Shown: piece after piece, positions 1 to 64,000 of the stretch
How positions within the stretch are numbered: position 1 is the stretch's first letter
How the letters are laid out: every line of letters starts with the position of its first letter
Source: Primulina eburnea
Lineage: Eukaryota > Streptophyta > Magnoliopsida > Lamiales > Gesneriaceae
Length of the DNA: 64,000 nucleotides
Assembly: GCF_022965805.1 (NCBI RefSeq)
Contig: NW_027331276.1
Span: 1 to 64,000 of the forward strand
Direction: 5' to 3'
Program-made: the position numbers and the translations under genes
The notes under the pieces: generated by a model
What the model was told of the DNA's origin: nothing
What the model saw: only the letters and a program-made list of their open reading frames with translations
The model's database searches: none

Positions 1-56
1 ATCGCGAATCATGGGTCTAAGTAGATGGGTAGTTGCTCTAGTGCAAGTGGGTAGAT
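1..56 (+). mobile_element. 3' internal end of a Ty1/copia element with polypurine tract
   Basis: This is the last stretch of a copia element whose body lies left of the window. The run GTGCAAGTGGGTAGAT directly precedes an LTR starting TGTTAGAG, which is the usual plant copia arrangement (polypurine tract, then TG). The same segment occurs in reverse next to the second copia LTR (around 40445-40500), which confirms the boundary. Confidence 0.8.
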
Positions 57-2130
57 TGTTAGAGTAGGGCACGTCGAGCCAGTGTTGGCCGACTGTTCCC
101 GATGAACACTCTTTGTTAAACAATACTTTATTTAATAATATTTGAATTTATTAATTTGGCGCATCTTTATCTTTATACCCATGCTAGTTGCATAGATAAA
201 GTCCTTGAATATACAAATAGTAGAAAGAATATGAGATGCTCATATGATGAGTATCATGAAACTCATTATTTGGAATACTGTATATTCTAAACTGTTCCTA
301 GTCGATTCAGCCGCCACTAAGAAGGATAAAGGCCGCTCGAGTTAGAGACTAGTATCTGCGATGTGAGTACATGTTTCATTGGTAGGGGACATTGGTGATG
401 TCCGAGCCATGCAGATAGGTGCTCCTTGTAGAGTGCACTGAACAACCCTCCATAAAAGGACTTTCCAAGTGGTTCTCACTGTCGAGTGGAAAAGTCCTGG
501 TTTATGGTTGTACAGAATTAGTCCTTATGACCCGGGACAACATTGAGACTCTATGTGCTAGCGTTTCACTTTGACTTGTTTACCGACTCTATATGGGGTC
601 ATTAGGTGGCAAGGTTGGGTGTTACGGCGAAACATATAGGAGTCGATGCATTGTAGTCGGGGATTCACCGCTTACCTACGGGTATGGATATCCTATGTGT
701 TATCATGTATGTGTGGGTTGAAATCTCTGCTCAGAGTATGGTGGTAATTATGAAAGGGGTTTCATAGATTACACCATCGATGCAACCACGACATGACACA
801 TAGTATCGATTCATTGACAACTCTCGATAAACCAATAGTTGTCGAATCGGTCGGGATATATGAGCTGAAGGGACCGTACTGTACGCTAACCATAATTGAA
901 TGGTTCTTGCAGGCACTATCATGTGATACCTAGGGAATCACGTAAGCGATGCTGCTAGGCGTTTAAACGTGATTGGTTGGGTACTATCAGACTTGAGTTC
1001 TGACGTTCTTACTATCAAGGAGTTGATAAGTAAGAATGGAGCAATTGGGGTATGCTCGCATAAGGACATGTTTAGTCCGAATCACATTGAGATGTGAACC
1101 CACGGCTAGTTGTATCAATGAACCATTGAGGGCCACACAAGTACTTGCTTGTAAATCCCGAAGAGAAGTAAAATAGTTCAATGTGTTGAACGGCTTATAA
1201 ATATGTTTATAAGCGTAAAGAAAAATAGAAGTATGACTTCTATGAGAGAAATATAAATTTTAATTTATGGAAGTGTTCCTAAGATTAAAAATTTGGCCAA
1301 GTAAATAATGTAGTTGAAAATTGTGATTTTCATAAACATTGTTGTGGACTAAATTAAATTAATTCAAGTGTTGAATTAATTAAACAACTAGTTAGACCTA
1401 GTAGAGTCTAAATAATTAAATTAAGTTCAAGTGTTGAATTAATTAAATAATATTGAGTCTTGTAGAGCTCAATTTAAATAATTATTTAACTAGTGGGACT
1501 TGAGTAAAATCAAGTAATATTTAATTATCTCAAATGTGTTTGAGATAATAAAATTTAGTCTATGGTTTTTAATGTGTTAAAAACCATATAATATACAAGT
1601 GAGACATGGTAGGGATTGCATGCTTGGGAGGTGAAGAGCCTTGATTACTTTTAATAAAATATTCAAAAGGCATGCAACTTTTGAGAGACAACTTTTCACA
1701 ATACCTAGGCTATTCTCCCACACTCCCACTATCATCACTTGGCCGAAATTTCTTGGAGATTTTCTCTCATTTTTCTTTCTCTTTGTTCTTCATTTTCTTG
1801 GAAGAAAATCATTCTCTTTGAAAAATCCTCAAGTTTTTCTAGTGCAAAACTTGAGGGGATTTACCTGTTGAGTGGTGGGCCTAATTCTTGGGGAGAAGAA
1901 GGTGAGCTTGTAGATTTGTCCACCAAACAAGAGCTTTGTTATTTAAAACAAAGTTGGAGCCATTCATCAACTCTAAGGAGTTGATAGGTATATTTCTTAA
2001 AACATCCTATGCATGTTTTTAGTTTTTGTAAATGTTGCACAAATTATCAAGGTGGGCCGAAAATTTCTATGCTATTTTTCGAAATTTATGCTTCCGTTGC
2101 GTTTCCGGCACCGTAACCGGTCCGCTTTCA
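57..2130 (+). mobile_element. Ty1/copia LTR (3' LTR, about 2.07 kb)
   Basis: The LTR begins TGTTAGAG after a polypurine tract and ends CTTTCA at the point where satellite sequence starts. A related copy in opposite orientation lies at 38405-40444 and a more distant one at 53267-55248; all share long blocks such as GTCGATTCAGCCGCC. It ends inside a satellite monomer (the following bases match the CAGAATCAATAG part of the monomer), so the element inserted into the array. No coding capacity was seen; small ORFs in it are chance. Confidence 0.85.
1357..1588 (+). repeat. Ladder of AT-rich inverted repeats in the copia LTR
   Basis: Successive short hairpins with different arms are seen: 1357-1381 (11-bp arms, loop GTG), 1392-1411 (TTAGAC/GTCTAA), about 1452-1473 (ATTGAG/CTCAAT), 1524-1549 (11-bp arms, loop TGTG) and 1561-1588 (12-bp arms, loop TGTG). 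The arm sequences differ but the self-complementarity is kept. The related LTR at 53267-55248 has an equivalent ladder upstream of a TATA box. Confidence 0.75.
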
Positions 2131-3595
2131 GAATAAATAGTCCTAGGCATGCCATGCAACCTAACGACTTCTCTAATGAACAAATCCGCAATGTTTGAAG
2201 CATAATCGGTTTTATGACAAGCTATAAAATGTGCCATCTTAGAGAATTTATCCACAACAACGAAAATAGAATCCATCCCCTTCTTAGTCCTAGGCACCCC
2301 AAAATAAAGTCCATAGAAATGTCAATCCAAGTTCTTTTTAAGAATAGCACGCAAAAGTGTTCCCAAAGTGCTATTGACAACTTCAGTTTGTCCATCCGTT
2401 TGAGGATGACAAGTAGTAGAAAACAACAATTTTGTGCCAAGTTTAGACCATAAAGTATTCCAAAAGTAACTCAAGAATTTAACATCGCGACCAGAAACAA
2501 TAGTCCTAGGCATGCCATGCAACCTACCGACTTCTCTAAAGAACAAATCCGCAATGTTTGAAGCATCATCGATTTTATGACAAGCTATAAAATGTGCCAT
2601 CTTAGAGAATCTATCCACAACAACGAAAATAGAATCCCTCCCCTTCTTAGTCCTAGGCAACCTCAAAATAAAGTCCATAGAAATGTCAATCCAAGTTCTT
2701 TTTAAGAATAGCACGCAAAAGTGTTCCCAAAGTGCTATTGACAACTTCAGTTTGTCCATCCGTTTGAGGATGACAAGTAGTAGAAAACAACAATTTTGTG
2801 CCAAGTTTAGCCCATAAAGTCTTCCAAAAGAAACTCAAGAATTTAACATCGCGACCAGAAACAATAGTCCTAGGCATGCCATGCAACCTTCCGACTTCTC
2901 TAAAGAACTAATCCGCAATGTTTGAAGCATCATCGGTTTTATGACAAGCTATAAAATGTGCCATCTTAGAGAATCTATCCACAACAACAAAATAGAATCA
3001 ATCCCCTTCTTAGTCCTAGGCAACCCCAAAATAAAGTCCATAGAAATGTCAATCCAAGTTCTTTTTAAGAATAGCACGCAAAAGTGTTCCCAAAGTTCTA
3101 TTGACAACTTCAGTTTGTCCATCCGTTTGAGGATGACAAGTAGTAGAAAACAACAATTTTGTGCCAAGTTTAGCCCATAAAGTATTCCAAAAGTAACTCA
3201 AGAATTTAACATCGCGACCAGAAACAATAGTCCTAGGCATGCCATGCAACCTACCGACTTCTCTAAAGAACAAATCCGCAATGTTTGAAGCATCATCGGT
3301 TTTATGACAAGCTATAAAATGTGCCATCTTAGAGAATCTATCCACAACAACGAAAATAGAATCCATCCCCTTCTTAGTCCTAGGCAACCCCAAAATAAAG
3401 TCCATAGAAATGTCAATCCAAGTTCTTTTTAAGAATAGCACGCAAAAGTGTTCCCAAAGTGCTATTGACAACTTCAGTTTGTCCATCCGTTTGAGGATGA
3501 CAAGTAGTAGAAAACAACAATTTCGTGCCAAGTGTAGACCATAAAGTATTCCAAAAGTAACTAAAGAATTTAACATCGCGACCAGAATCAATAGT

Positions 3596-3766
3596 CCTAG
3601 GCATGCCATGCAACCTAACGACTTCTCTAATGTACAAATCCGCAATGTTTGAAGCACAATCGGTTTTATGACAAGTAGTAGAAAACAACAATTTTGTGCC
3701 AAGTTTAGACCATAAAATATTCCAAAAGTAACTCAAGAATTTAACATCGCGACCAGAAACAATAGT
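3596..3766 (-). repeat. Truncated satellite monomer (171 bp), copy 1
   Basis: It lacks 193 bp between two ATGACAAG direct repeats of the normal monomer, so TTTTATGACAAG runs straight into TAGTAGAAAACAAC. It carries the companion variants AACCTAACGAC and AATGTACAAATCC. Confidence 0.85.
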
Positions 3767-5948
3767 CCTAGGCATGCCATGCAACCTTCCGACTTCTCTA
3801 AAGAACTAATCCGCAATGTTTGAAGCATCATCGGTTTTATGACAAGCTATAAAATGTGCCATCTTAGAGAATCTATCCACAACAACAAAAATAGAATCAA
3901 TCCCCTTCTTAGTCCTAGGCAACCCCAAAATAAAGTCCATAGAAATGTCAATCCAAGTTCTTTTAAGAATAGCACGCAAAAGTGTTCCCAAAGTTCTATT
4001 GACAACTTCAGTTTGTCCATCCGTTTGAGGATGACAAGTAGTAGAAAACAACAATTTTGTGCCAAGTTTAGCCCATAAAGTATTCCAAAAGTAACTCAAG
4101 AATTTAACATCGCGACCAGAAACAATAGTCCTAGGCATGCCATGCAACCTACCGACTTCTCTAAAGAACAAATCCGCAATGTTTGAAGCATCATCGGTTT
4201 TATGACAAGCTATAAAATGTGCCATCTTAGAGAATCTATCCACAACAACGAAAATAGAATCCATCCCCTTCTTAGTCCTAGGCAACCCCAAAATAAAGTC
4301 CATAGAAATGTCAATCCAAGTTCTTTTTAAGAATAGCACGCAAAAGTGTTCCCAAAGTTCTATTGACAACTTCAGTTTGTCCATCCGTTTGAGGATGACA
4401 AGTAGTAGAAAACAACAATTTTGTGCCAAGTTTAGACCATAAAGTATTCCAAAAGTAACTCAAGAATTTAACATCGCGACCAGAAACAATAGTCCTAGGC
4501 ATGCCATGCAACCTACCGACTTCTCTAAAGAACAAATCCGCAATGTTTGAAGCATCATCGGTTTTATGACAAGCTATAAAATGTGCCATCTTAGAGAATC
4601 TATCCACAACAACGAAAATAGAATCCATCCCCTTCTTAGTCCTAGGCAACCCCAAAATAAAGTCCATAGAAATGTCAATCCAAGTTCTTTTTAAGAATAG
4701 CACGCAAAAGTGTTCCCAAAGTTCTATTGACAACTTCAGTTTGTCCATCCGTTTGAGGATGACAAGTAGTAGAAAACAACAATTTTGTGCCAAGTTTAGA
4801 CCATAAAGTATTCCAAAAGTAACTCAAGAATTTAACATCGCGACCAGAAACAATAGTCCTAGGCATGCCATGCAACCTACCGACTTCTCTAAAGAACTAA
4901 TCCGCAATGTTTGAAGCATCATCGGTTTTATGACAAGCTATAAAATGTGCCATCTTAGAGAATCTATCCACAACAACGAAAATAGAATCCATCCCCTTCT
5001 TAGTCCTAGGCAACCCCAAAATAAAGTCCATAGAAATGTCAATCCAAGTTCTTTTTAAGAATAGCACGCAAAAGTGTTCCCAAAGTTCTATTGACAACTT
5101 CAGTTTGTCCATCCGTTTGAGGATGACAAGTAGTAGAAAACAACAATTTTGTGCCAAGTTTAGCCCATAAAGTATTCCAAAAGTAACTCAAGAATTTAAC
5201 ATCGCGACCAGAAACAATAGTCCTAGGCATGCCATGCAACCTACCGACTTCTCTAAAGAACTAATCCGCAATGTTTGAAGCATCATCGGTTTTATGACAA
5301 GCTATAAAATGTGCCATCTTAGAGAATCTATCCACAACAACGAAAATAGAATCCATCCCCTTCTTAGTCCTAGGCAACCCCAAAATAAAGTCCATAGAAA
5401 TGTCAATCCAAGTTCTTTTTAAGAATAGCACGCAAAAGTGTTCCCAAAGTTCTATTGACAACTTCAGTTTGTCCATCCGTTTGAGGATGACAAGTAGTAG
5501 AAAACAACAATTTTGTGCCAAGTTTAGCCCATAAAGTATTCCAAAAGTGACTCAAGAATTTAACATCGCGACCAGAAACAATAGTCCTAGGCATGCCATG
5601 CAACCTACCGACTTCTCTAAAGAACAAATCCGCAATGTTTGAAGCATCATCGGTTTTATGACAAGCTATAAAATGTGCTATCTTAGAGAATCTATCCACA
5701 ACAACGAAAATAGAATCCATCCCCTTCTTAGTCCTAGGCACCCCAAAATAAAGTCCATAGAAATGTCAATCCAAGTTCTTTTTAAGAATAGCACGCAAAA
5801 GTGTTCCCAAAGTGCTATTGACAACTTCAGTTTGTCCATCAGTTTGAGGATGAGAAGTAGTAGAAAACAACAATTTCGTGCCAAGTTTAGACCATAAAGT
5901 ATTCCAAAAGTAACTCAAGAATTTAACATCGCGACCAGAATCAATAGT

Positions 5949-6120
5949 CCTAGGCATGCCATGCAACCTAACGACTTCTCTAAATGAACAAATCCGCAAT
6001 GTTTGAAGCATAATCGGTTTTATGACAAGTAGTAGAAAACAACAATTTTGTGCCAAGTTTAGACCATAAAATATTCCAAAAGTAACTCAAGAATTTAACA
6101 TCGCGACCAGAAACAATAGT
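5949..6120 (-). repeat. Truncated satellite monomer (about 171 bp), copy 2
   Basis: It has the same ATGACAAG deletion junction as the other truncated units. It has one extra A in CTAAATGAAC, and CATAATCGG instead of CACAATCGG. Confidence 0.85.
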
Positions 6121-7938
6121 CCTAGGCATGCCATGCAACCTTCCGACTTCTCTAAAGAACTAATCCGCAATGTTTGAAGCATCATCGGTTTTATGACAAG
6201 CTATAAAATGTGCCATCTTAGAGAATCTATCCACAACAACAAAAATAGAATCAATCCCCTTCTTAGTCCTAGGCAACCCCAAAATAAAGTCCTTAGAAAT
6301 GTCAATCCAAGTTCTTTTTAAGAATAGCACGCAAAAGTGTTCCCAAAGTTCTATTGACAACTTCAGTTTGTCCATCCGTTTGAGGATGACAAGTAGTAGA
6401 AAACAACAATTTCGTGCCAAGTTTAGCCCATAAAGTATTCCAAAAGTGACTCAAGAATTTAACATCGCGACCAGAAACAATAGTCCTAGGCAATCCATGC
6501 AACCTACCGACTTCTCTAAAGAACAAATCCGCAATGTTTGAAGCATCATCGGTTTTATGACAAGCTATAAAATGTGCCATCTTAGAGAATCTATCCACAA
6601 CAACGAAAATAGAATCCATCCCCTTCTTAGTCCTAGGCAACCCCAAAATAAAGTCCATAGAAATGTCAATCCAAGTTCTTTTTAAGAATAGCACGCAAAA
6701 GTGTTCCCAAAGTTCTATTGACAACTTCAGTTTGTCCATCCGTTTGAGGATGACAAGTAGTAGAAAACAACAATTTTGTGCCAAGTTTAGACCATAAAGT
6801 ATTCCAAAAGTAACTCAAGAATTTAACATCGCGACCAGAAACAATAGTCCTAGGCATGCCATGCAACCTACCGACTTCTCTAAAGAACAAATCCGCAATG
6901 TTTGAAGCATCATCGGTTTTATGACAAGCTATAAAATGTGCCATCTTAGAGAATCTATCCACAACAACGAAAATAGAATCCCTCCCCTTCTTAGTCCTAG
7001 GCAACCCCAAAATAAAGTCCATAGAAATGTCAATCCAAGTTCTTTTTAAGAATAGCACGCAAAAGTGTTCCCAAAGTTCTATTGACAACTTCAGTTTGTC
7101 CATCCGTTTGAGGATGACAAGTAGTAGAAAACAACAATTTTGTGCCAAGTTTAGACCATAAAGTATTCCAAAAGTAACTCAAGAATTTAACATCGCGACC
7201 AGAAACAATAGTCCTAGGCATGCCATGCAACCTACCGACTTCTCTAAAGAACTAATCCGCAATGTTTGAAGCATCATCGGTTTTATGACAAGCTATAAAA
7301 TGTGCCATCTTAGAGAATCTATCCACAACAACGAAAATAGAATCCATCCCCTTCTTAGTCCTAGGCAACCCCAAAATAAAGTCCATAGAAATGTCAATCC
7401 AAGTTCTTTTTAAGAATAGCACGCAAAAGTGTTCCCAAAGTTCTATTGACAACTTCAGTTTGTCCATCCGTTTGAGGATGACAAGTAGTAGAAAACAACA
7501 ATTTTGTGCCAAGTTTAGCCATAAAGTATTCCAAAAGTGACTCAAGAATTTAACATCGCGACCAGAAACAATAGTCCTAGGCATGCCATGCAACCTACCG
7601 ACTTCTCTAAAGAACAAATCCGCAATGTTTGAAGCATCATCGGTTTTATGACAAGCTATAAAATGTGCTATCTTAGAGAATCTATCCACAACAACGAAAA
7701 TAGAATCCATCCCCTTCTTAGTCCTAGGCACCCCAAAATAAAGTCCATAGAAATGTCAATCCAAGTTCTTTTTAAGAATAGCACGCAAAAGTGTTCCCAA
7801 AGTGCTATTGACAACTTCAGTTTGTCCATCAGTTTGAGGATGAGAAGTAGTAGAAAACAACAATTTCGTGCCAAGTGTAGACCATAAAGTATTCCAAAAG
7901 TAACTCAAGAATTTAACATCGCGACCAGAATCAATAGT

Positions 7939-8109
7939 CCTAGGCATGCCATGCAACCTAACGACTTCTCTAATGTACAAATCCGCAATGTTTGAAGCAC
8001 AATCGGTTTATGACAAGTAGTAGAAAACAACAATTTTGTGCCAAGTTTAGACCATAAAAGTATTCCAAAAGTAACTCAAGAATTTAACATCGCGACCAGA
8101 AACAATAGT
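7939..8109 (-). repeat. Truncated satellite monomer (171 bp), copy 3
   Basis: The deletion junction and flanking variants (AATGTACAAATCC, CACAATCGG) are identical to copy 1, with one T missing from the TTTTATGAC run. Confidence 0.85.
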
Positions 8110-11019
8110 CCTAGGCATGCCATGCAACCTTCCGACTTCTCTAAAGAACTAATCCGCAATGTTTGAAGCATCATCGGTTTTATGACAAGCTATAAAATGT
8201 GCCATCTTAGAGAATCTATCCACAACAACAAAAATAGAATCAATCCCCTTCTTAGTCCTAGGCAACCCCAAAATAAAGTCCATAGAAATGTCAATCCAAG
8301 TTCTTTTTAAGAATAGCACGCAAAAGTGTTCCCAAAGTTCTATTGACAACTTCAGTTTGTCCATCCGTTTGAGGATGACAAGTAGTAGAAAACAACAATT
8401 TTGTGCCAAGTTTAGCCCATAAAGTATTCCAAAAGTGACTCAAGAATTTAACATCGCGACCAGAAACAATAGTCCTAGGCATGCCATGCAACCTACCGAC
8501 TTCTCTAAAGAACAAATCCGCAATGTTTGAAGCATCATCGGTTTTATGACAAGCTATAAAATGTGCTATCTTAGAGAATCTATCCACAACAACGAAAATA
8601 GAATCCATCCCCTTCTTAGTCCTAGGCACCCCAAAATAAAGTCCATAGAAATGTCAATCCAAGTTCTTTTTAAGAATAGCACGCAAAAGTGTTCCCAAAG
8701 TGCTATTGACAACTTCAGTTTGTCCATCCGTTTGAGGATGAGAAGTAGTAGAAAACAACAATTTCGTGCCAAGTTTAGACCATAAAGTATTCCAAAAGTA
8801 ACTCAAGAATTTAACATCGCGACCAGAATCAATAGTCCTAGGCATGCCATGCAACCTACCGACTTCTCTAATGAACAAATCCGCAATGTTTGAAGCATCA
8901 TCGGTTTTATGACAAGCTATAAAATGTGCCATCTTAGAGAATCTATCCACAACAACGAAAATAGAATCCCTCCCCTTCTTAGTCCTAGGCAACCCCAAAA
9001 TAAAGTCCATAGAAATGTCAATCCAAGTTCTTTTTAAGAATAGCACGCAAAAGTGTTCCCAAAGTTCTATTGACAACTTCAGTTTGTCCATCCGTTTGAG
9101 GATGACAAGTAGTAGAAAACAACAATTTTGTGCCAAGTTTAGACCATAAAGTATTCCAAAAGTAACTCAAGAATTTAACATCGCGACCAGAAACAATAGT
9201 CCTAGGCATGCCATGCAACCTACCGACTTCTCTAAAGAACTAATCCGCAATGTTTGAAGCATCATCGGTTTTATGACAAGCTATAAAATGTGCCATCTTA
9301 GAGAATCTATCCACAACAACGAAAATAGAATCCATCCCCTTCTTAGTCCTAGGCAACCCCAAAATAAAGTCCATAGAAATGTCAATCCAAGTTCTTTTTA
9401 AGAATAGCACGCAAAAGTGTTCCCAAAGTGCTATTGACAACTTCAGTTTGTCCATCCGTTTGAGGATGACAAGTAGTAGAAAACAACAATTTTGTGCCAA
9501 GTTTAGCCCATAAAGTATTCCAAAAGTAACTCAAGAATTTAACATCGCGACCAGAAACAATAGTCCTAGGCATGCCATGCAACCTACCGACTTCTCTAAA
9601 GAACAAATCCGCAATGTTTGAAGCATCATCGGTTTTATGACAAGCTATAAAATGTGCCATCTTAGAGAATCTATCCACAACAACGAAAATAGAATCCATC
9701 CCCTTCTTAGTCCTAGGCAACCCCAAAATAAAGTCCATAGAAATGTCAATCCAAGTTCTTTTTAAGAATAGCACGCAAAAGTGTTCCCAAAGTTCTATTG
9801 ACAACTTCAGTTTGTCCATCCGTTTGAGGATGACAAGTAGTAGAAAACAACAATTTTGTGCCAAGTTTAGACCATAAAGTATTCCAAAAGTAACTCAAGA
9901 ATTTAACATCGCGACCAGAAACAATAGTCCTAGGCATGCCATGCAACCTACCGACTTCTCTAAAGAACAAATCCGCAATGTTTGAAGCATCATCGGTTTT
10001 ATGACAAGCTATAAAATGTGCCATCTTAGAGAATCTATCCACAACAACGAAAATAGAATCCCTCCCCTTCTTAGTCCTAGGCAACCCCAAAATAAAGTCC
10101 ATAGAAATGTCAATCCAAGTTCTTTTTAAGAATAGCACGCAAAAGTGTTCCCAAAGTTCTATTGACAACTTCAGTTTGTCCATCCGTTTGAGGATGACAA
10201 GTAGTAGAAAACAACAATTTTGTGCCAAGTTTAGACCATAAAGTATTCCAAAAGTAACTCAAGAATTTAACATCGCGACCAGAAACAATAGTCCTAGGCA
10301 TGCCATGCAACCTTCCGACTTCTCTAAAGAACTAATCCGCAATGTTTGAAGCATCATCGGTTTTATGACAAGCTATAAAATGTGCCATCTTAGAGAATCT
10401 ATCCACAACAACGAAAATAGAATCCATCCCCTTCTTAGTCCTAGGCAACCCCAAAATAAAGTCCATAGAAATGTCAATCCAAGTTCTTTTTAAGAATAGC
10501 ACGCAAAAGTGTTCCCAAAGTTCTATTGACAACTTCAGTTTGTCCATCCGTTTGAGGATGACAAGTAGTAGAAAACAACAATTTTGTGCCAAGTTTAGCC
10601 CATAAAGTATTCCAAAAGTGACTCAAGAATTTAACATCGCGACCAGAAACAATAGTCCTAGGCATGCCATGCAACCTACCGACTTCTCTAAAGAACAAAT
10701 CCGCAATGTTTGAAGCATCATCGGTTTTATGACAAGCTATAAAATGTGCCATCTTAGAGAATCTATCCACAACAACGAAAATAGAATCCATCCCCTTCTT
10801 AGTCCTAGGCACCCCAAAATAAAGTCCATAGAAATGTCAATCCAAGTTCTTTTTAAGAATAGCACGCAAAAGTGTTCCCAAAGTTCTATTGACAACTTCA
10901 GTTTGTCCATCCGTTTGAGGATGACAAGTAGTAGAAAACAACAATTTCGTGCCAAGTTTAGACCATAAAGTATTCCAAAAGTAACTCAAGAATTTAACAT
11001 CGCGACCAGAATCAATAGT

Positions 11020-11190
11020 CCTAGGCATGCCATGCAACCTAACGACTTCTCTAATGTACAAATCCGCAATGTTTGAAGCACAATCGGTTTTATGACAAGT
11101 AGTAGAAAACAACAATTTTGTGCCAAGTTTAGACCATAAAATATTCCAAAAGTAACTCAAGAATTTAACATCGCGACCAGAAACAATAGT
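11020..11190 (-). repeat. Truncated satellite monomer (171 bp), copy 4
   Basis: It has the same deletion junction at ATGACAAG. It is followed by a monomer with the ACAACAAAAATAGAATCAATCCCC variant, as after copies 1-3. Confidence 0.85.
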
Positions 11191-12099
11191 CCTAGGCATG
11201 CCATGCAACCTTCCGACTTCTCTAAAGAACTAATCCGCAATGTTTGAAGCATCATCGGTTTTATGACAAGCTATAAAATGTGCCATCTTAAAGAATCTAT
11301 CCACAACAACAAAAATAGAATCAATCCCCTTCTTAGTCCTAGGCAACCCCAAAATAAAGTCCATAGAAATGTCAATCCAAGTTCTTTTTAAGAATAGCAC
11401 GCAAAAGTGTTCCCAAAGTTCTATTGACAACTTCAGTTTGTCCATCCGTTTGAGGATGACAAGTAGTAGAAAACAACAATTTCGTGCCAAGTTTAGCCCA
11501 TAAAGTATTCCAAAAGTAACTCAAGAATTTAACATCGCGACCAGAAACAATAGTCCTAGGCATGCCATGCAACCTACCGACTTCTCTAAAGAACAAATCC
11601 GCAATGTTTGAAGCATCATCGGTTTTATGACAAGCTATAAAATGTGCCATCTTAGAGAATCTATCCACAACAACGAAAATAGAATCCATCCCCTTCTTAG
11701 TCCTAGGCAACCCCAAAATAAAGTCCATAGAAATGTCAATCCAAGTTCTTTTTAAGAATAGCACGCAAAAGTGTTCCCAAAGTGCTATTGACAACTTCAG
11801 TTTGTCCATCCGTTTGAGGATGACAAGTAGTAGAAAACAACAATTTTGTGCCAAGTTTAGACCATAAAGTATTCCAAAAGTAACTCAAGAATTTAACATC
11901 GCGACCAGAAACAATAGTCCTAGGCATGCCATGCAACCTACCGACTTCTCTAAAGAACAAATCCGCAATGTTTGAAGCATCATCGGTTTTATGACAAGCT
12001 ATAAAATGTGCCATCTTAGAGAATCTATCCACAACAACGAAAATAGAATCCCTCCCCTTCTTAGTCCTAGGCAACCCCAAAATAAAGTCCATAGAAATG

Positions 12100-12582
12100 T
12101 CAATCCAAGTTCTTTTTAAGAATAGCACGCAAAAGTGTTCCCAAAGTTCTATTGACAACTTCAGTTTGTCCATCCGTTTGAGGATGACAAGTAGTAGAAA
12201 ACAACAATTTTGTGCCAAGTTTAGACCATAAAGTATTCCAAAAGTAACTCAAGAATTTAACATCGCGACCAGAAACAATAGTCCTAGGCATGCCATGCAA
12301 CCTACCGACTTCTCTAAAGAACAAATCCGCAATGTTTGAAGCATCATCGGTTTTATGACAAGCTATAAAATGTGCCATCTTAGAGAATCTATCCACAACA
12401 ACGAAAATAGAATCCATCCCCTTCTTAGTCCTAGGCAACCCCAAAATAAAGTCCATAGAAATGTCAATCCAAGTTCTTTTTAAGAATAGCACGCAAAAGT
12501 GTTCCCAAAGTTCTATTGACAACTTCAGTTTGTCCATCCGTTTGAGGATGACAAGTAGTAGAAAACAACAATTTTGTGCCAA
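12100..12582 (-). pseudogene. Representative monomer ORF: integrase catalytic-core fragment
   Basis: This is one of many near-identical 160-codon open frames across the array. The first 48 or so residues are an out-of-frame reading of the neighbouring monomer. The following 112 are the true integrase core, running from [11 protein letters not shown] to AILKKNLD and then stop. It lacks the N-terminal HHCC zinc domain and the C-terminal domain, and the second catalytic Asp is Gly, so it cannot be an active integrase. Because a monomer is 364 bp (one more than 121 codons), each unit shifts the frame and the core cannot be read through several units. The open frame is best explained as inherited from the founder. 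No promoter or polyadenylation context was seen. Equivalent ORFs lie at 2322-2804, 4311-4793, 6302-6784, 6666-7148, 8654-9136, 9382-9864, 9746-10228, 11372-11854, 11736-12218, 12827-13309, 13919-14401, 15910-16392 and 17001-17483. Confidence 0.85.
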
Positions 12583-14646
12583 GTTTAGCCCATAAAGTAT
12601 TCCAAAAGTAACTCAAGAATTTAACATCGCGACCAGAAACAATAGTCCTAGGCATGCCATGCAACCTACCGACTTCTCTAAAGAACAAATCCGCAATGTT
12701 TGAAGCATCATCGGTTTTATGACAAGCTATAAAATGTGCCATCTTAGAGAATCTATCCACAACAACGAAAATAGAATCCATCCCCTTCTTAGTCCTAGGC
12801 ACCCCAAAATAAAGTCCATAGAAATGTCAATCCAAGTTCTTTTTAAGAATAGCACGCAAAAGTGTTCCCAAAGTGCTATTGACAACTTCAGTTTGTCCAT
12901 CCGTTTGAGGATGACAAGTAGTAGAAAACAACAATTTTGTGCCAAGTTTAGACCATAAAGTATTCCAAAAGTAACTCAAGAATTTAACATCGCGACCAGA
13001 AACAATAGTCCTAGGCATGCCATGCAACCTACCGACTTCTCTAAAGAACAAATCCGCAATGTTTGAAGCATCATCGGTTTTATGACAAGCTATAAAATGT
13101 GCCATCTTAGAGAATCTATCCACAACAACGAAAATAGAATCCCTCCCCTTCTTAGTCCTAGGCAACCCCAAAATAAAGTCCATAGAAATGTCAATCCAAG
13201 TTCTTTTTAAGAATAGCACGCAAAAGTGTTCCCAAAGTTCTATTGACAACTTCAGTTTGTCCATCCGTTTGAGGATGACAAGTAGTAGAAAACAACAATT
13301 TTGTGCCAAGTTTAGACCATAAAGTATTCCAAAAGTAACTCAAGAATTTAACATCGCGACCAGAAACAATAGTCCTAGGCATGCCATGCAACCTACCGAC
13401 TTCTCTAAAGAACTAAATCCGCAATGTTTGAAGCATCATCGGTTTTATGACAAGCTATAAAATGTGCCATCTTAGAGAATCTATCCACAACAACGAAAAT
13501 AGAATCCATCCCCTTCTTAGTCCTAGGCAACCCCAAAATAAAGTCCATAGAAATGTCAATCCAAGTTCTTTTTAAGAATAGCACGCAAAAGTGTTCCCAA
13601 AGTTCTATTGACAACTTCAGTTTGTCCATCCGTTTGAGGATGACAAGTAGTAGAAAACAACAATTTTGTGCCAAGTTTAGCCCATAAAGTATTCCAAAAG
13701 TAACTCAAGAATTTAACATCGCGACCAGAAACAATAGTCCTAGGCATGCCATGCAACCTACCGACTTCTCTAAAGAACAAATCCGCAATGTTTGAAGCAT
13801 CATCGGTTTTATGACAAGCTATAAAATGTGCCATCTTAGAGAATCTATCCACAACAACGAAAATAGAATCCATCCCCTTCTTAGTCCTAGGCACCCCAAA
13901 ATAAAGTCCATAGAAATGTCAATCCAAGTTCTTTTTAAGAATAGCACGCAAAAGTGTTCCCAAAGTGCTATTGACAACTTCAGTTTGTCCATCCGTTTGA
14001 GGATGACAAGTAGTAGAAAACAACAATTTTGTGCCAAGTTTAGACCATAAAGTATTCCAAAAGTAACTCAAGAATTTAACATCGCGACCAGAAACAATAG
14101 TCCTAGGCATGCCATGCAACCTACCGACTTCTCTAAAGAACAAATCCGCAATGTTTGAAGCATCATCGGTTTTATGACAAGCTATAAAATGTGCCATCTT
14201 AGAGAATCTATCCACAACAACGAAAATAGAATCCCTCCCCTTCTTAGTCCTAGGCAACCCCAAAATAAAGTCCATAGAAATGTCAATCCAAGTTCTTTTT
14301 AAGAATAGCACGCAAAAGTGTTCCCAAAGTTCTATTGACAACTTCAGTTTGTCCATCCGTTTGAGGATGACAAGTAGTAGAAAACAACAATTTTGTGCCA
14401 AGTTTAGCCCATAAAGTATTCCAAAAGTAACTCAAGAATTTAACATCGCGACCAGAAACAATAGTCCTAGGCATGCCATGCAACCTTCCGACTTCTCTAA
14501 AGAACTAATCCGCAATGTTTGAAGCATCATCGGTTTTATGACAAGCTATAAAATGTGCCATCTTAGAGAATCTATCCACAACAACGAAAATAGAATCCAT
14601 CCCCTTCTTAGTCCTAGGCAACCCCAAAATAAAGTCCATAGAAATG
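12464..14646 (-). repeat. Three-monomer higher-order repeat, two consecutive rounds
   Basis: Monomer variants repeat in the same order at a spacing of 1,091-1,092 bp. The variant with AATCCCTCCCC lies at about 13138 and 14229, and the variant with GGCACCCCAAAA at about 12799 and 13891. The 112-, 160- and 66-codon minus-strand frames starting the two rounds are nearly identical. The period equals three 364-bp monomers less the one-base deletion in the GGCACCCC type. Confidence 0.8.
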
Positions 14647-15193
14647 TCAATCCAAGTTCTTTTTAAGAATAGCACGCAAAAGTGTTCCCAAAGTTCTATT
14701 GACAACTTCAGTTTGTCCATCCGTTTGAGGATGACAAGTAGTAGAAAACAACAATTTTGTGCCAAGTTTAGCCCATAAAGTATTCCAAAAGTAACTCAAG
14801 AATTTAACATCGCGACCAGAAACAATAGTCCTAGGCATGCCATGCAACCTACCGACTTCTCTAAAGAACAAATCCGCAATGTTTGAAGCATCATCGGTTT
14901 TATGACAAGCTATAAAATGTGCCATCTTAGAGAATCTATCCACAACAACGAAAATAGAATCCATCCCCTTCTTAGTCCTAGGCAACCCCAAAATAAAGTC
15001 CATAGAAATGTCAATCCAAGTTCTTTTTAAGAATAGCACGCAAAAGTGTTCCCAAAGTGCTATTGACAACTTCAGTTTGTCCATCAGTTTGAGGATGAGA
15101 AGTAGTAGAAAACAACAATTTCGTGCCAAGTGTAGACCATAAAGTATTCCAAAAGTAACTCAAGAATTTAACATCGCGACCAGAATCAATAGT

Positions 15194-15364
15194 CCTAGGC
15201 ATGCCATGCAACCTAACGACTTCTCTAATGTACAAATCCGCAATGTTTGAAGCACAATCGGTTTTATGACAAGTAGTAGAAAACAACAATTTTGTGCCAA
15301 GTTTAGACCATAAAATATTCCAAAAGTAACTCAAGAATTTAACATCGCGACCAGAAACAATAGT
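15194..15364 (-). repeat. Truncated satellite monomer (171 bp), copy 5
   Basis: It has the same deletion junction and companion variants; the next monomer again carries GAATCAATCCCC. Confidence 0.85.
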
Positions 15365-17000
15365 CCTAGGCATGCCATGCAACCTTCCGACTTCTCTAAA
15401 GAACTAATCCGCAATGTTTGAAGCATCATCGGTTTTATGACAAGCTATAAAATGTGCCATCTTAGAAGAATCTATCCACAACAACAAAAATAGAATCAAT
15501 CCCCTTCTTAGTCCTAGGCAACCCCAAAATAAAGTCCATAGAAATGTCAATCCAAGTTCTTTTTAAGAATAGCACGCAAAAGTGTTCCCAAAGTTCTATT
15601 GACAACTTCAGTTTGTCCATCCGTTTGAGGATGACAAGTAGTAGAAAACAACAATTTTGTGCCAAGTTTAGCCCATAAAGTATTCCAAAAGTAACTCAAG
15701 AATTTAACATCGCGACCAGAAACAATAGTCCTAGGCATGCCATGCAACCTACCGACTTCTCTAAAGAACAAATCCGCAATGTTTGAAGCATCATCGGTTT
15801 TATGACAAGCTATAAAATGTGCCATCTTAGAGAATCTATCCACAACAACGAAAATAGAATCCATCCCCTTCTTAGTCCTAGGCACCCCAAAATAAAGTCC
15901 ATAGAAATGTCAATCCAAGTTCTTTTTAAGAATAGCACGCAAAAGTGTTCCCAAAGTTCTATTGACAACTTCAGTTTGTCCATCCGTTTGAGGATGACAA
16001 GTAGTAGAAAACAACAATTTTGTGCCAAGTTTAGACCATAAAGTATTCCAAAAGTAACTCAAGAATTTAACATCGCGACCAGAAACAATAGTCCTAGGCA
16101 TGCCATGCAACCTACCGACTTCTCTAAAGAACAAATCCGCAATGTTTGAAGCATCATCGGTTTTATGACAAGCTATAAAATGTGCCATCTTAGAGAATCT
16201 ATCCACAACAACGAAAATAGAATCCCTCCCCTTCTTAGTCCTAGGCAACCCCAAAATAAAGTCCATAGAAATGTCAATCCAAGTTCTTTTTAAGAATAGC
16301 ACGCAAAAGTGTTCCCAAAGTTCTATTGACAACTTCAGTTTGTCCATCCGTTTGAGGATGACAAGTAGTAGAAAACAACAATTTTGTGCCAAGTTTAGCC
16401 CATAAAGTATTCCAAAAGTAACTCAAGAATTTAACATCGCGACCAGAAACAATAGTCCTAGGCATGCCATGCAACCTACCGACTTCTCTAAAGAACTAAT
16501 CCGCAATGTTTGAAGCATCATCGGTTTTATGACAAGCTATAAAATGTGCCATCTTAGAGAATCTATCCACAACAACGAAAATAGAATCCATCCCCTTCTT
16601 AGTCCTAGGCAACCCCAAAATAAAGTCCATAGAAATGTCAATCCAAGTTCTTTTTAAGAATAGCACGCAAAAGTGTTCCCAAAGTTCTATTGACAACTTC
16701 AGTTTGTCCATCCGTTTGAGGATGACAAGTAGTAGAAAACAACAATTTTGTGCCAAGTTTAGCCCATAAAGTATTCCAAAAGTAACTCAAGAATTTAACA
16801 TCGCGACCAGAAACAATAGTCCTAGGCATGCCATGCAACCTACCGACTTCTCTAAAGAACAAATCCGCAATGTTTGAAGCATCATCGGTTTTATGACAAG
16901 CTATAAAATGTGCTATCTTAGAGAATCTATCCACAACAACGAAAATAGAATCCATCCCCTTCTTAGTCCTAGGCACCCCAAAATAAAGTCCATAGAAATG

Positions 17001-17565
17001 TCAATCCAAGTTCTTTTTAAGAATAGCACGCAAAAGTGTTCCCAAAGTGCTATTGACAACTTCAGTTTGTCCATCCGTTTGAGGATGACAAGTAGTAGAA
17101 AACAACAATTTTGTGCCAAGTTTAGACCATAAAGTATTCCAAAAGTAACTCAAGAATTTAACATCGCGACCAGAAACAATAGTCCTAGGCATGCCATGCA
17201 ACCTACCGACTTCTCTAAAGAACAAATCCGCAATGTTTGAAGCATCATCGATTTTATGACAAGCTATAAAATGTGCCATCTTAGAGAATCTATCCACAAC
17301 AACGAAAATAGAATCCCTCCCCTTCTTAGTCCTAGGCAACCTCAAAATAAAGTCCATAGAAATGTCAATCCAAGTTCTTTTTAAGAATAGCACGCAAAAG
17401 TGTTCCCAAAGTGCTATTGACAACTTCAGTTTGTCCATCCGTTTGAGGATGACAAGTAGTAGAAAACAACAATTTTGTGCCAAGTTTAGCCCATAAAGTC
17501 TTCCAAAAGAAACTCAAGAATTTAACATCGCGACCAGAAACAATAGTCCTAGGCATGCCATGCAA
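17001..17565 (-). repeat. Monomer pair sharing rare variants with the array start
   Basis: The two monomers here share rare changes ([16 protein letters not shown], and GGCAACCTC in place of GGCAACCCC) with 2322-2886, about 14.68 kb away. By eye the match runs from about 2245 to about 2970. Confidence 0.8.
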
Positions 17566-17788
17566 CCTTCCGACTTCTCTAAAGAACTAATCCGCAATGT
17601 TTGAAGCATCATCGGTTTTATGACAAGCTATAAAATGTGCCATCTTAGAGAATCTATCCACAACAACAAAAATAGAATCCCACCCCTTCTTAGTCCTAGG
17701 CAACCCCAAAATAAAGTCCATAGAAATGTCAATCCAAGTTCTTTTTAAGAATAGCACGCAAAAGTGTTCCCAAAGTTCTATTGACAAC

Positions 17789-17793
17789 TTCAG
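17789..17793. repeat. Target-site duplication TTCAG (left)
   Basis: Five bases of satellite sequence (TTCAG in AACTTCAGTTTGTCC) flank the inserted LTR element and are repeated at 25604-25608. Confidence 0.9.
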
Positions 17794-18046
17794 TGACGTG
17801 AATCTTGATACGAATAAATAGCAAACACGATTGTAATAAATCGCATTCTCTGTTCAATTACAGTATTAAGACCCGTGTTGTTTTCCCGATCTTTGAGACA
17901 AGTAGTTGTGTAATATTCACCTCTAAATCACGAACGATTTAGCAACAAATATTAACGATAGGAACAATCGCGCTCAAGAGAACCTCCAAAGAACCTGCCC
18001 TTGCTTATCAATCATTTGAACACCATGCCCGGCCACGTTCACATCA
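17794..18046 (-). repeat. 3' LTR of the array-inserted element
   Basis: It is 253 bp, TG...CA, and nearly identical to 25364-25603 except for a deletion of roughly 12 bases around GTAGTTGTGTAATATTC in the other copy. The last codons of the long ORF lie within it. Confidence 0.9.
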
Positions 18047-20403
18047 TACTCCCCTTCTTCAAAAAGATTTGTCCTCAAATCTTGCCCCACTGCACAAAAA
18101 CGAAGCAATTTAGTAATAAAATTAATCAAATTATCAACATGCTTACCTTTCAATTTAAGTTCGTAGGCGCTATGGTTAGCTCGCTCCATTAACACTGGAA
18201 ACTCCAACATCAGCGTTGTCTTCCCTATAAACTCGTCAGCTTTACCAAACATTAAATAACAAATGACACCAAATAACATCAACAAGATATTATTAAGTAT
18301 CACAAAAATCAGATTTCTCCCCTTCTTAGACCTAGTCAACACACAAATGATATCCATACACGTGTACGACCATAGCTCACTAGGAATAAGACATAGTTCA
18401 TGCACGATATAAGAATCTAGGCAAAATGTCAATCTCTTATATGCAATGCATGCCTCACAATCCCACTCAACATACCTCTTCATATGCAACCAACACATAT
18501 AATCATGCATTTTATCAAAGATAAAAACACCACTATATGCATCACTAGTACATAACTCATAAAATGAGCATAACATGAACAACTTAATCTCCTTAAAATT
18601 ATATTCATCATGGACAAAGAAATTCTTATATTCATTCATGCTCTTCCCAAAGTCTTCATCACACAAGTAGGAATCATGCAAATAGAACACACTAAATGTA
18701 CTATCCATGTTTTCATTCAACTCACCACATGAATTTAATCCTAATGCACATAGGTCATTGCCATGACAAAGTGTCAATTGGATAATCTTTGAACACTCAA
18801 AATCAATAACATTTGAATCTAATTCATGCAATGCATATTCATTCTCAATAGTATGACGCTTAGGTAACAAGACTAAACCACATTCACATCCTCTAAACAT
18901 CACATTTTCAACTTGTCCCCATAATTCTTGCAAACAAAACAACAATGAATTAAGGTAAGGAAGCAAATCATACCTCATGGTTGTTGCGTTGGCAACTAAC
19001 CTTACCTCACCTTGATTGCCTTCGAAGTCATATGGGTCATCCCATGGCTTTCCCACACCATCTATACTTGCTCTCTTCCACATCATGACACCAATAGAAT
19101 CCTGCAAAGAAAAATTAACAATGCTCGGGATTGAACTGGCTATATCATCACAATATGGATAAACCACTTTGTACAAAGGTACATGTAATGGTTTATGCAA
19201 TAATAAACAACTCTCATCCTCACTCTTTTCACTCCTTTGGGCCATCAAATTATTTTTCTTTTCTTTTTCTTTGGCCTCTTTTTCTCTCTCTTTTTTCTTT
19301 TCTATGGTCATCTCACTTTTTTGTTCACTCTTTCTTTCGACCATATATTGTTCTTTTTCTTTTTCTAAGGCCATCTCACTCTTTTGGACACTCTTTTTTT
19401 CGGCCATTTTTAATTCTTTTTCACTCTCACAATTAAATTGTAGTTGATCATCAGTAATTACAATTGAAATAGGTTGATCAAGAAAAGTACATGATGAATC
19501 ATAGCATGCGTGCAACAAATTATTACTACTTTCTTCTTTCTCTTCCATAGCACACACATTAGAACTCGCATGAGACACAATTGAAGTATCAACCTTCTCA
19601 ATTCTCTCAACCCCCACTTTAGATTTGACATCAATTGGCGGTTTTACTACAGTCATCTCCTCCTTTGGACATTGGGTGATATAATGCCCAAACTCTAAAC
19701 ACCAACAACATATAATATCACAAGTACTAGAATTTGAATTTTTAAATGTACCTTGATATTCATATTTGCTAGCTTCACGTCTTGACTCCTTCTTTGGCCT
19801 ACCGCAGTGGTTCTCTTCCAAACTCGCCCTCCAAGTGGATGCCCATGAATCCTCATACAAGCCATGCTCATCTCTCCTACCACCTCTCCTATTATTGTGA
19901 TTTGGAACAAATTGTTTCCTCATCACCCTTTTCATCTCATCCCACGTAACTATAGGGTCATCCCCACATCGTCTCCTACGTGTTACTAACTTATCCCACC
20001 AAGTACTAGCATAGTCGGTAAACTCACTGCAAGCTCGTCTTACCTTCATTGCTTCGGTATAATACTCCCGGCTCTCAAATACACACTCCATTCTCTCTTC
20101 CCACTCAAGGTACACCTTTGGATCGGCGTCCCCATTGAAAAATGGAATTGTCATCTTCGTGCCACTCAGTCTATACCCTTCCCGACTTCTATACCCCTCA
20201 TCCTCATCAAATCTCCTATAACGATCCATGTTCAACAACGTATCTCCTCCAACTCTACTACCTCGCCTATTCTCATCAATATGCACATCATACATCTCCT
20301 CTTCTTCACACCACCGATATTTTTTTCGTTGAGGCTTAAACTCCTTCTCCCACCTTCTATCCAACCCTCCTAACATCGTTTTAAATTGACGTCCGTCAAT
20401 CAT
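17974..20403 (-). CDS. Gag-like polyprotein with C-terminal integrase relic (809 aa)
   Basis: It begins at an ATG just after a strong splice acceptor. Residues about 83-170 form a retrotransposon gag domain (IPFFNGDADPKVYLEWEERM, then STWWDKLV, and FVPNH). A CCHC zinc knuckle follows at C232-C235-H240-C245. Residues 330-390 are a highly charged Lys/Glu coil with KSEM repeats. Residues about 678-712 (MDIICVLTRSKKGRNLIFVIL) resemble an eroded integrase core, and DLRTNLFEEGE near 775-785 is typical of gypsy pol C-termini. Protease, RT, RNase H and most of integrase are missing although the frame is open, which suggests a large in-frame deletion followed by drift. The ORF ends inside the 3' LTR. 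It would package RNA into virus-like particles; it cannot reverse transcribe or integrate alone. The gag call is firm and the integrase relic is a by-eye match. Confidence 0.75.
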   Translation of the reverse strand: MIDGRQFKTMLGGLDRRWEKEFKPQRKKYRWCEEEEMYDVHIDENRRGSRVGGDTLLNMDRYRRFDEDEGYRSREGYRLSGTKMTIPFFNGDADPKVYLEWEERMECVFESREYYTEAMKVRRACSEFTDYASTWWDKLVTRRRRCGDDPIVTWDEMKRVMRKQFVPNHNNRRGGRRDEHGLYEDSWASTWRASLEENHCGRPKKESRREASKYEYQGTFKNSNSSTCDIICCWCLEFGHYITQCPKEEMTVVKPPIDVKSKVGVERIEKVDTSIVSHASSNVCAMEEKEESSNNLLHACYDSSCTFLDQPISIVITDDQLQFNCESEKELKMAEKKSVQKSEMALEKEKEQYMVERKSEQKSEMTIEKKKEREKEAKEKEKKNNLMAQRSEKSEDESCLLLHKPLHVPLYKVVYPYCDDIASSIPSIVNFSLQDSIGVMMWKRASIDGVGKPWDDPYDFEGNQGEVRLVANATTMRYDLLPYLNSLLFCLQELWGQVENVMFRGCECGLVLLPKRHTIENEYALHELDSNVIDFECSKIIQLTLCHGNDLCALGLNSCGELNENMDSTFSVFYLHDSYLCDEDFGKSMNEYKNFFVHDEYNFKEIKLFMLCSFYELCTSDAYSGVFIFDKMHDYMCWLHMKRYVEWDCEACIAYKRLTFCLDSYIVHELCLIPSELWSYTCMDIICVLTRSKKGRNLIFVILNNILLMLFGVICYLMFGKADEFIGKTTLMLEFPVLMERANHSAYELKLKGKHVDNLINFITKLLRFCAVGQDLRTNLFEEGEYDVNVAGHGVQMIDKQGQVLWRFS
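18047..18062 (-). promoter_or_regulatory. Polypurine tract
   Basis: The minus strand reads TTGAAGAAGGGGAGTA directly before the 3' LTR, as expected for plus-strand DNA priming. Confidence 0.8.
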
Positions 20404-20408
20404 TATAC

Positions 20409-20429
20409 CTGCAAGAAAAAAGGTTAGTA
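20409..20429 (-). promoter_or_regulatory. Splice acceptor with branch point before gag
   Basis: The minus strand shows TACTAAC (20429-20423), a T-rich tract and TTGCAG (AG at 20410-20409), a few bases before the gag ATG. It fits a plant 3' splice site, so the leader probably contains an intron. The donor was not identified. Confidence 0.55.
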
Positions 20430-20817
20430 TAAAACAATAAAGAATAAAGTTTCCTCACCACAAATTCTCACTAGTCACTCCAATGAAAATTCACTCGCAC
20501 TCGTCTTTTTCCCTCACCACAAAACCTCACAATTCACTCCAATGAAAAATTCACTCCACTCAAATATTTTCACTCAAGTGAGAATTCTCAAGGGGCGCTT
20601 AAGTCTCGTGGCTTCCACGTATCAAACTTATGAGATCAATCCTGTGACGTCCGAAATTCGACTCACTTAGACCACACAAGAACAAGCAACTTTGAAAATT
20701 GACTAGAATGCAACTAAACGAAAAGGACAAACTTAACGTCGAAATATAAGCGCTAAAATTCCAACAAACACCCGATTCCAAAATTAATATTTTTTTTTTC
20801 TCTCTTTTTTTTTTTTC

Positions 20818-21130
20818 GGGTGAACAGTACCGTGAACAGTAATTCCGGTATGAATAGTGACTCCGGTAATGAATAGTAACTCCGGTAATGAATAGTACCC
20901 TGTCGGATGAATAGTTCCGTCGATGAACAGTAAAAACGGCAGATGAACAGTACCAGACGTGAACAGTACCCGATCGTGAACAGTAAATTTTGACGAAAAC
21001 AGTACCCTATCGTGAACAGTAAATTCCTCCGTCAAAAGTACTTCCGGCGATGAATAGTAACTTTCGGATGAATAGTGTCGGCGATGAATAGTGTCGACGA
21101 TGAACAGTATTTTCCGGCGATAAACAGTAA
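20818..21130. repeat. Dispersed TGAACAGTA/TGAATAGTA repeats
   Basis: About 18 copies of TGAA(C/T)AGTA-like 9-mers (TACTGTTCA on the element's sense strand) lie at spacings of roughly 10-20 bp, separated by CGG-containing spacers. Confidence 0.8.
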
Positions 21131-21157
21131 ATCGCGATTTTTTTTTTTTTTTTCAAC

Positions 21158-21162
21158 AAATC
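21158..21162. repeat. Target-site duplication AAATC (left)
   Basis: AAATC precedes the LTR TGTAGTAGCCC and recurs at 25262-25266 after ...CACTACA. Confidence 0.9.
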
Positions 21163-21247
21163 TGTAGTAGCCCGAATTCCAAATTGGGTAATTAACGGAT
21201 TAATGGTGATTAAGAAGGTTTAATGTGTAATTTTGACCGAGTCATGA

Positions 21248-21464
21248 TCGGACGGACCGAAGATGGTTCGGAAGCACCGAAGAGTTCGGAAGGTCCGAAG
21301 TGGGTTCGGTGGATCCGATCATGAGGTGTCAAGAGCAGCTGGACACGTGCATGTTCGGACGGTCCGAAGTGTATGATCGGAGGATCCGATCATGAGCTGT
21401 CAAGAGCCAATGGACACGTAGCGTTCGGACGTTCCGAAGTGTTGTTCGGAGGATCCGAACATGG
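21248..21464. promoter_or_regulatory. U3 cluster of TTCGGA...TCCGAA dyads
   Basis: At least seven short inverted repeats occur, most with 3-base spacers: TTCGGA/TCCGAA several times, ATGATCGGA/TCCGATCAT once and TGTTCGGA/TCCGAACA once. Between them is a repeated TGTCAAGAGC...GGACACGT module containing CACGTG (G-box). The cluster ends just upstream of the TATA box. Confidence 0.8.
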
Positions 21465-21465
21465 C

Positions 21466-21475
21466 CTATAAATAG
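21466..21475 (+). promoter_or_regulatory. TATA box of the 5' LTR
   Basis: CTATAAATAG lies directly downstream of the dyad cluster; transcription would start some 25-35 bases further on. Confidence 0.8.
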
Positions 21476-22603
21476 TGCTCGGATTTCTCATTTTTGACTT
21501 GCCAATTTCTTGAGTTTTCTCTCATTTTGGAGAGTTTGGAAGGTTTCTAGGGTTAGTTGTTGGTCGAGCGATAGCCAAGAGCTGCCAGGAGTAGTAGCGT
21601 AGCGGCGCCTGAGTTACGAGGCAATCGACATCAAAGGGCTGTCGACGGACGAAGGTAAACCCTAAACCTTTGGTAGTACTAGGGAGTACTGGTTTTGCTA
21701 GTCGAGCATGGTAGTATTGATTGAGTATGCTTTTGATGCGTAGGCTTGTGCTAGACCTGATTAGCGGTGTTGCGTAAGGCTAGGCTTGCTGTGATAGAGG
21801 TACGAAAGTACTATCCGAGATATCCTGGTTGAGTATACATTCATATATGTGTTGCATGAGTATTTGCTGCATTGTTATATGTCATATGATGCATGATATT
21901 ATGTCACGAGTTATGATGCATATTGCATATCATGTTGAGCCGTATCTCCTTCAAGATAGCCTTTACTGTTGAGCTGTATCTCTTTCGAGATAAGCTATAT
22001 CTTGGGGCCGCTCAGCCCTGTCTTGTGGACGCATGGACACCGAGAGTACACAGTGGCCGACGGGTCGGGAGGGCTTCGGTGGTCCGGGACATTTTTAGGT
22101 CCACGTCTGTCTTGTAGTGGATGCAGTGACCCAGAGGTGTACCGCGCGGCACTATCCACTTGGCGCCTCTAGACTGAGCATTGTTGAGATCCTTTTGTGA
22201 CTCCTGTTTCTTGACTACCCCGGTATCATGATCATAGCATGTGAATTTCATATAGGTCTGTATACTCATACTTTTGTACTGGGCGTTCTTATCGCTCACG
22301 TCCTCGGTTTTGTTTATTCTTGGACACCCCATTCCCACGGGGCAGGCCTCAGGTTGGACAGCTCAGGAGGAGCAGGAGGAGGACGTTGAGTAGCTGGTTG
22401 GTTTAGTTTATCGGTATTGTTTTGATTCGATATGGTTGTACTGGATATTTCATTTTGAGTTAGTCTAGACTTCGATTTCGATTGGGTTGTATAACTATTG
22501 TTGTTGACTATTTCCGCTGTTATCTCTGATTATTGTTAATTAGGTTAATTGCATGCTTAGTTCTTGCCTAGTAGGTGAATTCTGGAACGGGTCACTACAT
22601 TTA

Positions 22604-22615
22604 TGGTATCAGAGC
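22604..22615 (+). promoter_or_regulatory. Primer-binding site (tRNA-Met)
   Basis: TGGTATCAGAGC, four bases after the LTR end, is complementary to the 3' end of plant initiator tRNA-Met. Confidence 0.9.
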
Positions 22616-22698
22616 ATGCATACGATTTTGGGATATAGATTTCTGTTTTGGGATTTCCGTTGACCAATTTACTAGTTTCCCCATTCTATGTTGTAGCG

Positions 22699-23724
22699 AT
22701 GGCTGACCACTTTGGTGACGGGAGTAGTCAGGGGAGTGTAGGTCGATGGGGTGATCAGGACGATCATAGACGTCATCGTGAGCATCGTCATCGTCGGGAT
22801 GGTCCTAGGCGTTTCGATATGCATCGTTTCATGCAGATGGGGCCTAAGCCTTTAGTTGGCGGTGAGACTCCCGATGATGCGGAGGATTGGTTAGAGCGCA
22901 TGGAGAGTTGTTTCCGCGCATTCCAGTGCACCGATGAGCAGAAGATGGAGACCCTTAGTTTTCTTCTCGAGGGCCGTGCTCGCAGGTGGTGGCGATCGAC
23001 TTCTGCGCCGATAGTTCAGTCCCAGGGTAGAGCGACTTGGGCCGATTTCCGTGCAGCGTTCATGCAGCTGTACTTTCCTCCAGCCCTTCGCCAGGCCAAG
23101 ACGATTGAGCTCCTGAACCTTAAGCAGGGGAGTATGTCTGTTGATGAGTATCAGCAGAAATTCTTCGAGTTGTTACCCTTTGCGCCTCATATCAGTGGCA
23201 GTTCTGAAGCCAAGTACGATCATTTCCTTCAGGGCCTTAACCAGGAGATCTTTGATCGAGTCACTGTCTGTGATAATCCTACTTCGTACGATGGGTTGGT
23301 GAACCGGTGTCGTCAAGCAGAGATCAGTCTCCAGCGTGGTAGGGCTATTCTTTCTTCTAGACCTCCGAGTGTTTTGAGCCCTCGACCTCAGTCTTTCAAG
23401 AAATCTGGTTCTTCTTCTTCTGGATCTGGATCAAGGTCTAGCGGTGTTGTTCGCTTTGGTGAGAAGAAGGATTCTTGTGCGCATTGTGGGAAGAACCATC
23501 CATCGGAGCAATGCCGATTAGCAGCAGGAGCTTGTTTTCAGTGCGGAGAGATGGGTCATCTCAAGAAGAATTGTCCTCAGCTGCGAGGTGGAGCAGGATC
23601 TGGTTCTGGATCCCAGACGACTGTTCAGCAGAGGAGACAGGGTCAGGCAGTGGGTAGTTCGAATCTTCGACCTCGTGCCCAAGGTCAGGTTTTTGCGCTG
23701 AACCAGGATCAGCCTGGGATGTAA
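22699..23724 (+). CDS. Gag protein of the gag-only element (341 aa)
   Basis: The first ATG is at 22699 (MADHFGDGSSQGS); the frame extends 17 codons upstream only without an ATG. An Arg/His-rich N-terminus precedes a retrotransposon gag domain (about residues 48-190: GPKPLVGGETPDDAEDWLE, RRWW, FFELLPFAPHI). A Ser-rich basic linker follows, then two Cys/His motifs, an imperfect one (C260-C263-H267-C272) and a canonical CCHC knuckle (C279-C282-H287-C292). It ends GQVFALNQDQPGM, just where the related Tekay polyprotein runs on into protease, so the family is cut at the gag/protease boundary. The role is RNA packaging into particles; enzymes must come in trans. Copy 2 (62116-63141) is almost identical, which supports constraint or recency. 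Confidence 0.92.
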   Translation: MADHFGDGSSQGSVGRWGDQDDHRRHREHRHRRDGPRRFDMHRFMQMGPKPLVGGETPDDAEDWLERMESCFRAFQCTDEQKMETLSFLLEGRARRWWRSTSAPIVQSQGRATWADFRAAFMQLYFPPALRQAKTIELLNLKQGSMSVDEYQQKFFELLPFAPHISGSSEAKYDHFLQGLNQEIFDRVTVCDNPTSYDGLVNRCRQAEISLQRGRAILSSRPPSVLSPRPQSFKKSGSSSSGSGSRSSGVVRFGEKKDSCAHCGKNHPSEQCRLAAGACFQCGEMGHLKKNCPQLRGGAGSGSGSQTTVQQRRQGQAVGSSNLRPRAQGQVFALNQDQPGM

Positions 23725-23805
23725 TTGTTATACAGTTGTAATGAAGAATATTTGCAGTGTATTACAATGGTGTTTTATTCTCTTGCCTAGATTTCGAGGA
23801 CGAAA

Positions 23806-23825
23806 TCTTTTTAAGGGGGGGAGAA
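23806..23825 (+). promoter_or_regulatory. Polypurine tract
   Basis: A TTTTTAAGGGGGGGAGAA-type tract precedes the 3' LTR. Confidence 0.85.
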
Positions 23826-25261
23826 TGTAGTAGCCCGAATTCCAAATTGGGTAATTAACGGATTAATGGTGATTAAGAAGGTTTAATGTGTAATTTTGAC
23901 CGAGTCATGATCGGACGGACCGAAGATGGTTCGGAAGCACCGAAGAGTTCGGAAGGTCCGAAGTGGGTTCGGTGGATCCGATCATGAGGTGTCAAGAGCA
24001 GCTGGACACGTGCATGTTCGGACGGTCCGAAGTGTATGATCGGAGGATCCGATCATGAGCTGTCAAGAGCCAATGGACACGTAGCGTTCGGACGTTCCGA
24101 AGTGTTGTTCGGAGGATCCGAACATGGCCTATAAATAGTGCTCGGATTTCTCATTTTTGACTTGCCAATTTCTTGAGTTTTCTCTCATTTTGGAGAGTTT
24201 GGAAGGTTTCTAGGGTTAGTTGTTGGTCGAGCGATAGCCAAGAGCTGCCAGGAGTAGTAGCGTAGCGGCGCCTGAGTTACGAGGCAATCGACATCAAAGG
24301 GCTGTCGACGGACGAAGGTAAACCCTAAACCTTTGGTAGTACTAGGGAGTACTGGTTTTGCTAGTCGAGCATGGTAGTATTGATTGAGTATGCTTTTGAT
24401 GCGTAGGCTTGTGCTAGACCTGATTAGCGGTGTTGCGTAAGGCTAGGCTTGCTGTGATAGAGGTACGAAAGTACTATCCGAGATATCCTGGTTGAGTATA
24501 CATTCATATATGTGTTGCATGAGTATTTGCTGCATTGTTATATGTCATATGATGCATGATATTATGTCACGAGTTATGATGCATATTGCATATCATGTTG
24601 AGCCGTATCTCCTTCAAGATAGCCTTTACTGTTGAGCTGTATCTCTTTCGAGATAAGCTATATCTTGGGGCCGCTCAGCCCTGTCTTGTGGACGCATGGA
24701 CACCGAGAGTACACAGTGGCCGACGGGTCGGGAGGGCTTCGGTGGTCCGGGACATTTTAGGTCCACGTCTGTCTTGTAGTGGATGCAGTGACCCAGAGGT
24801 GTACCGCGCGGCACTATCCACTTGGCGCCTCTAGACTGAGCATTGTTGAGATCCTTTTGTGACTCCTGTTTCTTGACTACCCCGGTATCATGATCATAGC
24901 ATGTGCATTTCATATAGGTCTGTATACTCATACTTTTGTACTGGGCGTTCTTATCGCTCACGTCCTCGGTTTTGTTTATTCTTGGACACCCCATTCCCAC
25001 GGGGCAGGCCTCAGGTTGGACAGCTCAGGAGGAGCAGGAGGAGGACGTTGAGTAGCTGGTTGGTTTAGTTTATCGGTATTGTTTTGATTCGATATGGTTG
25101 TACTGGATATTTCATTTTGAGTTAGTCTAGACTTCGATTTCGATTGGGTTGTATAACTATTGTTGTTGACTATTTCCGCTGTTATCTCTGATTATTGTTA
25201 ATTAGGTTAATTGCATGCTTAGTTCTTGCCTAGTAGGTGAATTCTGGAACGGGTCACTACA
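23826..25261 (+). repeat. 3' LTR of gag-only element copy 1
   Basis: It matches the 5' LTR nearly base for base, with its own dyad cluster (23911-24127) and TATA box (24129-24138). Confidence 0.92.
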
Positions 25262-25266
25262 AAATC
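25262..25266. repeat. Target-site duplication AAATC (right)
   Basis: It pairs with 21158-21162. Confidence 0.9.
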
Positions 25267-25349
25267 TGTAGAAACCGCTACACGAAAATCGGTATTGAAA
25301 ATCCTACGAAGAATTGAATGGATACTCTTACTTGAATCAAAAACCTTGA

Positions 25350-25361
25350 GCTCTGATACCA
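25350..25361 (-). promoter_or_regulatory. Primer-binding site of the array-inserted element
   Basis: The minus strand reads TGGTATCAGAGC two bases inside the 5' LTR, complementary to initiator tRNA-Met. Confidence 0.9.
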
Positions 25362-25363
25362 AA

Positions 25364-25603
25364 TGACGTGAATCTTGATACGAATAAATAGAAAACACGA
25401 TTGTAATAAATCGCACCCTCTATTCAATTACAGTATTAAGACCCGTGTTGTTTTTCCGATCTTTGAGACAAGTTCACCTCTAAATCACGAACGATTTAGC
25501 AACAAATATTAACGATAGGAACAATCGCGCTCAAGAGAACCTCCAAAGAACCTGCCCTTGCTTATCAATCATTTGAACACCATGCTCGGCCACGTTCACA
25601 TCA
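25364..25603 (-). repeat. 5' LTR of the array-inserted element
   Basis: It is 240 bp, TGACGTGAATC...CACATCA. It pairs with 17794-18046 and is followed by TSD TTCAG at 25604-25608. Confidence 0.9.
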
Positions 25604-26453
25604 TTCAGTTTGTCCATCCGTTTGAGGATGACAAGTAGTAGAAAACAAAAATTTTGTGCCAAGTTTAGACCATAAAGTATTCCAAAAGTAACTCAAGAAT
25701 TTAACATCGCGACCAGAAACAATAGTCCTAGGCATGCAATGCAACCTTCCGACTTCTCTAAAGAACTAATCCGCAATGTTTGAAGCATCATCGGTTTTAT
25801 GACAAGCTATAAAATGTGCCATCTTAGAGAATCTATCCACAACAACAAAAATAGAATCAATCCCCTTCTTAGTCCTAGGCAACCCCAAAATAAAGTCCAT
25901 AGAAATGTCAATCCAAGTTCTTTTTAAGAATAGCGCGCAAAAGTGTTCCCATAGTTCTATTGACAACTTCAGTTTGTCCATCCGTTTGAGGATGACAAGT
26001 AGTAGAAAACAACAATTTTGTGCCAAGTTTAGCCCATAAAGTATTCCAAAAGTGACTCAAGAATTAACATCGCGACCAGAAACAATAGTCCTAGGCATGC
26101 CATGCAACCTACCGACTTCTCTAAAGAACAAATCCGCAATGTTTGAAGCATCATCGGTTTTATGACAAGCTATAAAATGTGCTATCTTAGAGAATCTATC
26201 CACAACAACGAAAATAGAATCCATCCCCTTCTTAGTCCTAGGCACCCCAAAATAAAGTCCATAGAAATGTCAATCCAAGTTCTTTTTAAGAATAGCACGC
26301 AAAAGTGTTCCCAAAGTGCTATTGACAACTTCAGTTTGTCCATCAGTTTGAGGATGAGAAGTAGTAGAAAAACAACAATTTCGTGCCAAGTGTAGACCAT
26401 AAAGTATTCCAAAAGTAACTCAAGAATTTAACATCACGACCAGAATCAATAGT

Positions 26454-26624
26454 CCTAGGCATGCCATGCAACCTAACGACTTCTCTAATGTACAAATCCG
26501 CAATGTTTGAAGCACAATCGGTTTTATGACAAGTAGTAGAAAACAACAATTTTGTGCCAAGTTTAGACCATAAAATATTCCAAAAGTAACTCAAGAATTT
26601 AACATCGCGACCAGAAACAATAGT
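26454..26624 (-). repeat. Truncated satellite monomer (171 bp), copy 6
   Basis: It has the same ATGACAAG deletion junction and companion variants as copies 1-5, here in block 2. Confidence 0.85.
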
Positions 26625-28439
26625 CCTAGGCATGCCATGCAACCTTCCGACTTCTCTAAAGAACTAATCCGCACTGTTTGAAGCATCATCGGTTTTATGA
26701 CAAGCTATAAAATGTGCCATCTTAGAGAATCTATCCACAACAACAAAAATAGAATCAATCCCCTTCTTAGTCCTAGGCAACCCCAAAATAAAGTCCATAG
26801 AAATGTCAATCCAAGTTCTTTTTAAGAATAGCACGCAAAAGTGTTCCCAAAGTTCTATTGACAACTTCAGTTTGTCCATCCGTTTGAGGATGACAAGTAG
26901 TAGAAAACAACAATTTCGTGCCAAGTTTAGCCCATAAAGTATTCCAAAAGTGACTCAAGAATTTAACATCGCGACCAGAAACAATAGTCCTAGGCATGCC
27001 ATGCAACCTACCGACTTCTCTAAAGAACAAATCCGCAATGTTTGAAGCATCATCGGTTTTATGAAAAGCTATAAAATGTGCTATCTTAGAGAATCTATCC
27101 ACAACAACGAAAATAGAATCCATCCCCTTCTTAGTCCTAGGCACCCCAAAATAAAGTCCATAGAAATGTCAATCCAAGTTCTTTTTAAGAATAGCACGCA
27201 AAAGTGTTCCCAAAGTGCTATTGACAACTTCAGTTTGTCCATCAGTTTGAGGATGAGAAGTAGTAGAAAACAACAATTTCGTGCCAAGTTTAGACCATAA
27301 AGTATTCCAAAGTAACTCAAGAATTTAACATCGCGACCAGAATCAATAGTCCTAGGCATGCCATGCAACCTAACGACTTCTCTAATGTAAAAATCCGCAA
27401 TGTTTGAAGCATAATCGGTTTTATGACAAGCTATAAAATGTGCCATCTTAGAAATCTATCCACAACAACGAAAATAGAATCCCTCCCCTTCTTAGTCCTA
27501 GGCAACCCCAAAATAAAGTCCATAGAAATGTCAATCCAAGTACTTTTTAAGAATAGCACGCAAAAGTGTTCCCAAAGTTCTATTGACAACTTCAGTTTGT
27601 CCATCCGTTTGAGGATGACAAGTAGTAGAAAACAACAATTTTGTGCCAAGTTTAGACCATAAAGTATTCCAAAAGAAACTCAAGAATTTAACATCGCGAC
27701 CAGAAACAATAGTCCTAGGCATGCCATGCAACCTTCCGACTTCCCTAAAGAACTAATCCGCAATGTTTGAAGCATCATCGGTTTTATGACAAGCTATAAA
27801 ATGTGCCATCTTAGAGAATCTATCCACAACAACAAAAATAGAATCAATCCCCTTCTTAGACCTAGGCAACCCCAAAATAAAGTCCGTAGAAATGTCAATC
27901 CAAGTTCTTTTTAAGAATAGCACGCAAAAGTGTTCCCAAAGTTCTATTGACAACTTCAGTTTGTCCATCCTTTTGAGGATGACAAGTAGTAGAAAACAAC
28001 AATTTTGTGCCAAGTTTAGCCCATAAAGTATTCCAAAAGTGACTCAAGAATTTAACATCGCGACCAGAAACAATAGTCCTAGGCATGCCATGCAACCTAC
28101 TGACTTCTCTAAAGAACAAATCCGCAATGTTTGAAGCATCATCGGTTTTATGACAAGCTATAAAATGTGCTATCTTAGAGAATCTATCCACAACAACGAA
28201 AATAGAATTCATCCCCTTCTTAGTCCTAGGCACCCCAAACTAAAGTCCATAGAAATGTCAATCCAAGTTCTTTTTAAGAATAGCACGCAAAGTGTTCCCA
28301 AAGTGCTATTGACAACTTCAGTTTGTCCATCAGTTTGAGGATGAGAAGTAGTAGAAAACAACAATTTCGTGCCAAGTGTAGACCATAAAGTATTCCAAAA
28401 GTAACTCAAGAATTTAACATCGCGACCAGAATCAATAGT

Positions 28440-28610
28440 CCTAGGCATGCCATGCAACCTAACGAATTCTCTAATGTACAAATCCGCAATGTTTGAAGCA
28501 CAATCGGTTTTATGACAAGTAGTAGAAAACAACAATTTTGTGCCAAGTTTAGACCATAAAATATTCCAAAAGTAACTCAAGAATTTAACATCGCGACCAG
28601 AAACAATAGT
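28440..28610 (-). repeat. Truncated satellite monomer (171 bp), copy 7
   Basis: It has the same junction, about 1,986 bp from copy 6, matching the roughly 1,990-bp higher-order period of block 1. Confidence 0.85.
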
Positions 28611-31600
28611 CCTAGGCATGCCATGCAACCTTCCGACTTCTCTAAAGAACTAATCCGCAATGTTTGAAGCATCATCGGTTTTATGACAAGCTATAAAATG
28701 TGCCATCTTAGAGAATCTATCTACAACAACAAAAATAGAATCAATCCCCTTCTTAGTCCTAGGCAACCCCAAAATAAAGTCCATAGAAATGTCAATCCAA
28801 GTTCTTTTTAAGAATAGCACGCAAAAGTGTTCCCAAAGTTCTATTGACAACTTCAGTTTGTCCATCCGTTTGAGGATGACAAGTAGTAGAAAACAACAAT
28901 TTCGTGCCAAGTTTAGCCCATAAAGTATTCCAAAAGTGACTCAAGAATTTAACATCGCGACCAGAAACAATAGTCCTAGGCAATCCATGCAACCTACCGA
29001 CTTCTCTAAAGAACAAATCCGCAATGTTTGAAGCATCATCGGTTTTATGACAAGCTATAAAATGTGCTATCTTAGAGAATCTATCCACAACAACGAAAAT
29101 AGAATCCATCCCCTTCTTAGTCCTAGGCACCCCAAAATAAAGTCCATAGAAATGTCAATCCAAGTTCTTTTTAAGAATAGCACGCAAAAGTGTTCCCAAA
29201 GTTCTATTGACAACTTCAGTTTGTCCATCCGTTTGAGGATGAGAAGTAGTAGAAAACAACAATTTTGTGCCAAGTTTAGACCATAAAGTATTCCAAAAGT
29301 AACTCAAGAATTTAACATCGCGACCAGAAATCAATAGTCCTAGGCATGCCATGCAACCTAACGACTTCTCTAATGAACAAATCCGCAATGTTTGAAGCAT
29401 AATCGGTTTTATGACAAGCTATAAAATGTGCCATCTTAGAAAATCTATCCACAACAACGAAAATAGAATCCCTCCCCTTCTTAGTCCTAGGCAACCCCAA
29501 AATAAAGTCCATAGAAATGTCAATCCAAGTACTTTTTAAGAATAGCACGCAAAAGTGTTCCCAAAGTTCTATTGACAACTTCAGTTTGTCCATCCGTTTG
29601 AGGATGACAAGTAGTAGAAAACAACAATTTTGTGCCAAGTTTAGACCATAAAGTATTCCAAAAGAAACTCAAGAATTTAACATCGCGACCAGAAACAATA
29701 GTCCTAGGCATGCCATGCAACCTTCCGACTTCTCTAAAGAACTAATCCGCAATGTTTGAAGCATCATCGGTTTTATGACAAGCTATAAAATGTGCCATCT
29801 TAGAGAATCTATCCACAACAACAAAAATAGAATCAATCCCCTTCTTAGTCCTAGGCAACCCAAAATAAAGTCCATAGAAATGTCAATCCAAGTTCTTTTT
29901 AAGAATAGCACGCAAAAGTGTTCCCAAAGTTCTATTGACAACTTCAGTTTGTCCATCCGTTTGAGGATGACAAGTAGTAGAAAACAACAATTTCGTGCCA
30001 AGTTTAGCCCATAAAGTATTCCAAAAGTACTCAAGAATTTAACATCGCGACCAGAAACAATAGTCCTAGGCATGCCATGCAACCTACCGACTTCTCTAAA
30101 GAACAAATCCGCAATGTTTGAAGCATCATCGGTTTTATGACAAGCTATAAAATGTGCTATCTTAGAGAATCTATCCACAACAACGAAAATAGAATCCATC
30201 CCCTTCTTAGTCCTAGGCACCCCAAAATAAAGTCCATAGAAATGTCAATCCAAGTTCTTTTTAAGAATAGCACGCAAAAGTGTTCCCAAAGTGCTATTGA
30301 CAACTTCAGTTTGTCCATCCGTTTGAGGATGAGAAGTAGTAGAAAACAACAATTTCGTGCCAAGTTTAGCCCATAAAGTATTCCAAAAGTAACTCAAGAA
30401 TTTAACATCGCGACCAGAAACAATAGTCCTAGGCATGCCATGCAACCTTCCGACTTCTCTAAAGAACTAATCCGCAATGTTTGAAGCATCATCGGTTTTA
30501 TGACAAGCTATAAAATGTGCCATCTTAGAGAATCTATCCACAACAACAAAAATAGAATCCACCCCTTCTTAGTCCTAGGCAACCCCAAAATAAAGTCCAT
30601 AGAAATGTCAATCCAAGTTCTTTTTAAGAATAGCACGCAAAAGTGTTCCCAAAGTTCTATTGACAACTTCAGTTTGTCCATCCGTTTGAGGATGACAAGT
30701 AGTAGAAAACAACAATTTTGTGCCAAGTTTAGCCCATAAAGTATTCAAAAGTAACTCAAGAATTTAACATCGCGACTAGAAACAATAGTCCTTAGGCATG
30801 CCATGCAACCTACCGACTTCTCTAAAGAACAAATCCGCAATGTTTGAAGCATCATCGGTTTTATGACAAGCTATAAAATGTGCCATCTTAGAGAATCTAT
30901 CCACAACAACAAAAATAGAATCCATCCCCTTCTTAGTCCTAGGCAACCCAAAATAAAGTCCATAGAAATGTCAATCCAAGTTCTTTTTAAGAATAGCACG
31001 CAAAAGTGTTCCCAAAGTTCTATTGACAACTTCAGTTTGTCCATCCGTTTGAGGATGACAAGTAGTAGAAAACAACAATTTCGGGCCAAGTTTAGCCCAT
31101 AAAGTATTCCAAAAGTACTCAAGAATTTAACATCGCGACCAGAAACAATAGTCCTAGGCATGCCATGCAACCTACCGACTTCTCTAAAGAACAAATCCGC
31201 AATGTTTGAAGCATCAATCGGTTTTATGACAAGCTATAAAATGTGCCATCTTAGAAAATCTAATCCACAACAACGAAAATAGATTCCTACCCTTCTTAGT
31301 CCTAGGCAAACCCCAAAATAAAGTCCATAGAAATGTCAATCCAAGTACTTTTTAAAATAGCATATCCGCTGGGTTTGACTTTGCACACCAACAGAAGAGA
31401 TGCACTGCTGCAAGTGCTGGAGTCGCTGAAGCTCGACATTGTTCTGTTGGTATGGGTGCATCTTATCCACCAATTTATTTATAGGAAAGGGAGGAAAAGA
31501 CGTTTGGGATGAGGGAATGTGAAGAGCCTAAGGTTAATTAAAGCATGCCGTCATTTATTGGGAAGGAGAATGTATCATAGCCATTAAGACCAGTGCACGT

Positions 31601-31926
31601 GGGCGATTAATAAGGGCCTCGAAAATTACGTGGAGTAGACCAAAAGGCGGATGCAGTTATCAAAACGACCCCGAATATGAAAGGTTTCCCGAGATAATGT
31701 TTAATGATATTGCATGCATCATTATGACTACCCGGATATCACAAACTTTGGGGTTTCGTACCCTCTCTAAGAGATTGTCAGGGCCCAACGTAATGTTTCA
31801 AAGCAGAGCCGGTGATCAACCATTACCGTTGGGATACTTTTGTTTGGTTTGTTCAGCAGGTATTCAGTAATAAAAACTCATACCAGATCTTAAAAATACA
31901 AAGCAAGGATGAAACAGAAGAATAAC

Positions 31927-31932
31927 TTTATT
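31927..31932 (-). terminator. Polyadenylation signal of the antisense gene
   Basis: AATAAA lies on the minus strand about 20 bases after the second ORF's stop. Confidence 0.45.
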
Positions 31933-31950
31933 CACTTGCTAGCATTTCTA

Positions 31951-32348
31951 CTAATTACAGCGGAGTATTCTTCTTCTACAAAGAGTATCCACATGGTTTT
32001 TCCATTTCCTTAGCTCATTTGGGGAAGACTTGAGGAAGCCCTCGGTGCTTGTAATGCCCGAGAGGATCTTCATCTCCTTAAGCAACGTCAGCTGGTAGAT
32101 GTAATCACCCTCGAAGATGTTCACCTCTTCGGTCACGTTCAGACGTTCCGATACTTCTCCATCTTTACCACCAGTCTAGAAGCATTAGCTTCTCCGGTCT
32201 CGTGGAGAAGTTGTAATCTCTGAAGTTTCTCCCAGTAACGAACAATCTTATGGAACACTTCATCTTCTATCTCGGTTTTCTTCTTCTCAACTAATCGCCA
32301 CGAGACTTCTTCCATATCTGAATTCGACGGATTACTGGAGCTCGCCAT
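31951..32348 (-). pseudogene. Small antisense gene, frameshifted (about 130 aa in total)
   Basis: The first part (32348-32139, 69 codons) starts MASSSNPSNSDMEEVSWRL and is rich in Lys/Glu (EKKKTEIEDEVFHKIVRYWE), probably helical. A stop and frame change at about 32139 separate it from a second part (to 31951) with YQLTLLKEMKILSG and EGFLKSSPNELRKWKNHVD. The two read as one broken protein. It has its own TATA box about 60 bases upstream and AATAAA just downstream, so it looks like a real antisense transcription unit inside the retroelement. The family was not recognised; by position it would be the antisense extra ORF of a Tat-lineage element. A short intron cannot be excluded in place of the frameshift. 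Confidence 0.5.
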
Positions 32349-32405
32349 TTGACTCCTGCGACCAACTATTTAATGGTAACTTGGAAAAAATAAAAAAGAT
32401 GTTGC

Positions 32406-32415
32406 TATATTTATA
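32406..32415 (-). promoter_or_regulatory. TATA box for the antisense gene
   Basis: The minus strand reads TATAAATATA about 60 bases before the ATG of the antisense ORF. Confidence 0.5.
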
Positions 32416-32721
32416 ATAGCAAGGGGCTAATCACAACCGTCGAATCTTTGGATACATAGACGGTCAGGACGGACATTGGGAATTGCACCAGAAAGTTGAA
32501 AAGACGTACACGCCTATCGAAATATTGCGATAAATCATCCTCGAAAACATAAAAACGTGGGAGATATGATTGATTGATGTACATCGCGAGTCTTCACCAT
32601 ACATCGACGTCTGTGTAGCTATGCTCAGTCCAGAGGATGTATCAAAATGGCTTTCCTGACCGGGCACAAGGGACTAATCGGGACAGCGAGTAGACTCTAG
32701 CCCGACTATTTAAGGAAGGAG

Positions 32722-33400
32722 TGATGATACCCCGATATGTCCCGGGCAGTTGATCCCGGGAATGCTCGGGTCATGGGTCAGGCCCATGAACGATGCCCGG
32801 GTCAGGACAGCCCATCTCTCGAGTGGGTTGATTCAGGACATAGCACCAGAGTTCTGGTATAACTTCTCTTCTGACATCTCGAAGCGAGGGAGGCATTTAA
32901 TGATGTTGAAATACACGCGGCCGACCTGTTAACATTAATGAGTGACTGGACAGATGGGATATGACCAATATATGATTTGACATGTCAGAACAATAGGGTA
33001 TAATCAGCCGCCCTAGTATATTTAATGCGCACGTCCTGAAAAACGAGGTCATCATTATTTCCTCCACTATAAATACCAGGTTTTGCATTTATTCCTTCAT
33101 TCAGATATTAATGAACATTTAACACACTCATTTATTACACACCAATATCACAGCCATCACTTGGCTACATTGGTTTTATTGCTTGAATACCCTGCTGACT
33201 TAAGCATCGGAGTGGCCACGCCGGGGACCCCCTCCGGCGCCCATTCACGTGGTTGTTTTTCTTATTGGCAGATCTTTCAAAGGTCAACGAAGAATCTTCT
33301 TTCCAGACCGCCGTCTTAGCTCATATTTCTTCCCGTATTCTTGATAGCTTACCTGGTAGAGTTACCGACCCGACTCCACTGTTCGACCCGGGTGGCATCA
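32722..33400 (+). repeat. LTR of the Tat-like gypsy element (679 bp)
   Basis: It starts TGATGATACC after the purine run AAGGAAGGAG and ends GGTGGCATCA. Its ends are TGATG/CATCA inverted. It contains a TATA box and many CCCGGG-type tracts. No matching second LTR or clear TSD was found. Confidence 0.6.
33068..33075 (+). promoter_or_regulatory. TATA box in the Tat-like LTR
   Basis: TATAAATA within CCACTATAAATACC, followed by a CA-rich region. Confidence 0.65.
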
Positions 33401-33972
33401 AAGCCCGAAAAGGGAATTATAAATTTGTTTATAATTTCCTTGTTTTCCATCGACAATGGGTGCATGATGAACGCTACCCGTACTCGGGGCTCGGCTCATA
33501 TTATTGGGGGAGCTTTGGGTGCCGGAAAGCTGTGACATCCATTGACATGGTGATGTGAACTACGTGGAACTCCCATGATTTCGGCTCATATTATTGAGGG
33601 AACTCATGGCGACCGTCCATTAAGGTTCAACATCGATGGGTAAGGCTTGACACGTGAAGATGAACGACGTCATATTATTGGGTCCTAATCAAACGTGAGA
33701 CAAAAGTTTACGTAGAGGGTTGCATTGTGATGCAATTGGAACTACCTTTTAGGAATTGTGATTGGCTGATATTATTCGGGATCATAATTCGCTAATTGGA
33801 CCTTACGTACCTACTGAGGAAAGGAGTTTCCCGTTTTCACTAGAGGGTAGTGAAAGATGTCAAAACAGTGGGAGCAAATATTTATGAAGTAAAAGTTCAA
33901 ACTTCATATCTTACTAAATATTTTAAAATAGTCATCAACATTTTTCTGTTTTACTTTCAGTACAAATTGACG
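33401..33972 (+). mobile_element. 5' leader of a decayed copia element
   Basis: This is non-coding sequence upstream of the copia gag. It carries four imperfect copies of a CATATTATTGGG-like motif (near 33497, 33585, 33668 and 33768) and a splice acceptor (TTTTACTTTCAG, AG at 33959-33960) 12 bases before the gag ATG. The element's 5' LTR is not visible. Confidence 0.5.
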
Positions 33973-34539
33973 ATGTCATCGCTTCGCAATCCAATATCCG
34001 TAATACTCGACAAAAACATATTAACTGGACCTAATTACCTCACTTGGCTAAGAAACCTAAAAATCGTCTTGAATTCGGAAAGGGTAGCATATACACTGAC
34101 TGAGTCGCCCCCTGTTGAGGCTCCGACTGACTGCAATCCTGTGGAATTGCAGGCTTACAAGGAATGGTGTGACCATGACTTGATAGCCAGGTGTTATATG
34201 CTGACTTCTATGAATGATGAGCTGCAGAGGCGTTTTGAGGGTGCAAAGAGTGCTGCTGACATTCATTTGCACCTCAAGGAGCTCTTTGGAGAGCAAACAC
34301 GTCCTCTTAGGCATGCTACCGTCAAGGAGCTGATCACTTTACGCATGCGAGATGGGGCCTCGGTCCATGAGCATGGCCTAAAGGTGATTGGGCTCGTGGA
34401 CAAGCTCGTTGGCATGGATCTGATCTTGCCTTCGGAGTTGACCACCGACGTGTTGCTGTTATCATTGCCTAGCTCATTTGATTCTTTTGTGGTGAACTTC
34501 AACATGAACAAGATTGAACCGACCCTTGAGAGTTGGTGA
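33973..34539 (+). pseudogene. Copia gag, N-terminal part
   Basis: It starts at ATG 33973 (MSSLRNPISVILDKNIL). The layout is the plant copia gag domain (UBN2 type): LTGPNYLTWLRNLKIVL near residue 20, YMLTSMNDELQRRFEGAKSA and LKELFGEQTRPLRHATVKEL in the middle, then LPSSFDSFVVNFNMNK. It ends prematurely at TLESW where a one-base loss shifts the frame, two bases before a solo LTR (34541) interrupts it. The remainder resumes at 51109. The gene is dead. Confidence 0.85.
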
Positions 34540-34741
34540 GTGTAATAGCCGAGCCCGGTGTACGGTACGGTTTAAGCTTTATTGTGTTATTTGGGTTTAT
34601 GATTAGATGTTTAGAGTTGTGTTTTGGGCTATAGTATTATTGGTTATTGTTTTATTGAGATATTAGTTGGTGTTGATTGTTCGTTGCATCGTTTCGGATC
34701 GATTTTTGGTGGCTTTATTACTGTTCATTGCCGTAGCAAGA

Positions 34742-34935
34742 GTGCACCCGCGCCCTTAGGTGAGTGCCCCCGCGGTGTACTATTCATGATTTTGGATTTG
34801 GAGGGCCGTGGTATCACCGCACCCGCGGTAATTGTAGCACCGCACCCGCGGTGTTCGTGCATGGGATTTATTTTGGTTGCCGTGAGCTTAGCGCACCCGC
34901 GGTGCTTGTGTGACCGAACCCGCGGTGTAAGTATG
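34742..34935. promoter_or_regulatory. ACCGC-ACCC-GCGGT motif cluster in the solo LTR
   Basis: Around six copies of CACCCGCGGT-type motifs are present, two of them perfect ACCGC/GCGGT dyads near 34818 and 34841, the others imperfect. The same motif marks the Tekay LTRs, although the rest of the LTR is not similar. Confidence 0.7.
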
Positions 34936-35559
34936 GGCGAGATATTTAGCTACTTTTTGGGAGTTGTTGGCCATACCTTATCCATTTCTTTCCCTTCCAT
35001 TCGAGATTTCCCTCCATTGGCAAGGGTTTTCCTCTATTTTCTTTTGGCTTCCTACCTTTGATTCTTGGAGTTATTTGGATTTCCGACTTGAGATCAACGT
35101 TCTCCGTGGTATAAGGAAGCTTAGGTAAGTTTTTGGTGCGATTCTATCATAGTTTTTGGAGATGAGTTGCTATAGGTTGATGTTTTGGTTGGTTTAAATG
35201 GATTACTTAACTTGTATTTGTGGATATAGAGTTGATATTGGTGTTGTTTTTTGGATTATTGTTGTAGGTGGTATACCAAGAGCTAAGTTTGAGGTGTTCT
35301 ATTGGTTTGTAAGTGGAATTTCATCCTTTTTGCTCACATGATATTATATGTATTGTGTTTTAAAGGTTTCAAAGTGTTATTCCTTTCAATTGATTCATTG
35401 CTATGTATTGATCCCATTGATTATCTATTGGAGGCATTGATGTCTCACTATTGTTAAAAGAGAATACAAGAGATATTATGAGATTGCGAAACGACGACTT
35501 TAAATGATATTCAGAGTTCAAATGTTTTATTGGATTGATTGAATCATAGTCAGAGCATT

Positions 35560-35564
35560 GCATG
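35560..35564. repeat. Target-site duplication GCATG (left)
   Basis: It is repeated at 50548-50552 on the other side of the chromovirus. Confidence 0.9.
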
Positions 35565-36026
35565 TGTGGGGACCCGGGCTCTAACTCTATTCTTTTGGGA
35601 TTTAATTGGATCTTTGTTCGAAAATGTGGGTCAAAATTTTGCTTTAATTTTAATTCAAATGTATTAACTAAAGCATAACATATCTCGATAGAAATTAAAC
35701 AACATAATGTACATACAAGTCTGTTCGTACAACATACACTAGTGTTCACATGACAACTACAAACATAAGTAGTACAAGTGCCATAAGAAACCACTAGTAA
35801 TCTGCAATGCCCAGAGATCTCCACGCTATCATCATCTCTCATCTAGCTCGTGACCCCGATCCTGTCCCACCTGTTGCCATGCACACATACAGACACGACA
35901 ACAGCCGGATAACTCCGGTGAGAACATATCCCAGTATAAAACATGGATGCATGCAATGTCATAATCATGTACAAAAGCATAGCATATGTCAAGTAACATG
36001 AAATATAATCTAAAATGTAGTAGAGA
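35565..36026 (-). repeat. 3' LTR of the chromovirus, distal part
   Basis: It matches 48723-49180 with few differences, but the last 30 bases before the N gap carry several small indels. Confidence 0.9.
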
Positions 36027-36051
36027 NNNNNNNNNNNNNNNNNNNNNNNNN
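36027..36051. other. Assembly gap (25 N)
   Basis: A run of 25 N interrupts the chromovirus 3' LTR; the following sequence is satellite instead of LTR. Confidence 1.
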
Positions 36052-38404
36052 GAATAGCACGCAAAAGTGTTCCAAAGTTCTATTGACAACTTCAGTGTCC
36101 ATCCGTGTTTGAGGATGACAAGTAGTAGAAAACAAAATTTTGTGCCAAGTTTAGACCATAAAGATATTCCAAAAGAACTCAAAAATTAACACGCGACCAG
36201 AAAACAATAGTCCTAGGCATGCCATGCAACCTTCCGACTTCTCTAAAGAAACTAATCCGCAATGTTTGAGCATCATCGTTTTATGACAAGCTATAAAATG
36301 TGCCATCTTAGAGAATCCATCCACAACAACAAATAGAATCCAACCCCTTCTTAGTCCTAGGCAACCCCAAAATAAAGTCCATAGAAATGTCAATCCAAGT
36401 TCTTTTTAAGATAGCACGCAAAAGTGTTCCCAAGTTCTATTGACACTTCAGTTGTCCATCCGTTTGAGGATGACAAGTAGAGAAGAAAACACAAATTTTG
36501 TGCCAAGTAGACCATAAAGTATTCCAAAAGTAACTCAAGAATTTAACATCGCGACCAGAACAATAGTCCTAGGCATGCCATGCAACCTCCGACTTCTCAA
36601 AGAACAATCCGCAATGTTTGAAGCATCATCGGTTTTATGACAAGCTATAAAATGTGCCCTTAGAGAATCTATCCACAACAACAAAATAGAATCCACCCCT
36701 TCTTAGTCCTAGGCAACCCCAAAATAAAGTCCATAGAAATGTCAATCCAAGTCTTTTTAAGAATAGCACGCAAAAGTGTTCCCAAAGTTGATTGACAACT
36801 TACTCAGTTTGTCAATCTTTGAGGATGACAAGTAGTGAAAAACAACAATTTTGTGCCAAGTTTAGACCATAAAATATTCCAAAAGTAACTCAAGAATTTA
36901 ACATCGCGACCAGAAACAATAGTCCTAGGCATGCCATGCAACCTACCGACTTCTCTAAAGAACAAATCCGCAATGTTTGAAGCATCATCGGTTTTATGAC
37001 AAGTATAAAATGTGCATCTTAGAGAATCTACCACACACAACGAAAATAGAATCATTCCCCTTCTTCAGTCCTAGGCACCCCAAAATAAAGTCATAGAAAT
37101 GTCAATCCAAGTTCTTTTTAAGAATAGCACGCAAAAGTGTTCCCAAAGTGCTATTGACAACTTCAGTTTGTCCATCGTTTGAGGATGAAAGTAGGTAGAA
37201 AACACAAATTCGTGCCAAGTTTAGCCATAAAGTATTCCAAAAGTAACTCAAGAATTTAACATCGCGACCAGAACAATAGTCCTAGGCAGCATGCAACCTA
37301 CCACTTTTAAAGAACAATCCGCAATGTTTGAAGCATCATCGTTTTATGACAAGCTATAAATGTGCATCTAGAGAATCTATCCACAACAACGAAAAATAGA
37401 ATCCTCCCCTTCTTAGTCCTAGGCAACCCAAAATAAAGTCCATAGAAAATGTCAATCCAAGTTTTTTTAAGAAAGCACGCAAAAGTGTTCCCAAAGTGCT
37501 ATTGACAACTTCAGTTTGTCCATCCGTTTGAGGATGAAAGTAGTAGAACAACAATTTTGCCAAGTTTAGCCATAAAGTTTCCAAAGAAACTCAAGAATTT
37601 AACATCGCGACCGAAACACAATAGTCCTAGGCATGCCATGCAACCTTCGACTTCTCTAAAGAACTACTCGAATTTGAAGCATCATCGGTTTTATGACAAC
37701 TATAAAATGGTGCCATCTTAGAGAATCTATCCAAACAACAAAAATAGAATCCCTCCCCTTCTTAGTCCTAGGCAACCCCAAAATAAAATCCATAGAAATG
37801 TCAATCCAAGTTCTTTTTAAGAATAGCACGCAAAAGTGTTCCCAAAGTTCTATTGACAACTTCAGTTGTCCATCCGTTTGAGGATGACAAGTAGTAGAAA
37901 ACAACAATTTGTGCCAAGTTTAGACCATAAAGTATTCCAAAAGAACTCAAGAATTTAACATCGCGACCAGAAACAATAGTCCTAGGCATGCCATGCAACC
38001 TTCCGACTTCTCTAAAGAACTAATCCGCAATGTTTGAAGCATCATCGGTGTTTATGACAAGCTATAAAATGTGCCATCTTAGGAATCTATCCACAACAAC
38101 AAAATAGAATCATCCCCTTCTTAGTCCTAGGCAACCCCAAAATAAAGTCCATAGAAAGTCAATCCAAGTTCTTTTAAGAATAGCACGCAAAAGTGTTCCC
38201 AAAGTTCTATTGACAACTCAGTTTGTCCATCCTTTGAGGATGACAAGTAGTAGAAAACAACAATTTGTGCCAAGTTTAGCCATAAAGTATTCAAAAGTGA
38301 CTCAAGAATTTAACATCGCGACCAGAAACAATAGTCCTAGGCATGCCATGCAACCTACCGACTTCTCTAAAGAACAAATCCGCAATGTTTGAAGCATATC
38401 GGTT
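36052..38404 (-). repeat. Satellite array block 3, indel-rich
   Basis: About 6.5 monomers lie in the same orientation. The CCTAGGCATGCC landmark recurs at about 36214, 36576, 36928, 37983 and 38338, giving spacings near 352-362 in place of 364, so each unit has lost several bases net. Frames are broken everywhere. The right end is cut by a copia LTR. Confidence 0.9.
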
Positions 38405-40444
38405 TGAAACGGACCGTACGTGTGTCCGTGAAAAGCAACGCGGAAGCATAAAAATTTCGAAAAAACAAAAAATAAATTTCGGCCACCTTGGATTACTTGT
38501 GCATCATTTACAAAACAAAACAAGCATAGGATGTTTTAGAATTTATACCTATCAACTTCCCTTAAGAAGTTGATTGAACTGGCTCCACTTATGTTGTAGA
38601 ATAACATCCTGTCTTGGACAATAATCCTGACAGCTTCCTTCCTCCAAAATTAGCCCCACCACTTACAAGGTAATCCCTCAAGTTTCACTAGAAAAACTTG
38701 AGGATTTTTCAAAGAGAAGATTTTTCTCTCCAAAATGAAGAACAAAAGAGAGAAAATGAGAGAGAAAAACCACACAAAAATTCGGCCAAGTGGAAAGTGT
38801 GAGGAGTGTGGGAGGATAGCCTAGGTATTGTGAAAGTTGGTCTCTCAAAAGTTGATGCCTTTTGAATATTTTAATAAAAAGTAAATCAAGAACTCTTCAC
38901 CTCCCAAACATGCAAACCCTAGCATGTCTCACATATATTATATGGTTTTTAACACATTAAAAACCATAGACTAAATTTTAATTTCTCAAACACAATTTGA
39001 GATTAATAAATATACTTGATTTTACTCAAGTCCCACTAGTTAAATAATTATTTAAAATGAGCTCTACAAGACTCAATATTATTTAATAATTCAACATGAA
39101 TTAATTTAATTATTTAGACTCTACTAGGTCCACTAGGGTTTAATTAATTCAACACTTGAATTAATTTAATTTAGTCCACAATAGTTTATGAAAATCACAA
39201 TTTCAACTACATATTTTAACTTGGCCAAATTTTAATCTTAGGAAACACTTCCATAAATTAAAATTTATTCTCTTCATAGAAGTACATACTTCTAATTTTC
39301 TTTACGCTTATAAAACACTTTTATAAGCCGTTCAACACATTGAACTATTTTACTTCTCTTCGGGATTTAAAGCAGTACTTGTGTGGCCCTCAATGGTTCA
39401 TTGATACAACTAGCCGTGGGTTCACATCTCATGTGATTCGGACTAAACATGTCCTTATTCGAGCATACCCCCAATTGCTCCATTCTTACTTATCAACTCC
39501 TTGATAGTAAGAACGTCAGAACTCAAGTCTGATAGTACCCAACCAATCACCGTTAAACGCCTAGCAGCATCGCTTACGTGATTCCCTAGGTATCACATGA
39601 TAGTGCCCTGCAAGAACCATTCAATTTGGTTAGCGTACAGTACGGTCCCTTCAACTCATATATCCCGATCGATTCGACAACACTATTGGTTATCGGAGTT
39701 GTCAATGAATCGATACTATGTGTCATGTCGTGGTTGCATCGATGGTGTAATTATGAAACCCCTTCATAATTACACAATACTTGAAGAGATTTCAACCCAC
39801 ACTACATGATAAAACATAGGATATCCATACCCGTAGGTAAGCGGTGAATCCCCGACTACAATGCATCGACTCCTAATGTTTCGCAGTAACACCCAACCTT
39901 GCCACCTGAATGACCCATAAGAGTCGGTAAACAAGTCAAAGTGAAACGCTAGACATAGAGTCTCAATGTTGTCCGGGCGGTCATAAAGGACTAATTCTGT
40001 ACAACCATAAAACAGGACTTTTCCACTCGATAAGTGAGAACACTTGGAAAGTCTCTTTTATGGAGGGTTGTTCAGTGCACTCTACCAGGAGCACCTATCT
40101 GCATGCTCGGACATCACAATGTCCCCACCAATGAAACATGGTACTCACATCGCAGATACTAGTCTCTAACTCGAGCGGCCTTATCCTTCTTAGTGGCGGC
40201 TGAATCGACTAGAACGTTTTAGAATAACAGTATACAAATATGAGTTTCATGATACTATCATATGAGCATCTCATATTCTTTCTACTTTTGTATATTCAAG
40301 GGCTTTATCTATGCAGCTAGCATGGGTATAAGATAAAGATGGCCAATTAATAATTCAAATATTATAAATAAAGATGCGTTTATACAAAGAGTTTCATTCG
40401 TGAACAGTCGGCCAACACTTGGCTCGACGGCACCTACTCTAACA
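38405..40444 (-). repeat. Ty1/copia LTR (3' LTR, minus strand)
   Basis: This is the reverse-oriented relative of 57-2130: the minus strand starts TGTTAGAG after polypurine GTGCAAGTGGGAGAT and ends GTTTCA in satellite sequence. It has many one-base deletions relative to the first copy. Confidence 0.85.
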
Positions 40445-42504
40445 ATCTCCCACTTGCACTAGAGCCAACTACCATATCTTTAACCATTGATCGCGAGATG
40501 TTCTCGAATGATGGTCCAGGTAAGGCTAGTTAGTGGATCACAACATTATCTGCGGAGCCGACTTTTGTCAATACGACATCTCCTCCTTTCCACGATCTCT
40601 CTGAGGATTGTGGTACCTTTTCAATACTGTTTGGAATTCTGATGAGACCTTGGCTCCTTCGCCTTGAGCTATGGCTCCCGTGTTGTTCGCACATCACCGG
40701 GATAGGAGCAACTCCATTTGAATGACGCCCACTTTGGACGAATTCCTATCCAAACAGCCCTTCTTGCTGCAGCCGATGCAGCATGTATTTGGCCTCAGTG
40801 GTGGAATCCGCCAGTACTGTCTTGCTTGGAACTCTTCCAAGAGACAGCACCACCATTGAGCATAGATAGAATCCGAGGTTGACTTCGAGTATCAACATCG
40901 CGTTGGAAGTAGAGTCGGTATAGCCTTCCAATTTCAGTTCTCCACCCCCATAGACCAAGAACAAATATGGTCCTTCTCAACATCTTGAGGATGTCTTTCA
41001 CAGTTTCCAGTGTGGAAGACCGGGTTCGATTGATATCTACTCACTACACTAGTGCAAAAGCCACGTCAGGAGTGTAGATATCATCCCATACATGATACAA
41101 TCAATAAGCATAGGAATCGTGTCATCGCCGTATCTTGCATCAGTCTTGGGGAACAGACTTGGATAGGGACACGCCCTGACACATTTGGTAGATGTCCTCT
41201 CTTGGACTATCCATCGAGAACGCTTCACGATGGTATCAATGTATGTGGACTGGGTGAGACCAAGCAATCTTTTCGATCTCTCTATAGATCTGTATTCCAA
41301 TACAAAAGATGCTTCAACAAGTCCTGCATGAGAACTTACTTGCTAACCATATCTTAGTTGATTGCAACATTGCACATCATTCCCAATGAGTAGAATGTCA
41401 TCAACATAAAGAACAGGAATGTCACACACTCCCACTGACCTTCTTATACACACAGGGTTCCTCAGGATTCTTAGTAAAACAAATTTGATTGTACTATCGA
41501 ATCTAGGTTCCAACTCACGATGCCTCTTAGACCATAAATAGATCTCTGAATTTGCATACCAATGCTCACTTCCGATAGAGTAAACCCTCCAGGTTGAGAC
41601 ATGTAAATTCTTCTTAATATTCCCATTAAGGAAGGCTGTCTTACATCCATCTGCCATATTCATAGTCAACTCATGCAGCTATGGCTAGCAATATCCTATA
41701 TGACTTGAACATTGCAACTGGGAAAAGGTTTCCTCAAGTCAACCCTTGTTGAGTATACCCTTTGCCAACCGCATCTTGAAGGTAATACCTTCCATCGCCC
41801 CAACCCGATCCCTATGGGAACAGTTCCCTCAGGGGGATCCAAGATCCACACTTGGTTCGGATGCATGGAATTCATCTCAGATTCCATTGCTCAAGCCATT
41901 GTGATGAATCGGCATCGATAACGCTTCCTTGAAAGTCCTTGGATACATCCAGGTTAGGCTCATCATGGCCCTCTTCAAGAAGCGACCATACCTCAAGGTG
42001 GTCTCGAGACTTCTCGTCTTCTAGGAGCTTGTATCTTCTCCTTGGCTTCTCGGGTGTGGGTTTAATGTGGGTGTCTCTCGAACCTCTTCGAGTTCTATCA
42101 TCTCCTCTATTTTTTCAATAGAAATTCCTTTCAAAAAGGTTGCTTCCTAGAAACAAACACTTTTGTTTCTTGGGATGATAGAAGTAATATCCACTATTCC
42201 TTGGATATCCCACAAATAGCATAAAATGGATCGACTATCCAATTTATCTCCCACTACCTGCTTCATAAGCAGGGACCCCATATTCTAAATAAGAATATTG
42301 GGGCTTACCATCCATATCCATATGGTTCTATGTCAACTGCTTTAGTAAATCTGGACATAATGTATTCGGGTCACACACAAACTCCATTCGAGTGGGACAC
42401 TGTACGATGAGCAATAGGATGCTCAACATGATTCACAATAGTACCTCACAATATCTATTGAAATGTTCTGTGTCTGACCAAGAAGCGCATATCCCCAAAA
42501 AAAC
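40445..42504 (-). pseudogene. Copia pol remnant (RT and RNase H)
   Basis: Minus-strand fragments in several frames run in pol order. They are an RT N-terminal region near 41690-41890 (MESEMNSMHPNQVW), KTAFLNGNIKKNL near 41620, the RT active-site box YVDDILLIGNDV near 41370-41405, RNase H-like FLVYGGGELKLEGYTDS near 40910-40964, then the polypurine tract and LTR. Upstream, FVGYPRNS-like sequence after the integrase region lies near 42200. Numerous frameshifts make it inactive, and part may be sequencing error. It ends abruptly at the LTR of the chromovirus. Confidence 0.8.
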
Positions 42505-43843
42505 ACAAATCTGTATTCGACAATTCAAATCTTGACTCGACTCTTTTCTAATCTAGGGATCCCGGTGTGAATAAGACGGTCTGTTACCTACCCAACCACT
42601 CGGGGCAACGGTACGTCTTATTCCTAGACTTCAGTCAACTCTGTATCGAGGGTCTACACATATAGCAAATCTGCTCCTATGCGTCGATACACCGAAACGT
42701 CTAGTTTTGGCAAGTCTGCCAATCTCTCCTATCTCAGAACTAGAATATAAATCAATAAACAAGGCATTACATAATCAATGTAATAACAATCTAGTATGTG
42801 ATTTAGGGAAACTCGTATCAAATCTGAATCGAGTTGTGCAATCCCGTGACCACATGAATTATACCTTTCTTGTCGCACTGTCTGTCGAGATCTCGAATCA
42901 AATGTCAAACCTGTCACCTCAAATCTGAAATGGCAATGTGTAGACACACACTATCAATCTCTAACACAAAGCAACATATATGCCAATCGATAATAAATCT
43001 CGGTACAAATCGACGGCATAACAGCGTAATTCTCGGTACCGGTCAACTCAATCTCAACAAAACAATATATACTATAGCCACAACTCATAATCTTCATAAT
43101 ATACTCATCAAAACTCAATATAACATGCTCAATTCTTCCAATCAATATCGATATACATGCTGGAAATTCGAACGTATAGCATATGGTATCTGAAAATCAA
43201 TCCGGTAACGTTTCTACAATGCTCATCCTATCAAGAACACATTTCTCAACTCAAAACATAATTTCCCCAACATATGGATTTCGAACCATGCTGAAAATAA
43301 TCGAAGCTTACATCCTTAAATAACTCTTGTTGCAAGGATCACAAATCTTACCTCGGATTACAAGTCGGATGGCTAATTCGCGCACAATCACAACTTTAAG
43401 ATCACAAGGAATGAAAACTCTCCCTTGCAAGCTCTCGGTCTGAGGTTTCTGAATAAGGATGATGAGTCATGTTACAAACATATATATATACCATGCCAAG
43501 TGTCAAGACAAGAAACAAAGGTGGCACTTCGCATGCAACACCGCGGGTGCGGTATCTTAAGAGCGCGGGTGCGCTATGCTCACGGCGAGTTCATCCAAAA
43601 ATGTAGTACCTAGACCGCGGGTGCGGTCTCACACCGCGGGTGCGGTCACGCTAACACCGCGGGTGCGGTGTCTGTTCGCAAAATTCCACAAATTTCTGTC
43701 ACCTACACCGCGGGGGCGGTAGTCTAAGCACCGCAGGTGCAGTGTGGCTTCGGCCATGCCTTCAAAATTCTCATTTAAATGTCATGTATTCTTACCTCTA
43801 TGAGTCTAGCATCAATGGAAACTGATAATTCTCGAGCCTTACA
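42505..43843 (-). repeat. 3' LTR of the chromovirus, proximal part
   Basis: It matches 49187-50547 at very high identity. The main difference is absence of one 23-24 base unit containing an ACCGC/GCGGT dyad. A TATATATATA box at 43481-43490 lies downstream (minus strand) of the dyad cluster. Confidence 0.92.
43541..43741. promoter_or_regulatory. U3 dyad cluster (ACCGC/GCGGT), 3' LTR
   Basis: Seven copies of a 14-base inverted motif with arms ACCGC/GCGGT and a 4-base spacer are seen, including one AGCGC/GCGCT variant with both arms changed. Confidence 0.85.
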
Positions 43844-43860
43844 TTTCTCCCCCTCTTAGA
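43844..43860 (-). promoter_or_regulatory. Polypurine tract of the chromovirus
   Basis: The minus strand reads TAAGAGGGGGAGAAA next to the 3' LTR, preceded by TTCGAGGACGAAC as in Del/Tekay elements. Confidence 0.85.
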
Positions 43861-43945
43861 CAAGAGTTCGTCCTCGAACTCATAAGCAAGTAATCATGCA
43901 ATTATATACAAAACTGTAAAGGCACAATGGGAAGAAAGACTCACA

Positions 43946-46900
43946 TCATAAGAATAACTCGGGATGCCTCTGTCTCATCTCAGACTCTGTCTCCCAAGTT
44001 GCTTCCTCGATGCCATGACGATTCCATTGAATCTTCACTAGCGGAATGGTCTTGGTTCTAAGCCGTTTCTCTTTCCGATCAAGAATCTGTATCGGTCTTT
44101 CAACGTAGCTCAAAGTCTGATCTAACTCGGCTTCATCAGGTTGAATGACATGAGAATCATCCGGCATATATTTGCGTAACATCGACACGTGAAAAACATC
44201 ATGTATACCGGATAGTGAAGGAGGAAGAGCAAGTCTGTAAGCTCGATCGCCAATTTTCTCAAGAATCTCATACGGACCGACGTATCTAGGAGACAACTTT
44301 CGTCGCTTGCCAAATCTGACAACGCCCCTGAAAGGTGAAATCTTCAAAAATACTCTGTCTCCCTGTTCGAATACTAACGGTCTACGTCTAATATTGGCGT
44401 ACTTCGCTTGCCTATCCTGTGCCGTCTTCATTCGTTTCTGAATGATCTTCACTTTTTCTGTCATCTCACGAATCATATCAGGCCCTAACTCTGGTACCTC
44501 AGAAATATCATCCCAGTACAACGGAGATCTGCACTTCTTTCCGTATAAAGCTTCGAACGGTGCCATCTCTATGCTCGTCTGATAGCTGTTGTTGTATGAA
44601 AACTCACACAATGGCAATGAATCTTGCCAACTAGTACCAAAATCTAGTACTACAGCTCTCAGCATATCCTCTAAAGTCTGGATAGTCCGCTCTGACTGTC
44701 CGTCCGTCTGGGGATGATAAGCAGTGCTCAGGTGTAAAGTCGTACCCAAAGCCTGCTGCAAGCTGTGCCAAAAGTGAGAAGTGAATCGTGGATCCCGATC
44801 TGATACGATCGACTTCGGCACACCATGCAATCTGACGACCTCTCTGACATACAACGCTGCCATCTGATCATGTCGATAAGTCATCCTGTACGGAATAAAG
44901 CACGCTGATTTGGTCAGTCTATCTATCACAACCCAAATCGCGTCACAGCCCCGCGAAGATCGAGGTAACTTCGTCACGAAGTCCATGGAAATGTGGTCCC
45001 ATTTCCATTCAGGAACAGACAAACTCTGAAGTAAACCTCCGGGCTTCTTTCTCTCTGCCTTCACCCGCTGGCAATTTAGGCATCTAGACACGAATTCTGC
45101 AATGTCTGTCTTCATCTGTTTCCACCAAAATTGTGTCTTCAAGTCGTTATACATCTTCCTGCCACCAAGATGAATGCTAAACCGACTACAGTGTGCTTCC
45201 GACATGATCTGTCGTCTCAAATCTGAAATCTCTGGCACCACGAAGCGGTTATTCACATACAGAACAGAATCTCTGACCTGATATTCTGAGATATGACCAG
45301 CTCTGACCATATCAATCGATCTCTGCACATTCGGATCGGTTCTTTGTGCTTCTTTGATCCTCGAAATCAAGTCTGGCTCAATCTGAATCGCAGTAAGTCG
45401 CAACGGTCTACTCTCTGTATTAAATGTTAATCCAGACAAGCAACAATCTTCTACTAAACTCGATACACCTACAGTCGACAAGGAAAGAGCACATACCTTT
45501 CGACTCAAGGCGTCTGCCGCTGCATTCGACTTTCCTGGATGGTACTTGATCTCGCAATCAAAATCTTTCAGCAGATCAAGCCATCGTCGCTGCCTCATGT
45601 TCAACTCTGACTGAGAAAAGAGATACTTCAAGCTCTTATGATCGGAGTAAATCTCAAATTTCTCGCCATACAGATAGTGACGCCAGATCTTGAGTGCAAA
45701 TACAATCGCCGCCAATTCGAGATCATGAATCGGGTAACGAGTCTCGTGCGGCTTCAGCTGTCTAGAGGCGTACGCTATCACGTGCCCTCGCTGCATAAGA
45801 ACACATCCAAGCCCTCTGTGAGATGCATCACAATATACAACGAACTCACCTGTACCTGATGGAATCGTCAAGACAGGTGCACTAGTCAGCCTCTTCTTCA
45901 GCTCAACAAAACTGCTCTCACACTCTTCTGACCACACAAATGGCATGTTCTTCTGTGTCAACTGGGTAATCGGCTTCGCTATACTGGAGAAGTCTCGAAT
46001 AAAACGTCGATAATACCCGGCTAGACCCATGAAACTGCGTATCTCTGGCACAGAAGTCGGTCTCGGCCAACTGATCACAGCCTCAACTTTACTCGGATCT
46101 ACCGCAATACCCTCTCCAGATATAATATGCCCCAAGAAGACAACCTGTCGCAACCAGAATTCACACTTGGACAGTTTAGCATACAACTGCTTCTGTCGCA
46201 AAGTCTTCAGCACAATTCTCAGATGATCTGCATGCTCAGTCAAACTCTTCGAATACACCAAAATGTCGTCAATAAACACAATCACAAAATCATCTAAATA
46301 TCTCTGAAAAATGCGGTTCATCAGACTCATAAACACCGCAGGTGCATTCGTCAAACCGAAAGGCATAACAACAAACTCGTAGTGTCCATACCTGGTTCGG
46401 AATGCAGTCTTCGGAATATCAACATCTCTAACTCGGAGCTGATGATACCCTGATCTCAAATCGATTTTCGAATATACCGAAGATCCCTGTAACTGATCAA
46501 ACAAATCGTCGATGCGAGGCAACAGATACTTGTTCTTCACGGTCGCCTTGTTCAACTGCCTATAATCAATACACAGTCGCATCGAACCATCTTTCTTTCT
46601 AACAAAAAGCACCGGAGCATCCCAAGGTGATACACTGGGTCTGATATATCCCTTGGACAGAAGATCCTCCAACTGTGCTTTCAACTCTTTCAGCTCTATC
46701 GGTGCCATCCTATATGGAGCTCTCGAAATAGGAACAGAACCGGGCATAAGATCTATGCTGAAATCAACCTCTCGAATCGGAGGCAACCCTGGGATCTCAT
46801 CAGGAAAAATATCTGCAAACTCGCAAACCACTGGCAGATCTGCCAATGCTGGGCTCGACTTCAGTAGGTCTACTGAATATACGAGAAAGCCCTCTGCTCC

Positions 46901-48466
46901 TCTCTGAAGCAATCTACTCATAGTCAGAGCAGATACTAAGGGAATCCGAGATCTGGAACCCTTGCCGTAAAATTTCCACTCGTCTGTCATTTCGGGTCTG
47001 AATCTGACAATCTTGTGGAAACAATCTACAGTGGCCCTGTACTTGGTCAACATGTCTATGCCAACTATACAGTCAAAATCAGCTAAACCAAGTACTACAC
47101 AATCAAGATCAATCTCATGCCCCTCAAACTGAAGCATACAGTGTCTAACAGTAGTCACAGATATCAAACCACTTCCCAACGGAGAAGCTATAGACACTAC
47201 TGTCGACATTGACTCAACAGGCAATGCATGTCTCAATGCAAAATGTTCAGATATGAATGTATGAGATGCCCCTGTGTCAATCAACACATATGCAGGATAA
47301 CCGCAAAGGAAACAATTACCTGCAATGACGTCATCTGGCGCCTCCTGCGCCTGCTCCTCTGTCAAGGCAAAGACACGTGCCTGCTGTCGAGGAGGCTGAC
47401 TCACCGTCTGACTACCTCCTGGCCTCTGCTGTGTCTGTGTGGAGGGTGGCTGAAAGGAGTGTACAGAGGATGCCTGTCTCTCCATCTGTGGCGCTGGTGC
47501 TGATGATCCTGTGCTCTGGAATCGTTGTGCACCCCTCTGGGGACAAACTCTGGCGAAATGTCCCTGTTGCCTACAGATGTTGCAGCGTCCCAGAACTCCT
47601 TGACACTGCTCCGTAGCATGTCGCCCTCCGCATGAACCACAGTATGCACCACTATACTCTGACCCCTGACCTCTCTGTCGAGATCCACTCGAACTCGATG
47701 AACTACTCCCAGATTTCTTAAACTGTTTGCCTTTAGCCTTTAGAAATTCCTTCTTACCACTACCACTAGCTCCGCTGTCAAAACGAGGAGGAGGTGATGG
47801 AAACTGTACGGTAGTAGGCTGTGGCGGTCTCTGCCCCTGAACACCGTAGGAAGCCCATCGCTGCCTGATCAAGCCAGCCTCGGCTCCCTTCGCTCGGTTC
47901 AGTGCCTCTGAAAAAGTACTAGGCCGGCCCGTGTTCACCAAAGTAAAGACATCGGGATTCAGCCCGTTGATGAACTGATCGGCCACTGCCTCGTCGTTCC
48001 CGGCCACATGCGGTGCAAATCGTAGCAATGCAGAAAATTTAGCAACATACTCCTCGATGTTCCACTGTCCCTGCTTCAGATTCGCGAATTCAGCTCCCTT
48101 GTCTTTCCGGTACGAAACGGGAAAGAAGCGCTGATAGAACTCATCCTTGAAAACTTTCCACGTGATATCAATGCCTCGGTGCTCCAAGGCTCTCTTCGTA
48201 GTCAACCATCAGCTCTTGGCAACCTCCTGCATCTGATGCCCTATCAGCTTCACACGTCGTTCGTCAGTGTAAGCCAAAGACTCAAACAACATCTCGATAT
48301 CATCGAGCCAGCTCTCGCATTCTACTGCACTCTCTGTGCCTTTCAGGGTAGGCGGATGGAAAGACTGAAATCTCTTCAATAAGGTTTCCATCGGTGTAAC
48401 GGTGACGTCCATCTGTGCACCTGATGTGCTACCCTGCTCTGGCTGTGGCACTCGTCTAGGCGGCAT
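43946..48466 (-). pseudogene. Gag-pol polyprotein of the Tekay-type chromovirus, one nonsense codon
   Basis: It is read from ATG 48466 (MPPRRVPQPEQG, the start conserved in the plus-strand copy). A single in-frame TGA (48211-48209) replaces the first Trp of AKSWWLTTKR near residue 86; the following 1,419 codons are open. In that downstream stretch: gag to about 110, CCHC knuckle C208-C211-H216-C221, protease [11 protein letters not shown] about 307-317, RT with [10 protein letters not shown] about 644-653, and RNase H ([14 protein letters not shown]) about 768. Integrase follows, with its zinc region (CLNCQ) before SMDFVTK, SDRDPRF and QSERT, all three acidic residues present. A C-terminal chromodomain ends [16 protein letters not shown]. 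One point mutation separates it from coding capacity; otherwise it looks able to supply enzymes to gag-only relatives. Confidence 0.92.
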
Positions 48467-48705
48467 AAATCTGATCATAAAACTGATTAGTACACACCCA
48501 ATGTCATCTGTCTCAGCCCTTCTCTGATCATATACCTCTGATCGAGAATCGGTTCTGATTCAGGCTTGAAATGCTGTAAATCAATTCAGATAACAATACA
48601 ACATATAATAGGGAAAGCAATAAGTCATGCTAGCATCTCAAAAGCAAGGAGGATGACTCGATCTACCCCGCTCATTCTATTCTATCTCAGTCTACAGAAC
48701 CTACT

Positions 48706-48717
48706 GCTCTGATACCA
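48706..48717 (-). promoter_or_regulatory. Primer-binding site of the chromovirus
   Basis: The minus strand reads TGGTATCAGAGC five bases after the 5' LTR. The 48479-48705 leader holds nothing else recognised. Confidence 0.9.
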
Positions 48718-48722
48718 CCTGT

Positions 48723-50547
48723 TGTGGGGACCCGGGCTCTAACTCTATTCTTTTGGGATTTAATTGGATCTTTGTTCGAAAATGTGGGTCAAAATTTTGC
48801 TTTTAATTTTAATTCAAATGTATTAACTAAAGAATAACATATCTCGATAGAAATTAAACAACGTAATGTACATACAAGTCTGTTCGTACAACATACACTA
48901 GTGTTCACATGACAACTACAAACATAAGTAGTACAAGTGCCATAAGAAACCACTAGTAATCTGCAATGCCCGAGATCTCCACGCTATCATCATCTCTCAT
49001 CTAGCTCGTGACCCCGATCCTGTCCCACCTGTTGCCATGCACACATACAGACACGACAACAGCCGGATAACTCCGGTGAGAACATATCCCAGTATAAAAC
49101 ATGGATGCATGCAATGTCATAATCATGTACAAAAGCATAGCATATGTCAAGTAACATGAATATAAATCTAAACATGTAGTAGAATACAAATCTGTATTCG
49201 ACAATTCAAATCTTGACTCGACTCTTTTCTAATCTAGGGATCCCGGTGTGAATAAGACGGTCTGTTACCTACCCAACCACTCGGGGCAACGGTACGTCTT
49301 ATTCCTAGACTTCGGTCAACTCTGTATCGAGGGTCTACACATATAGCAAATCTGCTCCTATGCGTCGATACACCGAAACGTCTAGTTTTGGCAAGTCTGC
49401 CAATCTCTCCTATCTCAGAACTCGAATATAAATCAATAAACAAGGCATTACATAATCAATGTAATAACAATCTAGTATGTGATTTAGGGAAACTCGTATC
49501 AAATCTGAATCGAGTTGTGCAATCCCGTGACCACATGAATTATACCTTTCTTGTCGCACTGTCTGTCGAGATCTCGAATCAAATGTCAAACCTGTCACCT
49601 CAAATCTGAAATGGCAATGTGTAGACACACACTATCAATCTCTAACTCAAAGCAACATATATGCCAATCGATAATAAATCTCGGTACAAATCGACGGCAT
49701 AACAGCGTAATTCTCGGTACCGGTCAACTCAATCTCAACAAAACAATATATACTATAGCCACAACTCATAATCTTCATAATATACTCATCAAAACTCAAT
49801 ATAACATGCTCAATTCTTCCAATCAATATCGATATACATGCTGGAAATTCGAACGTATAGCATATGGTATCTGAAAATCAATCCGGTAACGTTTCTACAA
49901 TGCTCATCCTATCAAGAACACATTTCTCAACTCAAAACATAATTTCCCCAACATATGGATTTCGAACCATGCTGAAAATAATCGAAGCTTACATCCTTAA
50001 ATAACTCTTGTTGCAAGGATCACAAATCTTACCTCGGATTACAAGTCGGATGGCTAATTCGCGCACAATCACAACTTTAAGATCACAAGGAATGAAAACT
50101 CTCCCTTGCAAGCTCTCGGTCTGAGGTTTCTGAATAAGGATGATGAGTCATGTTACAAACATATATATATACCATGCCAATTGTCAAGACAAGAAACAAA
50201 GGTGGCACTTCGCATGCAACACCGCGGGTGCGGTATCTTAAGAGCGCGGGTGCGCTATGCTCACGGCGAGTTCATCCAAAAATGTAGTACCTAGACCGCG
50301 GGTGCGGTCCTTACATGACCGCGGGTGCGGTCTCACACCGCGGGTGCGGTCACGCTAACACCGCGGGTGCGGTGTCTGTTCGCAAAATTCCACAAATTTC
50401 TGTCACCTACACCGCGGGGGCGGTAGTCTAAGCACCGCAGGTGCAGTGTGGCTTCGGCCATGCCTTCAAAATTCTCATTTAAATGTCATGTATTCTTACC
50501 TCTATGAGTCTAGCATCAATGGAAACTGATAATTCTCGAGCCTTACA
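48723..50547 (-). repeat. 5' LTR of the chromovirus (1,825 bp)
   Basis: On the minus strand it runs TGTAAGGCTCGAG...GGGTCCCCACA. It has a dyad cluster at 50219-50452 and a TATATATA box at about 50160-50171. Small frames inside it recur in every LTR copy and are non-coding. Confidence 0.92.
50219..50452. promoter_or_regulatory. U3 dyad cluster (ACCGC/GCGGT), 5' LTR
   Basis: Eight dyads are present, one more than in the 3' LTR of the same element. The extra unit sits near 50315. Confidence 0.85.
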
Positions 50548-50552
50548 GCATG
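50548..50552. repeat. Target-site duplication GCATG (right)
   Basis: It pairs with 35560-35564. Confidence 0.9.
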
Positions 50553-51108
50553 CAATTAGATGATCATCGCCCATAGGCTTTTATCCCCTCACAGTTATCG
50601 ATTTATATCGATGGGATATTTGCACCCACAGTCATAGATACTATTGATATCAATCCAACCAGAGAAAAGAGAAATACCATCGTATTGCTATCTATTGCTA
50701 TTGCTATTGCTACAGTTATTGCTACAGTTATTGCTACAGTATTCATGTTTCAGAGTTGATGGTATTTATGATTTCAAAGCCATGATTTACAGAGTATATT
50801 GTATCATTGCTATGTTAGAGTTCCACTTGCTGAGATTTATTCTCATTTCAGTTATTTTCATGTGATGCAGATCAGAGTGGAGGCCCGGGACGTTGAATGT
50901 GGATAGGGGTCATATGCATGCACCGTTGGAAGGAAGATTTTGGCATGATCATAGGAATGATGTTTTGTATTTTGTTTTGTCATTCGAATGATCATGTGTT
51001 ACTATTTTGTAAAGATGTTTAAAGAAATGTATTTTGAAACTCCTTCCATATTTTAAAGAAAAATTTATTTCCGCTGTGCATTTTATTTAAAGAGGTCAGG
51101 GTGTCACA
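50553..51108 (+). repeat. Solo LTR, second part
   Basis: This continues 34541-35564 and ends GTGTCACA at the copia gag. It contains the simple repeat at 50683-50744. Confidence 0.75.
50683..50744. repeat. TATTGC/TACAGT hexamer repeat
   Basis: TATTGC units merge into three (ATTGCTACAGTT)-type 12-mers. Confidence 0.85.
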
Positions 51109-51405
51109 GTGAATATGCTTGTTACGTTTGAATCCACCATCAAGAAAGAGAAGTTGGTTCTTTATGTGGGTTCTTCATCTGATACGAAGATTGATCCACA
51201 TGGGAATGGAAAGAAGCGTTCTTTCCAACGTCCCAAGAAGAACGTGCCCTTGTTGAGGCAATCTCCGAATCCCGTTGTGGCAGCCACACCAGTTAAGGCT
51301 GACAAGACTGCTGATGAATGTCATCACTGCAAGAATCCTGGACATTGGAGGCGAAATTGCAAGGAATATCTGGCCCAGAAGTGTTCTGGAAACGGTATGT
51401 TCTAA
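51109..51405 (+). pseudogene. Copia gag, C-terminal part with zinc knuckle
   Basis: It resumes the gag broken at 34539: VNMLVTFESTIKKEKLVLYV, then a basic linker and a CCHC knuckle (CHHCKNPGHWRRNC). It stops at NGMF. Joined order is inferred from the plant copia gag layout. Confidence 0.85.
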
Positions 51406-53266
51406 ATTTAAGTAAACGTTTCAATTAACTCTACTTCTTGGGTATTGGATACCGGATGTGACTCACATCTCTATAATGAGTTATAGGTGATGGGAAGAAG
51501 TAGAATGCTTAAGGAAGGTGTGACCTTCTAGAGGATGGGCAATGAAGCAAGAGTTGCCGCCAAGGCTATTGAAGATGTTTACTTATTATTGAACAATAGT
51601 TTAAGTTAATTTTATGAGATGTTTTGTTTGTACCTAATTTTGTAAAAACATTGTTTCCATTTCTATGGTGATAAAAATGGATATTCTTGTTTATTTTGCA
51701 AAGGTGTTTGCAACATTTACATGAATGAATGTTTGATTGGTACTGGTAAACTTGAAAACGATCTCTATAACTTAAAATTAAAAGATATTCCACTAAATGT
51801 CCATTCAAAGGCATACACCATATGAGATATGGATGGGTAAGCCTCCTAAGTATTCTTATCTTAGAATATGGGGTGCCCTGCTTATGAAGCAGGTAGTGGG
51901 AGATAAATTGGATAGTCGATCCATTTTATGCTAATTTGTGGGATATCCAATGAATTCGATTGGATACTACTTATATCATCCCCAAGAAACAAAAGTGTTT
52001 GTTTCTAGGAATGCGACCCTTTTGAAAGGGAATTTCTATTGGATAGAAATAGGGAGATGATAGAACTCGAAGAGGTTCGAGAGACACCCACAATTGAAGA
52101 ACCCACACCCGAAGAGCCAAGAGAGGAGATACAAGCTCCTAGAAGATACGAGAAAGTCTCGAGACCACCTATGAGGTATGGTCAGCTTCTTGAAGAGGGC
52201 CATGATGAGCCTAACCATGGATTGATCCAAGGACCTTCAAGGAAGCGTTATCTGATGCCGATTCATCCAAATGGCTTGAAGCGATGGAATCTGAGATGAA
52301 TTCCATGCATCCGAACCAAGTGTGGGATCTTATAGATCCACCTGAGGGAACGGTTCCCATAGGGACTTGGGGCGGATGGGAAGGTATTGACCTTCAAGAT
52401 GCGATTGGTGGCAAAGGGATATACTCAAATACAAGGAGTTGACTTTGAGGAAACCTTTTCACCAGTTGAAATGTTCAAGTCTATAAGATATTGCTAGCCA
52501 TAGCTGCATAGTTTGACTATGAGATATGGCAGATGGATGTCAAGACAGCCTTTCTTAATGGGAATATTAAGAAAGTGATTTACATGTCTCAAACCTGGAG
52601 GGTTTACATCTATCGGAAGTGAGCATATGGTATGCAAATTTCAGAGATCTATTTATGGTCTAAAGAAGGCATCTAGGAGTTGGAACCTTAGATTCGATAG
52701 TACAATCAAATTGTTGATTTACTAAGAATCCTGAGGAACCCTGTGTGTATAAGAAGGTCAGTGGGAGTGTTGTGACATTCCTGGTGCTTTATGTTGATGA
52801 CATTCTACTCATTGGGAATGATGTGGCAATGTTGCAATCAACTAAGATATGGTTAGCGAGTAAGTTCTCGATGCAGGACTTGGGTGAAGCATCTTTTGTA
52901 TTGGGATACAGATCTATAGAGATAGTTCGAAAAGATTGCTTGGTCTCACCCAGTCCACATACATTGATACCATCGTGAAGCGGTTCTCGATGGATGAGTC
53001 CAAGAGAGGACATCTACCAAAGTGTCATGGCGTGTCCCTATCCAAGTCTGTCTCCCAAGACTGATGCAAAGATAGCGGCGATGACAAAGCATTCCTTATG
53101 CATCTATGATTGGTAGCATCATGTATGGGATGATATCTACACGTCCTGACGTGGCTTTTGCACTAAGTGTAGTGAGTAGATATCAATCGAACCCTGGTCC
53201 TCCACACTGGAAAGCTGTGAAAGGACATCCTCAAGGAGTTGAGAAGGACCAATAAATTGTTTTTGG
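51406..53266 (+). pseudogene. Copia pol remnant (protease, RT, RNase H start; integrase lost)
   Basis: A protease-like WVLDTGCDSH lies near 51440. At about 51800 the sequence jumps from the pre-integrase region to the post-integrase TPYEIWMGKPPKYSYLRIWG, so most of the integrase is deleted. RT fragments follow: MESEMNSMHPNQVW-like near 52285, then FLNGNIKK near 52555 and YVDDILLIGNDV near 52793. The start of RNase H at about 53240 is cut by a copia LTR. There are many stops and frameshifts. Confidence 0.85.
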
Positions 53267-54361
53267 TGTTAGAGTAGATGCCCTACAAGTCAACTGTTGA
53301 CTAGGGATTTTATTGACTCGGTTGTAAAGAACAATCTTTATTTTAATATAATTCATTATTTCATGGTTCGTTATACTTTATCTGTATACCCATGCAAGCA
53401 GCATAGATAAAGTCCTTGATTATGCTTTAATACAAATGAATCGTAATTCGATATTGAAACTCATTTGTAAACACTGCATATTCTAAATTCGTTCCTAGTC
53501 GATTCAGCCGCCTAAAACAGGGATAAAGGTCGCTTGAGCTCGAGACTAGCGTCTGTGATGTTGTGTACTGCGTTTCTTGGTAAGGGCATAGAGATGTCCA
53601 AACATACAGATGGGTAGTTATATGATGATTATACCGAACAACCCTCCCTCGGACTTTCCAAGTGGTTATCATTCATCGAGAGGATAAGTCCGTGGTTATG
53701 ATTGTACACCATTAGTCCTTACGACCCGGGACAACACTGAGGCTCTATATGCTAGGGCTGTGCTTTGACTCGTTTACCGGCTCCAGGAGAGTCATCAGGT
53801 GGCGAGGTTGGGTACAGTTGCGACACATATAGGAGCAGTGCATTGTAGTCGGGGATTCACCGCTCACCTACGGGAGTGGATATCCTATGTGATCTAATGA
53901 AATAATAGTGCATGGAATCTCTGGCCAGAGTACGAGATGTACGTTGGAGAAGGAGTTCTCCAAATAGTACACGCGATGCCACTATTATAGTTATCACATA
54001 GTTATCGAATTAATATGCAACCCTCGATGAACCAATGGTTGCAGATTCGATCGGGATATAGGAGATGAAGGGACCGTACTGTACGTTAATCATAATCGAC
54101 TGGTTCTTGCAGGCACTATCAGTGATACCTAGGGGATCATGGGGCGATGCTACTAGACGCTCTTACCATGATCCGATGGTTGCTATCAGAAATGAGTTCT
54201 GACATTCTTGATCAAGGTGTTGATGAATAGAATGGGGCTAACTAGGGTAAGCCCGATTCAGAATAAATTTTATTCTGAATCACAAGGAGTTGTGAACCCA
54301 CGGCTAGCTGTATCCCTGAACCATTGAGGGTCACACAAGTACTGGATTGTTTGTTCCCGTT

Positions 54362-54645
54362 GAGAGAATAAATTCAAAAGTTGAATTTATATTATATAGT
54401 AAATTCAAGGAGTTGAATTTATGATAATTAAATTTTGAGAGAATAAATTCAAGGAGTTGAATTTATAAAATTTGAGAATTTAATTTATTAAACTCAAATG
54501 TTGGGTTTATTAAATATTAAATTTTGGAGGTGATGTAAATTCAAGTAGTTGAATTTATAATTTAAATAATAAATTCAAATGTTGAATTTATAATGTATTT
54601 AATTTATTAAGCTCAAAAGTTGAGTTGATTAATTAATAAATTAAA
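54362..54645 (+). repeat. AT-rich inverted-repeat ladder in the copia LTR
   Basis: There are six or more dyads, mostly TAAATTCAA/TTGAATTTA with 3-4 base loops (AAG, GGAG, GTAG, ATG), plus AAACTCAA/TTGGGTTT and CTCAA/TTGAG variants. They lie upstream of the TATA box at 54849. Confidence 0.8.
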
Positions 54646-54848
54646 TATGGTGGGTATTATGTTTAATGTGCTTGTAGGAGTACAAGTCCAACATAATAAA
54701 TAATTAAAGTTTTAATAGGCTTTGATTAAATTAATTAAACTAGTTGGGCTAGTTCAATTAATTAAATCAAGCCCATTAATGTTAATTTTGTCATTAGGCT
54801 ATTATTTAATTATAAATAACCTATGCAAAGTCAAACCCTGGCCTCCAA

Positions 54849-54856
54849 TATATAAA
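54849..54856 (+). promoter_or_regulatory. TATA box of the copia LTR
   Basis: TATATAAA within CCAATATATAAAAG, downstream of the inverted-repeat ladder. Confidence 0.7.
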
Positions 54857-55249
54857 AGTTACGTGAGCCTCCATTATTTGAGAGAGAATTCGGCCATCCT
54901 TGATTAATTTTTAGGGTTTGAGCCGTCTCTCAATTATTTCTCTCCTACGTAAAATCTCTTCTACCTTTCTAGTGCAAATTAGAAGAGGATCAAGCAATCT
55001 AGTCGTGGACTTGATAGGAGGATTTCTTGAAGAAAGTTCGTAGGGATTCATCAAGAGCCAGATCTGTTATACCGGATCGGTTGGTGTCCAGTGATTAATT
55101 CACCAAAGGTATAACGATTCTAACATCCTATGTTTGTTTTGATAAATCATACGAACGTCCAAATCAATATTATTTTGTTTTTCAAAATAAAATAAAAATT
55201 TTCTAAATCTTCCGCTGCGTTTGGGCGTGTAGAAAACTGGATCCAACAG

Positions 55250-55261
55250 TGGTATCAGAGC
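55250..55261 (+). promoter_or_regulatory. Primer-binding site of the copia element
   Basis: TGGTATCAGAGC, one base after the LTR. Confidence 0.9.
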
Positions 55262-55397
55262 CAGGTTTTCTAAATCGTATGATTTAAATTATATTGAATA
55301 ATTTGTTTCTAACCACACAAGAAAATTTTCAGAAATATTGATGCACCATAAAAATTAAATTTTTCGGAAAAACAAAAAAAAAATATTTTTTTCGCGA

Positions 55398-55422
55398 TCT
55401 GCCCGGAACTGTTCCGGGCAGA
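55398..55422 (+). repeat. Perfect 12-bp hairpin in the copia leader
   Basis: Arms TCTGCCCGGAAC and GTTCCGGGCAGA flank a single T, about 135 bases after the primer-binding site. It is followed directly by the LTR inserted at 55428. Confidence 0.9.
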
Positions 55423-55937
55423 CCCAGTGTGGGGACCCGGACGCTAATCAAGTTCTTAATCATCATTGGGACTAATTAATCAATTAAAACAGGGTCTAAA
55501 TTTTTTTTTTTTTTGAAATTGCGGAACGTAGTGACATACAACATATATATACATATCAGTATATAAAATACAAATCCTGTATTTCAACATTTATTCAAAC
55601 TAGGGTTTGAAACTAAAGTCAAGTGTTTAACCCTACATCTAGTCCAAGTCCGGTGCCACCACTCTAATCACGATCTAGCTCTTCATCTCCTCGACCCTGG
55701 ACCTGTCCCACCTGTTGTCAAGTACACATACAGACAAGACAACAGCCGGATATACCGGTGAGAATATAATCCCCAGTATAAATCAATGAAACATGCAATC
55801 ATATAAACAATATAAAGCATGTAATCAGGTAACATGAATATGAATCCAAATCTGAAACATAAACAATATTAAATCAAACTGTCGACACATAATTCAGACT
55901 AGACTCCATCCTAGTCTAGGGATCCCGGTTTCCAGAT

Positions 55938-56128
55938 GTGGTATTCCTATATCGAATTCCGTAAAAGATGGAACCATGATTTCTATTACTCGATATAACC
56001 AGTGCCCTGGTATTCCTATATCGAATTCCGTAATAGAAGAATTCCAATACCCTTTACTCGATATAACCAAATATGGTGTTCCTATATCGAATTCCGTAAT
56101 ATATTCCATTACTCGATATAACCAAACA
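55938..56128. repeat. Three tandem copies of a 66-69 bp unit
   Basis: TTCCTATATCGAATTCCGTA recurs at 55944, 56013 and 56079, each followed by TACTCGATATAACC. Confidence 0.85.
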
Positions 56129-56903
56129 TCCAGTGTCCTAACCTAACCGTCAAGGACTGTAGCTCTATCGCTAGTATCCTATCTTGAGACATAGTGCAAT
56201 GTGCCGTGGCGATACCACCACTATCCGGCACTTCTGTCACAAGATAACTTGTCTAATACCTGTCATCTAAATACAAGAGAACAAGTACATTAATCAATGT
56301 AATGCAAATATCCATGCAATAAAATAAAGTATGTGATTTAGGGAAACCCAAGTCTAAACCGACTCAAGTCCATCTCCCAATACCACATTGACTTATACCT
56401 TTCGTTGCAGTCTCGGTTTCCCGCTCAGTCGAAGTCCTGAATTCACAGTCTGTCTGGTAATCACAATATCAATAATCTCATATCAATATACCTCCAAAAT
56501 CGATAACAATCTGATCAATCTGAATTTAATTCAAAATCAACGGCATAACAGTATCATTTCACTATTCCCGTCAATACCATCTCAACATCTATCAATTACA
56601 ATCTATAACCCATATCCAATATAAACTGTAATCGATTCATAATCCAAATCTGTCCGGTATAAATCAATATACCCTAACAATTCATAACAATTCCATAATC
56701 AGTCCGTTTCTAAATCTGACTTCGATTCTATGATGTCTAACATGTCAAGAACATCATATATGAATCCTATTCAATTCTGACAATAGCATAATTTCAAAGC
56801 ATGTCAAAACGTAGCAAAACTTACGTCAAAGTGTAGCCTACGTCGATAGGATTACAGTACTGAAGTCTGATTACAATTCAGACGGACGGATTTCTCAGAA
56901 AAG

Positions 56904-56922
56904 GTATATATGTATATATATA
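56904..56922 (-). promoter_or_regulatory. TATA-like box of the remnant LTR
   Basis: TATATATACATATATA-type alternation on the minus strand, directly downstream of the dyad cluster. Confidence 0.5.
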
Positions 56923-56959
56923 CTTACGTTGCATGTTTCAGCAACGTGTCACATTTCTT

Positions 56960-57072
56960 GAATCTCGGCTGGCGCCCGAGCGGTAATAAACTACCGCTCG
57001 AGCGCGGCAGTTTCTGTCCGATTCCTTTCGGATTTATACATTGGCGCTCGGGCGGTCAAAAACTACCGCCCG
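56960..57072. promoter_or_regulatory. U3 dyads with CCGCTCG arms
   Basis: Arms GCGCCCGAGCGGTA and TACCGCTCGAGCGC (13 of 14 pair) surround ATAAAC. A second dyad (CGGGCGGT/ACCGCCCG) is cut at its outer edge by the insertion at 57073. Confidence 0.8.
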
Positions 57073-58842
57073 TGTAAGGCTCGAGAATTATCGGTTGTTA
57101 TTGATGTGAGACTTGAAACGACGAGAATACATGATATTTAGATCAGAATTTGTAAAGCAGGGCCGAAGCTACACCGCACCCGCGGTACAGGAAGGACCGC
57201 ACCCGCGGTGCATTGACAGAAAATTTGTAAAATTGTGCGAACAGACACCGCACCCGCGGTAATAACATCACCGCACCCGCGGTCCAAGAATTTCAGAAAA
57301 TGCAAGGGCTGCCGTGAGCACAGCGCACCCGCGCTGCTAGTGTACCGCACCCGCGGTCGTGCGTGTCAAATGAAAAATAAAGACACTTGTTCCTTGCCAT
57401 GCAATACAAGGGTATGTGGCTTCATTTCCTTCCATTTTCAGTAGTAAGCACCGAGGGAGAATTCAGAAGAGAGTCCAAGGCTTCTTCCATCTCACAATTT
57501 ATCTTTTGCAAGATTTAGCCATCCAAACTTGAATTCGAGTTCAGATTGGTACTTCTCTCAAACAAAGCTACAAGAGGATGTAAGTATTGTTCATTTCCAG
57601 CATGTTTCGAAAATTATGTGTTGGAAGAATTCAGATTTGACATAGATTATGTGTTCTTGATATACTAAGCATCGTAGAAACGTAAACGGATCGAATTTCA
57701 GACGCCGTATGCTATACGTTCGATTTTCCAGCATGTGTTGGATTGAGAATATACAGATTACAGCATGTATATAGATGTTAGATGAGATGATGAGTTGATT
57801 GTGATTGAGTATGATGTTCTTGAGTTACCGGTATAAAAGAATTACGCCGTTATGCCGTCGAATTGCATTGAAACCGATGTTAGCGTTGTATATTGATTTG
57901 CTTGAGATGTATATGACTGAAGTGCACATTGTTTATGGCATTTCAGATTTGTATTGACTACTTGGTATTCGAGATTTCGGTTCGACACAGACTGTGCGAC
58001 AAGAAAGGTATAATTCATGTGGTCACGGGATTGCACAACTCGATTCAGATTTGATACGAGTTTCCCTAAATCACATACTAGATTGTTATTACATTGATTA
58101 TGTAATGCCTTGTTTATTGATTTATATTTGAGTCCTGAGATAGGAGAGATTGGCAGACTTGCCAAAACTAGACGTTTCGGTGTATCGTCGCATAGGAGCA
58201 GATTTGCTATATGTGTAGACCCTCGATACAGAGTTGACCGAAGTCTAGGAATAAGACGTACCGTTGCCCCGAGTGGTTGGGTAGGTAACAGACCGTCTTA
58301 TTCACACCGGGATCCCTAGATTAGAAAAGAGTCGAGTTAAGAGAGTTGAGTCAAGATTTGAATGTAGAATACAGATTTGTATTCTACTACATGTTTAGAT
58401 GTATATTCATGTTATTTGATTTATGTTATGCATTGTACATGATTTATTACATTGCATGCATCCATGTTTTATACTGGGATATGTTCTCACCGGAGTTATC
58501 CGGCTGTTGTCGTGTCTGTATGTGTGCATGGCAACAGGTGGGGCAGGATCAGGGTCACGACGAGGAAGAGAGAGTTGATAGCGTGGAGATCTCGGGCGTG
58601 GAAGATTCCTAGTGTTTTCTACTAGACTTGTGGCAATTATGTTTGTAGTTGTCATTTGAACAATAGTGTATGTTTGTACGAACAGACTTGTATGTACATT
58701 ACGTTGTTTAATTTCTATCGAGATATGTTATGCTTTAGTTAATACATTTGAATTAAAGTTAAAAGCAAAATTTTGACCCACATTTTCGAACAAAGATCCA
58801 ATTAAATCCCAAAAGAATTGAGTTAGAGCCCGGGTCCCCACA
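57073..58842 (+). repeat. 5' LTR of the plus-strand chromovirus (1,770 bp)
   Basis: TGTAAGGCTCGAG...GGGTCCCCACA. Its R/U5 half is close to 48723-49700 reversed, while the U3 part is more divergent. Confidence 0.9.
57170..57362. promoter_or_regulatory. U3 dyad cluster (ACCGC/GCGGT)
   Basis: Five ACCGC-ACCC-GCGGT dyads (near 57174, 57195, 57246, 57270 and 57342) and one AGCGC/GCGCT double-arm variant (near 57323) are present. No clear TATA box follows. Confidence 0.85.
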
Positions 58843-58847
58843 ACAGG

Positions 58848-58859
58848 TGGTATCAGAGC
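58848..58859 (+). promoter_or_regulatory. Primer-binding site of the plus-strand chromovirus
   Basis: TGGTATCAGAGC, five bases after the LTR. Confidence 0.9.
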
Positions 58860-59097
58860 AGTAGGTTCTGTAGACTGAAATAGAATAGAATGAGCGGGGT
58901 AGATCGAGTCATCTTCCTTGCTTTTGAGATTCTAGCATGCTTTATTGCTTTCCCTATTATATGTGGTGCATTATCTGAGTTGATTTACAGCATTTCAAGC
59001 CTGAATCAGAACCGATTCTCGATCAGAGGTATATGATCAGAGAAGGGCTGAGACAGATGACATTGGGTGTGTACTAATCAGTTTGATAATCAGATTT

Positions 59098-60558
59098 ATG
59101 CCGCCTAGACGAGTGCCACAGCCAGAGCAGGGTAGCACATCAGGTGCAGAGATGGATGTCACCGCTACACCGATGGAAACCTTATTGAAGAGATTCCAGT
59201 CTTTCCATCCGCCTACTCTGAAAGGCACAGAGAGTGCAGTAGAATGCGAGAGCTGGCTGGATGATATCGAGATGCTGTTTGAGTCTTTGGCTTACACTGA
59301 CGAACGACGTGTGAAGCTGATAGGGCATCAGATGCAAGAGGTTGCCAAGAGCTGGTGGTTGACTACGAAGAGAGCCTTGGAGCACCGAGGCATTGACATT
59401 ACGTGGAAAGTCTTCAAGGATGAGTTCTATCAGCGTTTTTTCCCCGTCTCCTACCGGAAAGATAAGGGAGCTGAATTTGCGAATCTGAAGCAGGGACAGT
59501 GGAACATCGAGGAGTATGTTGCTAAATTTTCTGCATTGCTACGATTTGCACCGCATGTGGCCGGGAATGACGAGGCAGTGGCCGATCAGTTCATCAACGG
59601 GTTGAATCCCGATGTCTTTACTTTGGTGAACACGGGCCGGCCTAGTACTTTTTCAGAGGCACTGAACAGAGCTAAGGGAGCAGAGGCTGGCTTGATCAGG
59701 CAGCGAGGAGCTTCCTACGGTGTTCAGGGGCAGAGACCGCCACAGTCCACGACCGTACAGTTTCCACCACCTCCTCCTCGTTTTGACAGTGGAGCTAGTG
59801 GTAGTGGCAAGAAGGAATTTCTAAAGGCTAAGGGCAAACAATTTAAGAAATCCGGGAGCAGTTCATCGAGTTCGGGTGGATCTCGACAGAGAGGTCAGGG
59901 GTCAGATTATAGTGGCGCATACTGTGGTTCATGCGGAGGGCGACATGCGACGGAGCAGTGTCAAGGAGTTCTGGGACGCTGTAACATCTGTAGGCAACAG
60001 GGACATTTCGCCAGAGTTTGTCCCCAGAGAGGTGCACAACGATTCCAGAGCACAGGATCATCAGCACCAGCGCCACAAATGGAGAGACAGGCATCCTCTG
60101 TACACTCCTTTCAGCCACCCTCCACACAGACACAGCAGAGGCCAGGAGGTAGTCAGACGGTGAGTCAGCCTCCCCGACAGCAGGCACGTGTTTTTGCCCT
60201 GACAGAGGAGCAGGCGCAGGAGGCGCCAGATGACGTCATTGCAGGTAACTGTTTTCTTTGCGGTTATCCTGCATATGTGTTGATAGACACAGGGGCATCG
60301 CATACATTCATATCTGAACATTTTGCATTGAGACATTCATTGCCTGTTGAGTCGTTGTCGACAGTAGTGTCTATAGCTTCTCCGTTGGGAAGTGGTTTGA
60401 TATCTGTGACTACTGTTAGACATTGTATGCTTCAGTTTGAGGGGCATGAGATTGATCTTGATTGTGTAGTACTTGGTTTAGCTGATTTTGACTGTATAGT
60501 GGGCATAGACATGTTGACCAAGTACAGGGCCACTGTAGATTGTTTCCACAAGATTGTC
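59098..60558 (+). CDS. Gag-protease part of a chromovirus polyprotein, interrupted
   Basis: It starts at ATG 59098 (MPPRRVPQPEQG); a longer frame upstream lacks an ATG. There are about 487 codons of element sequence. The gag domain follows a Gln-rich N-terminus ([26 protein letters not shown] with both Trp intact, [10 protein letters not shown]), then a Ser-rich linker. A CCHC knuckle ([14 protein letters not shown]) and aspartic protease ([13 protein letters not shown], then [18 protein letters not shown]) follow. After KIV the gag-only element at 60559 breaks it; about 13 foreign residues follow before a stop. It lacks the nonsense codon of the minus-strand copy. The remaining pol should lie beyond the window. 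Confidence 0.9.
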
Positions 60559-61630
60559 TGTAGTGACCCGTTCCAGAATCACCTACTAATCAAAAACTAA
60601 GCATGCAATTAACCTAATTAACAATAATCAGAGATAACAGCGGAAAATACCAACAAATGATAGTTATACAACCCAATCGAAATAGAATAGTACTGAAAAC
60701 TAAACCAACCAGATACTCACTGACCTCCTCCTGCTCTTCCCGAGCTGTCCAACCTGAGGCCTGCCCCGAGGGAATGGGGTGTCCAAGAATAAACAAAACC
60801 GAGGACGTGAGCGATAAGAACGCCCAGTACAAAAGTATGAGTATACAGACCTATATGAAATGCACATGCTATGATCATGATACCGGGGTAGTCAAGAAAC
60901 AGGAGTCACAAAAGGATCTCAACAATGCTCAGTCTAGAGGCGCCAAGTGGATAGTGCCGCGCGGTACACCTCTGGGTCACTGCATCCACTACAAGACAGA
61001 CGTGGACCTAAAATGTCCCGGACCACCGAAGCCCTCCCGACCCGTCGGCCACTGTGTACTCTCGGTGTCCATGCGTCCACAAGACAGGGCTGAGCGGCCC
61101 CAAGATATAGCTTATCTCGAAAGAGATACAGCTCAACAGTAAAGGCTATCTCAAAGGAGAATACGGCTCAACATGAAATGCAACGTGCAGTAATAAACGT
61201 GACATAATAGCATGCATCAAATGACATATATCAATGCACCACATAATCATGCAACACATATATGAATGTATACTCAACCAGGATATCTCGGATAGTACTT
61301 TCGTACCTCTATCACAGCAAGCCTAGCCTTACGCAACACCGCTAATCAGGTCTAGCACAAGCCTACGCATCAAAAGCATACTCAATCAATACTACCATGC
61401 TCGACTAGCAAAACCAGTACTCCCTAGTACTACCAAAGGTTTAGGGTTTACCTTCGTCCGTCGACAGCCCTTTGATGTCGATTGCCTTGAAACTCAGGCG
61501 CCGCTACGGTACTACTCCTGGCAGCTCTTGGCTATCGCTCGACCAACAACTAACCCTAGAAACCTTCCAAACTCTCCAAAATGAGAGAAAACTCAAGAAA
61601 TTGGCAAGTCAAAAATGAGAAATCCGAGCA

Positions 61631-61640
61631 CTATTTATAG
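61631..61640 (-). promoter_or_regulatory. TATA box of gag-only element copy 2
   Basis: CTATAAATAG on the minus strand, just downstream of the dyad cluster. Confidence 0.8.
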
Positions 61641-61935
61641 GCCATGTTCGGATCCTCCGAACAACACTTCGGAACGTCCGAACGCTACGTGTCCATTGGC
61701 TCTTGACAGCTCATGATCGGATCCTCCGATCATACACTTCGGACCGTCCGAACATGCACGTGTCCAGCTGATCTTGACACCTCATGATCGGATCCACCGA
61801 ACCTACACTTCGGAACGTCCGAACTCCCACGTGTCGATCAACTCTTGACACCTAATGATCGGATCCACCGAACTCACTTCGGACCTTCCGAACCCTTCGG
61901 TGCTTCCGAACCATCTTCGGTCCGTCCGATCATGA
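61641..61935. promoter_or_regulatory. U3 cluster of TTCGGA/TCCGAA dyads, copy 2
   Basis: About ten dyads of the TTCGGA/TCCGAA and GATCGGA/TCCGATC types are interleaved with CACGTGTC-containing spacers. There is one module more than in copy 1. Confidence 0.8.
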
Positions 61936-62014
61936 CTCGGTCAAAATTACACCTTAAACCTTCTTAATCACCATTAATCCGTTAATTACCCAATTTGGAA
62001 TTCGGGCTACTACA

Positions 62015-62033
62015 TTCTCCCCCCCTTAAAACG
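62015..62033 (-). promoter_or_regulatory. Polypurine tract of copy 2
   Basis: The minus strand reads TTTTAAGGGGGGGAGAA next to the 3' LTR. Confidence 0.85.
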
Positions 62034-62115
62034 ATTTCGTCCTCGAAATCTAGGCAAGAGAATAAAACACCATTGTAATACACTGCAAATATTCTTCATT
62101 ACAACTGTATAACAA

Positions 62116-63141
62116 TTACATCCCAGGCTGATCCTGGTTCAGCGCAAAAACCTGACCTTGGGCACAAGGTCGAAGATTCGAACTACCCACTGCCTGACCC
62201 TGTCTCCTCTGCTGAACAGTCGTCTGGGATCCAGAACCAGATCCTGCTCCACCTCGCAGCTGAGGACAATTCTTCTTGATATGACCCATCTCTCCGCACT
62301 GAAAACAAGCTCCTGCTGCTAATCGGCATTGCTCCGATGGATGGTTCTTCCCACAATGCGCACAAGAATCCTTCTTCTCACCAAAGCGAACAACACCGCT
62401 AGACCTTGATCCAGATCCAGAAGAAGAAGAACCAGATTTCTTGAAAGACTGAGGTCGAGGGCTCAAAACACTCGGAGGTCTAGAAGAAAGAATAGCCCTA
62501 CCACGCTGGAGACTGATCTCTGCTTGACGACACCGGTTCACCAACCCATCGTACGAAGTAGGATTATCACAGACAGTGACTCGATCAAAGATCTCCTGGT
62601 TAAGGCCCTGAAGGAAATGATCGTACTTGGCTTCAGAACTGCCACTGATATGAGGCGCAAAGGGTAACAACTCGAAGAATTTCTGCTGATACTCATCAAC
62701 AGACATACTCCCCTGCTTAAGGTTCAGGAGCTCAATCGTCTTGGCCTGGCGAAGGGCTGGAGGAAAGTACAGCTGCATGAACGCTGCACGGAAATCGGCC
62801 CAAGTCGCTCTACCCTGCGACTGAACTATCGGCGCAGAAGTCGATCGCCACCACCTGCGAGCACGGCCCTCGAGAAGAAAACTAAGGGTCTCCATCTTCT
62901 GCTCATCGGTGCACTGGAATGCGCGGAAACAACTCTCCATGCGCTCTAACCAATCCTCCGCATCATCGGGAGTCTCACCGCCAACTAAAGGCTTAGGCCC
63001 CATCTGCATGAAACGATGCATATCGAAACGACTAGGACCATCCCGACGATGACGATTCTCACGATGACGTCTATGATCGTCCTGGTCACCCCATCGACCT
63101 ACACTCCCCTGACTACTCCCGTCACCAAAGTGGTCAGCCAT
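62116..63141 (-). CDS. Gag protein of gag-only element copy 2 (341 aa)
   Basis: The ATG is at 63141 (MADHFGDGSSQGS); the frame upstream has no ATG. It is nearly identical to 22699-23724, with a few substitutions such as REHR to RENR, PRRF to PSRF, GHLKK to GHIKK and RPRAQ to RPCAQ. The layout is the same: Arg/His-rich N-terminus, gag domain with RRWW and LLPFAPHI, Ser-rich linker, paired Cys/His motifs (CAHCGKNHPSEQC, CFQCGEMGHIKKNC). It ends VFALNQDQPGM. It probably packages element RNA. It is intact and open, so it may be expressed if the LTR is active. Confidence 0.92.
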   Translation of the reverse strand: MADHFGDGSSQGSVGRWGDQDDHRRHRENRHRRDGPSRFDMHRFMQMGPKPLVGGETPDDAEDWLERMESCFRAFQCTDEQKMETLSFLLEGRARRWWRSTSAPIVQSQGRATWADFRAAFMQLYFPPALRQAKTIELLNLKQGSMSVDEYQQKFFELLPFAPHISGSSEAKYDHFLQGLNQEIFDRVTVCDNPTSYDGLVNRCRQAEISLQRGRAILSSRPPSVLSPRPQSFKKSGSSSSGSGSRSSGVVRFGEKKDSCAHCGKNHPSEQCRLAAGACFQCGEMGHIKKNCPQLRGGAGSGSGSQTTVQQRRQGQAVGSSNLRPCAQGQVFALNQDQPGM

Positions 63142-63224
63142 TGCTACAACATAGAATGGGGAAACTAGTAAAATGGTCAACGGAAATCCCAAAACAGAAA
63201 TCTATATCCCAAAATCGTATGCAT

Positions 63225-63236
63225 GCTCTGATACCA
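63225..63236 (-). promoter_or_regulatory. Primer-binding site of copy 2
   Basis: TGGTATCAGAGC on the minus strand, four bases after the LTR end. Confidence 0.9.
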
Positions 63237-63240
63237 TAAA

Positions 63241-64000
63241 TGTAGTGACCCGTTCCAGAATCACCTACTAATCAAAAACTAAGCATGCAATTAACCTAAT
63301 TAACAATAATCAGAGATAACAGCGGAAAATACCAACAAATGATAGTTATACAACCCAATCGAAATAGAATAGTACTGAAAACTAAACCAACCAGATACTC
63401 ACTGACCTCCTCCTGCTCTTCCCGAGCTGTCCAACCTGAGGCCTGCCCCGAGGGAATGGGGTGTCCAAGAATAAACAAAACCGAGGACGTGAGCGATAAG
63501 AACGCCCAGTACAAAAGTATGAGTATACAGACCTATATGAAATGCACATGCTATGATCATGATACCGGGGTAGTCAAGAAACAGGAGTCACAAAAGGATC
63601 TCAACAATGCTCAGTCTAGAGGCGCCAAGTGGATAGTGCCGCGCGGTACACCTCTGGGTCACTGCATCCACTACAAGACAGACGTGGACCTAAAATGTCC
63701 CGGACCACCGAAGCCCTCCCGACCCGTCGGCCACTGTGTACTCTCGGTGTCCATGCGTCCACAAGACAGGGCTGAGCGGCCCCAAGATATAGCTTATCTC
63801 GAAAGAGATACAGCTCAACAGTAAAGGCTATCTCAAAGGAGAATACGGCTCAACATGAAATGCAACGTGCAGTAATAAACGTGACATAATAGCATGCATC
63901 AAATGACATATATCAATGCACCACATAATCATGCAACACATATATGAATGTATACTCAACCAGGATATCTCGGATAGTACTTTCGTACCTCTATCACAGC
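63241..64000 (-). repeat. 5' LTR of copy 2, cut by the window end
   Basis: It matches 60559-61318 with no difference noticed; the remaining 700 or so bases lie outside the window. Confidence 0.9.

Follow-up and report, generated by a model that had tools for sequence, protein, structure and literature searches.

The window analysed here, meaning the whole 64,000-nt stretch of Primulina eburnea DNA, contains a head-to-tail repeat with a period of 364 bp (TRF and BLAST), each unit of which, read on the minus strand, corresponds exactly to a Ty3/gypsy integrase catalytic core, with no other sequence. We consider it probable, at roughly 86%, that this is a high-copy, non-coding satellite that was born from a duplicated 364-bp integrase segment of a dispersed Ty3/gypsy family and subsequently expanded. 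The 30-bp junction between successive units has 36,701 exact matches in the genome, compared with none for a reversed control, and chance is therefore excluded. From these junction matches, the satellite occupies at least 13 of the 812 Mb of the assembly.

Structure of the array and its unit

In total, TRF and BLAST delimit 71 monomer blocks in the window, 53 of full length; they fall into three stretches, all carrying the integrase sense on the minus strand. Block A (2129–17794) comprises 47 monomer blocks, 35 of them full length, with a mean mutual identity of 98.9%, and block B (25604–31355) comprises 17, with 12 full length and 96.4% identity. The initial two bases of block A are common to the flanking LTR end. 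Block C (36052–38405) contains seven, six of them full length; it is indel-rich, lies directly after a 25-N gap, and reaches a mutual identity of 83.9% versus the 98.9% of block A, and it probably represents unpolished sequence. Positions 31356–36051, between blocks B and C, consist of non-array DNA and the gap. The original prediction had described more than 55 head-to-tail 364-bp monomers as one run at 2131–31361. The period and the number are sound, since 64 monomer blocks fall within this range, but the run is interrupted by an LTR element at 17795–25603, and the range omits seven further monomer blocks at 36054–38405. Blocks A and B are a single array split by this element.

The representative monomer used as a query (4333–4696, minus strand) covers the integrase core from W-I-DISMDF on and amounts to 121 codons plus one nucleotide. 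Seven composite units of 533–536 bp, each with a 171-bp internal duplication, were found within the array; the first (3435–3968, minus strand) joins monomer positions 1–241 to 63–364 across the 8-bp ATGACAAG, and the other six joins lie near 6022, 8010, 11092, 15266, 26526, and 28512. The D-D-E triad was located through an alignment with Ty3, with spacings of 61 and 36. An intact triad is absent from all 64 scored window monomers, in which the second catalytic aspartate is replaced by glycine (63 of 64) or serine (1 of 64). Genome-wide, a minority type retains this aspartate (3,257 copies, versus 29,209 of the Gly type), so that about 90% of the copies typed (29,209 of 32,466) have a mutated active site. 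Given these residues, together with the frame shift per unit and the neutral variants described below, the satellite does not specify a working enzyme.

Retroelements have repeatedly entered or come to adjoin the array. The interrupting element (17795–25603, minus strand; LTRs at 17795–18046 and 25365–25603) lies inside one monomer and is flanked by the 5-bp target duplication TTCAG at 17790–17794 and 25604–25608. It is a relative of the parental family of the satellite, has an LTR distance of K=0.0257, and appears from its reading frame to be non-autonomous. A second LTR element (21163–25261, plus strand; LTRs at 21163–22599 and 23826–25261) is nested in the first, with a single difference over 1436 aligned LTR sites and the target duplication AAATC. 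The left end of the array is adjoined by an LTR-like retroelement end (57–2130, plus strand), which from its motif we take to be of the Copia type, and the right end of block C by another in the opposite orientation (38405–40473, minus strand); 28–2127 and 38407–40473 form an inverted pair with 89.6% identity.

Abundance, distribution, and local homogenisation

Counts and sampling rest on true junction patterns, as patterns within the unit also match dispersed relatives; a 23-mer of the latter kind yielded 55,911 exact matches, dispersed relatives included. The junction pattern recovered 200 of the 252 junctions in the arrays that were read (blocks A and B of the window, on contig C746, and arrays on contigs C16 and C747). 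The DNA similarity search, which skips very common words, listed copies on C16 and unplaced scaffolds alone; a satellite specific to chromosome 16 was ruled out by the exact-pattern search, which found many more copies. In the sampled matches, junction-proven copies lie on at least 11 of the 18 large, chromosome-sized contigs, while the remaining seven had no junction-proven match in the samples taken. Contigs C15, C9, and C11 match the within-unit pattern alone and are not counted as proven: C15 has six matches, several of them spaced by one unit length, C9 has a group of three inside 30 kb plus a separate fourth, and C11 has a single match. Unplaced scaffolds account for 10 of 47 and 18 of 37 matches in two samples.

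The copies are clustered. Among the matches listed, those on C1 (65.78 Mb) concentrate at about 31.56–32.74 Mb, and matches on C16 lie at 22.96–25.40 of 30.17 Mb. Array sequence was present in 11 of 12 10-kb pieces of C16 between 24.785 and 25.402 Mb, with all blocks in one orientation; such head-to-tail units in long arrays are a hallmark of satellite DNA. When intervals across the clusters were probed, satellite was found in one of five on C16 and one of two on C1, and the clusters are therefore heavily interrupted. Junction matches fall in two regions on C3 (33.8 and 43.2–43.9 Mb) and on C5 (31.8 and 40.2 Mb), and on C2 they lie at 16.7–18.0 Mb with Asp-type copies at 25.1–27.4 Mb, among the matches listed. 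A single cluster per chromosome is thus not universal; misassembly or pericentromeric spread could possibly explain the split regions.

On C16, neighbouring units resemble each other more closely than distant ones, with a mean identity of 97.3–97.4% below 5 kb versus 96.3–96.6% beyond (250 pairs per bin). The exact junction of the composite unit has six matches in the genome, all six in the window (the join near 8010 is not exact), and this private variant shows local homogenisation. On C1, an Asp-type array at 31.592–31.622 Mb is separate from the Gly-type arrays that begin at 32.0 Mb, among the matches listed. The trend of identity with distance, the private composite, and the separation of Asp and Gly types together form the pattern of concerted evolution.

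Dispersed relatives and the birth of the satellite

Two single-copy relatives in the same genome delimit the unit. The majority monomer aligns without gaps to a locus at 19.68 Mb of C1 (L075) over 367 bp with 37 mismatches, as counted from the alignment score (BLAST, 89.5% over 352 bp), and to a locus at 23.39 Mb of C1 (L076), where 42 of 361 bp are mismatched (BLAST, 88.0% across 350 bp). Within the 1.6 kb read at each locus there is a single core. L075 has zinc-binding, core, and SH3-like domains, and the downstream piece of L076 that was scanned has an SH3-like domain. The unit is hence collinear with a segment of an element family identified in this genome and lies entirely within the integrase core, with no LTR-UTR span of the CRM1TR/CRM4TR type. 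The original prediction that the monomer is exactly one integrase core is borne out by these gapless single-copy relatives together with the 36,701 exact junctions and the junction-proven copies on 11 large contigs.

The parental family is rare and dispersed: a 33-mer found only in the parent has 22 exact matches, one per place, of which 19 lie on 12 large contigs and three elsewhere. The parental pieces scanned contain a GPF motif, recognised by eye, and an SH3_Tf2-1 match, with no chromodomain match (Pfam, E 0.01). Of the CRM chromoviruses, a lineage considered as a possible parent, groups A and B are described in PMC3059260 as possessing a GPY/F motif and no type II chromodomain. A search with the rve family, in which 150 of 63,929 candidates were scored, returned eight loci, none of them with a match to the peptide of the monomer at E 0.001.

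The alignment with L075 has CTT at both ends, which suggests birth across a short microhomology within the integrase gene. The CTT pair is confined to this closer relative, with different bases at both places in L076, and neither locus is the founder. The 364-bp segment may have been duplicated head to tail, probably by recombination across such a microhomology, or circularised and copied; illegitimate recombination at short repeats was likewise proposed for CRM1TR and CRM4TR (PMC3648361). Unequal exchange, gene conversion, rolling-circle reinsertion, or some combination of them would then have expanded it until sizeable blocks occupied many of the large contigs. These blocks probably lie in pericentromeric heterochromatin, where retrotransposons would go on cutting them up.

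Competing explanations, known satellites, and significance

Past or present selection for an integrase-like product of the arrays, such as a domesticated or dominant-negative enzyme, seems exceedingly improbable. Unit junctions are indeed crossed by open frames as long as 227 aa, and the predominance of the active-site-dead type could be read in this way. Yet 364 equals 3 × 121 + 1, and each successive unit is thereby read in a different frame; of the 47 full-length monomers in blocks A and B, 30 contain a stop in the fixed frame and 21 show a net gain or loss of bases that is not a multiple of three, and on C747 a deletion that breaks the frame has come to be shared by 10 of 17 full-length monomers. 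Purifying selection on the frame was not detected among 223 monomers, whose 56 synonymous, 216 nonsynonymous, and 9 stop variants agree with the neutral expectation of 55.9, 210.9, and 14.3 (p=0.36), a spectrum that disfavours a coding function. The near-complete open frames noted in the original prediction are consequently no hint of coding, given the frame shift per unit, the mutated active site, and the neutral variants. An inflation of the count by duplicated repeat contigs is also highly unlikely. The indel-rich block C after its N gap and the many copies on unplaced scaffolds resemble an assembly artefact, but copies are present on large contigs, the LTR insertion in the window is flanked by target duplications, other elements adjoin the C16 arrays at different monomer positions, and private variants such as the composite unit were found.

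The route documented for nine satellites of Lathyrus sativus (FabTR; PMC7004042), in which short tandem arrays arise inside transposing elements, spread by transposition, and expand later, is a less remote but still unlikely alternative. A mini-array at 14.04 Mb of C1, far from the main C1 matches among those listed, is in keeping with it; against it, a single core is present in both relatives read (2 of 22 parental places), and none of the 22 places adjoins another. Compatible with our preferred origin from a duplicated integrase segment is the reading, to which we give slightly less than even odds, that the blocks bind CENH3 as a functional centromeric repeat, the integrase origin being incidental and the length of 364 bp, about two nucleosomes, being favoured. 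The original prediction had likewise offered a centromeric or knob satellite as a possibility. The position of the C1 cluster near the middle of the contig, that of the C16 cluster, the abundance, the retroelements nested in the arrays, and the precedents of (peri)centromeric repeats of retrotransposon origin in maize (PMC3648361) and potato (reviewed in PMC4107277) make the satellite a plausible centromeric candidate, whereas the two separate regions on each of C3 and C5 and the seven large contigs lacking a junction-proven match in the samples argue against this role.

Satellites derived from retrotransposons are already known. The maize repeats CRM1TR and CRM4TR, as described in PMC3648361, are likewise tandem repeats of Ty3/gypsy parts in or close to centromeres; they too include variants with internal repeats, and element insertions allow the arrays to be dated. 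However, their source is the LTR-UTR of elements that are themselves centromeric, and they occupy two loci and one, respectively, whereas the present satellite stems from integrase-core coding DNA, has parental copies that are seen dispersed, and numbers tens of thousands of copies, with at least 11 large contigs carrying it. The FabTR satellites also derive from dispersed Ty3/gypsy (Ogre) elements, but PMC7004042 describes them as beginning as a tandem array in the 3' UTR of the element; here the unit is coding, and the two relatives read show no tandem array. The retrotransposon-related potato satellites St3-58, St3-238, St18, and St3-294 (Gong et al. 2012, as cited in PMC4107277, PMC9659126, and PMC10794571) differ in being chromosome-specific, LTR- or element-derived, and built of units that range in length from 979 bp to 5.4 kb. 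Closer in kind are tandem repeats from coding parts of mobile elements listed in PMC9659126, namely the gag-derived E3900 of rye, a gag-derived repeat of Aegilops, LINE ORF2 satellites, and a CACTA Tnp2-derived satellite. LTR-retrotransposon integrase is not among the coding-derived repeats in the available rows of Table 1 of this review, in which the word "integrase" does not occur, and no integrase-core satellite was found in the literature searched, a corpus mostly outside subscription papers.

Because single-copy relatives and both the Asp-type and the dead Gly-type subfamilies persist in the same genome, the unit ends can be read almost to the base, and the start of the satellite, whether by microhomology duplication, as a circle, or as a passenger in an element, is therefore directly testable. 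For annotators, "integrase" matches in such assemblies can be satellite DNA. It is a tentative and rather doubtful proposition that the principal (peri)centromeric repeat of the whole karyotype descends from a dead integrase fragment of a rare dispersed retrotransposon, with the dead type outcompeting the intact one and possibly supplying small RNAs. If transcribed, tens of thousands of copies that are 88–90% identical to the integrase of the element could feed small RNAs that keep the parental family rare. More generally, a major satellite can originate in the protein-coding parts of mobile elements and not in control regions alone.

Origin of the repeat unit from an integrase core

As the original prediction held, the 364-bp unit, read on the minus strand of the window, is the core of a Ty3/gypsy integrase: its closest solved structure is the Ty3 integrase 7q5b (E 7.6e-33), and it aligns without gaps to two single-copy relatives on C1, L075 (19.68 Mb) and L076 (23.39 Mb). 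The Pfam rve match (E 2.9e-7, 31.1 bits) lies slightly below the cut-off of 32.6. The D-D-E residues, which we take to be catalytic, were located through the Ty3 alignment, with spacings of 61 and 36. Window units retain the first Asp and the Glu; the second Asp, present in both L075 and L076, is replaced by Gly in 63 of 64 scored monomers and by Ser in the other.

Both relatives are isolated matches and ordinary single integrases. L075 has a zinc-binding domain upstream of the core and, downstream, an SH3-like domain that bears a GPF motif, the frame being broken between these two domains; the scanned downstream piece of L076 also contains an SH3-like domain; no chromodomain match was obtained in the three scanned pieces of these loci. 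The majority unit sequence aligns to L075 over 367 bp with 37 mismatches and to L076 over 361 bp with 42. CTT occurs at both ends of the L075 stretch (wider context GAACCTT and GAACTT), and 367 − 3 therefore gives the exact 364-bp period. L076 has different bases at these sites (CCGTGG and AGAGTTT), so the CTT pair comes from one of the two relatives. An origin of the unit through CTT microhomology would thus be suggested by L075, with L076 counting against it; the satellite reading itself is independent of this claim, and its odds are unaffected. A parent-only 33-mer has 22 exact matches genome-wide (19 on 12 large contigs, 3 on other scaffolds), a count that divergent parental copies would escape; the parent thus seems to be a rare family with scattered copies.

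Arrays and inserted retroelements

The window covers bases 1-64,000 of the 100,000-base scaffold C746; the assembly comprises 812,487,562 bases on 1,224 contigs. Three blocks, all with the integrase sense on the minus strand (A, 2129-17794; B, 25604-31355; C, 36052-38405), were delimited with Tandem Repeats Finder and BLAST; together they hold 71 monomer blocks, including 53 at full length. The repeat proposed for 2131..31361 is therefore present, but not as an unbroken range, since an LTR element (17795-25603) separates A from B. These two blocks are a single array split by this insertion, whose 5-bp target duplication, TTCAG, is sequence of the interrupted monomer. Monomers share 83.9% mutual identity in block C versus 98.9% in block A; the divergence of block C is probably a sequencing artefact, because a 25-N gap directly precedes it and single-base indels are abundant. 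An inverted pair of LTR-like ends (57-2130 and 38405-40473; 89.6% identity) abuts both outer array ends.

Nested within the outer element is an inner LTR element (target duplication AAATC), which was inserted later. The two LTRs of the outer element differ at 6 of 239 sites (K=0.0257) and those of the inner element at 1 of 1,436 (K=0.0007); at substitution rates of 1.3e-8 and 7e-9, the insertions would date to about 1.0-1.8 My and 0.03-0.05 My, respectively. The outer element, which landed in the satellite, is related to the family that gave rise to it: short alignments with that family cover 48-52 bp at 86.5-89.6% identity at the 3' end of the coding part and, farther upstream, 44-65 bp at 72-77%. 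It is apparently non-autonomous. Its LTRs end in CATCA, resembling the CRM ends described in PMC3059260, but start with TGACG rather than TGATG.

Elsewhere in the window, two direct 760-bp stretches (60559-61318 and 63241-64000, the latter truncated where the window stops) are 100% identical and ~89-95% related to the inner element; they are probably a very recent insertion of its family. An unbroken 1,420-codon gag-pol-like frame, read by eye (43946-48208, minus strand), belongs to another gypsy-type element, and its integrase part bears an SDRD motif.

Abundance, distribution and turnover

An exact 30-mer spanning the unit-to-unit junction has 36,701 matches in the assembly (19,812 + 16,889; reversed control, 0), corresponding to at least 13.4 Mb, or 1.6% of the assembly. 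It recovers 200 of 252 junctions in the arrays read, leaving out unpolished block C (2 of 6 recovered), and scaling by this recovery would give roughly 46,000 units. A 23-mer internal to the unit has 55,911 exact matches, dispersed relatives included.

Two rare single-base junction variants, with all 47 and 37 places listed, served as a rough location sample. The first falls 37 times on C1, C2, C3, C12 and C16 (24 on C12) and 10 times on other scaffolds; the second falls 19 times on C2, C3, C4, C5, C6, C8, C12, C13 and C14 and 18 times on other scaffolds. Combined, they place satellite junctions on 11 of the 18 large contigs (those showing coordinates beyond 20 Mb), a count that leaves out non-junction matches on C15, C9 and C11. 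On C1 (65.78 Mb), the matches listed concentrate at 31.56-32.74 Mb, near the contig middle; among 20 probes placed between 10 and 40 Mb, the one at 32.7 Mb alone was satellite. On C16 (30.17 Mb), 11 of 12 10-kb pieces at 24.785-25.402 Mb contain array in a single orientation, broken by other DNA; 1 of 20 additional 1-kb probes at 23.0-25.8 Mb was satellite (25.12 Mb), and a rare junction variant also matches at 22.96 Mb. C12 carries blocks in both orientations. Matches at C12:22.13-22.76 Mb change from plus to minus to plus, which suggests an inversion or a scaffolding error within the cluster. An isolated mini-array of ~6 units (C1:14.0369-14.0387 Mb; four Gly, one Asp at one end), distant from the main C1 matches among those listed, may represent a seed array, a remnant or a fragment moved by transposition.

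A coding role of the arrays was rejected. The unit length is 3×121+1, so the frame moves at each junction. Among 223 full-length monomers (47 from C746 with the 6 of block C dropped, 159 from C16, 17 from C747), the fixed frame is interrupted by a stop in 127, and 95 have a net indel that is not a multiple of 3, at odds with the near-complete open frames first envisaged; 10 of the 17 C747 monomers share a frame-breaking deletion. The 281 distinct in-frame substitutions (56 synonymous, 216 nonsynonymous, 9 stop) fit expectation (55.9, 210.9 and 14.3; p=0.36).

C16 monomer pairs average 97.3-97.4% identity at <5 kb versus 96.3-96.6% farther apart. Because window monomers match C16 at 97.4% versus C747 at 94.7%, scaffold C746 may belong with C16. 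Seven composite units, almost identical to one another in their variant pattern, are joined at an 8-bp repeat (ATGACAAG), and all 6 genome-wide matches of the exact composite junction lie in the window. The Asp-to-Gly change marks a subfamily: exact 16-mers count 29,209 copies of the Gly type versus 3,257 of the Asp type. Among the matches listed, the C1 Asp array at 31.592-31.622 Mb has no Gly match, and the Gly arrays from 32.0 Mb on include one Asp match (32.09 Mb). C747 is mixed (6 Asp, 7 Gly and 1 His in 14 scored monomers); its array at 1-6808 forms a separate subfamily, ~94% identical to window monomers. The local identity, the private composite and the adjacent Asp and Gly arrays are what unequal exchange and local conversion would leave.

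Relation to known satellites and possible role

Retrotransposon-derived satellites are a well-known kind, with maize cases from LTR-UTR (PMC3648361), Lathyrus satellites from 3' UTR arrays (PMC7004042) and, in reviews, element-related repeats in potato. The passages and table rows of the review PMC9659126 covered here include gag-, LINE ORF2- and transposase-derived cases and none derived from integrase, a word counted 0 times in that review. New here are the source segment, the clear ends, the apparent rarity of the parental family and the occurrence on numerous large contigs. Junction matches fall in two regions on both C3 and C5 and so do not establish a simple pattern with one centromere; a centromeric role of the satellite is the natural next hypothesis.
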